Shown here: positions 1 to 64,000 of the stretch, piece after piece
Numbering within the stretch: the stretch's first letter is position 1
Layout of the letters: the number at the start of each line of letters is the position of its first letter
Origin: Fragilaria crotonensis
Lineage: Eukaryota; Bacillariophyta; Fragilariophyceae; Fragilariales; Fragilariaceae
DNA length: 64,000 nucleotides
Assembly: GCA_022925895.1 (NCBI GenBank)
Contig: JAKSYS010000116.1
Location: 50,937 to 114,936 of the forward strand
Direction: 5' to 3'
The notes under the pieces: generated by a model
Database searches by the model: none
What the model saw: only the letters and a program-made list of their open reading frames with translations
What the model was told of the DNA's origin: nothing
Position numbers and translations under genes: made by a program

Positions 1-954
1 AGGTAATCTGCCAGGCAGTGGTCGAGAGATTTCGACTTGTCGTTTACAGGCAGCGATAAGTACATGAAGGCGTCGAAACGGACATTCTGATACCCACAAT
101 CGCAACATTTGATCGAAGATCGAAGTTGACCTTGAAACATATCCACAATGACACTCTTATCTCGCAAGAGGTGTCGCTGCCAGGCAGCAACTGCTGCTTT
201 TTCATGATCGTCTGTCCCACTTATATCATTTTCCTCAATGTACGGTTTGACGCCTTCGACTCGATTAAGATCCTCGTGGATTTTGTCGAGTAGTACTGCC
301 AAGAACTCGTGAGCATCGTGTTGCTCATCTCCTTCAAACTGAGGGAGGTACCTCTGAATCTTTGATCGAAAGCCTTTCAGGTTGATAACACGCGTGTCAT
401 TGATACTCTTTGCTGGTTTAAGCCAAATCTTCTTCTGCAGCTTTGCATAGGCTGTCGCGAGCTCTCCGCGCGATCCGAGCGTGTTATTTGAGTTGATTTC
501 CTTGCGATAGTCATATCTAAGGAAAGCGCATCGCTGAGTATTTGATCGATAGCTACAGTAGCAATTGCTTGCAGCCCAGATGCACAACTTACCCTAGAAA
601 GTATTCCGTGAGTGGTACCGTGTTGCTCAGGCACTGCAATGCACTATTCATATAACAGGTGTTCCCTAGATTTCGAAAGCCTACTACACCAGGAACTCCG
701 CTGTTTGGATCTAAGCCACCCACGTGATGCAAATTATACATTGCAGCTCGACGAACATGATCATAATTGTCGGCTCGTATTGTTGCAGCCGTTGTACCGT
801 TTCCAGTCTCTTCCCCATGATCCAAGGGACTAAATATTTGAGAGCCTACGCGAACAATCGATTCCCCATTGCTTCGTAGTCGTTGCTTCGACCTCTGTTG
901 AAGCAGAGCACCCCTCTGCTCCTCGTTGTCGTCGCCTGTTTGGGTGTTTCCCAT
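1..954 (-). CDS. Ubiquitin-specific protease, 5' part (gene continues past window start)
   Basis: Cysteine protease of the USP/UBP family (peptidase C19), which removes ubiquitin from proteins. The start Met is at 954. After a basic N-terminus comes the catalytic Cys box [17 protein letters not shown] (about residues 93-109), then after an intron the block [22 protein letters not shown] typical of USPs and a zinc-binding CxxC ([13 protein letters not shown]). Exons read 593-954 and 1-516. The intron 517-592 has a GTAAGT donor and TTAG acceptor and restores [11 protein letters not shown] across the junction. The His box lies outside the window. Its closest visible relative is the next gene, with the same order of motifs and the same first intron position, so the two are a tandem duplication. 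This copy lacks the second intron of its neighbour at the MYLSLP block. Confidence 0.9.
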
Positions 955-1259
955 CGCCGGCTCGCATTCAATGCATCAGCAGAGCGTTTTCTGCTCAACC
1001 TCATTTGTTTTCGCGCGTACAGTGAATAAAAAAAGAACGCGACATGCCTACAGCCTACTGACTACAGACTAACAGTAACTGTATTTCATGTACAGTACTA
1101 CTGCATTCTTTACCTCTCAATCACTGAAAATGCTTGGTAGTCTCATGCTTTGCCGATCTACACCCGTATCGAGATGCATTCGAAGAATACCAGGTACCAT
1201 CCATTTGCTAGTCAGAAGCATTGTCTCCGTTTCTCGACACCCTGGTAGCAAATATTGAC

Positions 1260-3140
1260 CTATTTACAGCTTTCTAAATCCTGGCTTCGCAATCTCTCAG
1301 CTATTCGGTTGCTTTGTCTCGTCGGATAATTCGAATTGGTGCCATTGCTGCCATTTTTCGACTGCTTCGTTTTCTTGGCGGCAGGCTTTTTCTGTCCTTC
1401 TTCGTCGGTGCTACTGCTGCTGGCCTTGATCGACGGCGACTGGTGACTAAGTCCTTCCTCTTGTAATGAATCTAGGCGATCTCGGTTCGTGGAAATGCTG
1501 GCCGCAGTTGAGCGCTGGAAGTCGCGAAAGTGGCCTTCTCGAACTTGTGCATGCGGCCACAGCTCAGGTCGAGAGACTGACTGCCTCCGAATCAAAATAC
1601 CCCTAGGGTTTGATGGGTGAGATTCATCGACCAAAGCTGGTACTCGATTGTAAAAAAGAAGGTACGGAGATGACGACGTTTCAAAGGTGGTGTGCGGATC
1701 AATGGTGCGGTAGCGGGAATCGTTGAATTCATACCACTGGTCGTCGAAGCGATTCAAGGCATAGGCTGTATAGTGACCTCCACTGAGTCCACCCAAGTGG
1801 TTGGAAACAGCGTAGAGATCATAGACAGGAGTGCCACCTCCTCGGCTCCGTATCGAAGTGGAAAGATCCCACCCTGAAATGGGATACTTCAAAGCAGCTT
1901 CGTTCTTGCGTCCTGCTCGACCATACTCATCGTACTTGAAGCGTTTCAGGTGAATGATGAGAATGGGTGGTAAGACCCAAAGATCAGTTTTCTTCGTCGC
2001 GTCCGTGTGCTTCTTGCATTTTTCACAATACCATTGATTGTCACCGGTTAGATTGTCCTCTTCAAGATAAAGGTTAAGACAGTCTTCCAAGGTTCTGTGC
2101 AACAAGTAGAGCATTGAATTGAGAACACAAGCAGTCGCTTTAACAAATGATTTCCATTCTGCTCACCTGCACGAATCGGTAATGGGGAGTGACAGGTACA
2201 TGCTTGGCTCGAATCGAATGTTCTTGTGCTTGCAAACCTTACACACGCAGGTGTTGCGAAACTGTCCCTGAAATAGGTCGACTACCAGGGATTTGTTTCT
2301 CCTGAGATAGTTGGCCCAGGCGTTTTGGGCATCGATCTCATCGTTGCTCCCGTCACAATCCTTGTCTTCAATGTAGGGTCGTTTCTTGACTCTATTCAAA
2401 TCTTCATGAATTCCATCCAAGAGATAGGACAACAATTCTTGCGCGTCGTGCTGTCGATTGCCACCAAACTGCGGGGCGAATGTTGAGAGAGATCGCTTAA
2501 AGGCGGATGGCTGAACTATTCTGCGGTTGGTGTTGGCTTGCTTAAGCCACATGTCTTTCATGAGCTCCGCATACGCCATAACAAGCTTCCCGCCTGTGCC
2601 AAGAAAATTGTCCTTATTGATTTCTTTACGATAATCGTAGCTACAGAGACAAGGTATGAGTTGCCACGAAGAAAAGATGAAACCTGGTTTGAAGGGTGAA
2701 AGTCGCATGGAAGATATGGATACAGATACGTACCCCAAGAAATAGTCTGTCAACGGAATAGTGTTGCTCAGACATTGCAGCGAGCTGTTGATGAAGCACG
2801 TATTTCCTAAATTCCTGAGACCAACAATACCGGCAGGCAGTTCACTCTGCAAGACTCCCGCTTCGTTAAGATTGTGCATGACGGCGTCGTGAACATGCGC
2901 GTAGTTGGATGCACGTTTGTTTGGCGTTTCGTTCCCGTTTTTGCCCCTCTGAGTTCCTGACAATCGTCGTCCGCTTGCCATTATGAGAGAACCCACTCGT
3001 AACAAACTATTCTCATTTTTGGAGCGAAGTCTCTTGCTCGGCGATCGTTCCATATTGGATATTGGTTCGACAAGGACGTCGTCTGTGCTCCCTTGTGCGA
3101 TTAGTTCATTCTCCATTGGTTTATTGCAGATAGCGCCCAT
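1260..3140 (-). CDS. Ubiquitin-specific protease
   Basis: Complete USP-family deubiquitinase of 571 aa. Exons are 2734-3140, 2167-2640 and 1260-2094. The two introns, 2641-2733 (GTACGT...TGTAG) and 2095-2166 (GTGAGC...CACAG), restore YFLG-YDYRKE and the conserved RTLEDCLNLY segment. The first is 93 nt and stays open, so an unspliced translation would carry 31 extra residues. Catalytic Cys box: GLRNLGNTCFINSSLQC. His box: NHLGGLSGGHYTAYALN, followed by WYEFNDSR. CxxC pairs for zinc are VCKVCK and YCEKCK. The last ~110 residues are Ser/Lys-rich and low complexity. N-terminal MGAICNKP begins Met-Gly, which could be N-myristoylated; the paralog begins MGNTQTG, also Met-Gly. Tandem paralog of the preceding gene. 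Confidence 0.92.
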
Positions 3141-3864
3141 TCTTCAAGCAAAAAATCTTCAGCTGAGAGGGGAATCAACCCAATGTGGAGAGACCAAAAA
3201 CAGAAACAAACAGCTGATGTACTCGTAACTCAACGAAAAGAAATAGAATGTTGGCAAAGGAGAAAGCCGCACTGAAAAGCGCCATGGGGAAATGGAATGC
3301 CAGAAGATGTGGCACGTCACAATGCTGTACAACGAATACGAGTACTCCAGTACAACCTACAAATACCGCATACCTGGGACCTACAGGTATGGTACATGTA
3401 GGACATTTGACAATTTATGATGCTATATGCATATATAAAACATATAACCGCTCTGATGTGATGAGTCCGGTTTCCCGTGTAGTACAAGTACTCCAGTAGA
3501 ATGTAAATCCTTGGTAGTACGGTAGAGTACAACGGAGCCGCGGGGTATCTACTATTGGAATGTCGTGCGCGGTCTACTGTGGTATGATACACTTGTACCT
3601 TGTACAGTACCCCCTCTAGAGTCTGAAACCGTTAATTGCAGGACCTTCCTGCGATCATATTCTCGCTCTTGTGGTACCTGGTACTAGTATGCATACTTGT
3701 ACTAGTAGTACAAGTACCTGGTACTGCGGTATGTCATACAATATTGTGTTCTCTGGGGTTCGTGGTAGGCGATACAATACATGTACAAGTACCCGGTAAC
3801 AATAGTAGTACACTATCATAGTAACGAGTACTCCAGTAGAACCACAACTCACAACCGCCAAGAC
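3141..3864. other. Intergenic spacer, GTAC-rich
   Basis: No supported gene. It contains repeated short palindromic words such as AGTACTCCAGTA (3341, 3487, 3829) and GGTACCTGGTAC (3673, 3713). Before the copia insertion this stretch would have been the head-to-head promoter region between the USP gene (minus) and the fucosyltransferase gene (plus). Confidence 0.6.
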
Positions 3865-4325
3865 TGTCGAGAGCTACTGTGCTACTGCCACATTGTCGAG
3901 TGCTACTGTACCATCCGGACAGTACGCGAACTACAACGGTAGCAGTTCCCAAGCTATCTGTTCTGTCGATGCCAACCTTGCTGACCAAATTGGAGATGGT
4001 TGGACAACCATTATTGGGAAACATAAAAGGAAGGACCAGGAAAGCAAAGAAGATAAAGTTCCCACGGCAGGAATGAAAGTGCAGCGTGGGATTGATTAGT
4101 TGTTCTTGGAATGAACAAGACTGCAACTGAGGAAAAACTTAAGAAGACTATTCTATGAATGGGAATGAAACTACATAATGTGAACAAGGAAAATATGGAA
4201 AGAGAATAACAACAACAATAAGCTCACAATTTGAAAACCTACTATATTAGTACTGTTGTCTATTTTACTGTCTACAGGGATTATTGTACGAGATATCTCG
4301 AAAAGGAACTCGGAATTATTTAACA
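3865..4325 (+). repeat. 5' LTR of copia element
   Basis: 461 bp, starts TG and ends CA, identical to the 3' LTR except C at 4065. The first part can be read as protein in the frame used by pol at the 3' end (VESYCATATL...), a sign that the pol C-terminus is encoded inside the LTR. Confidence 0.95.
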
Positions 4326-4359
4326 CGTTTATAAACGGTCAGTTTATATCCAAGGCAAG

Positions 4360-5340
4360 ATGGTGGACGAAACGGCTGAATCCGGGAGTGGGTTTGGAAC
4401 TACGGTCCGCGCATTTGCGTTCGACGGCGACGAAGCTAGATACCGCCATGGGAGGGTAAGACACTTGCGCTCGCCAGCTCGAAGGATTTTGCTCGCACTA
4501 ACCAGAGTACCGGAACGGCACTAACGGTTGAACAGTTTGAGTATGGAGAGGTCGAAGTCACGCCAGCGACGGCGGCTACTACGGGCGGCACGGCTGCCGC
4601 TGCAGTCATGCGTCCGACAACAACGGCAGAGAACCGGAAGTACCTGGCAAAGGCAGCAGCGTGGACATATTTGGTTGCGAGCTGCACCGACAAGGCCTAT
4701 GCACTTATTGAACGGTGCGAAGGGGATCCGTACAGGGCATGGTCTATACTACAAAACAAATACTGTGCAACGGATGCGGAAGAAAATTACCCCGAACTGG
4801 ATCAGGCATTCAGCGAGTGCAAACTTGCTGGGACGCAGAAGGACCCAGAACTTTGGTTCAATGACTTGGACCATTTAAACATGCGGCTGGCAAGAATCAA
4901 CTTGAAGTATCAGAAGGACGAACTCCAGATGAAGAGCCACATGATGACAGCAATGTCCAATGACTACGAGAGTGTCATCGTCAAGTTCAGAGGCGACCTA
5001 AATGATACTACGCTGGTTAAGTTGCGTAAGGAAGTTGTACTTCAATATAAGTCCCTAATCAAGGCAGGTGGCGGCAAAACCACATCGGAATCAGTATTGG
5101 CCACATCAACCTCTAAGACACCTTGGAAGAAGTTCAAGGGAACTTGCAGGAACTGCGGCAAGATTGGGCATAAGGCACATGAGTGTCGATCCAACAAGGT
5201 CGAATCAACGGATGAAACCACGAAGAACTCTGGTACGTCGGGGGCGATAAGTCACATGTGACATATACAACTGCCAGCAGAAGGGCCACTTCGCGAACAA
5301 GTGTCCAAACCCTAAAAGGCAAAATCAGATGCCACGGAGA
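4360..5340 (+). pseudogene. copia gag-like region, frameshifted
   Basis: Capsid/nucleocapsid part of the retrotransposon. The first ATG after the 5' LTR is at 4360. That frame runs about 54 codons and stops at 4522. The true continuation starts in another frame near 4450 (reading WEGKTLALASSKDFARTNQ) and stays open to 5261, so one base appears lost around 4447-4452. A CCHC zinc knuckle CRNCGKIGHKAHEC lies at about 5143-5190. A second knuckle-like segment, NCQQKGHFANKC, follows after another frame change near 5255. Such Gag proteins package the element RNA in cytoplasmic particles. As it stands the frame cannot give an intact Gag. Confidence 0.85.
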
Positions 5341-8300
5341 ATATGAATATGTTTGTCAGCGTTACGGTCTCGGATGATATGTCGGTTCTGTATCCAAGGT
5401 GGACACTCTGAGGAATGGCTCCTCGATTCGGGTGCTACGTGTGGGTTACCTGAGTAAAACCTATATGACAGATATGAAACCATCGAATCTTCAAATCACT
5501 ATCGAAATGGTGATAAAGTTTCCACGCAAGGCCAAGGCACGGTCATGCTAACGGACAAGCTTGGGCAAACAATTGTTGACGGATGTCTACTACGTCTGAC
5601 ATTTACGAAACATATCGTCAGTATGAGAAAACTGATCGATGATAACTGGGCGTTCCACGTCGCGGATAAGACGGCGTTTGTCTTCTGATTCTACGAAGGG
5701 CACGGTCAAGTTGGACGAAACGACAAAGACATGTGTACTACTTCACTGGTACTCGAAAGGTAGATAATGCCAATAATCCGCTCGCGCTCAGCTTGACAAC
5801 TGCCCCAGTCACTTTGACATCAACATCGCGCACAGCCTCCTGGGCATCCAGACATGAAGACGGTTACTGCTATGGCTAAAGAACATGGTTGGACCTCACG
5901 GGATCAGTGCAACCATGTGGTTCTTGCGCTGGCCAAGGCTCGAGCGAGGCGACCCGAGTACTAAGACAAGGCCAAGCCAGGAAAGACTCTTCTGATGTTT
6001 CGGGACCATATTCGACTCCTAAATCAAAACAAATACTGGCTCAAGATCGTGGATGACTATACGCGATACAGTTGGTTCACTTCTTACCTCGCAAGAGTGG
6101 CATTCAAGATTCCATTGTTGAAGTTGATTCAAATGAACAAAGCCGCTGGAAAACCAGCTGATATCTCCGTTGCATGCCGGAAACGATCTATGTGCAACAG
6201 TTATGTGCGGAGAACGACATTCAGTTGGAAATGACTGCTCCCAATACTCCCCAGATGAATGGGGTCGTGGAAAGAAGCTTTGCCACATGTCGAAATCGTG
6301 CTTTCGCCACTATGTACTGTGCGCGCTTTTCATTGGCTACTCAGGGTCTTCTATGGCCGGAAGCCGTGAATACTATCACCAAGATTGGGAACAGCCTTCC
6401 AAGACCGGGACTGGCGTTGGACCCACACAGGGCTTGGTACGGAAAGGACGCGGTGACGAATCGAATCATCGGTCATCTTCAACCTTTTGGCAGGATTGCC
6501 TACGTCACGAACAGAGAGAAGCTCAGGGCCAAGCTGGATGCCCGCTCAAAGAAATGTGTCTTCGTCGGCTATGCTCAAGACCATTCGGGCGATACTTACA
6601 AGTTCTACGACCCAGCAACTAAGCAAACTATCATGTCTCGTGACGTACATCAGTGGATGGAATGGCACGGACGCATCACAGCAACCGATGACATGGATTT
6701 GTTTACCGAACTCGAGAAACTCAAGACGGATTCGATTATACTGCCAGCGACGGCAGACAGTACGATTTTGTCAGACGAGGACTTTCCGGACGATAGTGCC
6801 ATGCCGGATCTCACATCACGTTCTTCGATCGCGGAGGACAACCCAGAAGTACCTGTCCCCACCGATGTCGCCGCTTCTGCGCGGAGGAATTTGACATCAG
6901 TCTTTAATGAAGGGGCAGTAACTCGCTCACGTCCTCGCCAAGATGTCAGTCACAGAAACGACGACACAGTGGAGGAAAGTAAAAGTAACTTGGAGGAATC
7001 TGTCGACTACCTCCTCGTACTGAATGCGTCACTGGAATCTGATCCAAAACCGGGTGTCCCTAAGAATTATAAAGAACTTATCAAGTCAAAGGACATACAG
7101 TGGTTGAAGTCGATGCAAAACGAATTGGGAAACTTCCTAAAAAGAGGCGCTTGGGAATATGTCCCTAGAAATAAGATACCCAATACACGCAAGCCACTCA
7201 GATGCCGATGGTTGTTTAAAGAAAAGCACGATGGTACGAAGAAGTCACGCTTGGTAGTACGCGGGTACGAGCAAGAGCCTGGTGTGGACTATGTGGAATC
7301 TTACTCCCCACTCGCTACAAATACTACGGTAAAGGTGGTACTGGCTATGGCCCTATACTATATGGGATACTTCGACGATTGGGTCACGGACATGATCGAT
7401 GTTGAAGCTGCCTTTTTAAATGCATTATTGGACACGGATGTCTTCATTGAAATGCCTGAGGGCTTAAGGGAACTGCTTTTAAGTCAAGGAGTAACCCTCG
7501 GAGATGTCATTATCAAGCTACTACGCGCCCAGTACGGGCTGGTACAAAGTCCAAGACTCTGGATGGAATTGTTCTCCAAGATCCTTGTGTCTATCGGGCT
7601 TAAACAATGCAAAACTGACCCATGTCTGTTCTGTCTATTCGACAAGAATGGGAAACTACTGGCTATCGTGGTTGTGTACTGCGATGACTGCCTAATTACC
7701 GGACGCGCTAAGTCAGTGGCAGAAATCAAGGCCGGAATCTCTAAACAAGTCAAGATAGAAGATCTTGGAAAACTGTCGCGCCATCTCGGCGTCGACTACA
7801 AGTTTGGTCGTGACGAACATGGGCCCTATATTCTGTCCTCCATGAATGAGTATCACGAATCAATGATCAGAGACTTCGAGAAGGACATTGGAAGTTCTCT
7901 CAAGACGTTCTCGACCCCGGGCGCAGCTGTCACACCGCCATTGCGTTCCACCCCAGAAGACGAGATCATCCTAAACGAAGAGTACCGCTCCTACGTTGGA
8001 AGGATTATGTTTGCGTGCGGTAAGACGGAGCCGACGCTATCGAATGCGTGCAGGGAATTGACCTCGCATCTAACTGCACCAAACAAGGAACACTGGACAG
8101 CCCTCGGACACTTGATGGGCTATATTAAGCAAGGAACGAACCTCGGTATCAAGATGCGAGCGCCTAAGGATACACGTGTGGTTGCGTTTGTCGATTCGGA
8201 TTATGCGTCGGATCGAAACGACCGGAAAAGCATCTCGGGACACTTGGTGACAATTGGCGGATGCCTGTCTCGTGGCAGTCCAAGAAACAGACAGGTGTGA

Positions 8301-8676
8301 CATTGTCCTCGACGGAAGCCGAATTTGTCGCAATGAGTATGGCTGCTACGGAGATCAAATTCATCGTGTCCCTCTTGACGGAAATTGGCAATGGCCCTCC
8401 GGTAATGCCAAGTATTCTACGAGAGGATAATACCGGCGCTATCTTTATGGCGAAGAACACGGCTATCGGTCAACGCACCAAGCACGTGGACATCCGGTAC
8501 CGATTTGTTAACGACATGATTCTGTCGAAAGAACTTTGGGTCCAACATATCAGGAGTGAGGAAAACCCAAGCGATACGATGACGAAGAATCTACCATTGT
8601 CTCTATTTGGAAAACATGCTGCTCAGATCACGGAAGGTCTATTGGGCAATTTGTACGATCCACAGAACACGGAGGA
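5341..8676 (+). pseudogene. copia pol region: protease, integrase, RT, RNase H; frameshifted
   Basis: The protease active-site motif DSGA is at 5425-5436. The integrase zinc-binding His segment (HR...LGHPDMKTV-like) is near 5830 and the core start VDDYTRYSW near 6050. Several stops and shifts lie between 5340 and 6170. From 6174 to 8300 one frame is open: the integrase end, then reverse transcriptase with RCRWLFKEKHDG, DVEAAFLNA and the catalytic YCDD at 7677-7688 (YVDD is usual). RNase H starts VAFVDSDYASD near 8190. A break at about 8265 (one C missing in TGCCT) splits it from SWQSKKQTGVTLSSTEAEF. The second frame then continues through the 3' LTR to a stop at 8909-8911. Confidence 0.88.
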
Positions 8677-9137
8677 TGTCGAGAGCTACTGTGCTACTGC
8701 CACATTGTCGAGTGCTACTGTACCATCCGGACAGTACGCGAACTACAACGGTAGCAGTTCCCAAGCTATCTGTTCTGTCGATGCCAACCTTGCTGACCAA
8801 ATTGGAGATGGTTGGACAACCATTATTGGGAAACATAAAAGGAAGGACCAGGAAAGCAAAGAAGATAAAGTTCCCAAGGCAGGAATGAAAGTGCAGCGTG
8901 GGATTGATTAGTTGTTCTTGGAATGAACAAGACTGCAACTGAGGAAAAACTTAAGAAGACTATTCTATGAATGGGAATGAAACTACATAATGTGAACAAG
9001 GAAAATATGGAAAGAGAATAACAACAACAATAAGCTCACAATTTGAAAACCTACTATATTAGTACTGTTGTCTATTTTACTGTCTACAGGGATTATTGTA
9101 CGAGATATCTCGAAAAGGAACTCGGAATTATTTAACA
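8677..9137 (+). repeat. 3' LTR of copia element
   Basis: 461 bp, one substitution from the 5' LTR. Its end lies 169 bp upstream of the chosen start of the fucosyltransferase gene (70 bp from an alternative ATG at 9208), so its promoter-like content could influence that gene. Confidence 0.95.
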
Positions 9138-9306
9138 CAAGACATCCACCAAAACAACACCGGTGCATGCACTCGAATACGCTTAGCGGCAAGCAAGGGA
9201 GAAGGGAGTGCATAGCTGCAACATTTCCGACTTCGGCCAAATACTTTTCACCCAGGAACAGGACACACGCTCGCAAGAGACCACGTTTAAATTCGTCGGC
9301 ATTGTC

Positions 9307-11330
9307 ATGGTCCAATCCCAGGCCCACCCAACGCTGTCGAAGCGAAACTGGAGTAAAAACGCGAACAAGTACTCTATCCCCATGTGTCAATTTTGCGTGC
9401 TGGTTTTGATCCTTCAAATTGGATCAATTGCATTCATAAGTGTGAAAGGAACGCGGAAATCAATGCGAATAGGGCGCAAGCTATACGATCTTAGAACAAC
9501 GACCCCCTTGCGTTCAAAGGTTTTAACAGGCCCAGACCCTTTTCTCCCAAAGAATGTGAAACTGGCATCCTTAGAAAATCAGATACATGCCGAATCCCAC
9601 AAGAAAGTCAAATCCTGTCGATGGTACCAACGCAATGTGCATGGAAAAGTGAGAATTGTTCGTGATGATGACTGTGAACGACCCAATCAAGAATTCATTG
9701 TCTACAATCCACTCGACCACGTTCGGTTCATCTGCAATGGCACTGTGACCGTCCAAGCCGAAGGCTTCGCTGTGGTCAGTAACAAGGACTGTAATGAGGA
9801 AATGACAAAATCACGTCTCTTTTCTGTCACGCCAACATTGGAGAACGCCAAAAAGATGCCACCCATCACAATAGGCATTGCGGGTGCTGAGGATTCACCG
9901 GACATGGAAGACTTTCCATGCGAGATGGGCTGTCGCAAACATACGTCAAATGAGAACCTTAATGGATTCTCCATTCTGGATACACCTTGGACCTTGCAGC
10001 ACAGCATGGAAAGTGCAGCACATTATCCACAACTTAAAGTCGATACGACGGCTCACCGATACAATCTGTTCTATGCAACAACGTCGCTCGCTTCAGAGAT
10101 ACCACTGCCCTATTTTTCATGGGCTGAATATTCCATCCAGTCACCATCCGTTGAGTTCGATAAAGTTATCAAGGGAGCATCATTCATTGCTTCGAACTGC
10201 AATTCCTTAAGTAACCGTGAACTTGTCGTAGGGGAGCTCATGAAACTAATGCGAGTGGATTCTTTGGGCTCGTGTCTCCAAAATGCGCAGCCGCCTCCCG
10301 GGGCTGTATTGAGTAACAACGCATCACTTAAGCGACAATACCTTTTCCATTTGGCTTTTGAAAATTCGATTGAAGATGATTGTGAGTGGCATCCGAGCTT
10401 TTTCGTCAACACATGCTGTGATACGCAACTCACGATTTTCTATCACTTTGCTCGTCAGATGTCACAGAAAAGCTTTGGGACACTCTCCGGTCTGGTACGC
10501 TCCCCGTCTACATGGGCGCTCCTAACATTTGGGATCATGCACCACCAAAATCAATCATTTCATGGCACGACTTTGGATCTACCCAGCAGTTAGCAAACCA
10601 CCTCATAACTGTGGCCAACAATCGAACATTGTATGAGTCTTATCATGCATGGCGTAAGGAGCCCCTACCGACCTCCTTCCGCGAAAAGTACAACTTTACT
10701 CATGTACATTCAGCATGCCGCATCTGCCGATGGGCCTATGCCCGAAAGTACGGTCACACGTTTGATCACGCAAGCCAAACGATGAGGCCGCCTATTATAC
10801 CTCGCGAGCCATGTTGGGATGTCGCGACACAGCTATTGTCGTATCCTATACGAGAATTGTGGTTGCAGGCATCAACAGTGTTACTTGCCGCGAGTGAGAA
10901 CTACAGGGCATGCCAGAAGAGTGAAGGGGCACAATCAACGACCAAAGTTGGAACCTGGACAAGATCTGTGACCAGCTCGGACTCTGTGTTGGATATCGAC
11001 ATTGAGGGTCGCGGCGAAGACGGGTTGTATCAACTTGGATTACCCGTTCATGGACCAGCGTATGAAGTCAGCCCCAGGCACTGGCTGGTACAAGGAATCT
11101 CATCAAGAATCATCCTTTTGACCAGCTGGGACGCTCACCTCCAAACAGAGACCTTATCACAAGGAGTGGCCAACATTGAGATGCGAGGGCACACACACAT
11201 GAAATTGCGCATTATTATTGAGAACATCGATAGCTTTTATCCCGGTGGTGAGGAAGAGTCAAGCTACTTTGGAAACCTTATGGTGAAGGACTTCGAGAAT
11301 CCAGTTGAGAAGTTCCTGATTTTGGACTAG
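9307..11330 (+). CDS. Golgi alpha-1,3-fucosyltransferase, GT10 family
   Basis: Transfers fucose from GDP-fucose onto N-glycans or similar acceptors in the Golgi. Exons are 9307-10381 and 10459-11330; intron 10382-10458 (GTGAGT...CGTCAG) restores FENSIEDDYVTEKLWDTL. Total 648 aa. Met 9307 gives a short cytosolic tail, then one membrane span (about residues 26-46, CQFCVLVLILQIGSIAFISV), the type II layout of Golgi transferases; ATG 9208 would add 33 residues. The GT10 signature is YLFHLAFENS, DYVTEKLW, GTLPVYMGAPN and the following DFGSTQQLANHL. The C-terminal ~200 residues after the WR/CRICRWA segment are longer than in typical GT10 enzymes and match nothing I recognise. The copia element sits in its immediate 5' region. 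Confidence 0.9.
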
Positions 11331-11545
11331 CAATCTCGTACTCCGAGTACATCCTCAAGAAGTTCGCTTTCGTGTGGTTCCCGCCGCGATGAGAGATTAG
11401 GACGCCAGAAGCAACTATCGCTACAACGCGACGGCGAGACGACAGTGCTGTGGTAGAAAATCGTGATTTCTGAAGTCATGGGAAGGCTCATTGCTAGTTT
11501 CCGCCTGGAAAGGTTTCATGAAGCATCGTACGGAAAATAGTACAC

Positions 11546-13291
11546 TTATTGATGATACAGATGATTGAATTCTTCGAAACCGGGTGGAGGTGTACCGGTC
11601 TCGCACCATCCCGTATATGTAATTTCCTTAGTTGTCGCATTGATTCCAACAAACTGGAGGTACGTTTGTAATGGTCTAGCAGTCCCCATTCCATACTGTT
11701 CAACAGCTGTGAGCAAATTCTTTGGTTTCATCATATCCTTGGTAGCCTCAGGGTATCCAAGCTGGTACTTGACTCGATTCAAAACAAGTGCCTGCAATGG
11801 GTTGTGTACACCAGGGGTGAAAGTGCGGTGCACAGACTCCCAGAATTTAGGTTTGTGCCTTCTCACATAAATATGTCCAACCACGTTCTGAACTGGAGAG
11901 AAGATATCGTACCCTGCTGTCCAAAGGCGCGTGCTCATAATGATTTCCTCACCCATAAAAATCCATGGTAAGAAAGGATCAAAAGGTACTTCCTTAAGGA
12001 AATCGGCATGAGCAACAAAGTATCCAGCAGCAGTAAAGGGCGCAAAGCGAGGGGTTTCGACTTGCACACGGTCATACTGACTGGCACCCTCGAGACGGAT
12101 TATTTGACTCTCCAAATCACTGTTAGCAAAGACTGGACCGCAAAGTCGAGCCGCAGGCTTCTTGGCCATTGCTGCCAAATCTGCCAGATGCGAAGGAGGG
12201 TAGTGACTCAAGACTGGCTTCTTAGATGGAGCCTTCTTGAGCATGTCGATGGATATGGCATCCCAGTCCTGCAAGAAGGTCATGTGCTAGTAGACAGAGC
12301 AACAGCAGTGAGAAGTGGAGAATGCCAAAGAATGAAAGAAGTAATGCATACTTACAGCATCAGTCTGCATGAACCAATTCTCGCCATACCAAAGTTTAGA
12401 TGCGAAATAACGAGCTGCATAAGGGCCCAACGATTCGGGTTCGTCAATATCAAGCGATCGGACATGTCCCTTTGCACACAGCTCCCTTCCCTCTTCAGAT
12501 TCACAAAATGACTTCTTACAATCGTCATCAGGTGGAACATCCTCCATCCCTCCGCCCGTCAAAACACCACTCTTGCAATCTGAGTGGCAATTCTGTTGAA
12601 CAATCCCTATGTAGAGTTTCTCTGGATTCTTGGCTTTGCTAAACGCCCACTTCACGGTGTTTAAGCAATTTTCATCGCGATAGGTGGCAAGACTCAAGAA
12701 GATACTACCATCATCGCGACGCGTTGGCATTCTCTCGAGGTAATCCCGATCCCACAAATACAAGGTCTTGACTGTTAAATCGTGGTATGCATTCCAAATA
12801 CCAACATGGGATTCATGCTTGACAACCGCCAGCGCCTCGTGCAGGGTATGAATCCAGTTACTCAGATAGTCCACAATCTCCTCTAGCGTCATGGGCGGTT
12901 TGTCCGATCCGCCGCCGTGGCCGAACACACCAGTATTCCCTTGGACGCCCCCATGAAGCAATTCCTCCACCGTTTCGGTTCCGGCGCGAATTTCGCCCAA
13001 ACGCTCCCCAACAATTTCACCACTCTCGCGCAACTTTGACAATCGAGCCGGCATGTGATTGGATGCCAAAGACTTCAGTGCGGATTTGAGTTGTTGACGT
13101 TTTTCCACCACGGAATGTCGGAGCGAACCTTTGAGGGCGAATTTGGAGTTTGACGGGACATCACCAGGTAAATCGTCAGTTACCGTCGCCAAGTAAACAA
13201 TGAGAACAATAAATATGGCGAGGATGGCATACAGTGCAGGCCCTTGGGCGGAGAAAGAAGACCCTGGACGGCGAATGGCTGTCATTGTCAA
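11546..13291 (-). CDS. GlcNAc-transferase, GT60 / Skp1-hydroxyproline type
   Basis: 558-aa type II membrane protein. Exons 12356-13291 and 11546-12286; intron 12287-12355 (GTAAGT...ACTAG) restores MQTDAHMTFLQDWD, the DxH-type metal/sugar-nucleotide site of this family. Membrane span at about residues 21-39 (YAILAIFIVLIVYLATV). The catalytic domain begins IFLSLATYRDENCLNTVKWA, with KNPEKLYIGIVQQNC and the later WIFMGEEIIMSTRLWTAGYD and VVGHIYVRRHKPKFWES. These match the GlcNAc transferase family (Pfam GlcNAc, PF11397, by memory), whose best-known member in Dictyostelium adds GlcNAc to hydroxyproline of Skp1 in the cytosol. This protein has a signal anchor, so a Golgi substrate is more likely. 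It converges on the fucosyltransferase gene with a 215-bp gap. Confidence 0.88.
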
Positions 13292-13842
13292 TTCGTCACA
13301 ATTCTACTGTCACGAAACCTGTGATTCATTTAATGATGACCATGGACCACATACAATCATACAATAGTGTCGCCGTTTCGCCGTGTGTCGTGTGGAATTA
13401 ATAGCATTGGCCAACGGGTATAGGGTACTTGTACGACGTCTAGAGCAAATGGTACTATCGGTAGTACGGGTACTAGTACTAGTACCAGTGCCGGAGAGCG
13501 TGCACTGGACTCGGGAGTCGACGAGCAACAGTACAGCAACAACAGTGCACAAAGTATTCCGAGTACACCCGTACTGGTGACCGATCTACTTAGAATACAC
13601 GGCGTTCATGAACTATACTACAAGTACATGTACCTGGTACTACATTGCTACACTGTACTCCCACGCGTCTACTACTAGGGCATTGTGTAAGGGTGGTACT
13701 GTAGCTCGGTCGGAACAATACTCCAGTCCTGTAATATGCCTCGTTGCTCACTGGACACTGGAGTACTTGTTCGCCTTGCTGCACGCAACGAAACGGACCC
13801 GGCACCCGGCACCTGGCTCCTCGCGCTTAATCATAAACGCAT
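13292..13842. other. Intergenic spacer
   Basis: No gene seen. Contains tandem GTACTAGTACTAGTACCAGT (about 13466-13490) and TACCTGGTAC (13631), the same GTAC-type words found in other spacers. Serves as 5' region of the GT60-type gene. Confidence 0.5.
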
Positions 13843-14368
13843 TGTTAAATCACCGTACTAGTAACCGTACAGTAGCCTCGAATGAATACTCGTCTGAAAT
13901 GTGACAGTAGATGTCCTCTACTCACTTTCTATTCCTGTAAATTGTGAGCTTAATCTGTTTGTTAAACTACTTCTAAAGTCATCATTCAATCACTGATGAG
14001 AGCTTGAAAAGCTCTCCAATCAGACCACAAAAGACCTCATCCAGTAGGTTCCACACAACAAATCTAATCTTGAAGAACTGACACCAAATCAGACTTCACA
14101 GTAGATTCTACACCTGTGAAGTCTTCATTCCTTCACGGGTGATGCCTCCTGGGATCTCTCAGTAGATCCCTGCATGCCGGGAGGTCTTCCAGCCTTTCTG
14201 GTCTTGACCTTCCTTGTGACTTCTGTCCATTTGTCAGCATCCAAGAGAGCAGCAGAACAGAAGCTATTGCTACCGTCGTCCACAGTATATGGTGCCACCG
14301 GTACAGTCGCACCGGTCGCTTCAACCGTAACACCGTGAGCCTCGACAGTAGCACTGTAGCTCTCGACA
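13843..14368 (-). mobile_element. Solo (or truncated) copia-type LTR, diverged
   Basis: Read on the minus strand it begins TGTCGAGAGCTACAGTGCTA, nearly the same as the start of the 461-bp LTR at 3865. It shares AAGCTCACAATTT inside and ends ATTTAACA. At 526 bp it is longer and otherwise strongly diverged, so it is from a related family or an old copy. No clean target duplication is visible. The first ~80 codons are open in the same frame as the pol tail in the intact element and give a comparable peptide (VESYSATVEA...ATVP...CSAALL.AD). It lies 24 bp from the first possible ATG of the RidA gene, in opposite orientation. Confidence 0.75.
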
Positions 14369-14392
14369 CGTCGCCCTACGTGGATTGGCGTC

Positions 14393-14938
14393 ATGCTCCT
14401 CAACACGGTGACAATGATGCGACAACTCTTGTTCCTCTCGACCCTTGTCTTCCTTGTTGATTCTCTTGCCATCATGACAGTGTCTGATAAATTAAAGGAA
14501 TTAGGCATTGCTATTCGAGCTCCTACTGCTCCCAAGGGTAACTACTGTCTTTGTGTGCGTACAGGCAATCTGCTTCATCTTTGCGGTCACATTCCGCAGA
14601 AAGAAGATGGGTCGTTCATCAAGGGTCGGCTGGGTCAAGACATGACGGTGGAAGAAGGATATGCCAGCGCTAGATGCTGTGCCGAGAATATTTTGAATAC
14701 ATTGCACCAGGAACTGGATGGCGACTGGACTCGAGTCGTGCGCATCGTCAAACTAGTCGGCTTTGTAAACTCTGCAGCTGACTTTGAGCAACAACCGGCG
14801 GTAATGAATGGTGCATCGGATCTGTTTGTTCAAGTGTTCGGCGACGCAGGTTTTCACGCAAGAAGTGCGGTCGGAACAAATGTGTTGCCATTGGGAGTTG
14901 CCACTGAAGTGGAAGCCATCGTAGAAATCCGTGACTAG
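14393..14938 (+). CDS. RidA/YjgF/UK114-family protein
   Basis: Members of this family hydrolyse reactive enamine/imine intermediates or act as small-ligand binding trimers. The core begins at an internal Met (14474, MTVSDKLKELGIAIRAP), followed by GNYCLCVRTGNLLHLCGHIP, the family-typical GxDMTVEEGYASAR, LVGFVNSAADFEQQPAVMNG, ASDLFVQVF and ARSAVGTNVLPLGVATEVEAI. From the upstream ATG the protein is 181 aa with a 27-residue hydrophobic leader (LLFLSTLVFLVDSLA) that could be a signal peptide; the core alone is 154 aa, close to the bacterial relatives. Both starts are possible. No intron. The close match to bacterial-type members suggests an old transfer or organelle ancestry, which I cannot test here. 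A relict LTR abuts its 5' side. Confidence 0.9.
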   Translation: MLLNTVTMMRQLLFLSTLVFLVDSLAIMTVSDKLKELGIAIRAPTAPKGNYCLCVRTGNLLHLCGHIPQKEDGSFIKGRLGQDMTVEEGYASARCCAENILNTLHQELDGDWTRVVRIVKLVGFVNSAADFEQQPAVMNGASDLFVQVFGDAGFHARSAVGTNVLPLGVATEVEAIVEIRD

Positions 14939-15897
14939 GTCGGAATCGCAAAACGATTATCGAAGTTCTATCGATTAGGAACTGATATGGAGTCGCGCAA
15001 GCTCGGAGTATGCAACAATGGATTGTAGTGCTTATAATCCTGTTATAGTTTCTGTGAGCATTAAAGCGTATAGTCACCTGACAAAAAAATTGACAATGCA
15101 TATCATGACGAACAATCCTCTACTTCAACCGCGAACGATCAAGGTGAAAACATGGGGCTCGTCTCAGTGGTATGTCAAACGTTCATTTTGCAGGAATCAT
15201 GTGGTGGCAATGTACTAGTTCATGCGTAACCTGGGACATGCCGAGGAACAATGAAGTGATGCGACTATGGTGACTGCCGCCTTCAACGGGAAGAGCTTCC
15301 CCAGGTCTGTACCGAATACTCCGGAGGAGGTAGTACCACTCAAGGGTGAGGCAGGATATGGAGCATATCACGAATTATCGATGTGGGCAAATTCCGTTTG
15401 CAGACAGGACGATATTGGCCACTCATTCTAGTCTAGGTGCCGTTAGTTGCAGCGACGACCACCATCACGGTCATCAACGCTTCATTGAAGTACGATCACA
15501 AGCAGCTAATGTTTCTTCACCCCTTCTAGGTTAAGAAATATTAACAGTTTCCTTTGATCAATTATACTACAGAGATTCTATTGAAGGTCAATCGAGGGTC
15601 TTCGCCAGCATGACTTGAGTGTCCTAGTTGTGCCTGGTTAGCGTTGAAACACTCGGGTGTGTGTCGAGCCTGGTCGCATGTATGCGTGTATGAGTACGCC
15701 GAAGGCCAGCATGTCTTCCATTCTGAATATACAGCAGCACACCACTGCGAGAAGGAGATTGTAGCAATCGCAAGCTTAAGGAAGAACTCAGAAATCGCCA
15801 TGTTGCACCGAACGTAAGCATGACTCATAGCTTCCGATGAAGAGATGACTACAATTGCAGGATAAGTTGCCGACTCTACAAGCTTATCAAAAGAAAT
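14939..15897. other. Spacer without supported gene
   Basis: Short open frames occur on both strands but none has protein-like composition, a recognised motif or matching splice sites. A plus-strand stretch around 15280-15430 reads GKSFPRSVPNTPEEVVPLK and then AYHELSMWANSVCRQDD without an ATG; it could be a relic of an exon. Confidence 0.4.
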
Positions 15898-16491
15898 CTA
15901 GAATGCAACTCTCGCGAACATTCTTGTTGCAGTCCTCAGCATGTCGCCTTGCCCGAACGCAGGAGCAAGCTGTTGCAACGCTGGCGAGATCGATTTCGAA
16001 AGATGACGTCTCTGTGGCAACTTGCATTTCTTTCTTTGTGGCCCACCAACAGCTCGGGTGTTGTTGTAAGGGTTGTAAATGCGATGCAAATCATTGATTC
16101 TGTAGCCGTGTTTCTCCATGAGTAATCGTTTTCGTTGGAGAGCACTCAAACGAAGAGTCTTTGAAGTCCGTCGCATCGGTCTATTTTGTTCGTATTCTTT
16201 TATTGATACGGGCTCATCATCTGTACTGAACCAATCGAGTCCGATCCCTGGACCATGATTCACGAGCCCCGTACACAATACATCATGAAGACGAACACTC
16301 ACGACGGAAAAGCAGACATTCTTGGTTTCGCAGCTTCGATCTCGCAAGGGCGTGATAACCAAATCATCAGATGATGATGGTAGCTCAGAGATGGTGTGCA
16401 TGCTATCTTGACTTCTTTCCATAATGGCAAACGCAGTCGCGAGTCGTCGTTTCGTTTTGGTTTCGTTCGAGAAAATGCGTGTTTGTGACAT
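15898..16491 (-). CDS. Hypothetical protein next to MITE
   Basis: 197-aa frame starting MSQTRIFSNETKTKRR. I do not recognise a family. Visible features are an acidic/Ser stretch (ELPSSSDD), the segment GIGLDWFSTDDEPVSIKEYE, and a basic C-terminal half (PMRRTSKTLRLSALQRKRLL, QRKKCKLPQRRHLSK) that looks nuclear or nucleic-acid binding. The A of its ATG is the complement of T16491, the first base of the TA duplicated by the MITE, so the transposon lies directly against the start codon. With the MITE removed, the frame would continue upstream for six codons to another ATG (MLRVRR-MSQT). It may therefore be a truncated but still initiated gene, or a gene that took its present start after insertion. 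Confidence 0.5.
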   Translation of the reverse strand: MSQTRIFSNETKTKRRLATAFAIMERSQDSMHTISELPSSSDDLVITPLRDRSCETKNVCFSVVSVRLHDVLCTGLVNHGPGIGLDWFSTDDEPVSIKEYEQNRPMRRTSKTLRLSALQRKRLLMEKHGYRINDLHRIYNPYNNTRAVGGPQRKKCKLPQRRHLSKSISPALQQLAPAFGQGDMLRTATRMFARVAF

Positions 16492-16492
16492 A

Positions 16493-17258
16493 CTCCCTCC
16501 GTCCGAATATAGTAGTCCCACTTAAACTTTCAGTCGAGAAAATTCTGGCATTTCACTGAAACGTCATGTCATTTGGATTGCTCGAAATGAACACTATGGA
16601 TCCATGTATAACATCAAATGCATGCGTTTCGATCTGAATGTTCGAAATTGAGTTTTCAGGTCGCAATTTTCTAAATAAATTTTTCTTAAGGCTATAACTC
16701 GCGCAGATGACCTTCCCCGTCCCGAAGCTTCCGTTACGACTTTTTCAACTATGCATGAGGAACACAAAACGTACTGGGGGCTAAACATAATAAATCGTTT
16801 CCAGAACGCTGTCACACCTGAAAGGTTGCAGTCCTGACGGTAGTTTTGCTTGAAGTCATTAACGGTCGTTGTTCATGGCTTTTATGTGCTTACCAAATCA
16901 ATATCACGCCATATAGGAAGCACTAACGGAAAATGTCTAATTAAAAATCGTGTCTCAAATTGCAAGGACACTTTTCCTCATACAAGGCTCATTCAAAACT
17001 TTATGTAACTATAAGTGTCATCGGTTTTGAATACTGTTCCGTTTCCGTGTGTTTCATTCTACATGACCTATGGAAAGTCAATTAGGCGGAATTTTTTGTC
17101 ACAATGCGGAAATTTCTCTAAGTAGTGTCGGTTGAGAGAGCGCATGCCTCGCCAAATCGTAGAAACATACCAGGAGCCTACGTCCAAATGACTGAAAGAC
17201 ACCGGATGGGAACCCCTTTAAAATATTAGTCGGGACTACTATATTCGGACGGAGGGAG
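16493..17258. mobile_element. Stowaway/mariner-type MITE (non-autonomous)
   Basis: 766 bp bounded by inverted repeats that are perfect for 27 bp, starting CTCCCTCCGTCCGAATATAG and continuing TAGTCCC, and flanked by TA (16491-16492 and 17259-17260), the target duplication of Tc1/mariner elements. The interior is AT-rich with no transposase-like frame, so it is non-autonomous. The terminal sequence closely resembles the CTCCCTCCGT start common in plant Stowaway/mariner elements. Confidence 0.9.
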
Positions 17259-17260
17259 TA

Positions 17261-17964
17261 CGTCGTACTCGTAGCATTGATGAGAGGCATTTCAACACCT
17301 TCAGTTTCACGAACACAATACACCCAACTTTGTACTACGAGCACGTAGAAGGCTGCACTCCCCTACTTGGGTACTGCCAAACACAAAGTGTCATTTAGGA
17401 TGCAAGATTGGATGGGTTTTTCAATGACCTTGAAAACAGAAATGCCAGTCGCAAGACGCGACGTGGATATCTACCAGAAGAAATTGGACTACACTCAGGG
17501 CTCCCAGTGCCTACTTTTAATTTTTAACGTCCATGTTGCTCGGACTAACGCGTTCTGTTTACGTCGTACAGTACAGAGTTCGGACAGTACCCCCCGAGTA
17601 TGACACATATATACAACATACACATATATTCGTATGACATATACTGTACTGGTAGACTGTAGGATGCAAACCGAGGGGTCTCTACTCTCTACAGGTACCT
17701 GGTACAAGTACCGGTAGACGGCTGCATAGATTCGTCCTTCATCTAGGAAAGGAATCTCATCAACAATTTATGGAGTAATACATTGTAGCAGAATCTCCCA
17801 ACGAACCAACCTTGGTTCAATGAATCTTCTCGGCAAGCCAGCATGATCCCTCTGAAGTTGGCGAAGATGTAAGGTAACACGTATTGATGACCGATCCTGG
17901 TCGTTTGAGGAAACAGGTAGTATTGCGCTGACTATACAACACAGTCGCATCTGGTTCCCCGTCA
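17261..17964. other. Spacer upstream of PhoD gene
   Basis: No supported gene. A GTAC word GGTACCTGGTAC is at 17694-17705. An upstream exon carrying the signal peptide of the following PhoD gene may be hidden here: the frame is open without ATG from about 17857 to 17964. Confidence 0.4.
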
Positions 17965-19674
17965 TGACGGTGCTTCCATCAAGGATTGCTTTCGGTTCTT
18001 GCAACAACCAGGACCTTCAGAATAATCTCTGGCCCATCATTGAACGACGCAAACCGGCTGGATTCGTTTGGGGTGGAGATTCGATCTACGCTGGTAAGTC
18101 TATTGGGGATTTTATTGATAAACGTTACCAGCATCATTAATGACGAAGCCTTTCGCATCCAGACCTTGTACGACCGATTGATTGGAGGACTTTCCCCAAC
18201 CATTGGGAGCCTTGAGTGCTGACGGCAATCGTCTCAGAAGACTATACGAGGTGCAACAAAAGGTTCCAGGCTACAAGAGTCTCGTGGATTCTAACGCTAC
18301 TATCTTCGGCACTATCGATGGTAAGGTCCCAACCAATTCTCAGCAGTCAATTTATGGGTCGTATTCTCATGTGATCATGCTCAGATCATGACTATGGGTG
18401 TGATAACGCTGACCGGACGTATCCTTATCGAATTGAAAGTGCTGAGGCTTTCGTTGACTTCATTGGCGAGCCGAAAGATTCTGCCATGACCAAGAGGGCC
18501 AAGGCTGGACTCGGGGTGTACGGTGTCAAGGTCTTTGACTTTGATCGACCACAAGGTCGTCAAGCTCTATCAGATTCAGAAGCAGGCATCGATCACCACG
18601 CGGTTGTCGATCACGGTGATCCGCCATCGTACTCAAACAAAAGCGTTGCAGTCTTTGTCCTGGATGTCCGTTCCAACAAGTCTCCTTGGAAGAAAGGCTA
18701 CGCATTCACACCTGATTTAGACGGAGATTTTTGGGCGAGACGCAATGGGAATGGTTTGAAGCGTCACTTTCGAGATCCAGAGCTGCTATCAATGTAGTAG
18801 TAAACGGACTTCAAGTTCATGCAAATATCTTTCCCGATGGAAACATGGCTGAGAGTTGGGGCAAGTACCCGAAGTCCCAACAACGACTGTTTGACGCGTT
18901 GCTGCAGGATTCGGTTTCTGCACCGATTCTCATCAGCGGAGATGTTCACATGGCTCAATTCATGCGAAAGGACTGCAAAGGGATATCGGCAAGTCACATT
19001 TCCGACCTCTAGTTGAGATGACTACCAGTGGCATGACGCACTCTTGGGGTTCTCTACCGAGCAATCCGGTTGATAGTCCAGATTGGAAACCCACGGCATT
19101 TGACCGATATGGATCATTTATTGCTGCGTCAATGATGGGCGTGTTGAACAGCATTTGTCCATGGACAGATGTCATGCTTAGCAATCGCTCTGACGCGTCT
19201 CCAAAGCCAGTTGGAAACCTTGACCTTGCGGAGAGCGGAGGTGCCGAAAGCGCAAAAACAGGCAGACAGTTCTCTCTTCAGAAAAACTTTGGCGAACTCG
19301 AGTTTGATTGGGACACGCGAACAGTGGTCATGCGCGCCATCGGCGAAGGCGATAAACCTCTCTTGAGTGCGAAATGGACCATGGACCAACTCTCTGGGCG
19401 GACTCTAATGCCCGGGAGTTTCGTCGCTAAGCAGGACTATGCCTATGCGTTGGATGACGCACTGGTGGACGGTGTTTGGACTTGTGTAAATCATCGTGGC
19501 CGAGTCAATGAGACACATCATTTGATCGGCCATCTTGTAACTGCGTCTGCATTGATCCTCTTGGTGCCACTTCCGTACCTGCTCTTCACCTATTTACTGC
19601 TAAGTGTTACGCGCAAATACCGTACCAGATTAACCATGCACCGGAATTGTTCGCCACCTGCTGTTTGTGAATGA
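17965..19674 (+). CDS. PhoD-type alkaline phosphatase/phosphodiesterase, membrane-anchored; three frame breaks
   Basis: Metallophosphatase of the PhoD family, expected outside the cell or in the secretory system, releasing phosphate from esters. Exons 17965-18093, 18163-18320, 18385-19674; introns 18094-18162 (GTAAGT) and 18321-18384 (GTAAGG). The family motifs in order are IAFGSCNNQ, GFVWGGDSIYADL, YEVQQKVPGYKSL, GTIDDHDYG (metal ligands, restored by intron 2), AVFVLDVRSNKSPW, FLGETQWEWFE and ILISGDVHMAQF. A C-terminal hydrophobic span (ALILLVPLPYLLFTYLLL) suggests a membrane anchor. The frame breaks at CCCC 18194-18197, TTTTT 18728-18732 and AAAGGG 18977-18982; adding one base at each restores family sequence. 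Either three sequencing deletions or a very young pseudogene. Met 17965 may not be the true N-terminus because no signal peptide precedes it. Confidence 0.85.
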
Positions 19675-20184
19675 TTTGATGCACAAAGGAATGGAACAGT
19701 TGAAGTCTGTCTACTACAAGTAAATGATTGTATTAGCATGAAGTGTACACTTACTGAGCGCCTATTGGCAACTTAAATTTTTCCATTATGTGTTCTGGGC
19801 ATGTGCCACATCCCTGAATTCAAAAGTGAAGTTTCAACAACTGCGACTCTTCCACAAAGTTGAAATAGATCGTGAAGAGTGATGACGATGGACGCTCTGC
19901 GTGTCCGACATGGTGATCTGGAAGCAAGGTAGTGTTGACGTCGATGATGATTCTTCGAGTCGTTCGAGTCTTGTTGACTCTCGTAATTGCGCACGGATTC
20001 TCTCTCCTCGTTTCTTAGCCTCACAATTTAAGCTCACACATTCTTTTCAATGTGAGTGCATTGACAATATTGACACCGACGCTGCCATGCCTTTGCGATT
20101 CGGACCAGATTCGGTCGGAAGACGGGCACCCGGTTGAACATGCTGGAGTACATTCGTCAGCATTATTGCCGCCCCAAGCGCCTA
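19675..20184. other. Intergenic spacer between convergent genes
   Basis: No gene supported. It separates the 3' ends of the PhoD gene (plus) and the LSD-like gene region (minus). Confidence 0.4.
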
Positions 20185-20725
20185 CTAGTTAATGTGAAAG
20201 GTGACAAGCAATGCCTTGAGGGTCACTGCAAGAGTGTTCACTTTTCCGACGTATAGAAACGTCGGTGTTACCGTGTACATACCAACTTCGTCAACCTCGG
20301 ACTCGATTGGTCCTTTTCGGATGGCGAAGCGAAATCGCGTGCCGCGTTTGAATCGCCTAAGAGACACATACTTGAGCTGCCTGTCGTTGGTCCACGCCAA
20401 CGAGCGACGGTGCTCACCGAGAGCAATGAATGTGATATTCAGATGATGAAGCGCATATTGGGACTTTCCTTCGTGTAGAGGAACAGTGCGCACGAGGACT
20501 GTCATTAAGCCTTCGCTTCCATAACAATTGTGGTATGGTAACCTAATAGAATCTTAATGGCGTCAACACATACCCTAGGAGAACTTCGACTACAGTGGCG
20601 ATTCTCGACACATACGATATAGTGCGCATAGCCTTCCACAGGGCACAAAGTCGTCGAGGCTCGCGGTGGTGCAGTACGCAATCGCAGCAAATCTCCATCA
20701 AGCATCTCGCATTATCGCGACCTTC
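20185..20725 (-). other. Possible 3' exons of the LSD-like gene, unresolved
   Basis: A minus-strand frame 20185-20505 reads MTVLVRTVPLHEGKSQYALH and on to a stop (106 aa), protein-like but unrecognised. Just upstream MLDGDLLRLRTAPPRASTTL is open to about 20505. Possible splice sites exist: GTATGT at 20615 and TTAG at 20543 would join ...MRTIS to LPYHNCYGSEGLMTV. It may be the C-terminal end of the gene above, separated by introns or base errors near 20720, or a separate small gene. I cannot decide. Confidence 0.35.
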
Positions 20726-23700
20726 TCACATACCAAGAGTCAACGTGACAGATGTGACCCCCTTGAGATTCATCACGATATCTTGCATACGTTGGATGTC
20801 CCTTGACCCAATTTTGGCATGGTTCAGACCCAGAAGGAAGGTCAAGGCGTCCTCCCCGCTTCCATCGCATCGACTGCCCTGACTGATTTGCACCTGAACA
20901 GACGCAGTGTCAGACTCGTAATTGGGAACCACAAAAAGTTCGAAGGGCCATGGCTCGTCAAGAGAAGGCCGAGTCAGTGTCACGTCACGACGAACAAATT
21001 CATCAGACAAGCTGGACGAGAGCGGCATCAAGAGAACATCAATATCGCTCGTGTCGTCGTCTGACGAGTATTCACCTCCTCCCGAAATAATTGGGTTCTT
21101 ATCAACTGCCACGCGGGTTTTTGTCCGCTCCCATATCTTGTCGTTAACTGCTATCTCACCCTTGGCCTTGACGGGTATGGTCCCATTCTCAAGTTGATTC
21201 ACTCGCTCGCCACCGGTGAAAAACAAGTTATGCTGGAATTTCCCGGCTGCTGGAGTAGGAAGTGATACTTCGGTCGCAGGGGCAGCATCCGAAGTTGTCG
21301 TCAATTCTTTTACGGGTTCACTTCTTCTTTGATGGATTCGGCATTTGAAGTGAATGCCCCCCTTGGCGAACTTCCAGTATTCGAAATCCTCAGCGCAAAC
21401 AAAATGAAAATGAGAATCGCAAGATATGTCAGAACATACAACGGTGGCCCCATCCCTGCCGCATGCTTTGCAAGACTTGGTGCGCTTCTGGATCTCAAAT
21501 AGATTCCTGAAATCAACGTCGTTCGTATTGGTGTGGTCTTCAAGGGTTTCCAAAGTATTTGTGTATCGAGCGCAAAAATCATGGACCGCCATGAGGTGTG
21601 CTGCCTGAGAAAATGCCAGCATCTTGCCGCAACGAGAAGTCTTGTCATTTTCGTGGCAAAAACTGCACCTGACGGTTTCGCCATGGGGTCTCTTGCTTTT
21701 GTAGAATTCGAGCGAGACTCGATCACAGGCGCTCTCTTCCAAGCTTTCATAACTTCGGTGAATGTCGCAAAAATAAACTTTGCCATCACGCTCGAACCTC
21801 CATCCTGTATTCTCCGCGCAGCTGAAATGAAAACATCGATAACAATTCGCATTTGTACAACCGATAGTAGCACCGACCATGCCGCACATGCAACAGGTTA
21901 TTTGCTTTCCTCTGTTCACTGCCTTGATGACATCCTTCCATTTCCCATCTCGAACTTCTACTCAGGCGAATTCTCTCCGCAGTTATTGTGGACAAGAACT
22001 TGGCGGCGCCTTTGCAGGGCGAATAGGCTACCTTCTCGAACGACTACCAAACAGGTGACACAGGCTGCATTGAAGCTTGGCTGTTGGGTTGTTCTTGCGA
22101 AAGATCGCCATGGGGAGAAATTTCTCAAAACCAGAAGTGTCTTCATTCTTGAAGCAAATGGTTGACAATACTTCTTCCGCAGCCCGCAAACCAGAGAGAA
22201 GAGCACCATGCGCCATCGACGGATGCAATGCGGTGGTGTGTTCACCAGCCCAAAACAACCGCATCGTTTCTGAGCCTTCAAGTGTAAGCGAGTCCCCATT
22301 ACCGTTGATTGGCGATTGGAGGATCTGGAAGTCTTGATCCGTAGCTCCTGGGGGCCAAAACGTGTAGCAACCACGAGAAAAATCATCAGATCCCCACCGA
22401 CTTACTTTGAACGCAATAGGTTCTTCGACCATGTCGTCGGAGAATAGTCTCCTCAAGACGGCAACCACCTGGTTGACTAATGATCTATCATCCATGAGCT
22501 CACACTCAGCAGCCTCTTTGCCGCTGATTAGAGACATCAAGACAGCTGGCTTCTCACGCTCTGTGCCAAGACTCATTCCGACATCATTGAACATGTAGTG
22601 GTGAGGGTGCAAGCCGGACGCATTTCCGAAGAGGGTTTGACTCTCGTTGTCGAAAATTCCAGCGGTTCTCCAAAACGGTCGTTGAAATTGAAGGTACACC
22701 TTGTTCAGAAGGCCAAACCCAGTGTTTTGAATGGCGTCAACTTTCGGAAAGGGAAGAGGCGGCTCAAAGACAACCGCTGCACGTCTTTCTTCGTTGTTGA
22801 CGTTCACTGCTGCCTCAACGCTTTCTTTCAATACTCCGAGGGGCAGCGTACTCACAACGAAATCAAAGTTCAATCTTCGATCGCCATCTTTCGCCACAAC
22901 ACAGCAAGAGTCGGAAAGATCAACAAGACGGCGAGGTTGACCACCAGGTTGGGTTGGATAGGACTTAGTAGTGCTTTTACGTGCGTATTCCACCTTCCCA
23001 ACGTGGAAGTCCATTTCACATCGAAATTTCTCGCCGTGACGCCTCAGTTCCATTTCCAAATGACGCACAACTGCAGAATATCCTTGCTTGAGAAGAACAT
23101 GGTCTCCTTCGAAAGCATGCCTCTCATCACTATCCCAAAATTTCATTGAGAGGTCTGCGATATTCGCACCAAGGGCATACTCGACATTCTTTGCGTTCCA
23201 CAGAAGAAGGGAGTGTTCTTGCTCGCCAAACTTTTCAAATTCATGTTTATGCTTCGCGACTGCTTTGCCAACAGCATGATCAATAGAGACGTCAGAAGAA
23301 TGTCGATGAGACGGAGCATCGTGTTGCCTGAGATCGAAACCTCTACCACACAAACCCTCAGCATACCACCGAACTGCCTTTTGTTGGCGAGCTTCTTCTT
23401 GCACATAGTCTTCCGCGTCCCACACGTCGTCGGCTGCGTGATCCAACAAAGCATCAAAGAGCTTTCCCATCGAATCGTCAACATCACTGTCTACAGATTG
23501 AAGTTCGCCGCTCAGCATCTTAACGTCCTCTCCCGCAGTCACAAATTCAATGTTTGCGTCCTTGGCAAGAGAAGCCAAGGGATTGTTGTCAATACCATGA
23601 ATCCATGATGCTCCCAAGTCCACAGGAAAGCTGGTTCCATCGGAAAAGGAGAAGGTTGTATCGTCCGTCAGAAGGCGACCTCCAAGCCTGGAACGGCCTT

Positions 23701-24689
23701 CCAAAGAACAACCTCTACATCGATCTTCTCAGCAATCGCTAATCGTATCAGCTCCTTCGCACATGCAAGGCCAGCGATACCGCCGCCAATAATTCCGATG
23801 CGAAAGTGCGATCTTGGTTCCATGGTGACTTGCGTCCCTTGGCCACTCAACGCGTCGTTTGAAGCAAGCTCGTCCCAAACTATGTTTCCCTTGCTATTTC
23901 GTTTCATCTGTAACATTGACAATACCTTGTGCTGGCTACTATGAAGGTTTGACAGCGGGAACCATATTGGCATCGGCGTTTCATGAAGAAAGGTTTGAAA
24001 TCCCATGGAAGTTCAAGTCCCCGTCAGTTAACTTCTCATTCTCCTTCCGAGATTGGGTTTTGAACAACGCTTTCGTGTTTGTAATAGTATTCTCCCACAA
24101 AGGCACCGCCGGCATTGCACGCCTTCGAAATAGCCTCTGCTCTCGAACTGTCGCCCTCTGCTGCTGCAGCGACATTTACGTAGGTTGCAATTAGAATTCG
24201 ATAACCGGGATCAGTATCGTTGGCCGAAGGAACGTATTGAAACTTTTGAACAACAAGAGAATCAGTCCCAATACACGCAGGCACGGAACCGTTGTCATCC
24301 ACTTTTTGACGCTTAGCCACATGTTCCGCCGAGTCCCCGCGGTCTGTGTCTACCGTAGATTCTTGCCGTTCCTTCAACAACTTCATGCGGCGATTCAAGT
24401 CAAGCGATTCTGATTCTGCGTGAAAGTGCAGTATTGACGCAGCCTTGAGAGCCTCTTTGCTTACAAGCAGTCCATAGTAACGAGACGAATTATTGGTTGC
24501 TGATACATAGTATCCATCGCCAGCTATGTCACCTTCCTTGATACCTGCTTCGATTTTCAACGATGAAGGCGTTTCAGTTGGTACTGATAGGCGGAAGGGT
24601 TCTTCCACGATAACTGATTCGATGTTGTTAAACCGACGTAACTTATTGCGACCACCAGCGCTTCGTCGCTTACTTCGTTCTTGCCCCGT
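20726..24689 (-). CDS. LSD/polyamine-oxidase-like flavin amine oxidase with C-terminal extended PHD fingers; several frame breaks
   Basis: FAD-dependent amine oxidase. The Rossmann motif GIIGGGIAGLACAKEL, then EGRSRLGGRL, DLGASWIHG, FVVSTLPLGVL and FWAGEHTTALHPSMAHGALL define the LSD1/polyamine oxidase fold. After it come CxxC plus VHNNCGENSPE, then ITCCMCGMVGATIGC...CFHFSCAENTGW and a second unit CKACGRDGATVVCSD...FHFVCAEDFEYW. These are extended PHD modules of the sort that read histone tails. An N-terminal region of about 240 residues (basic start RSKRRSAGGRNKLRRFNN, then VEEPFRLSVPTETPSSLK) is unfamiliar. Single-base breaks lie at about 24055-24061, 24002-24004, 23703-23705, 22049-22051 and 21960; correcting each gives one continuous protein. 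The first exon and ATG are upstream of 24689 and not identified. A nuclear histone demethylase role is inferred from domain pairing. Confidence 0.72.
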
Positions 24690-25924
24690 CTACTAGCAGG
24701 AAGAAACAGCAAAATGTGAGATGGACAACAACAAAATTTATATAATATTAAAAAAAAACCCGAACAATTGTAATGAAAAATGTGATGGAGCAATATGTAC
24801 TGAGTACTGTATACTCCTGTATGTACTGTATATCATGTTAACTGTACAGAAGACGGGAGACGGGAGTGCTTTGATGCACGAGTCTTCACTTGCGGGCTCG
24901 CGGGACGAGGATCCTATCGTTAATACCAAGTTCAGCTTGAATGTCTACACGCAACACGGTATCATATGAAGTTTGACATAGGAGGTAGTACCAGATACTG
25001 TTTGTACAGTATACATGCCTCCAGATGAGTCAGTTGATGCACTGGCACTTACCTCGCTGGACATGAAGAGGATGTGTCGAAAGTTGGATTACAATTCAAT
25101 GACTACATAAGGAGCTGCCCCTATGGCACCTTCGGTTTTTGGTTGTGATGTTGGAAGAGGGCTACTCTACCGTAGGTTGATTCAATCCGACTAGTATCCT
25201 GCGTAATGGGAGATCCGTGCAGACCGTTGATGTTGTCGAGAATAGATGGCCTGCCACAACCTTCGGTGTGTTCGAAAGGATCAGCATTTGTCCCTACAAC
25301 GGTAGTAGTAGCACTCCAGTGGGAGTACTTGTATGTCATATGACCTCGTATCATAGTGAACTCAGACTGAGGATATCACGACGAGTGACGTTTAATTACA
25401 GTTTTTCCTTCGGGGTAAAGATAGCTACATAAATCGGTTTAGAGATGTCGTCAGGATAAGAATGTCGTTTGTTCCTTTTCCTCCAAGGTAGAAGTAGTCT
25501 ACTGTCGTACCAGTATTCTCTATTATCATACGACGTATTCTGCAATCTGGAGTCGTACGGCACAGTGCACAGGTGGCTATGGTACTTTCTGGTTGTGGTG
25601 TGCATCTGTAATCTGTACATATGTCATATATAGAGTTCAAGTACGACTGCTTCTTTCGTACTGTAGTGCGTGGAGTGCTCCAGTACTGTACAGGTATGAA
25701 AACGACACATACCCTGTGGCAACCTTCGTGTTGAGCGATTGATGCTCGTTTATTATGCATGCGTGCATATGTCGTACAAAGGTGTTCTGTCGTTGAGATA
25801 GAGGTGCGCTGTTCTCCTGTCGCTTCTCAACAAATCTCTCCATACTCAAGAATCACGAACAAGGAGTAAATCACATTTCTATACGTAAAGCTGACAGAAC
25901 TATTGCGTGATCTAGCACTACAGT
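24690..25924. other. Intergenic spacer between divergent genes
   Basis: AT-rich, with poly-A/T around 24740-24765. It should hold the missing first exon and promoter of the LSD-like gene, and the promoter of the C2 gene. No frame in it is convincing. Confidence 0.4.
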
Positions 25925-26833
25925 ATGACCAGATATCAGCTCACTATTGAAGCAGACAAGCTCAAGCGAGTCTCGTCCTTGAGAGCCGGAAGCCCTTACG
26001 CGGTGGTCACGGTGACTGGAGGTTCGCGTGAGGGCGATGTGTTGGGAATGACGGAAGCGTTGGACACTTTAACGCACCTGCGATGGAGCACTATAGTCTT
26101 CATAGAAACCGATCCCTCCACTTATCTCCCAATTTCTGTGGAAATTTTTGACAAGCAAGAGAATGGCAAGGACGAGAAGAAAATGGCAGTAGCCAATTTT
26201 GAAGTGACTTCGATTTATCAGAGTCCCGTGCATACGCAGTGCGAAGAGCTGAACGGAGGCACCATGTAAGTAGATGACTTATGAGCCGCTGCTTCTTTCA
26301 AAACGATGTATTCACCTTGTGATCGATCCAATTCAGTGTGCGAGCGACCTGTATTGAAAGTGTTCAAGGAAGTTTAGATCAAAAAAGTTTCGCTACGCTT
26401 CAATTTCGTCTCTTGGATGTTAAAAACATTGAATCTGGAATCTTGGGTCTAGGCCGAACCGATCCATTCGTTGAAATTCAAAAGAAGAACGTTGATCCAG
26501 ATGTTGGTATTGTCCAATGGATAACTGCCCATCGAACCGAACACGTGATGGACAATCTGAATCCAGTATTCAAGGCATTCGACTTGCCTGTTGAGGCCTT
26601 ATGTTATTGCAACGAAGAGTGGCCGCTCCGATTGGTTGTTTGGGATTGGCAGAGGAACGGCAAGCACCGTACTCTGGGATGTTATGAGACTTCTCTCAAA
26701 GATTTGCAATACAAAGGAAGCCAAGGGTGGGAACGCCGATCGGAGCAGTGCATTGCCCATTTCGATTGAAGGCGCCCCGACAACCCTCGGTCTTATCATT
26801 GTCCTGAAAGCGGAATTGAATGGTGATCAATGA
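25925..26833 (+). CDS. Double-C2-domain protein, copine-like
   Basis: Small protein with two C2 domains, the calcium-dependent lipid-binding fold, likely acting at membranes. Exons 25925-26265 and 26337-26833; intron 26266-26336 (GTAAGT...TTCAG). C2A starts at residue 4 (YQLTIEADKLKRVSSLRAGS) and contains PISVEIFDKQ. C2B starts LQFRLLDVKNIESGILGLGR, with the metal-binding TDPFVEI, then MDNLNPVFKAFDLPVEALC and LRLVVWDWQRNGKHRTLG. The reading frame as given stops at 26769 after IAHFD. One base fewer in GGG 26725-26727 continues into ALPISIEGAPTTLGLIIVLK, a normal C2 end, with stop at 26833. Copines carry two N-terminal C2 domains and a vWA domain; no vWA domain follows here, so this is either a short paralog or an independent C2 protein. 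Confidence 0.75.
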
Positions 26834-27074
26834 ACTAGTTGAGCGATGAAGTATTGTTGGCCTGTAGAAGCGCTTTTGCTTAATGGCTATTCTATTTAAG
26901 AGTGCTCGTAGTAGCATTGTGCGATAACGGTTCAACAATGCCAAATACTTTCCAGCAGTTCGTAAATTGAAATTTTACTTTTCCAGATGAAGAAAGGACC
27001 ATGCGTCTCTTTCTTGACAAATGGTCATGGCAACAAACTAGACAGCCAGCAAATGGACCGAGGTCGTGGAATTG

Positions 27075-30049
27075 TCAACGTTTCGCAGGTCTTTCCTTTG
27101 CGAAGACCACACCACCGCCTGTTTCAGAGGCAAGGTTGAAATCCTTCGCCACATTTGACCAATATTCAGCATGAAGGAAGCTAGAAAAGCAGACTTTCCG
27201 TCGATACTCTTGATGCCACGCATGGACACATCTAGGTTGGTTGACACAATTATCAAGGTGTGTCAGTGACAGAAACCACGCAATTTGAGGAAGTTCTTCA
27301 ACTGTCTTCGGAAAGGCGAACGAACCCGGTGCAGAGCACGAACCTCCGAGAGCATTGTGGCAATGCTGGCATCGAAGCCCGACTTGTCCAACATGATAGG
27401 GAGCAAACAATGTGTAGAAATTGTCATCGGGCGATGACTGAAGGATGTCCTCTTCGCTGGTGACAAAGATTTCAATAGAATAGCCAAGAACATCCAACAA
27501 GTCGTCATGCGATAACGAGGGACCATTCTGCGGATCGAACGAGCGTTTCGACCAGTCGCCAACAAGTTCAGCAGCTCCGAAGGGCATCGCTGTAATCTTC
27601 ATACGGCGATGCACTTCGCCCCTTTGCAGCGGCCGGCGCTTACACTTTTGAAAGTGGACTCGGAGCGACTCCTCAGAAACAAACGGCTCTGAATGAGAGC
27701 ATGTTGAGCAGTAGAACACAATATCGCGACATCCATAACGACGCTTCTTGCTGTCAGTCACGGGGCCCGACATTTTCTTGATTGTTCGCCTGCGGTCAAT
27801 TTGAATGACTTGCGATCGTTGTCCATGTGAATCCACTGTGAGACATTCAACGTCAAAATAGTTTGCGGTATTCGAGACCTTAGGCACAATGTCGTCGTGT
27901 CGACATACATCACCTCTTGCTTCAAGACAAGTGCCTGGAGGTGCGATTGGGATTCGGGACCTTGGAATGCACGTCCCACCTACTGATACGAGAAGCCTAG
28001 ACAAGGCTCGATCAGCGCGGATCCACTGAGGGGGCTCGTGCAATACATGGTCATCGCATCTGCTTTGTCGAAAAACAAGTTGGTCAATTTCTCTGCTCAC
28101 AAGCGACGCGCTGCCTTCATCGTCACGGAAAACAATACCTCCGCCAAGAGGATTACCAATTCGTTGCCATAACAGGATTGTCGGCGATATGTCAAAAATT
28201 TCAAGCCGGTGGAGGAGGTCAATAACCGTCTGATCAAAGTAAGGCTCAACACCAGCAACTGTCCCAAGCACTTGATGGCAAAATCTGGAAGCCGCTTCCA
28301 ATAACTTATGCTTCCTTTGAATTTGGTTAACGCAGCCAAGAGGCGACTGCTCCGAGGCAAACTGAGCAATCCTCGAGTACGACAATGCAATCCAAGCATG
28401 GTTTCCTACCAGCGAACAACATGCAGCTTTGCTCAAAAGCATGAGGGAGAAATCTAAGAGAGATGCGTGAAGACGTTCCAGGCTGCACTCCTCAAGGCGA
28501 CCAAAACTTTCTCTGTAGAAGCTTTCCCCTTCGTTACCAGCAAAGATCTCATTGGCAAGAGTAAGCAACAAACGAGCAAATGCGCACCAAACCCCAGCAG
28601 TGGTTTCTCGGACAGACACCAATTCCTGCTCCTTTCCTTTGTCGACTTCGAGGGAGACAATTTCACAGCTAAGCTCGTCGGCCTTTGCGTAACACTCAAT
28701 CAAGTACAATTGACAAAAATTCACCGCGGATCTCAAATCAATCTTTCTCAGTTTTGCCAATGCAATTTGATACGCAATTTCCGATGCGTCGCGAAGACTA
28801 GATGCTTCACTTTCACCAACGAAGCGTCCAAACATTAATTTAGTCACATCTTCAGCAGATATTGTTTCCATTTTTGAAGGAGGACGCCCATTTGACATGT
28901 TCTCATGCGACGTTGTCGTTTGATCAAGGTGACTAGTCACCCGCCTCTCGCAATGGCCTTCTTGTTTTCCCAAAGCATATAGCCTCGTAGATGGATCGCC
29001 ATCACGAGCTTCCCCTGCTCCTTTTACTTGAGCTCCCTTCTTGAATGGTTTGCCCCCACGGCGACGGACGTTGTTCTTTCTTGCGAGCTTCCTTCTTGAA
29101 GAGGTAACATCGTTGTCACTCCACTCTGAATCATCATCGTCGTCTTCCAGAAGATCGAGCGACGGATCCCTCGGGAGAAGTCTCTCTTGTCTTTCGATGG
29201 TGATTTTTTCATTTTTCGAAAATTGCGTCCTGCGCAACCATCGAATTCCTCGACGTCTGTACTAGTGGAACGCAACTTACTCCGAATCGCATAGCCGCAT
29301 CCCACTAACTTAGATGGTGGTGTTGATGTGAATCGGGTATCATTGAAGTCGCCTTTTCTACTTTTTGAAACATGCCTCTCAGACACACGAAGCATTTTGT
29401 TTCTGCCTATCTTAGGATTGCCACTTTTGTTGCCATTTCTCGTCTTCCTCAAATACTGAGACGTGGCACGGACATGGTCAGCGAAACTCGATTGTTTCCG
29501 ATCTTGCTCTTTCATCATGGATCGGGCCAAGCGCTTCTTGGTCTCTTGTGGAGGTGTCGAAGGGGGGATGCTCTCTAGTGGAGACTTCTTGAAGTCTGAC
29601 ACCCTCAGGCGATTACGTAGACGCGGTCGTTCTACAATGCGCGGAGACGGACATGCTGAAGTTTCGGTGGGGAAGCTAGTACCAAGAATGACAACCTCCT
29701 GATCCGAATCTTCTTCCGCTCCACTGCTTAATAGTACCTCGCCACCTAGACGTTTTCGACGGTTCAGTTCAGAATGATGGCGTGGAGGAGGGTGGGGGTG
29801 GTGATCGTCAGACAAATGGTCGATCACTATCGGTATTCGTGATTCCCCACAGAAATCAGGCGCTCGCTTCCGTTTTCTCCATCCTTCGTGAGTTGATTCT
29901 CCAGTTGTCATAGCCGTTGTTATAGCGCTTTCGTCGTTATGATTAGTCGAAGGGGCGGTGCTCTGGATGGATATGTCGCATGATTGACTGTCCTCGTCTA
30001 TCGACGGCAAACGTCGTCGTCGTCGCGTTGAATCTCCTGGTAGGTTCAT
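27075..30049 (-). CDS. Zinc-finger protein of diatom type, function unknown
   Basis: About 990 aa if one frame break is healed. The start chosen is MNLPGDSTRRRRRLPSIDED at 30049; an ATG at 30145 lies in frame. The N-terminal third is basic, low complexity and Ser/Arg-rich with likely nuclear signals. The frame shifts at AA 29236-29237 (one base missing), joining DVEEFDG to LRRTQFSKNEK and an acidic LEDDDDDSEWSDND patch. The middle is helical. A C2H2-like finger (YCSTCSHSEPF...LRVHFQKCKRR) is followed by VGLRCQHCHNALGGSCSAPG...FPKTVEELPQIAWFL...HLDNC. From memory, this CxxC...FP...H...C module followed by YW recurs in many diatom proteins, but its role is not known to me. DNA or RNA binding is a guess. 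Confidence 0.7.
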
Positions 30050-30145
30050 GGTGTTCCCAAAAGAAGGAAGACAATTAATACGTAAAAGTAGGATGGTGTT
30101 GTTCAGTTGTGGTTGACGTTGAGCGATCAAGTCGCTTCTGATCAT

Positions 30146-30970
30146 AGCGAGATCTGCGTGAGTTCAGAGAATAAAAACTCTTCACCGGCCTATCGTACAA
30201 GTACTTGTAATATCTGGTACTTGTACCATTTGGAGCACACAAGTCTACCGGTCGGTACTTGTACCAGGTAGTGTATGCATTATGCATGTGTGCATGCATG
30301 GTATGACAGTACCTGGTACAACTATTGTACCAAGTACATACAGTGTGTACATACACTGTACGCACAGAAAGGAAATATGTCCCCTACTGCTGTACGAGGT
30401 AGGTCTACTGCTATTGGATCCGATAGAATGCAAAGAAATGACGTCAAGCCGTACCAATCAGGGTTTCGATTAGATTCCGTCAGTTCCTTGCATTCTAATC
30501 GAAACCCTCTCCCAATGTCACTCTGGTGAACGTCAACAAAATGCCATTCGTTTATCCCTTGAGGACAGTGCAAACTCGAGGGAGGTGAAGTGCGATTGTT
30601 CATCAGGGCGGCAGTCCGGGCTATGGGCTATGCGTTTTATAATGTACTCCCACGTCGACTTGGACCTCGAAGCCACACCAGTGCCCAAACTGGAGTCTGT
30701 GACAACGCTACCCTGAACCCGGTTATGGTGAACTCCACGTCGTCAGGATTGAACTGGAAAAGGCAGTCCTTCCTATAGGTTATCTATGGTGGTCCTACTA
30801 GGAGTGTACTCCGAGAAAGTACTAGTCTGTCAGAATTAAAGCGTTGAAGAGTCATGTCTCCGAATATACCACAGTTCGTGGAATTCAAGTATGCAGGTAT
30901 ATGTTTGCCCTCAAAGATGGCACTATACATGAAAATCATTAACCTATGGCTGCTCCTCTACAAATCTAGT
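30146..30970. other. Intergenic spacer with GTAC words and a hairpin
   Basis: No gene supported. GTAC-rich words lie at 30190-30370 (for example GTACCAGGTA 30261, ACCTGGTAC 30311). A perfect 15-bp inverted repeat is listed separately. Confidence 0.5.
30460..30508. repeat. Perfect 15-bp inverted repeat, 19-nt loop
   Basis: AGGGTTTCGATTAGA at 30460-30474 pairs perfectly with TCTAATCGAAACCCT at 30494-30508. It lies between two genes on the minus strand, roughly 460 bp from the helicase stop. It has no U-tail and eukaryotic terminators are not hairpins, so a structural or small-RNA role is only a possibility. Confidence 0.8.
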
Positions 30971-33607
<2,637 letters not shown>

Positions 33608-34600
33608 TCAGCAAACGGAAGCGCTTAATTAGGAGCTGGTTTCACTATATCACGTCCTTAATGATCTAAGGGGTAAGGGGTGAGGAGTGAGGATGTGTAG
33701 GATCTCAATCAAGATATCCCAACTGTTGAGTTGAATGAGTTGTTCTTGTTCTTGTTCGTAGCCAGGTATCATACGATGTAGAGCTTCCAAGTATTTCTCT
33801 CGTTGCCGTCAGCGTACGATTTTTGTTTGATTGGAGGTGAGCGATATTGGTGGACGACAGACGTTGGTAAACAGAGAAAGAAGAAAGAAACCAACAAAAA
33901 CCGTTTAAGACGTCAAGGAAGGTGCAGTGTGCTACATTAAGCTAGTAGTAGAAAAAGTACCACAGTACACTATCTTAAAAAATCTTATAAATGTATGAAT
34001 GTGAACATATGAGTGTAATCCGAGCTACGAGTACTAAGATCTAAAAGTAAACTGGGTATTCCTTTTTGAGTTTTGTGTTTTTTTTAATTCCTTTTTGAGT
34101 TTAAGGGTCCGATTAGGTTTCACCAATTTGACGTCAGCCCCACGTCACAGTACTGATGTCTTCATGTTCAACGTACTGACATACAGTACTACAGTAAGAC
34201 AGTAACATACTGAGAGCATCCAATACTCCGTAAGAGATGTAAGGCATAGCCGCCGTATGTCATACAGGTACTAGTACCAGGTAGTAATGTAGAGCATAAA
34301 GGCCGCGAGCCTCGACACAACGTCTGACGTTCTGTAAGCTTCTTTTGTTGCTCGTGTGTCATCAATCGACTTTGTGCGTCACCGTTCACAATGTCGGATG
34401 TCACGTCAGAAATACACAATATTCTGGTGCACTACCTGTATAGAAGCTACTGGTACCAGTTCCTAAAATTTAATGGAGAGTATGCACGATACATGCTACT
34501 CTACTATGATAGTAGAGTAGTACTACAAATCAGTCTACAGTCGACAGTGTACAGTCTACAGTACAACTAGAGAGCGGAGCTACAAGTACCTCAGTCGAGT
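33608..34600. other. Intergenic spacer
   Basis: No gene seen. AT-rich, with a GTACTAGTACCAGGTAG word near 34267. Promoter side of the helicase gene. Confidence 0.45.
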
Positions 34601-37591
34601 CTATGGGTTAACTAAGAATTGAGATCGATGTTCCTTTGCCATAAAAAGATGCTTGGCCAGTCCTTGAAATTCAGCATCATCGCCTTGCGCTATCCTAGCG
34701 ACCAATGTCAGCGTTTCATCGGCATCCGCATCCATAACCAAATCTTGGTAGTTACTCTCGTAGGCACCAGACTCTAAAGCGACAAGAAAGGACATGAACA
34801 ATTTGAGAGCGGCAAGCTGGTTGTCCTTGACACCACGTTCCAGACAGGATCGAATACATCGATTGAGTTTGGGTATATCCTTGAGTGGGATGATATCGAC
34901 AGATTTGTTGCGTGTGATGAGGACGAAAAGGATATGCAACGCCGCCGGAATGTGCACAGGAACCACAGGAGAGGCGGCCAAGCTCGCTTCAAGGAAGTCG
35001 AGAATCCAAGCAGCGGTTTTCTTCGCCCAGGACACATCGGAAGTGTTTTGTGACTCCAAGAGGTAGGCGTTCCAAATATAGAGTTTGACTGTGTCAGATT
35101 TCAAGTCCTCTGTTCTCAAGGAAACGCCAAACCGAGACACATCCAACCAATTCAAAGATTCTCCCTGGCCCGAAATAATTTGGCACAACCCAGCGGTAAT
35201 GGGTGTCACATTGCACCTCAGACACGCAGCAACGAACTCTAAGGATGCGAGGTGGCAGTTGATGAATTCATCAGCATCGCTTCGCGGCTGTTGAACTAGT
35301 AACCATAGAGCAAAGCTAGCCACAGCCAACATACCACTCGAAGCCTCATTCGCTATGAGAGGGACTTGGCAACATGCGACATACAGTGCAATCTTGGCTG
35401 GACGATAGGCATCGTTTATCGATGGGACGACACGATCGTCATCAGCCTTGATCGCTACCGCCACATTTCGAAAGGCTGGGAGCAAAACCAGAGTAAATGA
35501 TGAATAGGGAACGTCGAGATCGAAGGGGAGGCATCGGCCAACAAAATCAGCAGCCAACTGTTGCTCGGTTGGAGATACAAGCGAGGAAATGCCACCCCTT
35601 AACAATTTGGATAGTTGAATTCCAATCACAGTGAAAACTCGCTGGTGCTCATCTGGCAGCGGCTGTCGCTGCATCCACATGGAAGTGTAAACAGTTGACG
35701 GAACACGTCGAATCAAAAGCAATGGCGCCAAGCGTCGGTACGTGTCATCGACATTTTGGGTTTCTTCCAGCTGTCGCGAGCAAACCTTAAGTACACTGAA
35801 AACTCCCTTGCTGATCCGATCCGACGCGTCGACCTTCGAATCAACCAGACTCCCAAATAGGACCAGAGGCGCCATTTGATCTGGAGCCGAAAACATTTGG
35901 GTGCATACTGACTCAAGGACTTGAGCGTAGCGTTCAACATCTACCAGAGTGCTTTGCAAAAGGGGATCGCTCCAAGGACGTCCTATTCTCGCTGCCTTGC
36001 CGGGTTGCTCAGTAAGAGCATCAATAATAATCGTAACATGGCCGTTGAGATGCTCCAGCGGCGAGGCTAGTAGCAGTATGCACAGTAGTGACGCGCATAA
36101 CAAGTCAGGTTCTTTCATGTCGTCAAGAAGTAGCAGGACAAGCAGACTGGATATGGCATCATGGATGAAGTCAGGGCGCCATAGCGTTTTATCTTGTCCA
36201 AGGACTGCCAGCACACCACGAAGTATACTTCGTCTTGTAGCGGGAGGGGAATTCTTTGCGCCTGCCAGCTTTGCCAAGATTGTGGTGGCATCGATTTTCA
36301 GGGTGTCAATGAGAGTGTGTCGAAGTCCACCAAACTTGATGTCGTCGTTGTTACCTGCTACTGCTACAATCTCCTCGCAAAGAGTTTCTGCGTTACCAGT
36401 CAACAATGTTGCCGTCACTTTCCAATCTTGGATAATCAAGAGGGTGCATTGCCGTCGCCAAGAATCACGCTTCGTGCCTGCATAGCTCAACAGCCATTGT
36501 TCGTGGACTCGCAGAAGAGCCTCGAACGAATTCACGTCAATGTCGTACGACAGTATTCCATACGCGGATAACATGGCCTCCTGTGCCAAAACTGTGCGGC
36601 GTGATTGGGACTCCAACACGATCTGGACCCATTCGACAAGGAGGAGGCGCATGGGGTTTTCTGATACTTGTTCCTGCGCACCTTTGCCATGGTCCGAATC
36701 GTTTGGAGATGATGACAACAACTTGTCCAGTTGCTTCGTCCGAACGAGATGGCTTTGAAGCTGTGCAGCGCCCAATAATATAGCCTTGGACTCGTTGGTC
36801 TCTTTCTTCAGATTGTGCTGTTGTACAACTTGAACGAAAAACTCTAGTCCTGTCATCGCCATGCGAACTCCCAATTCCAGTGCAGCATCTCGGGGTATGC
36901 GTTTCAATACCAGTGGCCATGCATAAAGCCATGCATCTGGCGACGTCAGGTACGTCGAAACAAAGCTGTCGTAGCAAGCGTTGGAATTGCGGCGCAGCAG
37001 CGTTTTGTTTAGTTCTCTGGAAAGAAGGCGTAACGAATCTGGATTGCACGGTGATGGTAACAGGTCTTTGTTTTCATCATCTTCATTTTTCTGGAATGTC
37101 ATTGGATCAGTGTCGTTTCTTTGTGGACGCGGGAGGCATACTTCGTCGTTTCCGTTATCGAATTGGCTGTCTTTCTGAACCAAAGGAACAGAAGCCGTAA
37201 GGCGTCCTTCGCCTACGTGAGAAGTGGAAGACGGAGACGACTTGGACGTCCAAACTTCACGAATTGAAAATCCACTTTGGGTGTCATCATGGTCAGCAGA
37301 AAAGGCGTCCACGTCTTGAGATTGCAGTGCAGATGGTTCTGTCGGAATCGATGATTCCGGTTCGGGCGACTGCACGAGCAAGAAACTTGATGACGGCTTC
37401 CGTCTTTCCACTTCATCAAACTTTTCAAAGTCGAGAAGTTCGGATGAATGTGATGGCGAGGCTACTGCATTTGCGTGGTTGCGTTCTATCCCCGTTTGTC
37501 GTAGCTTCGATTGTGGCACACGTCCATTGTCCTTCTTCTTGCTCTCGTTCTTGGCGGACAAGAGAAATCCCTTACGAAATCCAAACGACAT
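34601..37591 (-). CDS. Large alpha-helical protein, unknown function
   Basis: A single uninterrupted frame of 996 aa, no intron needed. It starts MSFGFRKGFLLSAKNESKKK. The first ~200 residues are polar, Ser/Pro/Asp-rich and probably disordered. From about residue 205 on the sequence is leucine-rich and helical in repeating blocks (LVEWVQIVLESQ, LLVLLLLDDMKEPDLLCASL, LAALKLFMSFLVALESGAYE), which looks like an ARM/HEAT-type solenoid, although I see no clear repeat consensus. No signal peptide; segments such as LLCASLLCILLLASPLEHL are hydrophobic but fit buried helices as well as membrane spans. I do not recognise the family. It is divergent from the heme oxygenase gene, with 643 bp between the two start codons. 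Confidence 0.75.
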   Translation of the reverse strand: MSFGFRKGFLLSAKNESKKKDNGRVPQSKLRQTGIERNHANAVASPSHSSELLDFEKFDEVERRKPSSSFLLVQSPEPESSIPTEPSALQSQDVDAFSADHDDTQSGFSIREVWTSKSSPSSTSHVGEGRLTASVPLVQKDSQFDNGNDEVCLPRPQRNDTDPMTFQKNEDDENKDLLPSPCNPDSLRLLSRELNKTLLRRNSNACYDSFVSTYLTSPDAWLYAWPLVLKRIPRDAALELGVRMAMTGLEFFVQVVQQHNLKKETNESKAILLGAAQLQSHLVRTKQLDKLLSSSPNDSDHGKGAQEQVSENPMRLLLVEWVQIVLESQSRRTVLAQEAMLSAYGILSYDIDVNSFEALLRVHEQWLLSYAGTKRDSWRRQCTLLIIQDWKVTATLLTGNAETLCEEIVAVAGNNDDIKFGGLRHTLIDTLKIDATTILAKLAGAKNSPPATRRSILRGVLAVLGQDKTLWRPDFIHDAISSLLVLLLLDDMKEPDLLCASLLCILLLASPLEHLNGHVTIIIDALTEQPGKAARIGRPWSDPLLQSTLVDVERYAQVLESVCTQMFSAPDQMAPLVLFGSLVDSKVDASDRISKGVFSVLKVCSRQLEETQNVDDTYRRLAPLLLIRRVPSTVYTSMWMQRQPLPDEHQRVFTVIGIQLSKLLRGGISSLVSPTEQQLAADFVGRCLPFDLDVPYSSFTLVLLPAFRNVAVAIKADDDRVVPSINDAYRPAKIALYVACCQVPLIANEASSGMLAVASFALWLLVQQPRSDADEFINCHLASLEFVAACLRCNVTPITAGLCQIISGQGESLNWLDVSRFGVSLRTEDLKSDTVKLYIWNAYLLESQNTSDVSWAKKTAAWILDFLEASLAASPVVPVHIPAALHILFVLITRNKSVDIIPLKDIPKLNRCIRSCLERGVKDNQLAALKLFMSFLVALESGAYESNYQDLVMDADADETLTLVARIAQGDDAEFQGLAKHLFMAKEHRSQFLVNP

Positions 37592-38234
37592 GGTCGCTAG
37601 TTAACTATATGCTTGACGGTGATAAATGAGCATAAAATATGAGGGATAACCACGCTATAATAGCATCATGTTCATCCCATCGTCAAGACTCGATCACATT
37701 GCATCGTCCCTTGTCCCTTTCCAAGACTGGCACAGTAGCATTTATTGTACGGACTACATTTCTACTGTAAATTGCGCATGCCGACAACGAGATTGACTCT
37801 GAGGCGAACTATTTAAGAATTTTAGCTATGAACATAATGTCGCTCGATTTTTGAAACCGTCATTTTCCGGACCCATGAACAGAATGAAAAAGTCTGCTCT
37901 ATGTACAGTATATAGGAAATAGGAAGCATGTGCCGCAGATGTCAAGGCAGTACAACTGTCCCGGGTACCAGTATGATATAAGTATGACTACAGTACCAAA
38001 TAATCAGTGCTTCAGACTTCAGACACATTTGCCACCGGCCCAGCAAACCCCAACTCAGCAAACCACGACATCGACAGAATTCGATCGGAATACAACGCCA
38101 CGAATAGACAGGGTATACGTATGAATACAAGTAATCGTCATCGATTCATATCGTCACACTTCATTCCCTTTATTTTAAGGTATATTAAACCACAATACCA
38201 ACCGGCAACAAGTAACCACACTACTGTAACGAGA
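37592..38234. other. Divergent promoter region
   Basis: 643 bp between the start codons of the helical protein (minus) and the heme oxygenase (plus). No gene. The frame upstream of the chosen heme oxygenase start is open from 38007 but not protein-like. Confidence 0.5.
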
Positions 38235-39677
38235 ATGACGAACGCGTCTGGAAGTGCCGCTGCAGAACCCACGAATGGCCGTAAACCTGCTTGCCCATAC
38301 GCAGTTGCCCTGGAGGATGACGAGCAATCGCTACATTCCGTGGACAATTATCTCGTTCAAGCCAAGAAATCCTGTCCTGCATTCGCGGCCGAATGTCCTT
38401 TTTCCAAAGCAACATCTCCAGATGACCTTCGCCAAACACTGTCCAAGGTTCCTCAATCGCATTACAAGGAAACATACTTTCGGGAAGCGCTGCAGCGTTT
38501 GCATGCCATCGGACCGAGCGTCAAGCGCCCGGAATTTCAATTGTCAGAATGCCCTGTATCAACCTATTATAAGAACGAACCCATTGCTTTTGCGCAAGCC
38601 ATGGAGGAGTTCTCGCTGGCCAGTATCATGTCACGGATGGCGCGAGATCTAGAGCAGCAAGAAGAACTCAATCAGACTCACCTCGACAAGCCGTTGGAAT
38701 TTCGACATACCGTCACGTCAACGGACACAGCTCAATTCTCCACGGAATCGTCTACAGAGGCCGCAAGTTCTACACCCCTCCTCTCGCAGGCCTTCAAGAC
38801 GGGCACTGCTGTCGCTCATCAAGCCGCCGAAGACGTATACTTCGTCAAAAACTTTGTCCAGGGCAAGATTGATCGCATGCTTTATGCAGACATGATTTTG
38901 GGACTTGCTCATGTTTACGCCAAACTTGAACTGTTGCTGGAACAGCACGCTCCCTCATCATTTCCGACCTGTCATTTCCCACACCAATTGAATCGCACAG
39001 CAGCTCTCCAAGAAGATTTGGACTTTTGGCATGGCATTCACAAATCTTCCTTATCATCCTTGTCCATGAGTCCCGCCACGCGTGATTACATTGACCGCCT
39101 AGATACGATTGCTGCCACGAATCCTCTCCTATTGCTATCACACGCCTACACGCGTTATCTAGGAGATTTATCTGGTGGCAAGGTCTTGGCTCGTGTTGCG
39201 CGACGAGCCTTAAATCTAGGAAAACATGATGGTTTGGCATTTTATGACTTTGAACACATTCCTTCGGCCAAAGTGTTTAAGGATGAATATCGTCAAGCCT
39301 TGGATAACTTAAATCTCACGCCACAGGATGTGCACGCCTTGGTACAAGAAGCTAATGTGGCTTTTTTGCTCAACATGAGACTCTTTGAGGAACTTGACGT
39401 CAAAGCCAATGTTCCTGGTGCCAAGGTACGGGATTTGCAAGAGACGTTGGCCTGGTTGGAAGCACCGGCGTCCTCGTCCAGCGAACCAGTCTCGGAGCAG
39501 TGCCCCTTTCTCGTCAAGCAGAAACTATCGGCAACAACAAACACGACAGCAGCTAAGGGTGGTCGTTGCCCATGGCCATTTGTCTTTTTTCACGATCCCC
39601 TCCAGGGCTTGCAAGATTATCAAACGTGGATTGTGGTGGGATTGCTCATGGCCTGGATGTGGTCGTATGTGCAATGA
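38235..39677 (+). CDS. HO: Heme oxygenase, tail-anchored, with CP heme motifs
   Basis: Opens heme to biliverdin, CO and iron. 480 aa from ATG 38235 (MTNASGSAAAEPTNGRK). The HO domain begins near residue 190: AVAHQAAEDVYFVKNFVQGK contains the proximal-His region (H..AE), and HAYTRYLGDLSGGK is the HO signature on the distal helix. A C-terminal hydrophobic span TWIVVGLLMAWMWSYV at the very end makes it a tail-anchored protein, as in animal ER HO-1/HO-2, rather than a soluble plastid HO. Cys-Pro dipeptides (ACPYA, SCPAFAAECPFSK, ECPVS at the N side; QCPF, RCPWPF near the C end) resemble heme-regulatory motifs of HO-2. The N-terminal ~190 residues have no counterpart in typical plastid enzymes. 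No introns. Confidence 0.92.
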   Translation: MTNASGSAAAEPTNGRKPACPYAVALEDDEQSLHSVDNYLVQAKKSCPAFAAECPFSKATSPDDLRQTLSKVPQSHYKETYFREALQRLHAIGPSVKRPEFQLSECPVSTYYKNEPIAFAQAMEEFSLASIMSRMARDLEQQEELNQTHLDKPLEFRHTVTSTDTAQFSTESSTEAASSTPLLSQAFKTGTAVAHQAAEDVYFVKNFVQGKIDRMLYADMILGLAHVYAKLELLLEQHAPSSFPTCHFPHQLNRTAALQEDLDFWHGIHKSSLSSLSMSPATRDYIDRLDTIAATNPLLLLSHAYTRYLGDLSGGKVLARVARRALNLGKHDGLAFYDFEHIPSAKVFKDEYRQALDNLNLTPQDVHALVQEANVAFLLNMRLFEELDVKANVPGAKVRDLQETLAWLEAPASSSSEPVSEQCPFLVKQKLSATTNTTAAKGGRCPWPFVFFHDPLQGLQDYQTWIVVGLLMAWMWSYVQ

Positions 39678-41148
39678 AAACCTTATTGCATCGGGTCCTA
39701 TTCTGACGGCAAAGCGCAGTCGTTACTAATGTTTAGACGAAATCTGAGACTTATTACTCGAGACCAGGCAGGTATTATCTTTTAAAGAATGACGTGAAAC
39801 AGTGATAGATGGGACAAGATTCGATCACAAGCTAGTAGGACAACATAGCGTTCTCGAATTCCAGATCATCCTCGCAAACCCTTCAGGGGCACTATCTCAC
39901 TCATCATAATGGCAGAATAGGACGGGTGCCCTCTCCTCACGATTGGGCATCGTACAACGTGAGTTCAGTTGCGTCATCCCAGCTCCCCGGAAGTAGAGAG
40001 CATGAGACGGACAATGCGACCGATCATGTCAAACGAGGAGTTGTTTCATAGGAATAGAAATTGTCCCATAACTATAGCTCCTCTACACAAGACAACACAA
40101 CCCCTTTCGATGCTCTCTTCATTTTATTAGTTGTTGTGCTGGAAAGAGACTATCATACAAACGGCTTATGGCATGTGGCATGTTGCATTAGGTGCGACAG
40201 GACACAGGACTCGACAGATGGCAAGACAGGAAAATAGACGCCATGAAGGACCATCGTATTTGTCGCTGCCGAAGCCCACGACGTCGGGGATAGGAAGAGG
40301 GGCTATTTTACAAATGACTGCGATGTCACTACATCTACGACTTGCATTGGAGCAGATTCCTATATGATATCTCACGTGAATTCGAAGCTCCCGGTAGGAT
40401 AACGTCGCGACACAGCAATAAAAGCCCCCATTCTCCCATTAGCGTCAATGTTACCAGTTACCAGTTCACCATGGACAGATGGACCACGTACTTGTACTCT
40501 AGATTCAACGACCACGTTAGAATTTCGCATCATCACCAAGGGAGACGAAAGGAATACGTGTCAATCCAAATTATCTACACTTTGGTAATAATACAACACT
40601 TATATCCGTATGAGACATGGGACTTATCCGTTCGAGACATGCGAGTGAGAACTTCCATGGATTTTTGTCCCTACTAGGGACTAAAGGACGGTTTAATCAC
40701 CCAGATATTGACAGATAGGTCACGGAGGGGAGTGCACCGAAGACAAAATGACCTTCTGTGGACAAGGGACATTCCCCACTTTCGGCGGAGCAAGACCAGT
40801 TGAGACAATACGAATTCCCTCAAAGCGGAGGCGGAAATCAGGGCTGCGCAGCAACAGCCCACCGTTCATAGTGGTAGTACGACATCACAAACGAAGTCTC
40901 AATTCCTCGACGTTAGAACATTTATTGTTACTACCCGAATACCTGGTACTCTCTATTCTCTCTATCGATCGTGGAAGACGTGTGTTAAACTCGTTGAATT
41001 GAAAGGGTCTTTTTGGTGCAGTGTGATAGAGACGACAGTAGTATTAACGACCCATCGTCTGACGGCATCAGAGCGCAGGCGCTACAACGCTTTACTCATC
41101 CGAACTTGCAACCAATATACTACTACAAGGTACTCATAACCATCAACA
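39678..41148. other. Intergenic spacer
   Basis: 1.47 kb with no supported gene on either strand. It contains the 3' end of the heme oxygenase transcript and the promoter of the RIO kinase. Confidence 0.45.
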
Positions 41149-44100
41149 ATGAATCCCTTGACCAGAGGAATTCACAAGAATTTGGACTCCAAGTCCTACC
41201 ATCGTATGCCAAATGAATTTGACGACGCTGCGAGCGAAGCACCACCCGTTCAAGGACGCTTGCGTCTGGGCAGCAGGCGCAAAAAGTCAGGCCCCGAACC
41301 TTTCAAAAGCCCATCACATGCACACGATGCGTCACCGGGAGCCGCATTTGGGGTGGATAGAAATGACGAGTTGCTTCATCAGAGTTGGACTGGAGAATTT
41401 CCGTCGGAGTTCAGTTCGAGGCATGAGCCTATGCAACGTCGACTTAAGACGGATGCAGAATCTATTGTTTCGAGGGGAGGAGATGAATCTCTCTTATCTC
41501 ATGGTGAATCAACTGATGTTGCTGTTAGACCGACCATTAGCAAACCAGCTCCACAACGCATCGATCATCATCATCGTCATCAGAAGCTCAATAATCACGC
41601 CAAGCGCGCAGGACCTGCCACCATTATTTCGACCAATTCCCTGGAATCGATGGATAAAGTGGAAAAGGCTTCCATTACAAGCCCTGGGATTCATTGTCAA
41701 CAATGGAATCGCAATCGCATGAGCAAACAGAGAATGTTATCTGAAAAAACCATTAACACCATCAATACGCAAGGAACAATGAATACCAATACAACAACTG
41801 GAACAGGAATGCACACTGTCACAACAGCTGATTCTACCTTGTTATCGTCTATTGCCTCCTTGCAATCAGTTACTGCGTCCGCCATGGTGGCACCTACGTC
41901 AGAATTTTCCGCAACCTCGCCGGGAATGGGTAATTCGGCGCGGAACTCCCTTCGCAACGACCAGGACAATTACAGTCCCAACGAAAGCATGACGTTGAGG
42001 CATGTTACGCTGCCCAAACACAGGAAACCCAACCGCGGTCAAAGTTCCGACCGTCAAGAGTTTCACGATAGGAGTTTGAGCGATACGACACCGTCTCCAA
42101 TAGACATGTCACCAGACGCTGATGAGACGGAAGAAGATCGCATGATGCGCCTGGCAATGGAAATGTCGCTCCGGGATTTTGAAGAACAACGACAACTAGT
42201 CAGTTTGGCAGAGTCATCCGGCAAGAGGCAGCCCGTGATATCCACTCCAAGAAAGCGACAGCTCCAAGGACAAGAATTGCGTTCACCTCGTCCGACGCAT
42301 TCGCAACAGCAGCGCCACCACCACAGATCAACAGTGATGCAGTCACCATCACACGTAGAACAAGAAGAGTTACGAAGTCAACTACATCAATACGAGCGAC
42401 AGTCATCCCAACAATCCTTGTTGACTGCAGCTACAAAAGACGAATTCACAGAAGTCCTTGTAGAGAACCGTCGAGGAATACAACGAAATCTGAGGTCCTC
42501 AAGAAATGTGGCGTTGGCCGCAGGTCCAGAGAAACCTAGTGTTTCGACAACTCCGAACGCTGGAGGCAGAACGCACTGGAATGGCTCCAATGTCACTTGC
42601 GATCCCTCTGTTGCGCGGCAATTGGAATTTGCCCGTGCGCATTTGACTAAAGACGAAGCGGATGCCATAGAACGTGCCCTTCTCGGAGACGATACTGACG
42701 GTGATATACAGGAGACAACGTCCTGCCGACCTTCATCCTTCGCGACAGTTCAACAACCGACACAAGAAAACCGACAACAATTGGCAGCCGCGTGCCACTT
42801 GTCAGACGCCGAAGCTGCTGAAATCGAAAAGGCAATTCGCGAAGCAGATGAAGAAGAACAAAAACGATCCATCAGCCTCGCTCTGCGAGTGAGCGCCGAG
42901 GAAGCGATCCGAGCCAAGAGTGTGACCCAGCAGCGCTTAAATGGCGCTAGCGGATCAGGAGCATCACATAGATCGCCAAGCCCCCCGCGCACGACGCAAA
43001 CGTTGTTCCATCCAAGTCATGAGAGAAGCCCCTATCCAACGATGAAGGAGCAGGGTGACGATAGGAATGGAGTAAACACCCGCCAAGAGACCATTGATCG
43101 ATTTATACGAGTGAACGATGTGGATTCAGAAACAGACGAGGAAATGTTAGGAATGGAAGCTGATGAAGATATTGACTTTGCCGGAAATACTGCTTACAAT
43201 GCGTTCACACAGCCCTTGGATCGTACCACCAGCGTCAACAAGGAGTCCAACCTTCCTGCGCGCACATCCTCAGATGCTGTTTCTTCCTCGGAAGTGCGGC
43301 TGCGAAACCAAATTGCAAGCGCTGTGAGATCAGGTTTGATCGAGCACTGCAATGGGGTGGTAAAACAGGGTGAAGAGGCCGCTGTCTACCATGCAGACCA
43401 GGGAGCTGGTAGTAATGGTTACGACGTTGCTATCAAAGTATTTCAACGTATGAAGGGATCAAAGATTCGGAGTATGATGGGAGACCCTCGCTATTATCCT
43501 CGTTCCTCCCGAAACAATATTTCTTGCACTCACGAAGAATTAATCCTTCGTGCCGAAAGAGAGTATCGGAACCTGATTCGAGCTAGCCGTGCGCATGTTC
43601 CAGTGGCTTCGCCTTTGCTGCAGAAAGAAAACTTGGTGTTTATGCGCTTCATGGGAGAAGATGGATGGCCTGCCCCTCAACTGAAGGAAGTGGAATTGCG
43701 AAAGGGAAGCAAGGGATGGTGCCTTCTTTACTCTCAAATTATGGTCGCAGTTCGAAGGTGAGATTTTTTTAAGGTAATCTTATCGCCTCTTCGACTAGGG
43801 CCACAGAATCTAACTCTGCCGTTCCCTCCTTGCCCAGGTTATACATCACAGCGCGTCTTGTTCATGCGGACCTTAATGAATACAATATTCTGGTGTGTCC
43901 ATCCAACCTCGTCGAACACAAGAGCGAAGACGCGAGCATGACAGATGATGGAGAACAATTTCAGGCTGTTCTGATTGATTTTGTCCAGTCAGTGGATGTG
44001 AATCACCCACAAGCCGCCGAACTGCTGGAGCGAGATCTTGAACACATCCGTGCCTTTTTCTTCAAGAAAGGTATCAAGACTCTGGGACGCCATATGGCGA

Positions 44101-44846
44101 TCGAATTTGTCACTGCACCTGACCCAGATGCCTATGCGCGGGAGAAAACTACTGAAGAATCTGTCGTGGAGAAGGATCTTCACAAGATTCAGACTGTTGA
44201 CGCCCCTGAACCTGTCGAACATGTTGCCACCTCGGCTATCGAACCTGTGTCGGAGCAAGCGCACACCAGCTTCAAGAGCCATTCGCCTTCGTTGAACACG
44301 TCGTCTGTGTCCACGGTGACCAAAGGAGATGCCACTGCTCAAGCGCATCTCAACCAGTCTGCTCGAACGATCGGCGGGAATAGCCACTCGACAAAGTCGA
44401 GTTTTTCTTCGACATCATCGGCACATAAGTCTACCAGTTTGAAGCAGCCGTCCCGCAACGTGAGTGTCAATTTAACTGCGACCAGCGCGGTGTCAGGGAG
44501 CCATGTGGAGGGCTCTGGTAGCAAGACACCCAAAAAAGAAAAGAAGGAAAAGAAGGCTCATAAAGAGAAGAAAGAAAAGAAGAAAAAGAAGGACAAGGAT
44601 TCGACCAAAGAATCGTCGAGTGGGAAACGAAAGATTAAGGACTCGCAGCAAGAGCCAGGACAAGCAATGATGGAGCAAAGTATGTTATCCACAGACGCCG
44701 CCATGATGGAACAAAGCATGTTTCCAAATGGCGTGGAGTCGTCAACCTTGCTGTTCAGTGATTCCTTAGATGAGTTTGCAGCAACATTTGAAATTGATAA
44801 TGTTGACTGGCATGCTGAATGGGACGACGACGTTCTGGAGGGGTAG
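41149..44846 (+). CDS. RIO-family protein kinase with UIM-like motifs and Lys-rich tail
   Basis: Atypical kinase/ATPase of the RIO family, whose members mature the small ribosomal subunit. Exons 41149-43757 and 43838-44846 (1205 aa); the 80-nt intron (GTGAG...CCCAG) restores ARLVHADLNEYNIL. The kinase core starts near residue 725: VVKQGEEAAVYHAD (nucleotide loop), DVAIKVF (ATP Lys), LVHADLNEYNIL (catalytic loop) and LIDFVQSVDVNHPQA (metal loop). RIO3 or RIO1 type is likely. The ~720-residue N-terminal extension is Ser/Gln/Arg-rich and holds at least two UIM-like helices: EEDRMMRLAMEMSLRDFEEQ and the pair DAEAAEIEKAIREADEEEQK with SISLALRVSAEEA, suggesting ubiquitin binding. The C-terminal KEKKEKKAHKEKKEKKKKK stretch is a likely nucleolar or rRNA-binding tail. 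The extension is unusual for this family. Confidence 0.9.
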
Positions 44847-45103
44847 AGGCATCAACACCTTTTTGATAGATGTTACACTTTGTTTATAGACATGGGTTCC
44901 AGGTACATTCGTCGACGTCAGCTAAAGTATAGATATAGGGAGTGGCTGGCTCAGCAACCTGTCTACTCCCTTGAGAATAGTTAACTCAATGTCGCGGCAA
45001 CGATATAGCCGTCCCGTTCTATATGTATCAGCACGAATGACTTCTGAGCCAATTGAAAACAAGAAGACGAAACGCGGGTCTGCCTTTCGTTTGAAAACTG
45101 CTT

Positions 45104-46635
45104 CTATATCGTTGTATTCCAATAGGTTTCATTCAAAAAGATCAAGTCTGAGGAAAACACTGCCAAGGTCGCATTGACCTTGACCGATCCCAAGCTTACA
45201 ATAGCGCTCGAGTTGTCAAAATGATGGAACAGCATCTCGCGATAAAACTCCGAATTGGTTTGATCTTCGCTAATTGTTGATGCGTCAGTTTGATCTTCGC
45301 TAATTGTTGATGCGTCAATATCAAAGAAGTCATCGTTCTGTTCCAGTTGAAGTTGCGTTGCAGGTCCCACAGTGTCGTGGAGCTTCCACCAAGCAATGTA
45401 ACATATCCCGTATTGAGCACAATTCACATCTTTGTTGCAATTTGGAGCAACTTGGTTACTTTCAGGTGGCGCATCTGCAGTGTTGCAACAAATTTGGTAA
45501 GTGGTCAGAGTATGTATCGTAACTATCAAGCAGTAGTCCTCAAGACGTCGCTTACCGTGAATACAGCAAAAGCTGGGCTTGCAGGCGTCGAAGCATGCTG
45601 AAAACGATCCAGCGGGATCATACTTATTGCAAATTTGGTTAAGATTGTCAGGCGCGCACGGAATCGGAATGACAGCAACGTCTCCATCGCCTGGGCAGTT
45701 CCCTTTGCTGGGCACATATACTTGTATTGGCTTCCCATTGAACGATGCATCGTTCCCTTGCTGGTCGCTGGCTCTCACAGTTTGTTTAGCATGAGACACC
45801 GTTCCCCCCGTACTGTTTCTCGCACTTATTGGGAACTCATCACCATCGGCAGCACGGTCGCCGCCACTGTTCGTCGCTGTGCTAGTCGGATCGACTGGAG
45901 CAAGAGAGCCCACGGGCGCTATGGTCGAAGGACTGCTAGGTGACGGCTCTCCTGCGTCCTGACCTCCCTTTTCGTCAGTTGTCGGGTCTGAAACGGAATG
46001 TGTTACGTCAACATCCTGTGCAACGTTCACTGCGGTTTCGATGACGCTCGATCCAGATCCCTCCTGGCCTCCACCACCGGAGTTCTTTGGTGCTGCGAAC
46101 CCTTTCGCTTGTTCGATCGCCTGCAGGGCTTCCTTCTCGAGATTCTCCTCAATAGAGGCAACATTCCATTCCTTCTTTCGCTGGCCCTGGTGCCGAGGCC
46201 GAGCCGCACGCTTTTTAAGCTGTCGACTGCTGCTTGGATCGTCTGAATAAATTGCTATTAGATATTCATCGTGGAGCTTTTCCCAATCCACAAGATGAGA
46301 TACTTTCTGCAAATCGTGCGCCACCATCGCTAATTCAACCGTCTTTAAAAGTACAAGCTGCATGAGACGGGCAGATGAATGAAAATATGCTCTCATATGT
46401 AAATGCTCACCAGGCGTTTCTCGGCGTCACTTCCACCCAGCATCCTCCGGCGTTGAGAGGAGATTCCTGTTCTACCATTTCTCACTTGCTGCTCATATCG
46501 GCTTCTGGCACGATCAGTGACGCCAACCTCTAAAATGAAGTGCTCTTGCTTTCCTATCACCCCCTCTCTCGACACAACCAGGTAAGTCACCAATGCGGTG
46601 GCAATGAGAACATAAGCCGCTGCAAGTCTCAACAT
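45104..46635 (-). CDS. Secreted Cys-rich protein A (signal-anchored)
   Basis: 465 aa. Exons 46411-46635, 45556-46357, 45104-45474; introns 46358-46410 (53 nt) and 45475-45555 (81 nt, in frame). The N-terminus MLRLAAAYVLIATALVTYLV is a signal peptide or anchor, so the product is extracellular or in the secretory route. A polar central part contains Ser/Pro/Thr stretches. The C-terminal Cys-rich module has ten cysteines in fixed order (GNCP, PCAP, ICNKYD, SACFDAC, SFCCIH, PNCNKDVNCAQY, ICYIAWWK), then LHDTVGPATQL and QNDDFFDID. The same module ends the neighbouring protein B, so they are paralogs. A 30-bp exact tandem repeat (45258-45287, 45288-45317) encodes the doubled DASTISEDQT. I know no function; a cell-wall or adhesive role is a guess. 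Met 46635 is the only start with the leader. Confidence 0.8.
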
Positions 46636-47926
46636 GTTACCAGGTAGCTGCCTTCTAATGTTGGCTTTCGTCGAACAAGTCGATTTGGATCAGGATGTCT
46701 TCGAAATTATCGACCCGCAGGCGTCGGACAAGAATAGGCATCGGGTCAAATATTTCCGACATTATTTGTGTGTGTAATTGAATACTATTCAATGACTTAT
46801 TTAAGTCAGAAAGCCCTCTCAACGCCAGATAGACATTAACAAACGTTAGAAACTATTCAATTATGTATGTATGACATATACATACTAACGAAACCACTGT
46901 ATCGCACCAATGTTGCGCACGCAACAAGCAAGGCATCTTTCCTATGGGTTCGTGGTTCGTGCACATCGTGCTTCGCGATCGTGGATAACCGCACTCGATT
47001 TTCGAACTCAGTGACCATTTGCTGACCATCTGATACGAGAGGATGAACGCGAAACAACGATACAGGCGTACACTCTGTAAGGTACTCTACTAGTAGTCTC
47101 TACTAGTCGTCCTCAGTACAAGTGTCGTACGGAGCTTATATGACATGCTCGGAGTGTATACTGTATCATACATACATCATTAATACGCGTATAACATATA
47201 TAACCCATGTACTGTACTGAGTATATGAATAGAGTAGGGCATTGACACTTTTGTATCATATCATAGCATGTCATAGGTCGATTTTCGAATACTACAGTAC
47301 TGCAGTACTGTCCTGTGCCGTGCACCGTGCACCTCAGTTAGCTCACCGCGCTAGAGCACCTATCCCATTTCAGTCACACCCCTAAAAAATGAGGCCCCAA
47401 ATTGGTCATAGTACAATTGCAACAATGGAACACAGCATGGTCCATCTGTGTAGCCCCAGTTTCAGTGCATGATGAATTTGTATTGCTATCGCAGTTTTGT
47501 GATCCTTCCAAGCGAATCGGTGCTTAGTACAATGAATAGTTTAGCGGTTCTTTCGAATCTAAGTCAACTAACTCAGGACAACCCGAAGCGACCCTCCGTC
47601 AGGTAAACACTTTCGCGGAGACAAACTAGCGTAGTGGAGAATACTTGGAGTACGTAAGAATCCCGGCATTTCCGGCTTTCACTTATGAAAGGTCTCGTTC
47701 CGTGTACACAAGTCGTCGTTCCTGTGAGTTGTTCAAATTACTTGATTTATTGATGGAAAAAGAACAGTCGTTTCAAGCTCATCCTCGCTCTATACAACCA
47801 TGCCTATGAATGTGAGGATGTGGGAACGAAATTCATCCAATTCTACTCAAATCGACGACCATGCTTTCCTTGATGAGGTCTATCGGATACAATTCCAATG
47901 GGCAATAATGCTCCCCATCGTGAATC
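46636..47926. other. Spacer between the Cys-rich paralogs
   Basis: 1.29 kb with no supported gene. Includes the promoter of protein A. A D-arm-like stretch at 47338-47365 does not make a tRNA. Confidence 0.45.
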
Positions 47927-49819
47927 TCAGCCATCCCAGATAAAAGGATTAGCGAACAGGTTCTGGAGGCCATCTTCATCATCTAGTATATTGTCCAGCA
48001 AGTCATTGATGTTATCCCAATGGTGATAGGCCCATTGCGCGTAGAAATTCCGATCAGTCGTGACGTCTTGCAGCTTGTCCACATCAAAGAAATCATCATT
48101 CTGAGAAAGGTGAAGGTATGCCGCAGGACCAATTGTGTCGTGGATCTTCCACCATACAATATAACATGGGGCATACTGAGCGCAATTCTCGTCCTCGACG
48201 CAGGTCGGTGCAATCGAGTTTGTTTCCTCTGGTGCATCATGAATGCAACAAAAACTAGGTTCGCAGGCTTTGAGACATGTGCTGAATCTTCCAAGATTTT
48301 TGCTGTCATACTTTGAGCAAAGCTGCGCTAGATTGTTCGGCGCACACGGTAAGCCGGTCGATCCTTTCTTTGGACAATTGCCTCGATCATATGTATACGT
48401 AGGTATCACCACGCCGCCTGCATTGGGGTTTCTCGACGTTGGGACTGGTGCTCGCGTAGGCTTTCCTATGGGCTTAGGTGTCTTAACACCCGGTTTCTTT
48501 GTCGGCGATTGAGTCGAAACTATGGTTGGCTTGGGCGACCTCTTCGTCGGTTTCTTTGTTGGTGACTGAGGGGTGCGCGTGCGTGACGATGGTGAGGAGG
48601 TTGGCTCGTCGGCAGTCGTCGGATCCCTCGTTGGTGTTGGAGTTTTCGTAGCAACACCAACTCCTGTCGGTTCTACTGAAGGAGACGGTGACACGGACAT
48701 GCTGCCAGTAGCAGGAGTTGTTGATGGAACACCAGTTCCCGCGGGTGCTACTGACGGAGACGGAGAAATGGATGTGTTGATATCCATCGATGGAGACGCA
48801 GACGACGAAATAAGCATGTCGCTGGGTTCTGTAGTGCGAATACCACCATCAGTTAGTTCTGTCGACGGCGTGGTCGACGGAGACAACGAAACGGTCGTAC
48901 CACCAGGCGCTATTGACGGTTCCGGCGATGTTGTAACACTGACCGACGGGAGAGCATCGTCATCAAGCCCCAAGGCATCATCGTTTGTTTGAACTGTATC
49001 TTTTAAAGTTGCGCTCACATTGCCAACTGTGACCACTGCGTCTTGATCATCAATAGACGCTGTGAGATTCTGACCATCCCTTGAGATCGTCAAATTCAGT
49101 CCGTTGATGTTGACTGTGACATTCTCACCGCCGATAATAGCCGATGCATTAAGACTACCGAGACTGATGGTCGCATTCTCTTGATTTCGCATGGATGCCA
49201 CGCGAAGATTGTCTCCCGGTAGTGCTTCGATTCGATTCATGTCATTCAGAGGAGAAGAAACAACTGTCGCGTCGAGAGTGGCCGTCACGGTCAGGTTTTG
49301 CATGAAGACCATCACATTCAGATCATTGATTTCGACCGTGATATTATCGTTGTCAATGATCCTGGATACATTGCGAGCTCCAAAAGTTACTGACAGGCTC
49401 TGGCTGACGAGAGTTGGTGACTCTTCGAGATTGTCCAGAGACCGAGGACCCAGTTGATCACGAACCCCATCGCCAGCGTCCCTGGAGAGTGAAAGCAATC
49501 GTGAAACGAAGCTTCCCTTCTGCGACAGAAAATCGTCATTAGATTGCAGCCTTCGTCTTGTTCCTGTCCCACGGTCGATCGTGCGCATTACAGTAGACGA
49601 GGAGTACTCGTTGTAGCGCTCCCTCAGAAGCACCCAATCTATGCTTTCCGACTCGAGGACAGCGACTGACTTTATGATTTGCATCTTTTCATCATAACTT
49701 AGTTTTGCGCTTCCAGCTTTGCCTCGACAACGGTCTGAAGAGTCCAAAAATACTGCAGAAATCAGGCAACACAGACATGCTGCAACAGCTTTCGCAACAG
49801 TAACGAGTCTATTTTTCAT
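47927..49819 (-). CDS. Secreted Cys-rich protein B with Thr/Pro linker
   Basis: Single frame of 630 aa. The signal peptide is VAKAVAACLCCLISAVFLDS near the N-terminus. Residues about 160-270 hold imperfect repeats of roughly 20-35 residues built on N-x-T/S with N-V-T-V/N-L-T-V strands (NDNITVEINDLNVMV, GENVTVNINGLNLTI, NASAII), rich in potential N-glycosylation sites and likely beta-structured. About 285-460 is a Ser/Thr/Pro-rich linker with SPSPSV, PTRDPTT and SPTKKPTKRSPKP units, the kind of sequence often O-glycosylated in diatom wall proteins. The end is the ten-Cys module shared with protein A (GNCPKKG, PCAPNNLAQLCSKYD, CLKACEPSFCCIH, ENCAQYAPCYIVWWK, HDTIGPA, QNDDFFDVD). It lacks both introns of protein A. 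Likely a wall or adhesion component; function inferred only from composition. Confidence 0.82.
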   Translation of the reverse strand: MKNRLVTVAKAVAACLCCLISAVFLDSSDRCRGKAGSAKLSYDEKMQIIKSVAVLESESIDWVLLRERYNEYSSSTVMRTIDRGTGTRRRLQSNDDFLSQKGSFVSRLLSLSRDAGDGVRDQLGPRSLDNLEESPTLVSQSLSVTFGARNVSRIIDNDNITVEINDLNVMVFMQNLTVTATLDATVVSSPLNDMNRIEALPGDNLRVASMRNQENATISLGSLNASAIIGGENVTVNINGLNLTISRDGQNLTASIDDQDAVVTVGNVSATLKDTVQTNDDALGLDDDALPSVSVTTSPEPSIAPGGTTVSLSPSTTPSTELTDGGIRTTEPSDMLISSSASPSMDINTSISPSPSVAPAGTGVPSTTPATGSMSVSPSPSVEPTGVGVATKTPTPTRDPTTADEPTSSPSSRTRTPQSPTKKPTKRSPKPTIVSTQSPTKKPGVKTPKPIGKPTRAPVPTSRNPNAGGVVIPTYTYDRGNCPKKGSTGLPCAPNNLAQLCSKYDSKNLGRFSTCLKACEPSFCCIHDAPEETNSIAPTCVEDENCAQYAPCYIVWWKIHDTIGPAAYLHLSQNDDFFDVDKLQDVTTDRNFYAQWAYHHWDNINDLLDNILDDEDGLQNLFANPFIWDG

Positions 49820-51822
49820 CGCTAGTGTTGGATGCTGTGATGAAGACTAGTTTCAGTGTCACTTCAATGAGGTAATGATCAAGGACCTAGTCCGGACAAC
49901 AGCATGTTGTGAATTCGCAAGTGTTGGAAAGGTGCTCAGCTTGTGGGTGATATTGAGGGAAGGCGGAAGGCAAGCTCAGTGCACAGTGCACATCAGTTCT
50001 TGTTGGCAAGTTTTGCCCAGGGTCCAAAAATCTGTGCCGAGTGACATTTTCGGTCACCGCAACGGCGGCACATCCATTCGTCTTGTTTACAATAATGTCG
50101 CACTACGGTAGTAGCTAGAATTTAATACTGGCGTCCCACGTAGCAGCACAGCGCACTTATGAAAGTAACCCCCCAACTTTTTTTGTGAAAAATTTCCGTA
50201 TGCAGTATGCATATGTCTATGAGTCATGAGACTATGAGTCTTTAGATCCCACGACCCATTTTGGTCCGCCAATTTCGGCAACACTGTGCAGGTCGAGAAG
50301 ACCTATGTCAACTATTCCTAGTATCTATCAAGGTCCTTGCAATAACAAGGTCGTTACCCATTGGTAACACACGATTCCAATGCCGATTTAGAATACGGAA
50401 CCTAGTCGGTGACATTCGAGTGCCACCAGGTAGTTGTGATATGATGTAATAATACAGAGTAGACAAGTGGTGCCGACAACTGTTCAAACGATACATTTGT
50501 TCTGGAAAACAATCGATTACATTCGTCGATTTGCTGGCGGGTGCAAATCCTCGTCTACATCTACTACGTAAAGTAACTTGTCGGCACTGGTCGGATAATC
50601 AAATTCTTTAGCTACTAGTAGCCTACTCTGAGCCCTGACCAACGCTCCGACTTTCGTAGCACTCGCCTAGCAAAACATGTTAGGCCACATCAATCCACAA
50701 GTTCAACTCATTCAAGGGTCATGTCTGCCGCCTTGTTGCCGATTTGCACATCATCAGCATAACTTTACACGCTCCTGAGTCTTGTGCAACCATTGCGCAG
50801 CGCAGAATTCACTACCCACGCCAAGCAGGGGTATCTCATTACCTTGCCTGTTGTCGGCGGTGCCTGAAGTTTCTCGTCACGAATCACAACGAATTATGCT
50901 GATGCATCACAATCTCCATGGACTGCCACAGTACTTCACTGCCTGTATCCTGGTCTGACAGTACAGACAGACACGTTTCTTGTGGGAACCTGCCATCAAT
51001 CATAGGAAAACGCGACTAGACTGGTCCCTCAGTATTCTCTTGTAAGAGAATACAGGTAGTCTGCGACCAGTTCTTGACAGTTGACATGCACCTGCCTTGA
51101 AGTCGCTGGATTAGGATTTGGTGCTGTGCGTCTGGATCCTGGTCAAGGAACACGCATGAACATCGGTGTTTGAGTCGACCTTGGCACCAGTCGCTTTGTT
51201 GATGTTGCGACAACCGTAGACGTTAAGTTATGATATCAGGTACAAGTATCAGGTACTTCATGCTTCATGCAACTGGAGCCGTGTACTTTATTGTAGGGAG
51301 CCCGTGCATGTCCACTAATCGAGCCGGCCATGACCTGCGGAACTGTACGGGAGTACTGAGTTATACTTATTACTGGTACAGTGTACGGTATTTCTTTCCT
51401 CTGAGGAGCAGTCTGAGATTCGTAGGTAGAGTTGATGTGTAACTTAATTTGCAATATAATTTATGAAGTCGATTTTTTTAGAAAAGCTCGATCGGCTCGA
51501 TTAGGGGACATACACGGCTTCCCATACTACAAATATGCATAGCGGTAGATTGTACACGTGTACTACATATGCATACTATCGCTGGGTTTGGGCGTGTGTC
51601 CCAAAAACTTTAACTACAGTACTATGATACAGTAACAATGGGGTGAGATTTTATTCGAAGTAGTCAAGGGCAATGAGTGGCTGTCAGCGAAGGTCGTATC
51701 CTTCTTTCAACACAGACATCTAACACCTTGGGAATTTCTGAGTCGGAAGATATGAACCATATAAAATCAGAAATCAACTTGAAAGAATCAATTCGCACAA
51801 CTTTGGAAACGGCCGAGTCATC
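49820..51822. other. Spacer, no gene seen
   Basis: 2.0 kb without a supported gene. It holds the promoters of protein B (minus) and of the dihydroxy-acid dehydratase (plus). GTAC-type words occur at 51238-51260. Short frames on both strands look random. Confidence 0.45.
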
Positions 51823-53882
51823 ATGAAGCTGGTTGTTTCTGCCTTGTTGGCTCAGACGGCTGTGGCCTTTGTCCCCCTATCGGCAAGTCGTCCCAAGTCG
51901 TCAGAACTTCGAATGGCCGCAGATGGTGTCCTGAACAAATACAGTCGGTACGACACGACTTCCGTAGTTGTTGTTTCGATGTAGAAACATCTGATCCTCA
52001 CCCGCTTTTCTATGGACAGCATCTTGACTGAGCCAAAGTCACAAGGCGCTTCCCAGGCCATGCTGTACGCCACTGGACTAAAGGAAGAAGACATGAACAA
52101 GCCTCAAGTTGGCATTTGTTCTGTCTGGTACGAGGGCAACCCTTGCAACATGCATCTATTGGACCTCTCCGAACACGTGAAGAAGGGAGTAACGGGCGCC
52201 GACTTGGTTGGATACCGTTTTAATACCATTGGTGTCAGTGACGGAATCTCCATGGGAACGTCTGGAATGCGATTTTCGTTGCAATCTCGTGACTTGATTG
52301 CGGATTCGATTGAAACTACCATGGGAGCTCAATGGTACGATGGTTTGATTGCCCTTCCAGGATGCGATAAAAACATGCCTGGATGTATCATGGCCATGGG
52401 TCGTTTGAACAGGCCTAGTATTATGGTTTACGGAGGTACTATTCGTGCTGGAACACAACCTTCGACTGGTGCACCCCTCGACATCGTCTCTGCCTTTCAA
52501 TCCTACGGAGAGTACATCTACGATCGCATCAGTGAAGAGGAACGGAAAGAAATCACCCAACACTCATGCCCTGGACCTGGCGCTTGTGGTGGTATGTACA
52601 CTGCGAATACAATGGCGACTGCTATTGAGGCCCTCGGTATGTCTTTGCCGTACTCAAGTTCCTCCCCTGCTGATTCCAAGGAAAAGAAGGAGGAGTGCCT
52701 GGAAGCGGGTAAAGCCATGCTTCGCTTGCTCGAAATGGACCTCAAGCCACGTGACATCATGACCAAGGGGGCGTTTGAGAACGCTATTCGCATGGTCATG
52801 ATGACGGGAGGAAGTACGAATGCTGTCTTGCACCTGATCGCCATGTCGCGATCTTGCCAAGATCCAGCTGTAGCCGTCACCTTAGAAGATTTTCAACGTA
52901 TATCCAATGTGACGCCATTCTTGGCTGACTTAAAGCCGTCTGGAAAATACGTCATGGAAGATGTTCAGAACATCGGAGGTACCCCGGGTATGATCAAGTT
53001 CTTGATTGATAATGGCATGTTTGATGGTGATCAAATGACTGTGACGGGACAGACACACAACGAGAATCTCAAAGACCATCCTGGTCTGACTCCCGGTCAG
53101 GAGATTATTCGACCGCTTTCCAATCCAATCAAGCCAACAGGTCACTTGCAAATGATGTATGGTAACCTTTGTCCAGGAGGTGGTGTCGCAAAGATTACTG
53201 GAAAGGAAGGAGAGACTTTCACGGTAGGTTTTTACAAGCTGATTTGCGTGGCTTTGTGCGTTGCTGCTTTGGCTGATTCTGACTTTATTCACAGGGAACT
53301 GCTCGAGTGTACGACAACGAACAGCTTATGATGCGTGGCTTGGAGAACAAGGAGATCAAGGCTGGTGATGTAGTCATCATCCGTTACGAAGGGCCAAAGG
53401 GAGGCCCCGGTTTGCCGGAAATGTTGACACCCACTTCTGCCATCATTGGCGCTGGTTTGGGCGACAAGGTCGCTCTGTTGACTGATGGCCGTTTCTCTGG
53501 AGGAAGTCACGGCTTCTGTATCGGTCACATTACGCCCGAAGCACAAGTTGGCGGTCCTATCGCTTTGGTTAAGAATGGCGACCCTATTCGTATTGACGCT
53601 CGTTCCGAAGCCCGAACAATTGACTTGCTCATTTCCGATGAGGAATGGGAAAAACGTCGGAAAGAATTTGTTGCGCCACCCCTGCGGTCGAGCTTTGGAA
53701 CTCTCTTCAAGTACATACAATCCGTCGCTACCGCTAGCGAGGGTTGTGTGACCGATGAAGTTGGTAGTGTGTCGGCGTCTGACATCGCACAGGCTGCTAC
53801 CAAGACGCCAGCCGTGGCCGAGATGGAAATGCAGATTGCTGCTCTGCAGGCTCAGATCGACGCCCTCAAGATGACCGCCTAA
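51823..53882 (+). CDS. ilvD: Dihydroxy-acid dehydratase, plastid-targeted
   Basis: Iron-sulfur enzyme that makes the 2-keto acids leading to valine, leucine and isoleucine. Exons 51823-51947, 52020-53223, 53295-53882 (638 aa); introns 51948-52019 and 53224-53294. The start [20 protein letters not shown] is a signal peptide ending at an AFVP motif, the diatom plastid preprotein mark, followed by [12 protein letters not shown] transit-like residues. Cluster cysteines are visible in GCDKNMPGC and [17 protein letters not shown]; other family blocks are [38 protein letters not shown] and [12 protein letters not shown]. The C-terminus extends past the usual end by ~45 residues with a short heptad-like coiled coil ([17 protein letters not shown]). 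Promoter region on the 5' side is long and gene-free. The overall match is strong. Confidence 0.95.
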
Positions 53883-54673
53883 CTCAGTGGTGTCCATGAC
53901 ACAATCCGTAGTACACTTTTAACAAGCAGCCATCGCGGACTCCTGCTCCTTGACTTCGTACCCCAGGTACATGGAGAAAGGGCTTCTAATAATGCTGTAG
54001 GTGTTCGTGAACGAAACACTCTAGTAGGTCATCATTTTTAGCTTTGGCCACTTTCTTGTGGGCGCATTGAGAACCTGCGAAACAATCAGCAGAAGCCTTT
54101 CCGTTGTCACATCGTTTGCGATTTACCCTGTACATGTAGGTAAGTTGTTATTTGAATATGAAGCGGAACTATGCGCCGAGTTCAAGTTAAGCTTATTGAA
54201 CTACATTATACTCTATTGGAATACTGGAGTACTGCGGTATTGGTATAGTAGTAGTAGCACTTGTACTGCTCGAACCCTGAGCTCACGTAGAATACTCGTA
54301 CTATGTCATTTTGATGTCATGTTGCATGCATTTTCCTGCCTGCGAAACCAGTTCGTTTTACTTATGACATCATGTTGTGTGTCATTGACTATTCACCAAT
54401 CAGATGCCAGGATTATTGCTTTTCCCATGACGACAGTGTGGTTTGCATTCGTTGTAGGTGATTTTCAGTCATCCACCAATCGAATTACGTATATTTGAGA
54501 AAGATTCAAGTCCTTGCTTGACCTCAACCAAAATCCATCATCACAACGCGATTGTTTAACAGTTTCTTCCCGCGCCGTCGCACAAAAGCGTTCTGCTCGA
54601 AGATCGCTGTGAGGCCACAAAGAAGCAATCCAGCCCTGCTTCAGTTGCTACTACTACCTACATCACTCACAAC
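53883..54673. other. Intergenic spacer
   Basis: No gene seen. A GTAC-type word is near 54225 (GGAGTACTGCGG). Confidence 0.45.
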
Positions 54674-55054
54674 ATGCCCCGTATTCTGAGTCGCACGGCC
54701 TTGCCAAACATGAAAAGGGCGCAAGGGACGAAGCGTAGTTACCATAATAACTTGAATAGCAACTCCTCCTCAGTTGCCCCCAGGTCCCAGCCTCCCACAC
54801 ACGCTGGCAATGCCTCGTGTATCAATCTCATGGAAGCGCTTTCACTTTATGACAGCTCGTCGTCAACATCATCCTACTATGCTGGCGGCAATTCCCCGTC
54901 AGCGTCTTCAACGCCGCCGCATCAACAACAAGATACATCGTCGACAGATGACTGGGGTCAGTACGTGGATGTATCTGTTCATTTGACTGTATCTCAATCC
55001 GTGGGAACGAACGACTATCGCCGTTCTGAAAGTTGGATTAACTTCTTTTCGTAA
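54674..55054 (+). CDS. Small Ser-rich hypothetical protein
   Basis: 126 aa, MPRILSRTALPNMKRAQGTK onward. Rich in Ser/Asn/Gln (SYHNNLNSNSSS, SSSSTSSYYAGG) with a DDWGQYVDV segment near residue 92, then SESWINFFS at the end. No recognised domain. A GTACGT donor at about 54962 and an ATCAG acceptor at about 55096 could instead splice DWGQ to a second exon reading HQKPFLNVYMATWDFKIPFE (to about 55294), in which case the present end is intronic. Both forms are possible. The preceding 5' region looks like an ordinary leader. Confidence 0.5.
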   Translation: MPRILSRTALPNMKRAQGTKRSYHNNLNSNSSSVAPRSQPPTHAGNASCINLMEALSLYDSSSSTSSYYAGGNSPSASSTPPHQQQDTSSTDDWGQYVDVSVHLTVSQSVGTNDYRRSESWINFFS

Positions 55055-56514
55055 ATATGAGTAATTGGACGGCCACTTCAATATTTGCGAATCAGACATC
55101 AGAAGCCGTTCCTCAATGTTTATATGGCTACCTGGGACTTTAAGATCCCGTTCGAATCGCACCGCAACATGAATCAGCCGTATCTGTTTTGTAGCGCACT
55201 ACGCACACACACCAACAACCCATTTCCCCGTCCTGCAGAAAGTATCAGTCGCAATTTGGTACTAACAGAAACGCTAAAGCCACAAGTAAATTGAAAGTTA
55301 GAAAGTGATAGCCAAAGACAGTACATCTGCAACCTTTATAACTGTTTTCTCCAGTGTATTCCAGTAACGTGATTCCAGTGCGCAACGGGTACATTGGCTT
55401 GTTTGTCGTGGCATAGAAACTGCTGGCGATTTCTATTGCCTTGCACTAACATTTGCGCAAGTACTAAGTCATCGTTTCTACGAGGTTGTTCATGTTACCC
55501 CTGTCCCACTAGTAGAATATGCTGGAGTAATTGTTGTCATGTTGGGAGTTGGGACCAAAGTCGCGAAATGCGAGACGGCTACTACAAGTACTTGTACTTT
55601 GTACTACAACAATAGCGACCAAAGGAATTATGACCGAGGATGACCGAAAATTGGAAACGGCCCTAGTTTTGCACCCAGCCGAGTTAACTGTTAACCCGTG
55701 TAATGGTGGCTTCCTATAGCCTATAGGAAGCCACCATTACACGGGTTAACAGTTAACTCGGCTGGGTGCAAAACTAGTAGGGCCGTTTCTAATTTTCGGT
55801 CATCGTCGGTCATAATTCCTTTGGTCGCTATTGAGTAGTAGAGCGTCGACTATTGTCATAGTAGGTAGAAGCGTAGTAGCACTAGTTTACAGTGAATTCG
55901 AGTACTTGTACCATGTACAGTACTACCGTAGTACGAGTAGGGGTACTCCATTATTACATAAATATGATATAGGAGTATCATAGTACTCCGAGTACCTGGT
56001 ACTGGTACCTGGTACCTGGTCCAGTACTCGAGTACCAGGTACTCGGTACCGTTGCTGGAGGCTGGAGGATTCGGAATTGGGAAAGGACAAAGTACAGTAC
56101 AAGTACCAGGTACCAGGTACGCACACACTGATTTTTGTTTGTCATGATCAACTCTGCGAGTGCACGGGTATCACACACCTGGGTTGTGGGTTGTGGCCAA
56201 ACAAACGGTGCATTACAGTTAATACTGGATACTGGTACCGATACTGTAGTCTTCGGAAGATAGGGATGTATGTTCATACTGTACAAGGTACAAGTACGTT
56301 GTACTTGTACCTGGTAACATGTAACCGTGAATTTGGAGGCCCACTCTCCCCGCACAGTCGCACAGACCAGAGTCATCCTCCTTTTTGACCGGAGAGCGGT
56401 AAGTCACGAAGGAGCTGCGCTGCGAGCTGCGAGTATGATACGCGTGAGTGAAAGTCGTAGATGCGGCAACGGGCACAAAACTAGTTTCTATCTGAACATA
56501 TTTCAAATAACTCC
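55055..56514. other. Spacer with palindrome and GTAC-rich block
   Basis: No gene. Contains the 222-bp palindrome (55611-55832) and a dense GTAC-word block at 55985-56120 (TACCTGGTACTGGTACCTGG), plus another at 56281-56320. Confidence 0.5.
55611..55832. repeat. 222-bp near-perfect palindrome (foldback)
   Basis: Left arm 55611-55718 (108 nt) and right arm 55722-55832 (111 nt) are reverse complements separated by GCC. Only two mismatches and one 3-nt gap (CTA) are seen. The arms start AATAGCGACCAAAGG and meet at GGCTTCCTATA. No target duplication is visible, and the sequence is not an obvious member of the TE families here. Confidence 0.95.
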
Positions 56515-57702
56515 ATGTCAACACAAGGAGATCCAATTGCCATGGCGTCGGCGAGTGGTGCCATGTCATCCATGATGGGATTGATGGGTTCAGTGTAAGT
56601 CCTTCGTTGTTTGTAGACAGTGAGAATGAATAGCCGTCCGTTGCCTGCATGTTTCCAACGACGCTATTGGAGCCGTAGGAATTGGTATTAGTATCTACGT
56701 AAAATTCAATTCTGCCAACAACTCGAAAGGGAGCAATGACCAAGAAGTCCATCGATTCAGATGAAGGCCAAATCCTTTGGTTGATAATGCTGTTTAAACA
56801 ATGCGGTCGCTACATTGACCTTTGACAACTCAAAAGGCCAGATGAGGTCGATCGTGAATTATCGTTGCCCGAGTCGTGCCTTTCTGCGTCATTCCAGATG
56901 TGCTATGATCATGTTTTGTCCGTGCTGGCTCTGCTAACTCCATTCCCTCTTCAATTATGTCCAACTTCACAGTAAAGAGAAGTGGGACGCGTCTGGTGGT
57001 AACGAAGCCTTATCTCGCCTCTCGGCGTCGATTCCGCAGGGTACCAAGGATACCTTGGGGTCTGCTGCCAAAAACTTGTTCAATAAGGACCACTTGCGAA
57101 GCCTCACGGTTTTCTTTGGGATTGGAGAAGAGCGTGCATTTTACTTGGAGAAATCGCCATCCCTACTGACAGCAAGATTGCGACACAACTTCACTTTTTT
57201 CTACCTCAATTACATGGTTGTGTTTGGGATTCTGTTTGTCCTGACCATGATTACAAGCATCACAACCATGATTGGCCTGGTCATATTGGGAGCCGCTTGG
57301 CTGTTCGTCATTCGAGCCTCTAGTGAAGGGCATTTGCAGATTGCCAGTAAGTATCGTGGTCCAACCCGTGATCGACGGCCTATCACTTTGTCGCACATGA
57401 CTCTAACTGTCATGCTTACAACCTTCCGTTTTCTGGCAGGCTTGAAGATCCCGCAAAAACAGGCAACGATCGCGATGGCGACGATTAGCGCGTTGGTTCT
57501 CTTTTATCTTTTGAGTCACATTTTCTGGTGGACTGCTGGTTCCGGCGGTTTCTTGGTGGCCATGCATGCGTTCTTCAGAGATGCCAGTATGCATCAGGAT
57601 CAAGAGGATCGCGTTGAAATGCACGGAGATTTGAGTCTAGATGAGAACGCCTCCTTTCTTAATCCAGTGCAAGAGAAGACCCCTATGATGAACCAAGTGT
57701 AA
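56515..57702 (+). CDS. PRA1/Yip3-family membrane protein (prenylated Rab acceptor)
   Basis: Membrane protein of the PRA1 family that binds prenylated Rab GTPases in ER-Golgi traffic. Exons 56515-56594 and 56973-57702 (269 aa); the 378-nt intron is the longest in the window (GTAAGT...TTCACAG). The N-terminus MSTQGDPIAMASASGAMSSM is polar, then KEKWDASGGNEALSRLSASI, then the family core: HLRSLTVFFGIGEERAFYLE, a helical membrane pair LNYMVVFGILFVLTMITSIT and IGLVILGAAWLFVIRASSEG, a second pair around MATISALVLFYLLSHIFWWT, and a cytosolic acidic C-terminus. Typical PRA1 proteins are about 180-220 residues, so this one has an extra N-terminal and C-terminal tail. Hydrophobic pairs come in two sets, as expected. 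Family recognition is from the overall pattern. Confidence 0.8.
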
Positions 57703-58488
57703 TGTTCATTATTGTTTGACATTCTGCGCGACTGTCAATCTATGCTTTTACTTTTATTAACACATTCGAATGACCAAGATCGCAATGATTGTTGTAATCC
57801 TCAATAGCCTCGTAGGATTTTGCAACTTTCTCCAATGCTTACCTTTTCTGTGTGGAGGTCGAACCAATCTTCTTCGCCGCCAATCTCTCGTTTATTGGCT
57901 TACTTGTCAGCGTCCTGGTCGACACATCCTCACAAGTTTCTTGATTCTGTTTGTCGTTTATCGTCTGTTAGAAGACATCTCAAATCTGCTGTAGGCTGCG
58001 AACCATTCCCTCAGCGCGGCACCAGATCTCGTTGCGATCGATTCAGGCAATTTCGATCGCGATACCTTTTTGATGCAGATAGTGCCAGTGAACAAGGAAC
58101 GAGAAGTGCCTGAGTCTATGTACTGTATATTTGTATGCACAGTGTATTGGAACTCCATACTCCAGTCCAAGCACAATTGTACCATGATCACATGATCACA
58201 CATATACGCACATATATAAGCCTTGATAGAATTGCAGTCAAGTACTCCAGTATGTCATAGTCGTACGTTGTACTGGCGCCTTTTGCCTGTCGTTCATTGC
58301 TCTCAATCCCAAGATAAGCATTTGAAAGCATCTCTCAAGCGCGTACCTTGGCGAGAACTTGAACCCGCAAGGACTGAGAAATCTATCTTGACAACATTCA
58401 CTACACTTCATCGTTGGTGCTTTGTTGTCCTTCCTTGAGATTGCTGTAACACCAATTCATCCTCATCATCAGCAACGACGAGAACAAC
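57703..58488. other. Intergenic spacer
   Basis: No supported gene. AGTACTCCAGTA word at 58242. Promoter side of the Y14 gene. Confidence 0.45.
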
Positions 58489-58956
58489 ATGTCTTGGGGA
58501 CGCGACAGTGGGCAGCAACAACTACGTGACAGCGACAACAGTAGCAGCAGTAATAACAATCAACTCGACACTGAACCATCCTCTACGAATCGTCCTCCTG
58601 CGTCCCGTGGAGGCGGTCCGGGGCCCATAAAGTCTGCCAATGGCTGGATTATTTTCGTCACGGGAATCAACCCTCCCGCCACGGATGGTATACATGCCGG
58701 CGATGAAGAAGAGAATTGGATCGACGTGTTTTCAGAATTTGGTCAAGTTTGCAAATTCACCATGAACCGTGATCGACAAACGGGTGCATGCCAGGGGTAT
58801 GCATTAGTGGAATTCGCAGAATATACTGAAGCCCAGGATGCGATCAACGCGTTGCATGGGAAAGAAATTTTGGGGAATGTGGTCGGAGTGGATTGGGCCT
58901 TTGTTCACCCCACCACAGCGAGTAGAGGGCGGCGGACAAGTAGGAATAGGAGATAA
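58489..58956 (+). CDS. RBM8A: Exon junction complex protein Y14 (RBM8A)
   Basis: 155-aa RNA-binding protein with a single RRM; it forms the core of the exon-junction complex with Mago and marks spliced mRNA in the nucleus. The N-terminal ~45 residues are Ser/Asn-rich. The RRM runs about residues 50-140: GWIIFVTGINPPAT (RNP2 region), EENWIDVFSEFGQVCKFTMN, DRQTGACQGYALVEF (RNP1 region, with the GYALVEF that Y14 proteins share), AINALHGKEILGNVVGVDWAF. The C-terminal tail SRGRRTSRNRR is a short RS-like end. Length fits the family (about 160-175). It converges on eIF3a with a gap of only 146 bp. Single exon. Confidence 0.92.
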   Translation: MSWGRDSGQQQLRDSDNSSSSNNNQLDTEPSSTNRPPASRGGGPGPIKSANGWIIFVTGINPPATDGIHAGDEEENWIDVFSEFGQVCKFTMNRDRQTGACQGYALVEFAEYTEAQDAINALHGKEILGNVVGVDWAFVHPTTASRGRRTSRNRR

Positions 58957-59102
58957 CTTTCACTAGATTTATTTGCCATCCTATTTAGTGCGTCTTCGTT
59001 GGAGGGTCGTAGATCACTCCGATTGAATGCAGACAATTGCATAAGTTATCATCATCCTATCCAATAGGGTAGATCATGCACCTTCTATGCTGCAAGATCA
59101 AT

Positions 59103-62100
59103 CTACCATCGGCGACTGGATCCTCCAGCACTTGGACCAGCGCGATCGTCACGTCGACGATCGTCAAATCCGCCAGTACGGCGATCACCACCGCGATCAT
59201 CACGACGGCGATCATCGAAACCACCAGCACGGCGATCACCACCGCGATCGCCTCCGAAGCCACTACCGCGATCATCACGACGACGATCGTCGAATCCGCT
59301 GCCGCCGCGCCCTTCGCCTCCACCACGGTCGTCACGTCGGACATCGTCGAATCGTCCGCCTCGTCCTTCACCACCACCTCCTTGCTGGCGTCCCTCATAG
59401 CGTCCTCCACCATATCCCCCTCCTCGGTCTCCGAATCGACTAGGACCACTGCCGCCACCGGAGTCCAAGCCACGCAAAGTTGGGGGCACATACTTGCCTC
59501 CGGATCCGCCTCGACTTCCTCCCGCATCCAACTCACGCGTCGACGGAGGCGGGCGACGTTCCTTTTCTTTGCGATCTCGTTCGTCCTGCATGCGAGCAAG
59601 CTCTGCCTGTCGCTTTCTCTCGTCCTCAGCTGCCTTGCGCTTCTTCTCTTCTTCGCGTTGAGCTTGTTCTTCGGCCAACTGTGCAGCTTCAGCTTCGGCC
59701 CGACGCCTCTGCTCTTCCTCTGCCTGAATCCTTATTTCGTCCTCCTTGCGCTTGCGAGCCCTCTTGAATTTGCCCATTTCCGCTTCCAATTCAGCACGGT
59801 GATCCTCAGCTTTGCACAGTTCCTGGTGAAGCTTCTTGCGCCCGACCATCGCCAGAGCTTCGAATTCATTCAGATAATCGAAGACACAGTGTTCCTGCAG
59901 GGTACTCTTTTCCTTCACATCCGCCTCCCACTGTTCCTTTGCTCGTTTCGCCTTCTCCACAACCTCAGCTTCGTAGCGTGCTCTGTCTTCCTTAGTTTTC
60001 TGTTCGTAATTGGCCTTGATCAACGGCAATTCTTCAATGCGAACTGCACGAACGAGATAATCCAATCGCTTGGCTTCTTCGCGCGCCTTGCGCTCGATCT
60101 CTTCCTTCTTCTTGTTCGCCTTGTCAGCGTGTTCCTTAGCGAGAGCAGCAGTGTCAATTTGATTCACTTCTTCTTCTGTCATGGCGTCGATATTGCGGCC
60201 CATGGCCTGCAAATACTTCTTCTTTTCCATGGATTCCATTTCCTTCTGAATCTTCTTCAGTTTCTCCTTCTCGCGAAGGCGTTGTTCGCGAGCAATTCGC
60301 TTTTCTTCTTCTTCCTTGCGAGCAGCGTCCTCTGCCATACGGAGGAGTTCCGCCTTTTTGATCTTCTCTTGTGCCAAACGTTCGATTGCTTCCTTTCGTT
60401 CTTCAATGAGATTCTTTCTCTCCAAGATAGCCTCGTGTTCGGCAGCCACGTTGGATCGAATCTCGCGGTAGAGGACCCGACGCGCCTCAATTTCAATTTG
60501 AGGATCGGTAGGATCAATCAACGTGCCAACAAGGTTCTTCAATTTTTTCGACAATGTCGTGAGTTGAGAACGCATGGCTTCGCTCTCCAGCTCGGGATCA
60601 CCAAAGCGAAGGCACCCGGCGCGATGATCAATTCTCAAAGAAATCGTTCTCGTTTGAGTAAAGAGAACAATCTCTTTTTCGACCTTATCGAACGTCATAC
60701 CCAGGCCTTCGGTCAAGCGCTTCAGGTGGTCAAGGGAGACAGTGTGATAGGCAGCGCTAAGATTCAACAAGAGCTTCAGCAATAAAACCGAGGTCAACGG
60801 CTTAACATAGCGGCCCAACGTGTTATCGCTGGTGTCGTCGATGTCCGTCTCGTTGGTGATGGCCAATTCCAGCTTAAGTTTTTCGAGAAGAGGTTTGGCT
60901 TGATCCACCATGACCAGAGGATCTGAGTTTTCTTCGAGCAACAGATAAAGATCCCTAAGATAAGCAGGGACGCTGTCCATGACATGGGTTGCACCAATCT
61001 CTATTAAAAGAGCCTCACGCGTTGGATGGCGAGTATGGAAGCCCAAAAGAGTCGCCATGCGAGCCATCTTCTCCTTTACGATATCGTCTTCAACCGTCGA
61101 CGTGATTCCATGCTGTTGTTGTTGTGGAGCCTGCTTTGCTTGAGAATACATAGGAATACAAAGGGCCGCCAGTAAAACAGCGCTTGCTTGCATCTGCTTC
61201 ATCTCTTCCGACATGCTGCGATTGAACTCCTTGCACAGATTATAATACTTGTACCAGGCGAAGGCGTGGAAGAGGTAGTTCTCACTAACCCAAAACAAAG
61301 TGGTGAGCTTCTCGTAGTAGGCAGCCATGAGCTTGGCCTTGACTGGCGGTGCCTGAGGATTGACCTTGCGACGGGCTTGTGAGACCTGAAGGATGTTGTA
61401 GATGTCTTCCACGGTGCGAAAGCCTTCTGTATAGAGGTGAAGGATGGACGCAGTCTCAAGTTGGGAGAATCGAGTCTGCAGGTGCAGCTCAATCGATTCT
61501 GTCGACCAACCTTCCCATCCACGAACCTGGAAAACGTCGATATATATGAGTGAATGAGATCGAAGGCTTCAATTGCCAGACCACAAACAACTAGGACGTA
61601 CCTTTCCATTCTGACTCTTTTGGTTGGCTTCGTCGAGGGTGGGCTGCAAGGACCCATACTTCTGCAAGTTTCCCAAATGCAACCGAAGCATGTCGCAGAG
61701 GCGACGAAACTCAGTGCGACGCTTGTAGGTGCGACAGAATCGCAAGGCACCCATCGCAGCGGCATGGTAGACGTGTTCCAGTTTGGAGTTACTCTTTAGA
61801 ATATCCAACACAGCGCGGTAGGTCTCCCAGAGAAATTTGAGAGACGGGAGGAGTAGGGCACTGTCGCGTTGAGTCTTGGTTGGGTCAGCGCTCATGGTCG
61901 AGAGCAATATATGACTGCTAGCTTCAGCCGAATCTTCATCGAGAACTGCATCTGCAATCGCGTCAGCTGATGCTTTAGCATCAACACACTTTTTCTCAGC
62001 CGCTTCCATAAGGTATCGAATAACTTTTTCCAGACTTCCAGGGGCCTGGCTTTGACTCAGATTACGGTACTGATGCAATCCATCCTTAGCTTCGCGTGAC

Positions 62101-62291
62101 TTGTGAAGAGAAAGACAAAGGTCGAGGTACGTGATCATTATTTGCTCATAAGTGGGGCTCCACGTTCGGTGACGTCTCGAACTCAGAACTTCATGCAGCA
62201 AAAACAACGCAGCGTCAGATTGCTTAATGGACTGTAGCTCCAAAGCACGACGCAGCGCCAGTTCGGGCTTGTGGAAGAACGTAGATGACAT
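59103..62291 (-). CDS. eIF3a: Eukaryotic initiation factor 3 subunit A (eIF3a)
   Basis: Large scaffold subunit of eIF3 on the 40S ribosome. Exons 61602-62291 and 59103-61526 (1037 aa); the 75-nt intron (GTACGT...TCCAG) restores NGKVRGWEGWSTESIELH. Order of features: N-terminal MSSTFFHKPELALRRALEL helical repeats, KRRTEFRRLCDMLRLHL (PCI approach), the PCI/winged-helix segment near residues 400-530, a long charged coiled-coil region of EKEKLKKIQKEMESMEKKK type (residues about 570-870), and a C-terminal RNA-binding tail with repeats FDDRRRDDRG, related to the DDRGPRRG-type repeats of animal eIF3a. It is somewhat shorter than animal eIF3a. Clear orthology by order and content. Antisense frames in the low-complexity C-terminal part are artefacts of GATC-rich repeats. 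Confidence 0.95.
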
Positions 62292-64000
62292 GGTGTTGTT
62301 GATGGCTGGTCACAGTCGTGGTCTGTTTTTGGAGTTGCAAGATGCTGGGCAAAGTAACCTTTCCTTCTAGAGATTGGGAGGCGATCCTTCGTGCTGTGAG
62401 TGCGAGCGTCGTGCAGCACAGTCCACAGTACATCCAGAGTTGATCGAAAAAGTCAGCTCTGGCCAGAAGTGTGCGGTTTGGAGGGAGAACTGAGCTCATT
62501 GCCTATCGCTTCTTCGTACGGCGTGCAGACCATGGCTACGACAGAATGCAGCGTGCCAAATGGCAAGCGTAATTACAAGGAATCTGGGAAAAATGCAGTA
62601 CCAGGTACAAGTAGTACTCCAGTACTTTTGTACTGGAGAATCACCTACTGTAGCTGTTATGCAGATGTACCTACCGGGGTAGCTGCGCCATGTTATGCGT
62701 TCTGACTTCTCATCCAAGAATAGGCAACGTTCAGCAGGGACTGCATGCTTGTACACACACAAAAAACGAACTACAGTATGAGCACGGAACAAGTCTCCCT
62801 TGGCCTCTATTCTTGATCGCAATAGTGCATCCGTATAGACTACTTGAGTACTCCAGTGGAGTTGAATGTGCAATCCATACCAATGACACTAGCTTTTTCG
62901 TCGGTTCTTTGGCTCAACTTGTGCGAGGTTGCCGGGCCTATTACTAATACCTGGCCATCATCCCCTAAAATAGTTTACAAGCAACGCTGTTGCGCTCGCG
63001 TTGCGGGTTCAGCAGCGCGATGAACCATAATGATGTAGTAGGGGGTCGTATTTTTTTCTAAAGTTTTAATGTCGAAATGATGAGTGTGGGTGTTGTAGTG
63101 ATGCTTGCAACATGAAATGCGTGGAGAATCTTGACATTCGGCGATTGCCGAAAACAAGTCTTTAGCGGGCGATGAGTTGATGATGAGGCGTAGTGCGTGA
63201 CGAGTGCAGGGTGTATACAGGGTGAAAGTGATAATATGCGTTGGAGTACAGGGGTCGATCACATTTCATTTATGCCGAATATCATCGTATACGGCAGCTG
63301 CACTCCGAAGCGTTGTCGAAAGTGTGTTATATCTTCATTCAAGGTTGCAACGTTGGAACTCCCTGCACAGTCTTAAGGCCAACAGGAAAGTGAGTGAAGT
63401 CCGATGGTGACCATTTCACTTTGGCGCAACGCACCACCGAATTCATTACTCACTGGATGAAGAATGGGACAGGTATGACATATCCGGTACTACCAGGTAG
63501 TACCCCGTCAAAGTCGGACGCTATGAAACTCACTCCACTGTGTTGGTGGGTGATGATGATGTGAAATACTCAGTTTATGGAACAAGTTGTTCGTGCTGCC
63601 AACCGCCGACCATCATGTCGTCGGAACGCTGAGGGAGATTTGATAAAAGAATCTGCCAGTTGGTTTTCTCTGCCAGCTGCTTGACAGTTTCGTCAAATGT
63701 ATTCTAAGTACTTTGAGTACCGACAACGGGCGTCGAATTCTGCTTCGTAATCGGAATCCGTCACCGTACACCCCCCGAACAATGATATTTCTGCTAACAG
63801 TAGAAAATTCTTCAAAATGGCGCGCGACAAACGTTCTTTTTTCTCCGATTTCAGCGATCATCTCCACTTGGACCGCAAGGGATGCGTCTTCAGAGTTCAG
63901 AGGGACGAGTTGCGTCAACTTCCGAACGATTGAACGATTCCAGAGTCATGCTGGGACCCAGTCGTGCGGCAGTGAACCGAATAGTTTATCAGAGAATGAA
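62292..64000. other. Right-hand spacer, no supported gene
   Basis: 1.7 kb from the eIF3a start to the window end. GTAC words lie at 62598-62640 and 63487-63507. A short plus frame at 63816 (MARDKRSFFSDFSDHLHLDR, 38 aa) and a minus frame 63613-63918 have protein-like composition; either could be an exon of a gene beyond the window, but neither is supported. Confidence 0.4.

Follow-up and report, generated by a model that had tools for sequence, protein, structure and literature searches.

Diatoms have many transcription factors, of which few binding sites are known, and their cis-regulation is poorly known. In other lineages, GTAC is the core of the SBP-box and copper-response sites of green plants, and HIP1 of cyanobacteria is one palindromic word with thousands of exact copies in one genome, also within genes. 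Similar words have been described in oomycetes. In Phytophthora infestans, M93 (TACATGTA) and M94 (TACCGGTA) stand among the high-confidence promoter motifs, M93 with 4150 occurrences in promoters (PMC3597505). Motif-1 (TACATGTA) was found upstream of 12,070 Phytophthora genes and was considered suggestive of a homodimeric factor, with Homeobox_KN (TALE/Iroquois-type homeodomain) proteins as the suggested binders; it was not expected to be a transposon footprint (PMC3520976). On a protein array, oomycete HSFs bind TTC/GAA half-sites with gaps of 0, 1 or 2, and in the same study no combinations of motifs were over-represented in P. infestans promoters (PMC11267843).

We looked at short inverted repeats in the diatom Fragilaria crotonensis. 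The window, that is the whole stretch of 64 kb that was analysed, covers bases 50937-114936 of its contig and has a GC content of 48%. Statistics were calculated on the window together with 20 other 10-kb stretches (264 kb in all, out of 62 Mb), and five patterns were counted in the whole genome (62,107,879 bases, 881 contigs), where leftover duplicate contigs raise the counts slightly. The published draft of strain SAG 28.96 has 61.85 Mb, 879 contigs and 47.4% GC (PMC9476933). Searches of the genome also gave 61 matches to light-harvesting proteins, and diatom-type FCPI and Lhcr chains were among the ten best solved-structure matches of one of these proteins. Exon segments were predicted by a home-made method, with in-frame hexamers trained on long ORFs, which calls about 1% of shuffled sequence at score 10 and about 0.2% at score 12; a coding mask used before it was looser and marked 12% of such sequence. 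Exon segments and spacer classes replaced an upstream/downstream profile of strict ORFs, as only 40 ORFs passed.

Word content and copy numbers

An earlier note on this DNA had described GTAC-rich palindromic words as far more frequent than in a random spacer and as absent from clear exons. Both statements held. The word set given there was found as 23 exact copies in the window (GTACCTGGTAC 7, GTACCAGGTAC 4, GTACTTGTACC 4, GGTACAAGTAC 2, AGTACTCCAGTA 5 and the complement of AGTACTCCAGTA 1), all in spacers (33,395 bases; 0.04 expected from 200 dinucleotide shuffles, maximum 2) and none in exons of score at least 14 (30,612 bases). The same count against a shuffled background, which the note had proposed, gave 17 copies in the spacers of the 20 other stretches, where 0.09 were expected, and none in 71,010 bases of exon. 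At 13 of the 15 places listed in the note, the exact word was present, at most 7 bases off or inside the range given, while 34267 (GTACTAGTACCAGGTA) and 63487 (GTACTACCAGGTAGTAC) hold variants. Two of the places, 13631 and 58242, are within weak exon calls with scores of 10.6 and 9.3, which shuffled sequence reaches too. Exact copies at 30217, 54222 and 55902 had not been listed. The view that the words recur in most spacers was too wide, with 15 of the 27 window spacers of at least 150 bases between called exons containing no word of the dictionary described below (4 of 5 convergent and 11 of 17 same-strand spacers).

The reader's words belong to a dictionary of short inverted repeats comprising TACCWGGTA, CTACCGGTAG, TACTAGTA, TACTTGTA, TACTGTA, TACTCCAGTA, TATGCATA and others. 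Among the over-represented 8- and 10-mers of the 264 kb were TATGCATA, CTACCGGTAG, TACTAGTA, TACCWGGTA, GTACTGTA, TACTTGTA, TACTCCAGTA, TACTCCGTA and TATGTCATA; simple repeats and words from at least two longer repeat families in the same lists were set aside. TACTCCGTA is a doubtful member and may be a local repeat, since 9 of its 18 copies lie in a single array in L019. In the whole genome, GTACCWGGTAC occurs at 3604 places versus 73 for its reversed control, CTACCGGTAG at 2305 versus 51, GTACATGTAC at 632 versus 165, and GTACTCCAGTA at 2777 on the two strands (1428+1349) versus 39 (16+23). The core-swapped palindrome GTACGWCGTAC, in which C and G are exchanged, was found at 212 places and its control at 105. 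The comparison of 3604 with 212 places indicates that specificity sits in the core. The window is rich in GTACCWGGTAC, with 11 copies against a genome average of about one per 17 kb, whereas CTACCGGTAG is missing from it and was found in 8 of the 20 further stretches.

The clusters and isolated words of the window are listed below; none is assigned a strand.

3341..3838: word cluster of TACTCCAGTA (three), TACCTGGTA (two), TACTTGTA/TACAAGTA, TACTAGTA, TATGCATA (two) and TATGTCATA within the divergent spacer 3117-4481; its end is 26 bases short of a copia-type element's LTR
13426..13876: scattered words near one end of the divergent spacer 13241-18398, among them GTACCTGGTAC at 13630; a weak exon call covers part of them
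17567..17717: cluster with GGTACCTGGTACAAGTACCGGTAG as its last word, at the opposite end of the divergent spacer 13241-18398
24805..25926: group of nine words within the divergent spacer 24660-25936 that the earlier note had not listed
30196..30318: six-word cluster of TACAAGTA, TACTTGTA (three), TACCAGGTA and TACCTGGTA in the tandem spacer 29058-30997
34149..34285: cluster of TACAGTA (two), TACTCCGTA, TATGTCATA, TACTAGTA and TACCAGGTA, located within the tandem spacer 33431-34630
55583..56316: the largest of the clusters, with 17 dictionary words, of which five are GTACCWGGTAC, within the tandem spacer 53874-58626
58241..58259: AGTACTCCAGTATGTCATA, overlapped by a weak exon call
62598..62638: GTACCAGGTAC, AGTACTCCAGTA and GTACTGGAG
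63487..63503: variant dyad GTACTACCAGGTAGTAC

The cluster at 30196..30318 is at least 51 bases upstream of the ATG of the minus-strand ORF 29024-30145; the gene start there is uncertain, because no exon was called between 29217 and this ATG. A foldback element (55610-55833) sits within the largest cluster, near one end. An Rfam search of the window gave no match at the gathering score.

Half-sites and cores

To define the rule behind the words, all 64 trinucleotides were tested as inverted repeats with gaps of 0-6 bases in 127 spacers (116 kb). The strongest dyad of all was TAC-N2-GTA, found 141 times versus 38 expected. TAC-N1/N2/N3/N4-GTA reached 3.2, 3.7, 3.0 and 2.6 times the expectation, and at the other gaps the values were 0.87 (gap 0), 1.69 (gap 5) and 1.24 (gap 6). 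The dictionary follows the rule that half-sites TAC and GTA (or TAT and ATA) flank specific cores of 1-4 bases. Within TACNNGTA, the cores AA/TT (43 versus 5.8 expected), CG (16 versus 1.8) and TA (16 versus 2.1) were enriched 7-9 times, and GC (1 versus 1.9) and CC/GG (1 versus 3.6) fell below expectation; its members TACCGGTA and TACATGTA were counted 16 times versus 1.8 and 7 times versus 2.7 in the spacer sample. The core is thus selective, and a palindromic core is unnecessary. Symmetry beyond the half-sites is about 0.3 by the second or third outer base, where chance gives about 0.25. Dyads with four-base arms lacking TAC/GTA were found at just 1.07-1.2 times the expected number, showing that the spacers are not generally rich in palindromes. 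GTA-N4..6-TAC was also raised in the half-site test, and this excess would largely consist of identical dyads viewed from inside pairs of GTAC. Such pairs lie preferentially 5-8 bases apart, with a further rise at 13. The loose coding mask showed a comparable preference, at 5-7 and 12, which counts against a binding-site reading.

Position of the words relative to genes

Dictionary words are about tenfold rarer in exons and are rare in intron-like gaps. GTAC dyads amounted to 1.66 per kb in tandem, 1.31 in divergent and 0.37 in convergent spacers, 0.17 in intron-like gaps and 0.16 in exons, versus 0.29, 0.23, 0.33, 0.17 and 0.18 for TGCA dyads. In the same order, the TAC-dyad core set gave 1.71, 1.03, 0.84, 0 and 0.17 per kb, and TACCWGGTA 0.51, 0.09, 0.15, 0 and 0.02. 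As TACCWGGTA is not raised in divergent spacers, the contrast between spacer classes varies by word. No label shuffle out of 3000 matched the difference between tandem plus divergent spacers and intron-like gaps, whichever of three exon thresholds was applied; control words gave p values of 0.046, 0.22 and 0.38. Against convergent spacers, p was 0.009-0.018 for the words and 0.044-0.059 for reversed controls. Of the words in the window, 50 are in five divergent spacers (10.9 kb) and a single one is in five convergent spacers (2.8 kb), most of which are short; 5 of the 109 dictionary words are inside exons of score at least 14. Under the looser coding mask, 3 of 20 GTACCWGGTAC copies were scored as coding.

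Then, the two sides of the spacers were compared. The words reached 4.68 per kb on the 5' side versus 2.63 on the 3' side, and reversed controls 1.09 versus 0.71; with stricter exons, the values were 4.17 versus 2.83 and 1.06 versus 0.61. With ratios of 1.8 (words) and 1.5 (controls), or 1.5 and 1.7 at the stricter threshold, the comparison does not show a bias toward the upstream or promoter end of spacers beyond that of the reversed control words. GTACCWGGTAC did not occur on either side of the 40 ORFs selected under strict criteria, at counts too low to be informative. Asymmetric words in tandem spacers were about equally frequent in both directions, from 4/3 up to 29/28, with 14/9 as the widest split. 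They show no clear strand preference relative to genes, as expected for sites acting at the DNA level.

The words clump (dispersion 3.2), and the clusters mix different words in varying order. Clustering of identical words was not significant overall, with 207 pairs versus 191 expected and 353 of 2000 shuffles reaching 207. For single words, clumping was significant for TACCWGGTA (reached by 6 of 500 shuffles) and TACTCGAGTA (1 of 500, six copies), was borderline for TATGCATA (21 of 500), and for TACTCCGTA (0 of 500) was owing to its one array. TACTGTA clusters less than in shuffled sequence (81 pairs versus 130 expected).

Nature of the words

Taken together, we consider that the words are probably sites at which dimeric transcription factors bind, grouped in control regions between genes. 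Such a factor would have two subunits, each contacting one TAC half-site; core and gap would determine which factor binds, several sites in one control region would work together, and selection would maintain the dictionary. Of the three readings offered in the earlier note, namely relics of a repeat family, binding sites and part of a replication or silencing landscape, the binding sites came out best because of the specificity of the words, the combination of fixed half-sites with cores that may be non-palindromic, the scarcity in exons and intron-like gaps, the lack of a clear strand bias, and the presence of the same motif class in oomycete promoters. The case is slightly weaker owing to the TACTCCGTA array, the low count of TACCWGGTA in divergent spacers and the uncertain gene start near 30 kb.

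The words might instead be bound by a protein of chromatin, insulators or replication origins and not by gene-specific transcription factors. The high copy number, the intermixing of several words with no overall clustering of identical ones, and the absence of an upstream-end bias above control words would all suit such a protein. However, the density is lower in convergent spacers, and the variety of exact cores points to several factors; we regard this reading as unlikely.

The earlier note had also proposed relics of a repeat family, here understood as remains, decaying in neutral spacers, of a short palindromic mobile element that is dispersed in the genome, or of its excision footprints. 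The words are clustered, intergenic and palindromic, the largest cluster contains a genuine foldback element, one array holds half of the TACTCCGTA copies, and one-mismatch neighbours are in excess for TACTCCAGTA (59 versus 12), GTACTTGTAC (72 versus 20) and TACTAGTA (374 versus 115). However, when the 761-base heart of the largest cluster was searched against the genome, it returned itself and nine matches of 38-69 bases at 82-89% identity (one cluster was used as query, and the tool skips very common words), whereas for the foldback element 13 copies of nearly full length were found elsewhere, with five at 97-99%. Longer flanks common to the copies were not found for the one cluster tested, and different words are mixed in different order. 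TATGCATA occurs 29 times versus 2.9 expected while its neighbours stay at background (156 versus 144), and those of TACCTGGTA (57 versus 32) and TACTCCGTA (43 versus 32) accompany 41 and 18 exact copies. For TACTTGTA, neighbours are at background at the outer T and A, and the main excess is at the core, where other dictionary words lie; the excess for TACTAGTA is likewise mostly at core positions. These patterns fit fixed half-sites with permitted cores better than decay. The short matches of the largest cluster and the near-background neighbours of some words make relics a disfavoured and quite improbable explanation.

Conservation was looked at in two haplotype pairs. The near-identical pair had 0 of 8 substitutions and 0 of 23 gap columns in words. 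The usable pair had 31 word columns among 4305, and these took up 1 of its 40 substitutions and 10 of its 35 gap columns, counted in the homologous part, with non-homologous ends left out of this underpowered comparison. This pair gives no support for conservation and, if anything, speaks against constraint.

Finally, a mutational or structural process, in which hairpin-templated correction or cruciform-prone DNA creates palindromes or RNA hairpins act in transcripts, could account for dyads that are palindromic or nearly so and for GTAC recurring every 5-8 bases, similarly in the loose coding mask, but is very improbable given that a non-palindromic core is enriched like a palindromic one (AA/TT 7.4 times, TA 7.6 times), that the symmetry of about 0.3 by the second or third outer base would be too short for a stable hairpin, that four-base arms without TAC/GTA barely exceed expectation, and that asymmetric words have no clear strand bias.

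Candidate binding proteins

If the words are binding sites for dimeric factors, one expanded family reading different cores is a possible binder. The HSF family is an obviously expanded one, with 77 domain matches in the genome, including apparent duplicates and part matches. HSFs are a possible binder, although the HSE dyad showed no enrichment and the recognition helices are mostly canonical, the arginine of the helix being kept in 19 of the 20 that were read. Homeobox_KN proteins gave 4 matches, and their presence is silent on binding of these words. No match to the SBP domain was found in the genome, in a search run without a positive control. A broader proposal, which we put forward tentatively and hold to be rather unlikely, is a combinatorial half-site code in which one or a few expanded diatom factor families would read TAC...GTA, the core of 1-4 bases would name the factor, and thousands of promoters would be addressed, the code being partly a legacy of the ancestor that diatoms and oomycetes share.

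Comparison with known systems

No diatom paper naming this dictionary was found by titles and abstract openings, and the diatom papers with TACTTGTAC presumably contain it in reporter primers. Viral contigs were scanned three times for other diatom DNA and gave 1, 4 and 0 stretches; judged by composition and word counts, the first has 65% GC, and the other four have 30-37% GC and 2-5 words each.

As in SBP-box sites, a GTAC core is present, but here the bases outside GTAC are also specified. Like HIP1, the words include thousands of exact palindromes, but they are many in kind and lie mostly outside genes. Heat-shock elements share three-base half-sites, inverted repeats and variable gaps with the dictionary (PMC11267843). 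In contrast, TTC..GAA and GAA..TTC were found here at 0.76-1.22 and 0.63-1.17 times the expected number at gaps 0-6, so that TTC/GAA half-sites do not characterize the set, and TAC..GTA shows no alternation at 5-base steps.

With M93, M94 and motif-1 of Phytophthora, the dictionary has in common TAC-NN-GTA inverted repeats: TACNNGTA is over-represented (141 versus 38), TACCGGTA is exact in both, and GTACATGTAC is also raised in Fragilaria. With respect to the upstream location of the Phytophthora motifs, the words are scarce in exons and intron-like gaps and less dense in convergent spacers, but their upstream-end bias is not above that of control words. The Fragilaria dictionary differs in being wider in core and gap (1-4 bases) and clustered, with TACCWGGTA, TACTTGTA and TACTCCAGTA prominent. 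As a genome-wide dictionary that can be read from sequence alone, it supplies baits for pull-down or DAP-seq; through its overlap with promoter motifs of Phytophthora, the idea of a regulatory code shared among stramenopiles can be tested directly. On this comparison, the dictionary is not a new kind; it is a wider form of a class of motifs already known from another group of stramenopiles.

Other repeats in the window and elsewhere in the genome, and residual duplicates in the assembly

The 12-mers over-represented in the window and in 20 further 10-kb stretches of the same genome (L005-L024) revealed at least two further repeat families, interspersed or tandem. The first is centred on CCACTAATGTCG / TAGTGGTAGAAAATTATCC, and the second on CATACTCCGTAACAGACG; the latter includes TACTCCGTA, which forms an array in one of these stretches, L019. 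Two larger elements lie in the window itself.

L019, 6197-7057: array of nine copies of TACTCCGTA, spanning less than 900 bases
3865-8976: retrotransposon of the copia type, carrying parts of a reverse transcriptase and of an integrase
55610-55833: foldback or MITE-like element, an almost perfect palindrome of 224 bases

We also looked at heat-shock-type sites. Despite 77 matches to the heat-shock-factor domain genome-wide, no enrichment of TTC..GAA dyads was found in 116 kb of spacers.

Residual haplotype or recent duplicate contig pairs were found in the assembly (C58 / C416 and C327 / C268), and equal or near-equal match scores suggest that C77 / C86 and C256 / C560 are perhaps further pairs. 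Genome-wide counts are therefore slightly inflated, those of the control words included.

The arms of the foldback palindrome measure 57 bases (100%) and 56 bases (96%), the inner ones lying 1 base apart, and at least 13 near-full-length copies, a lower bound, are present elsewhere in the genome together with partial ones. The copia-type element is adjoined by a cluster of the spacer words. Its flanking repeats were reported as 300 bases at 100%, with the first 200 bases identical, and this identity points to a recent insertion.
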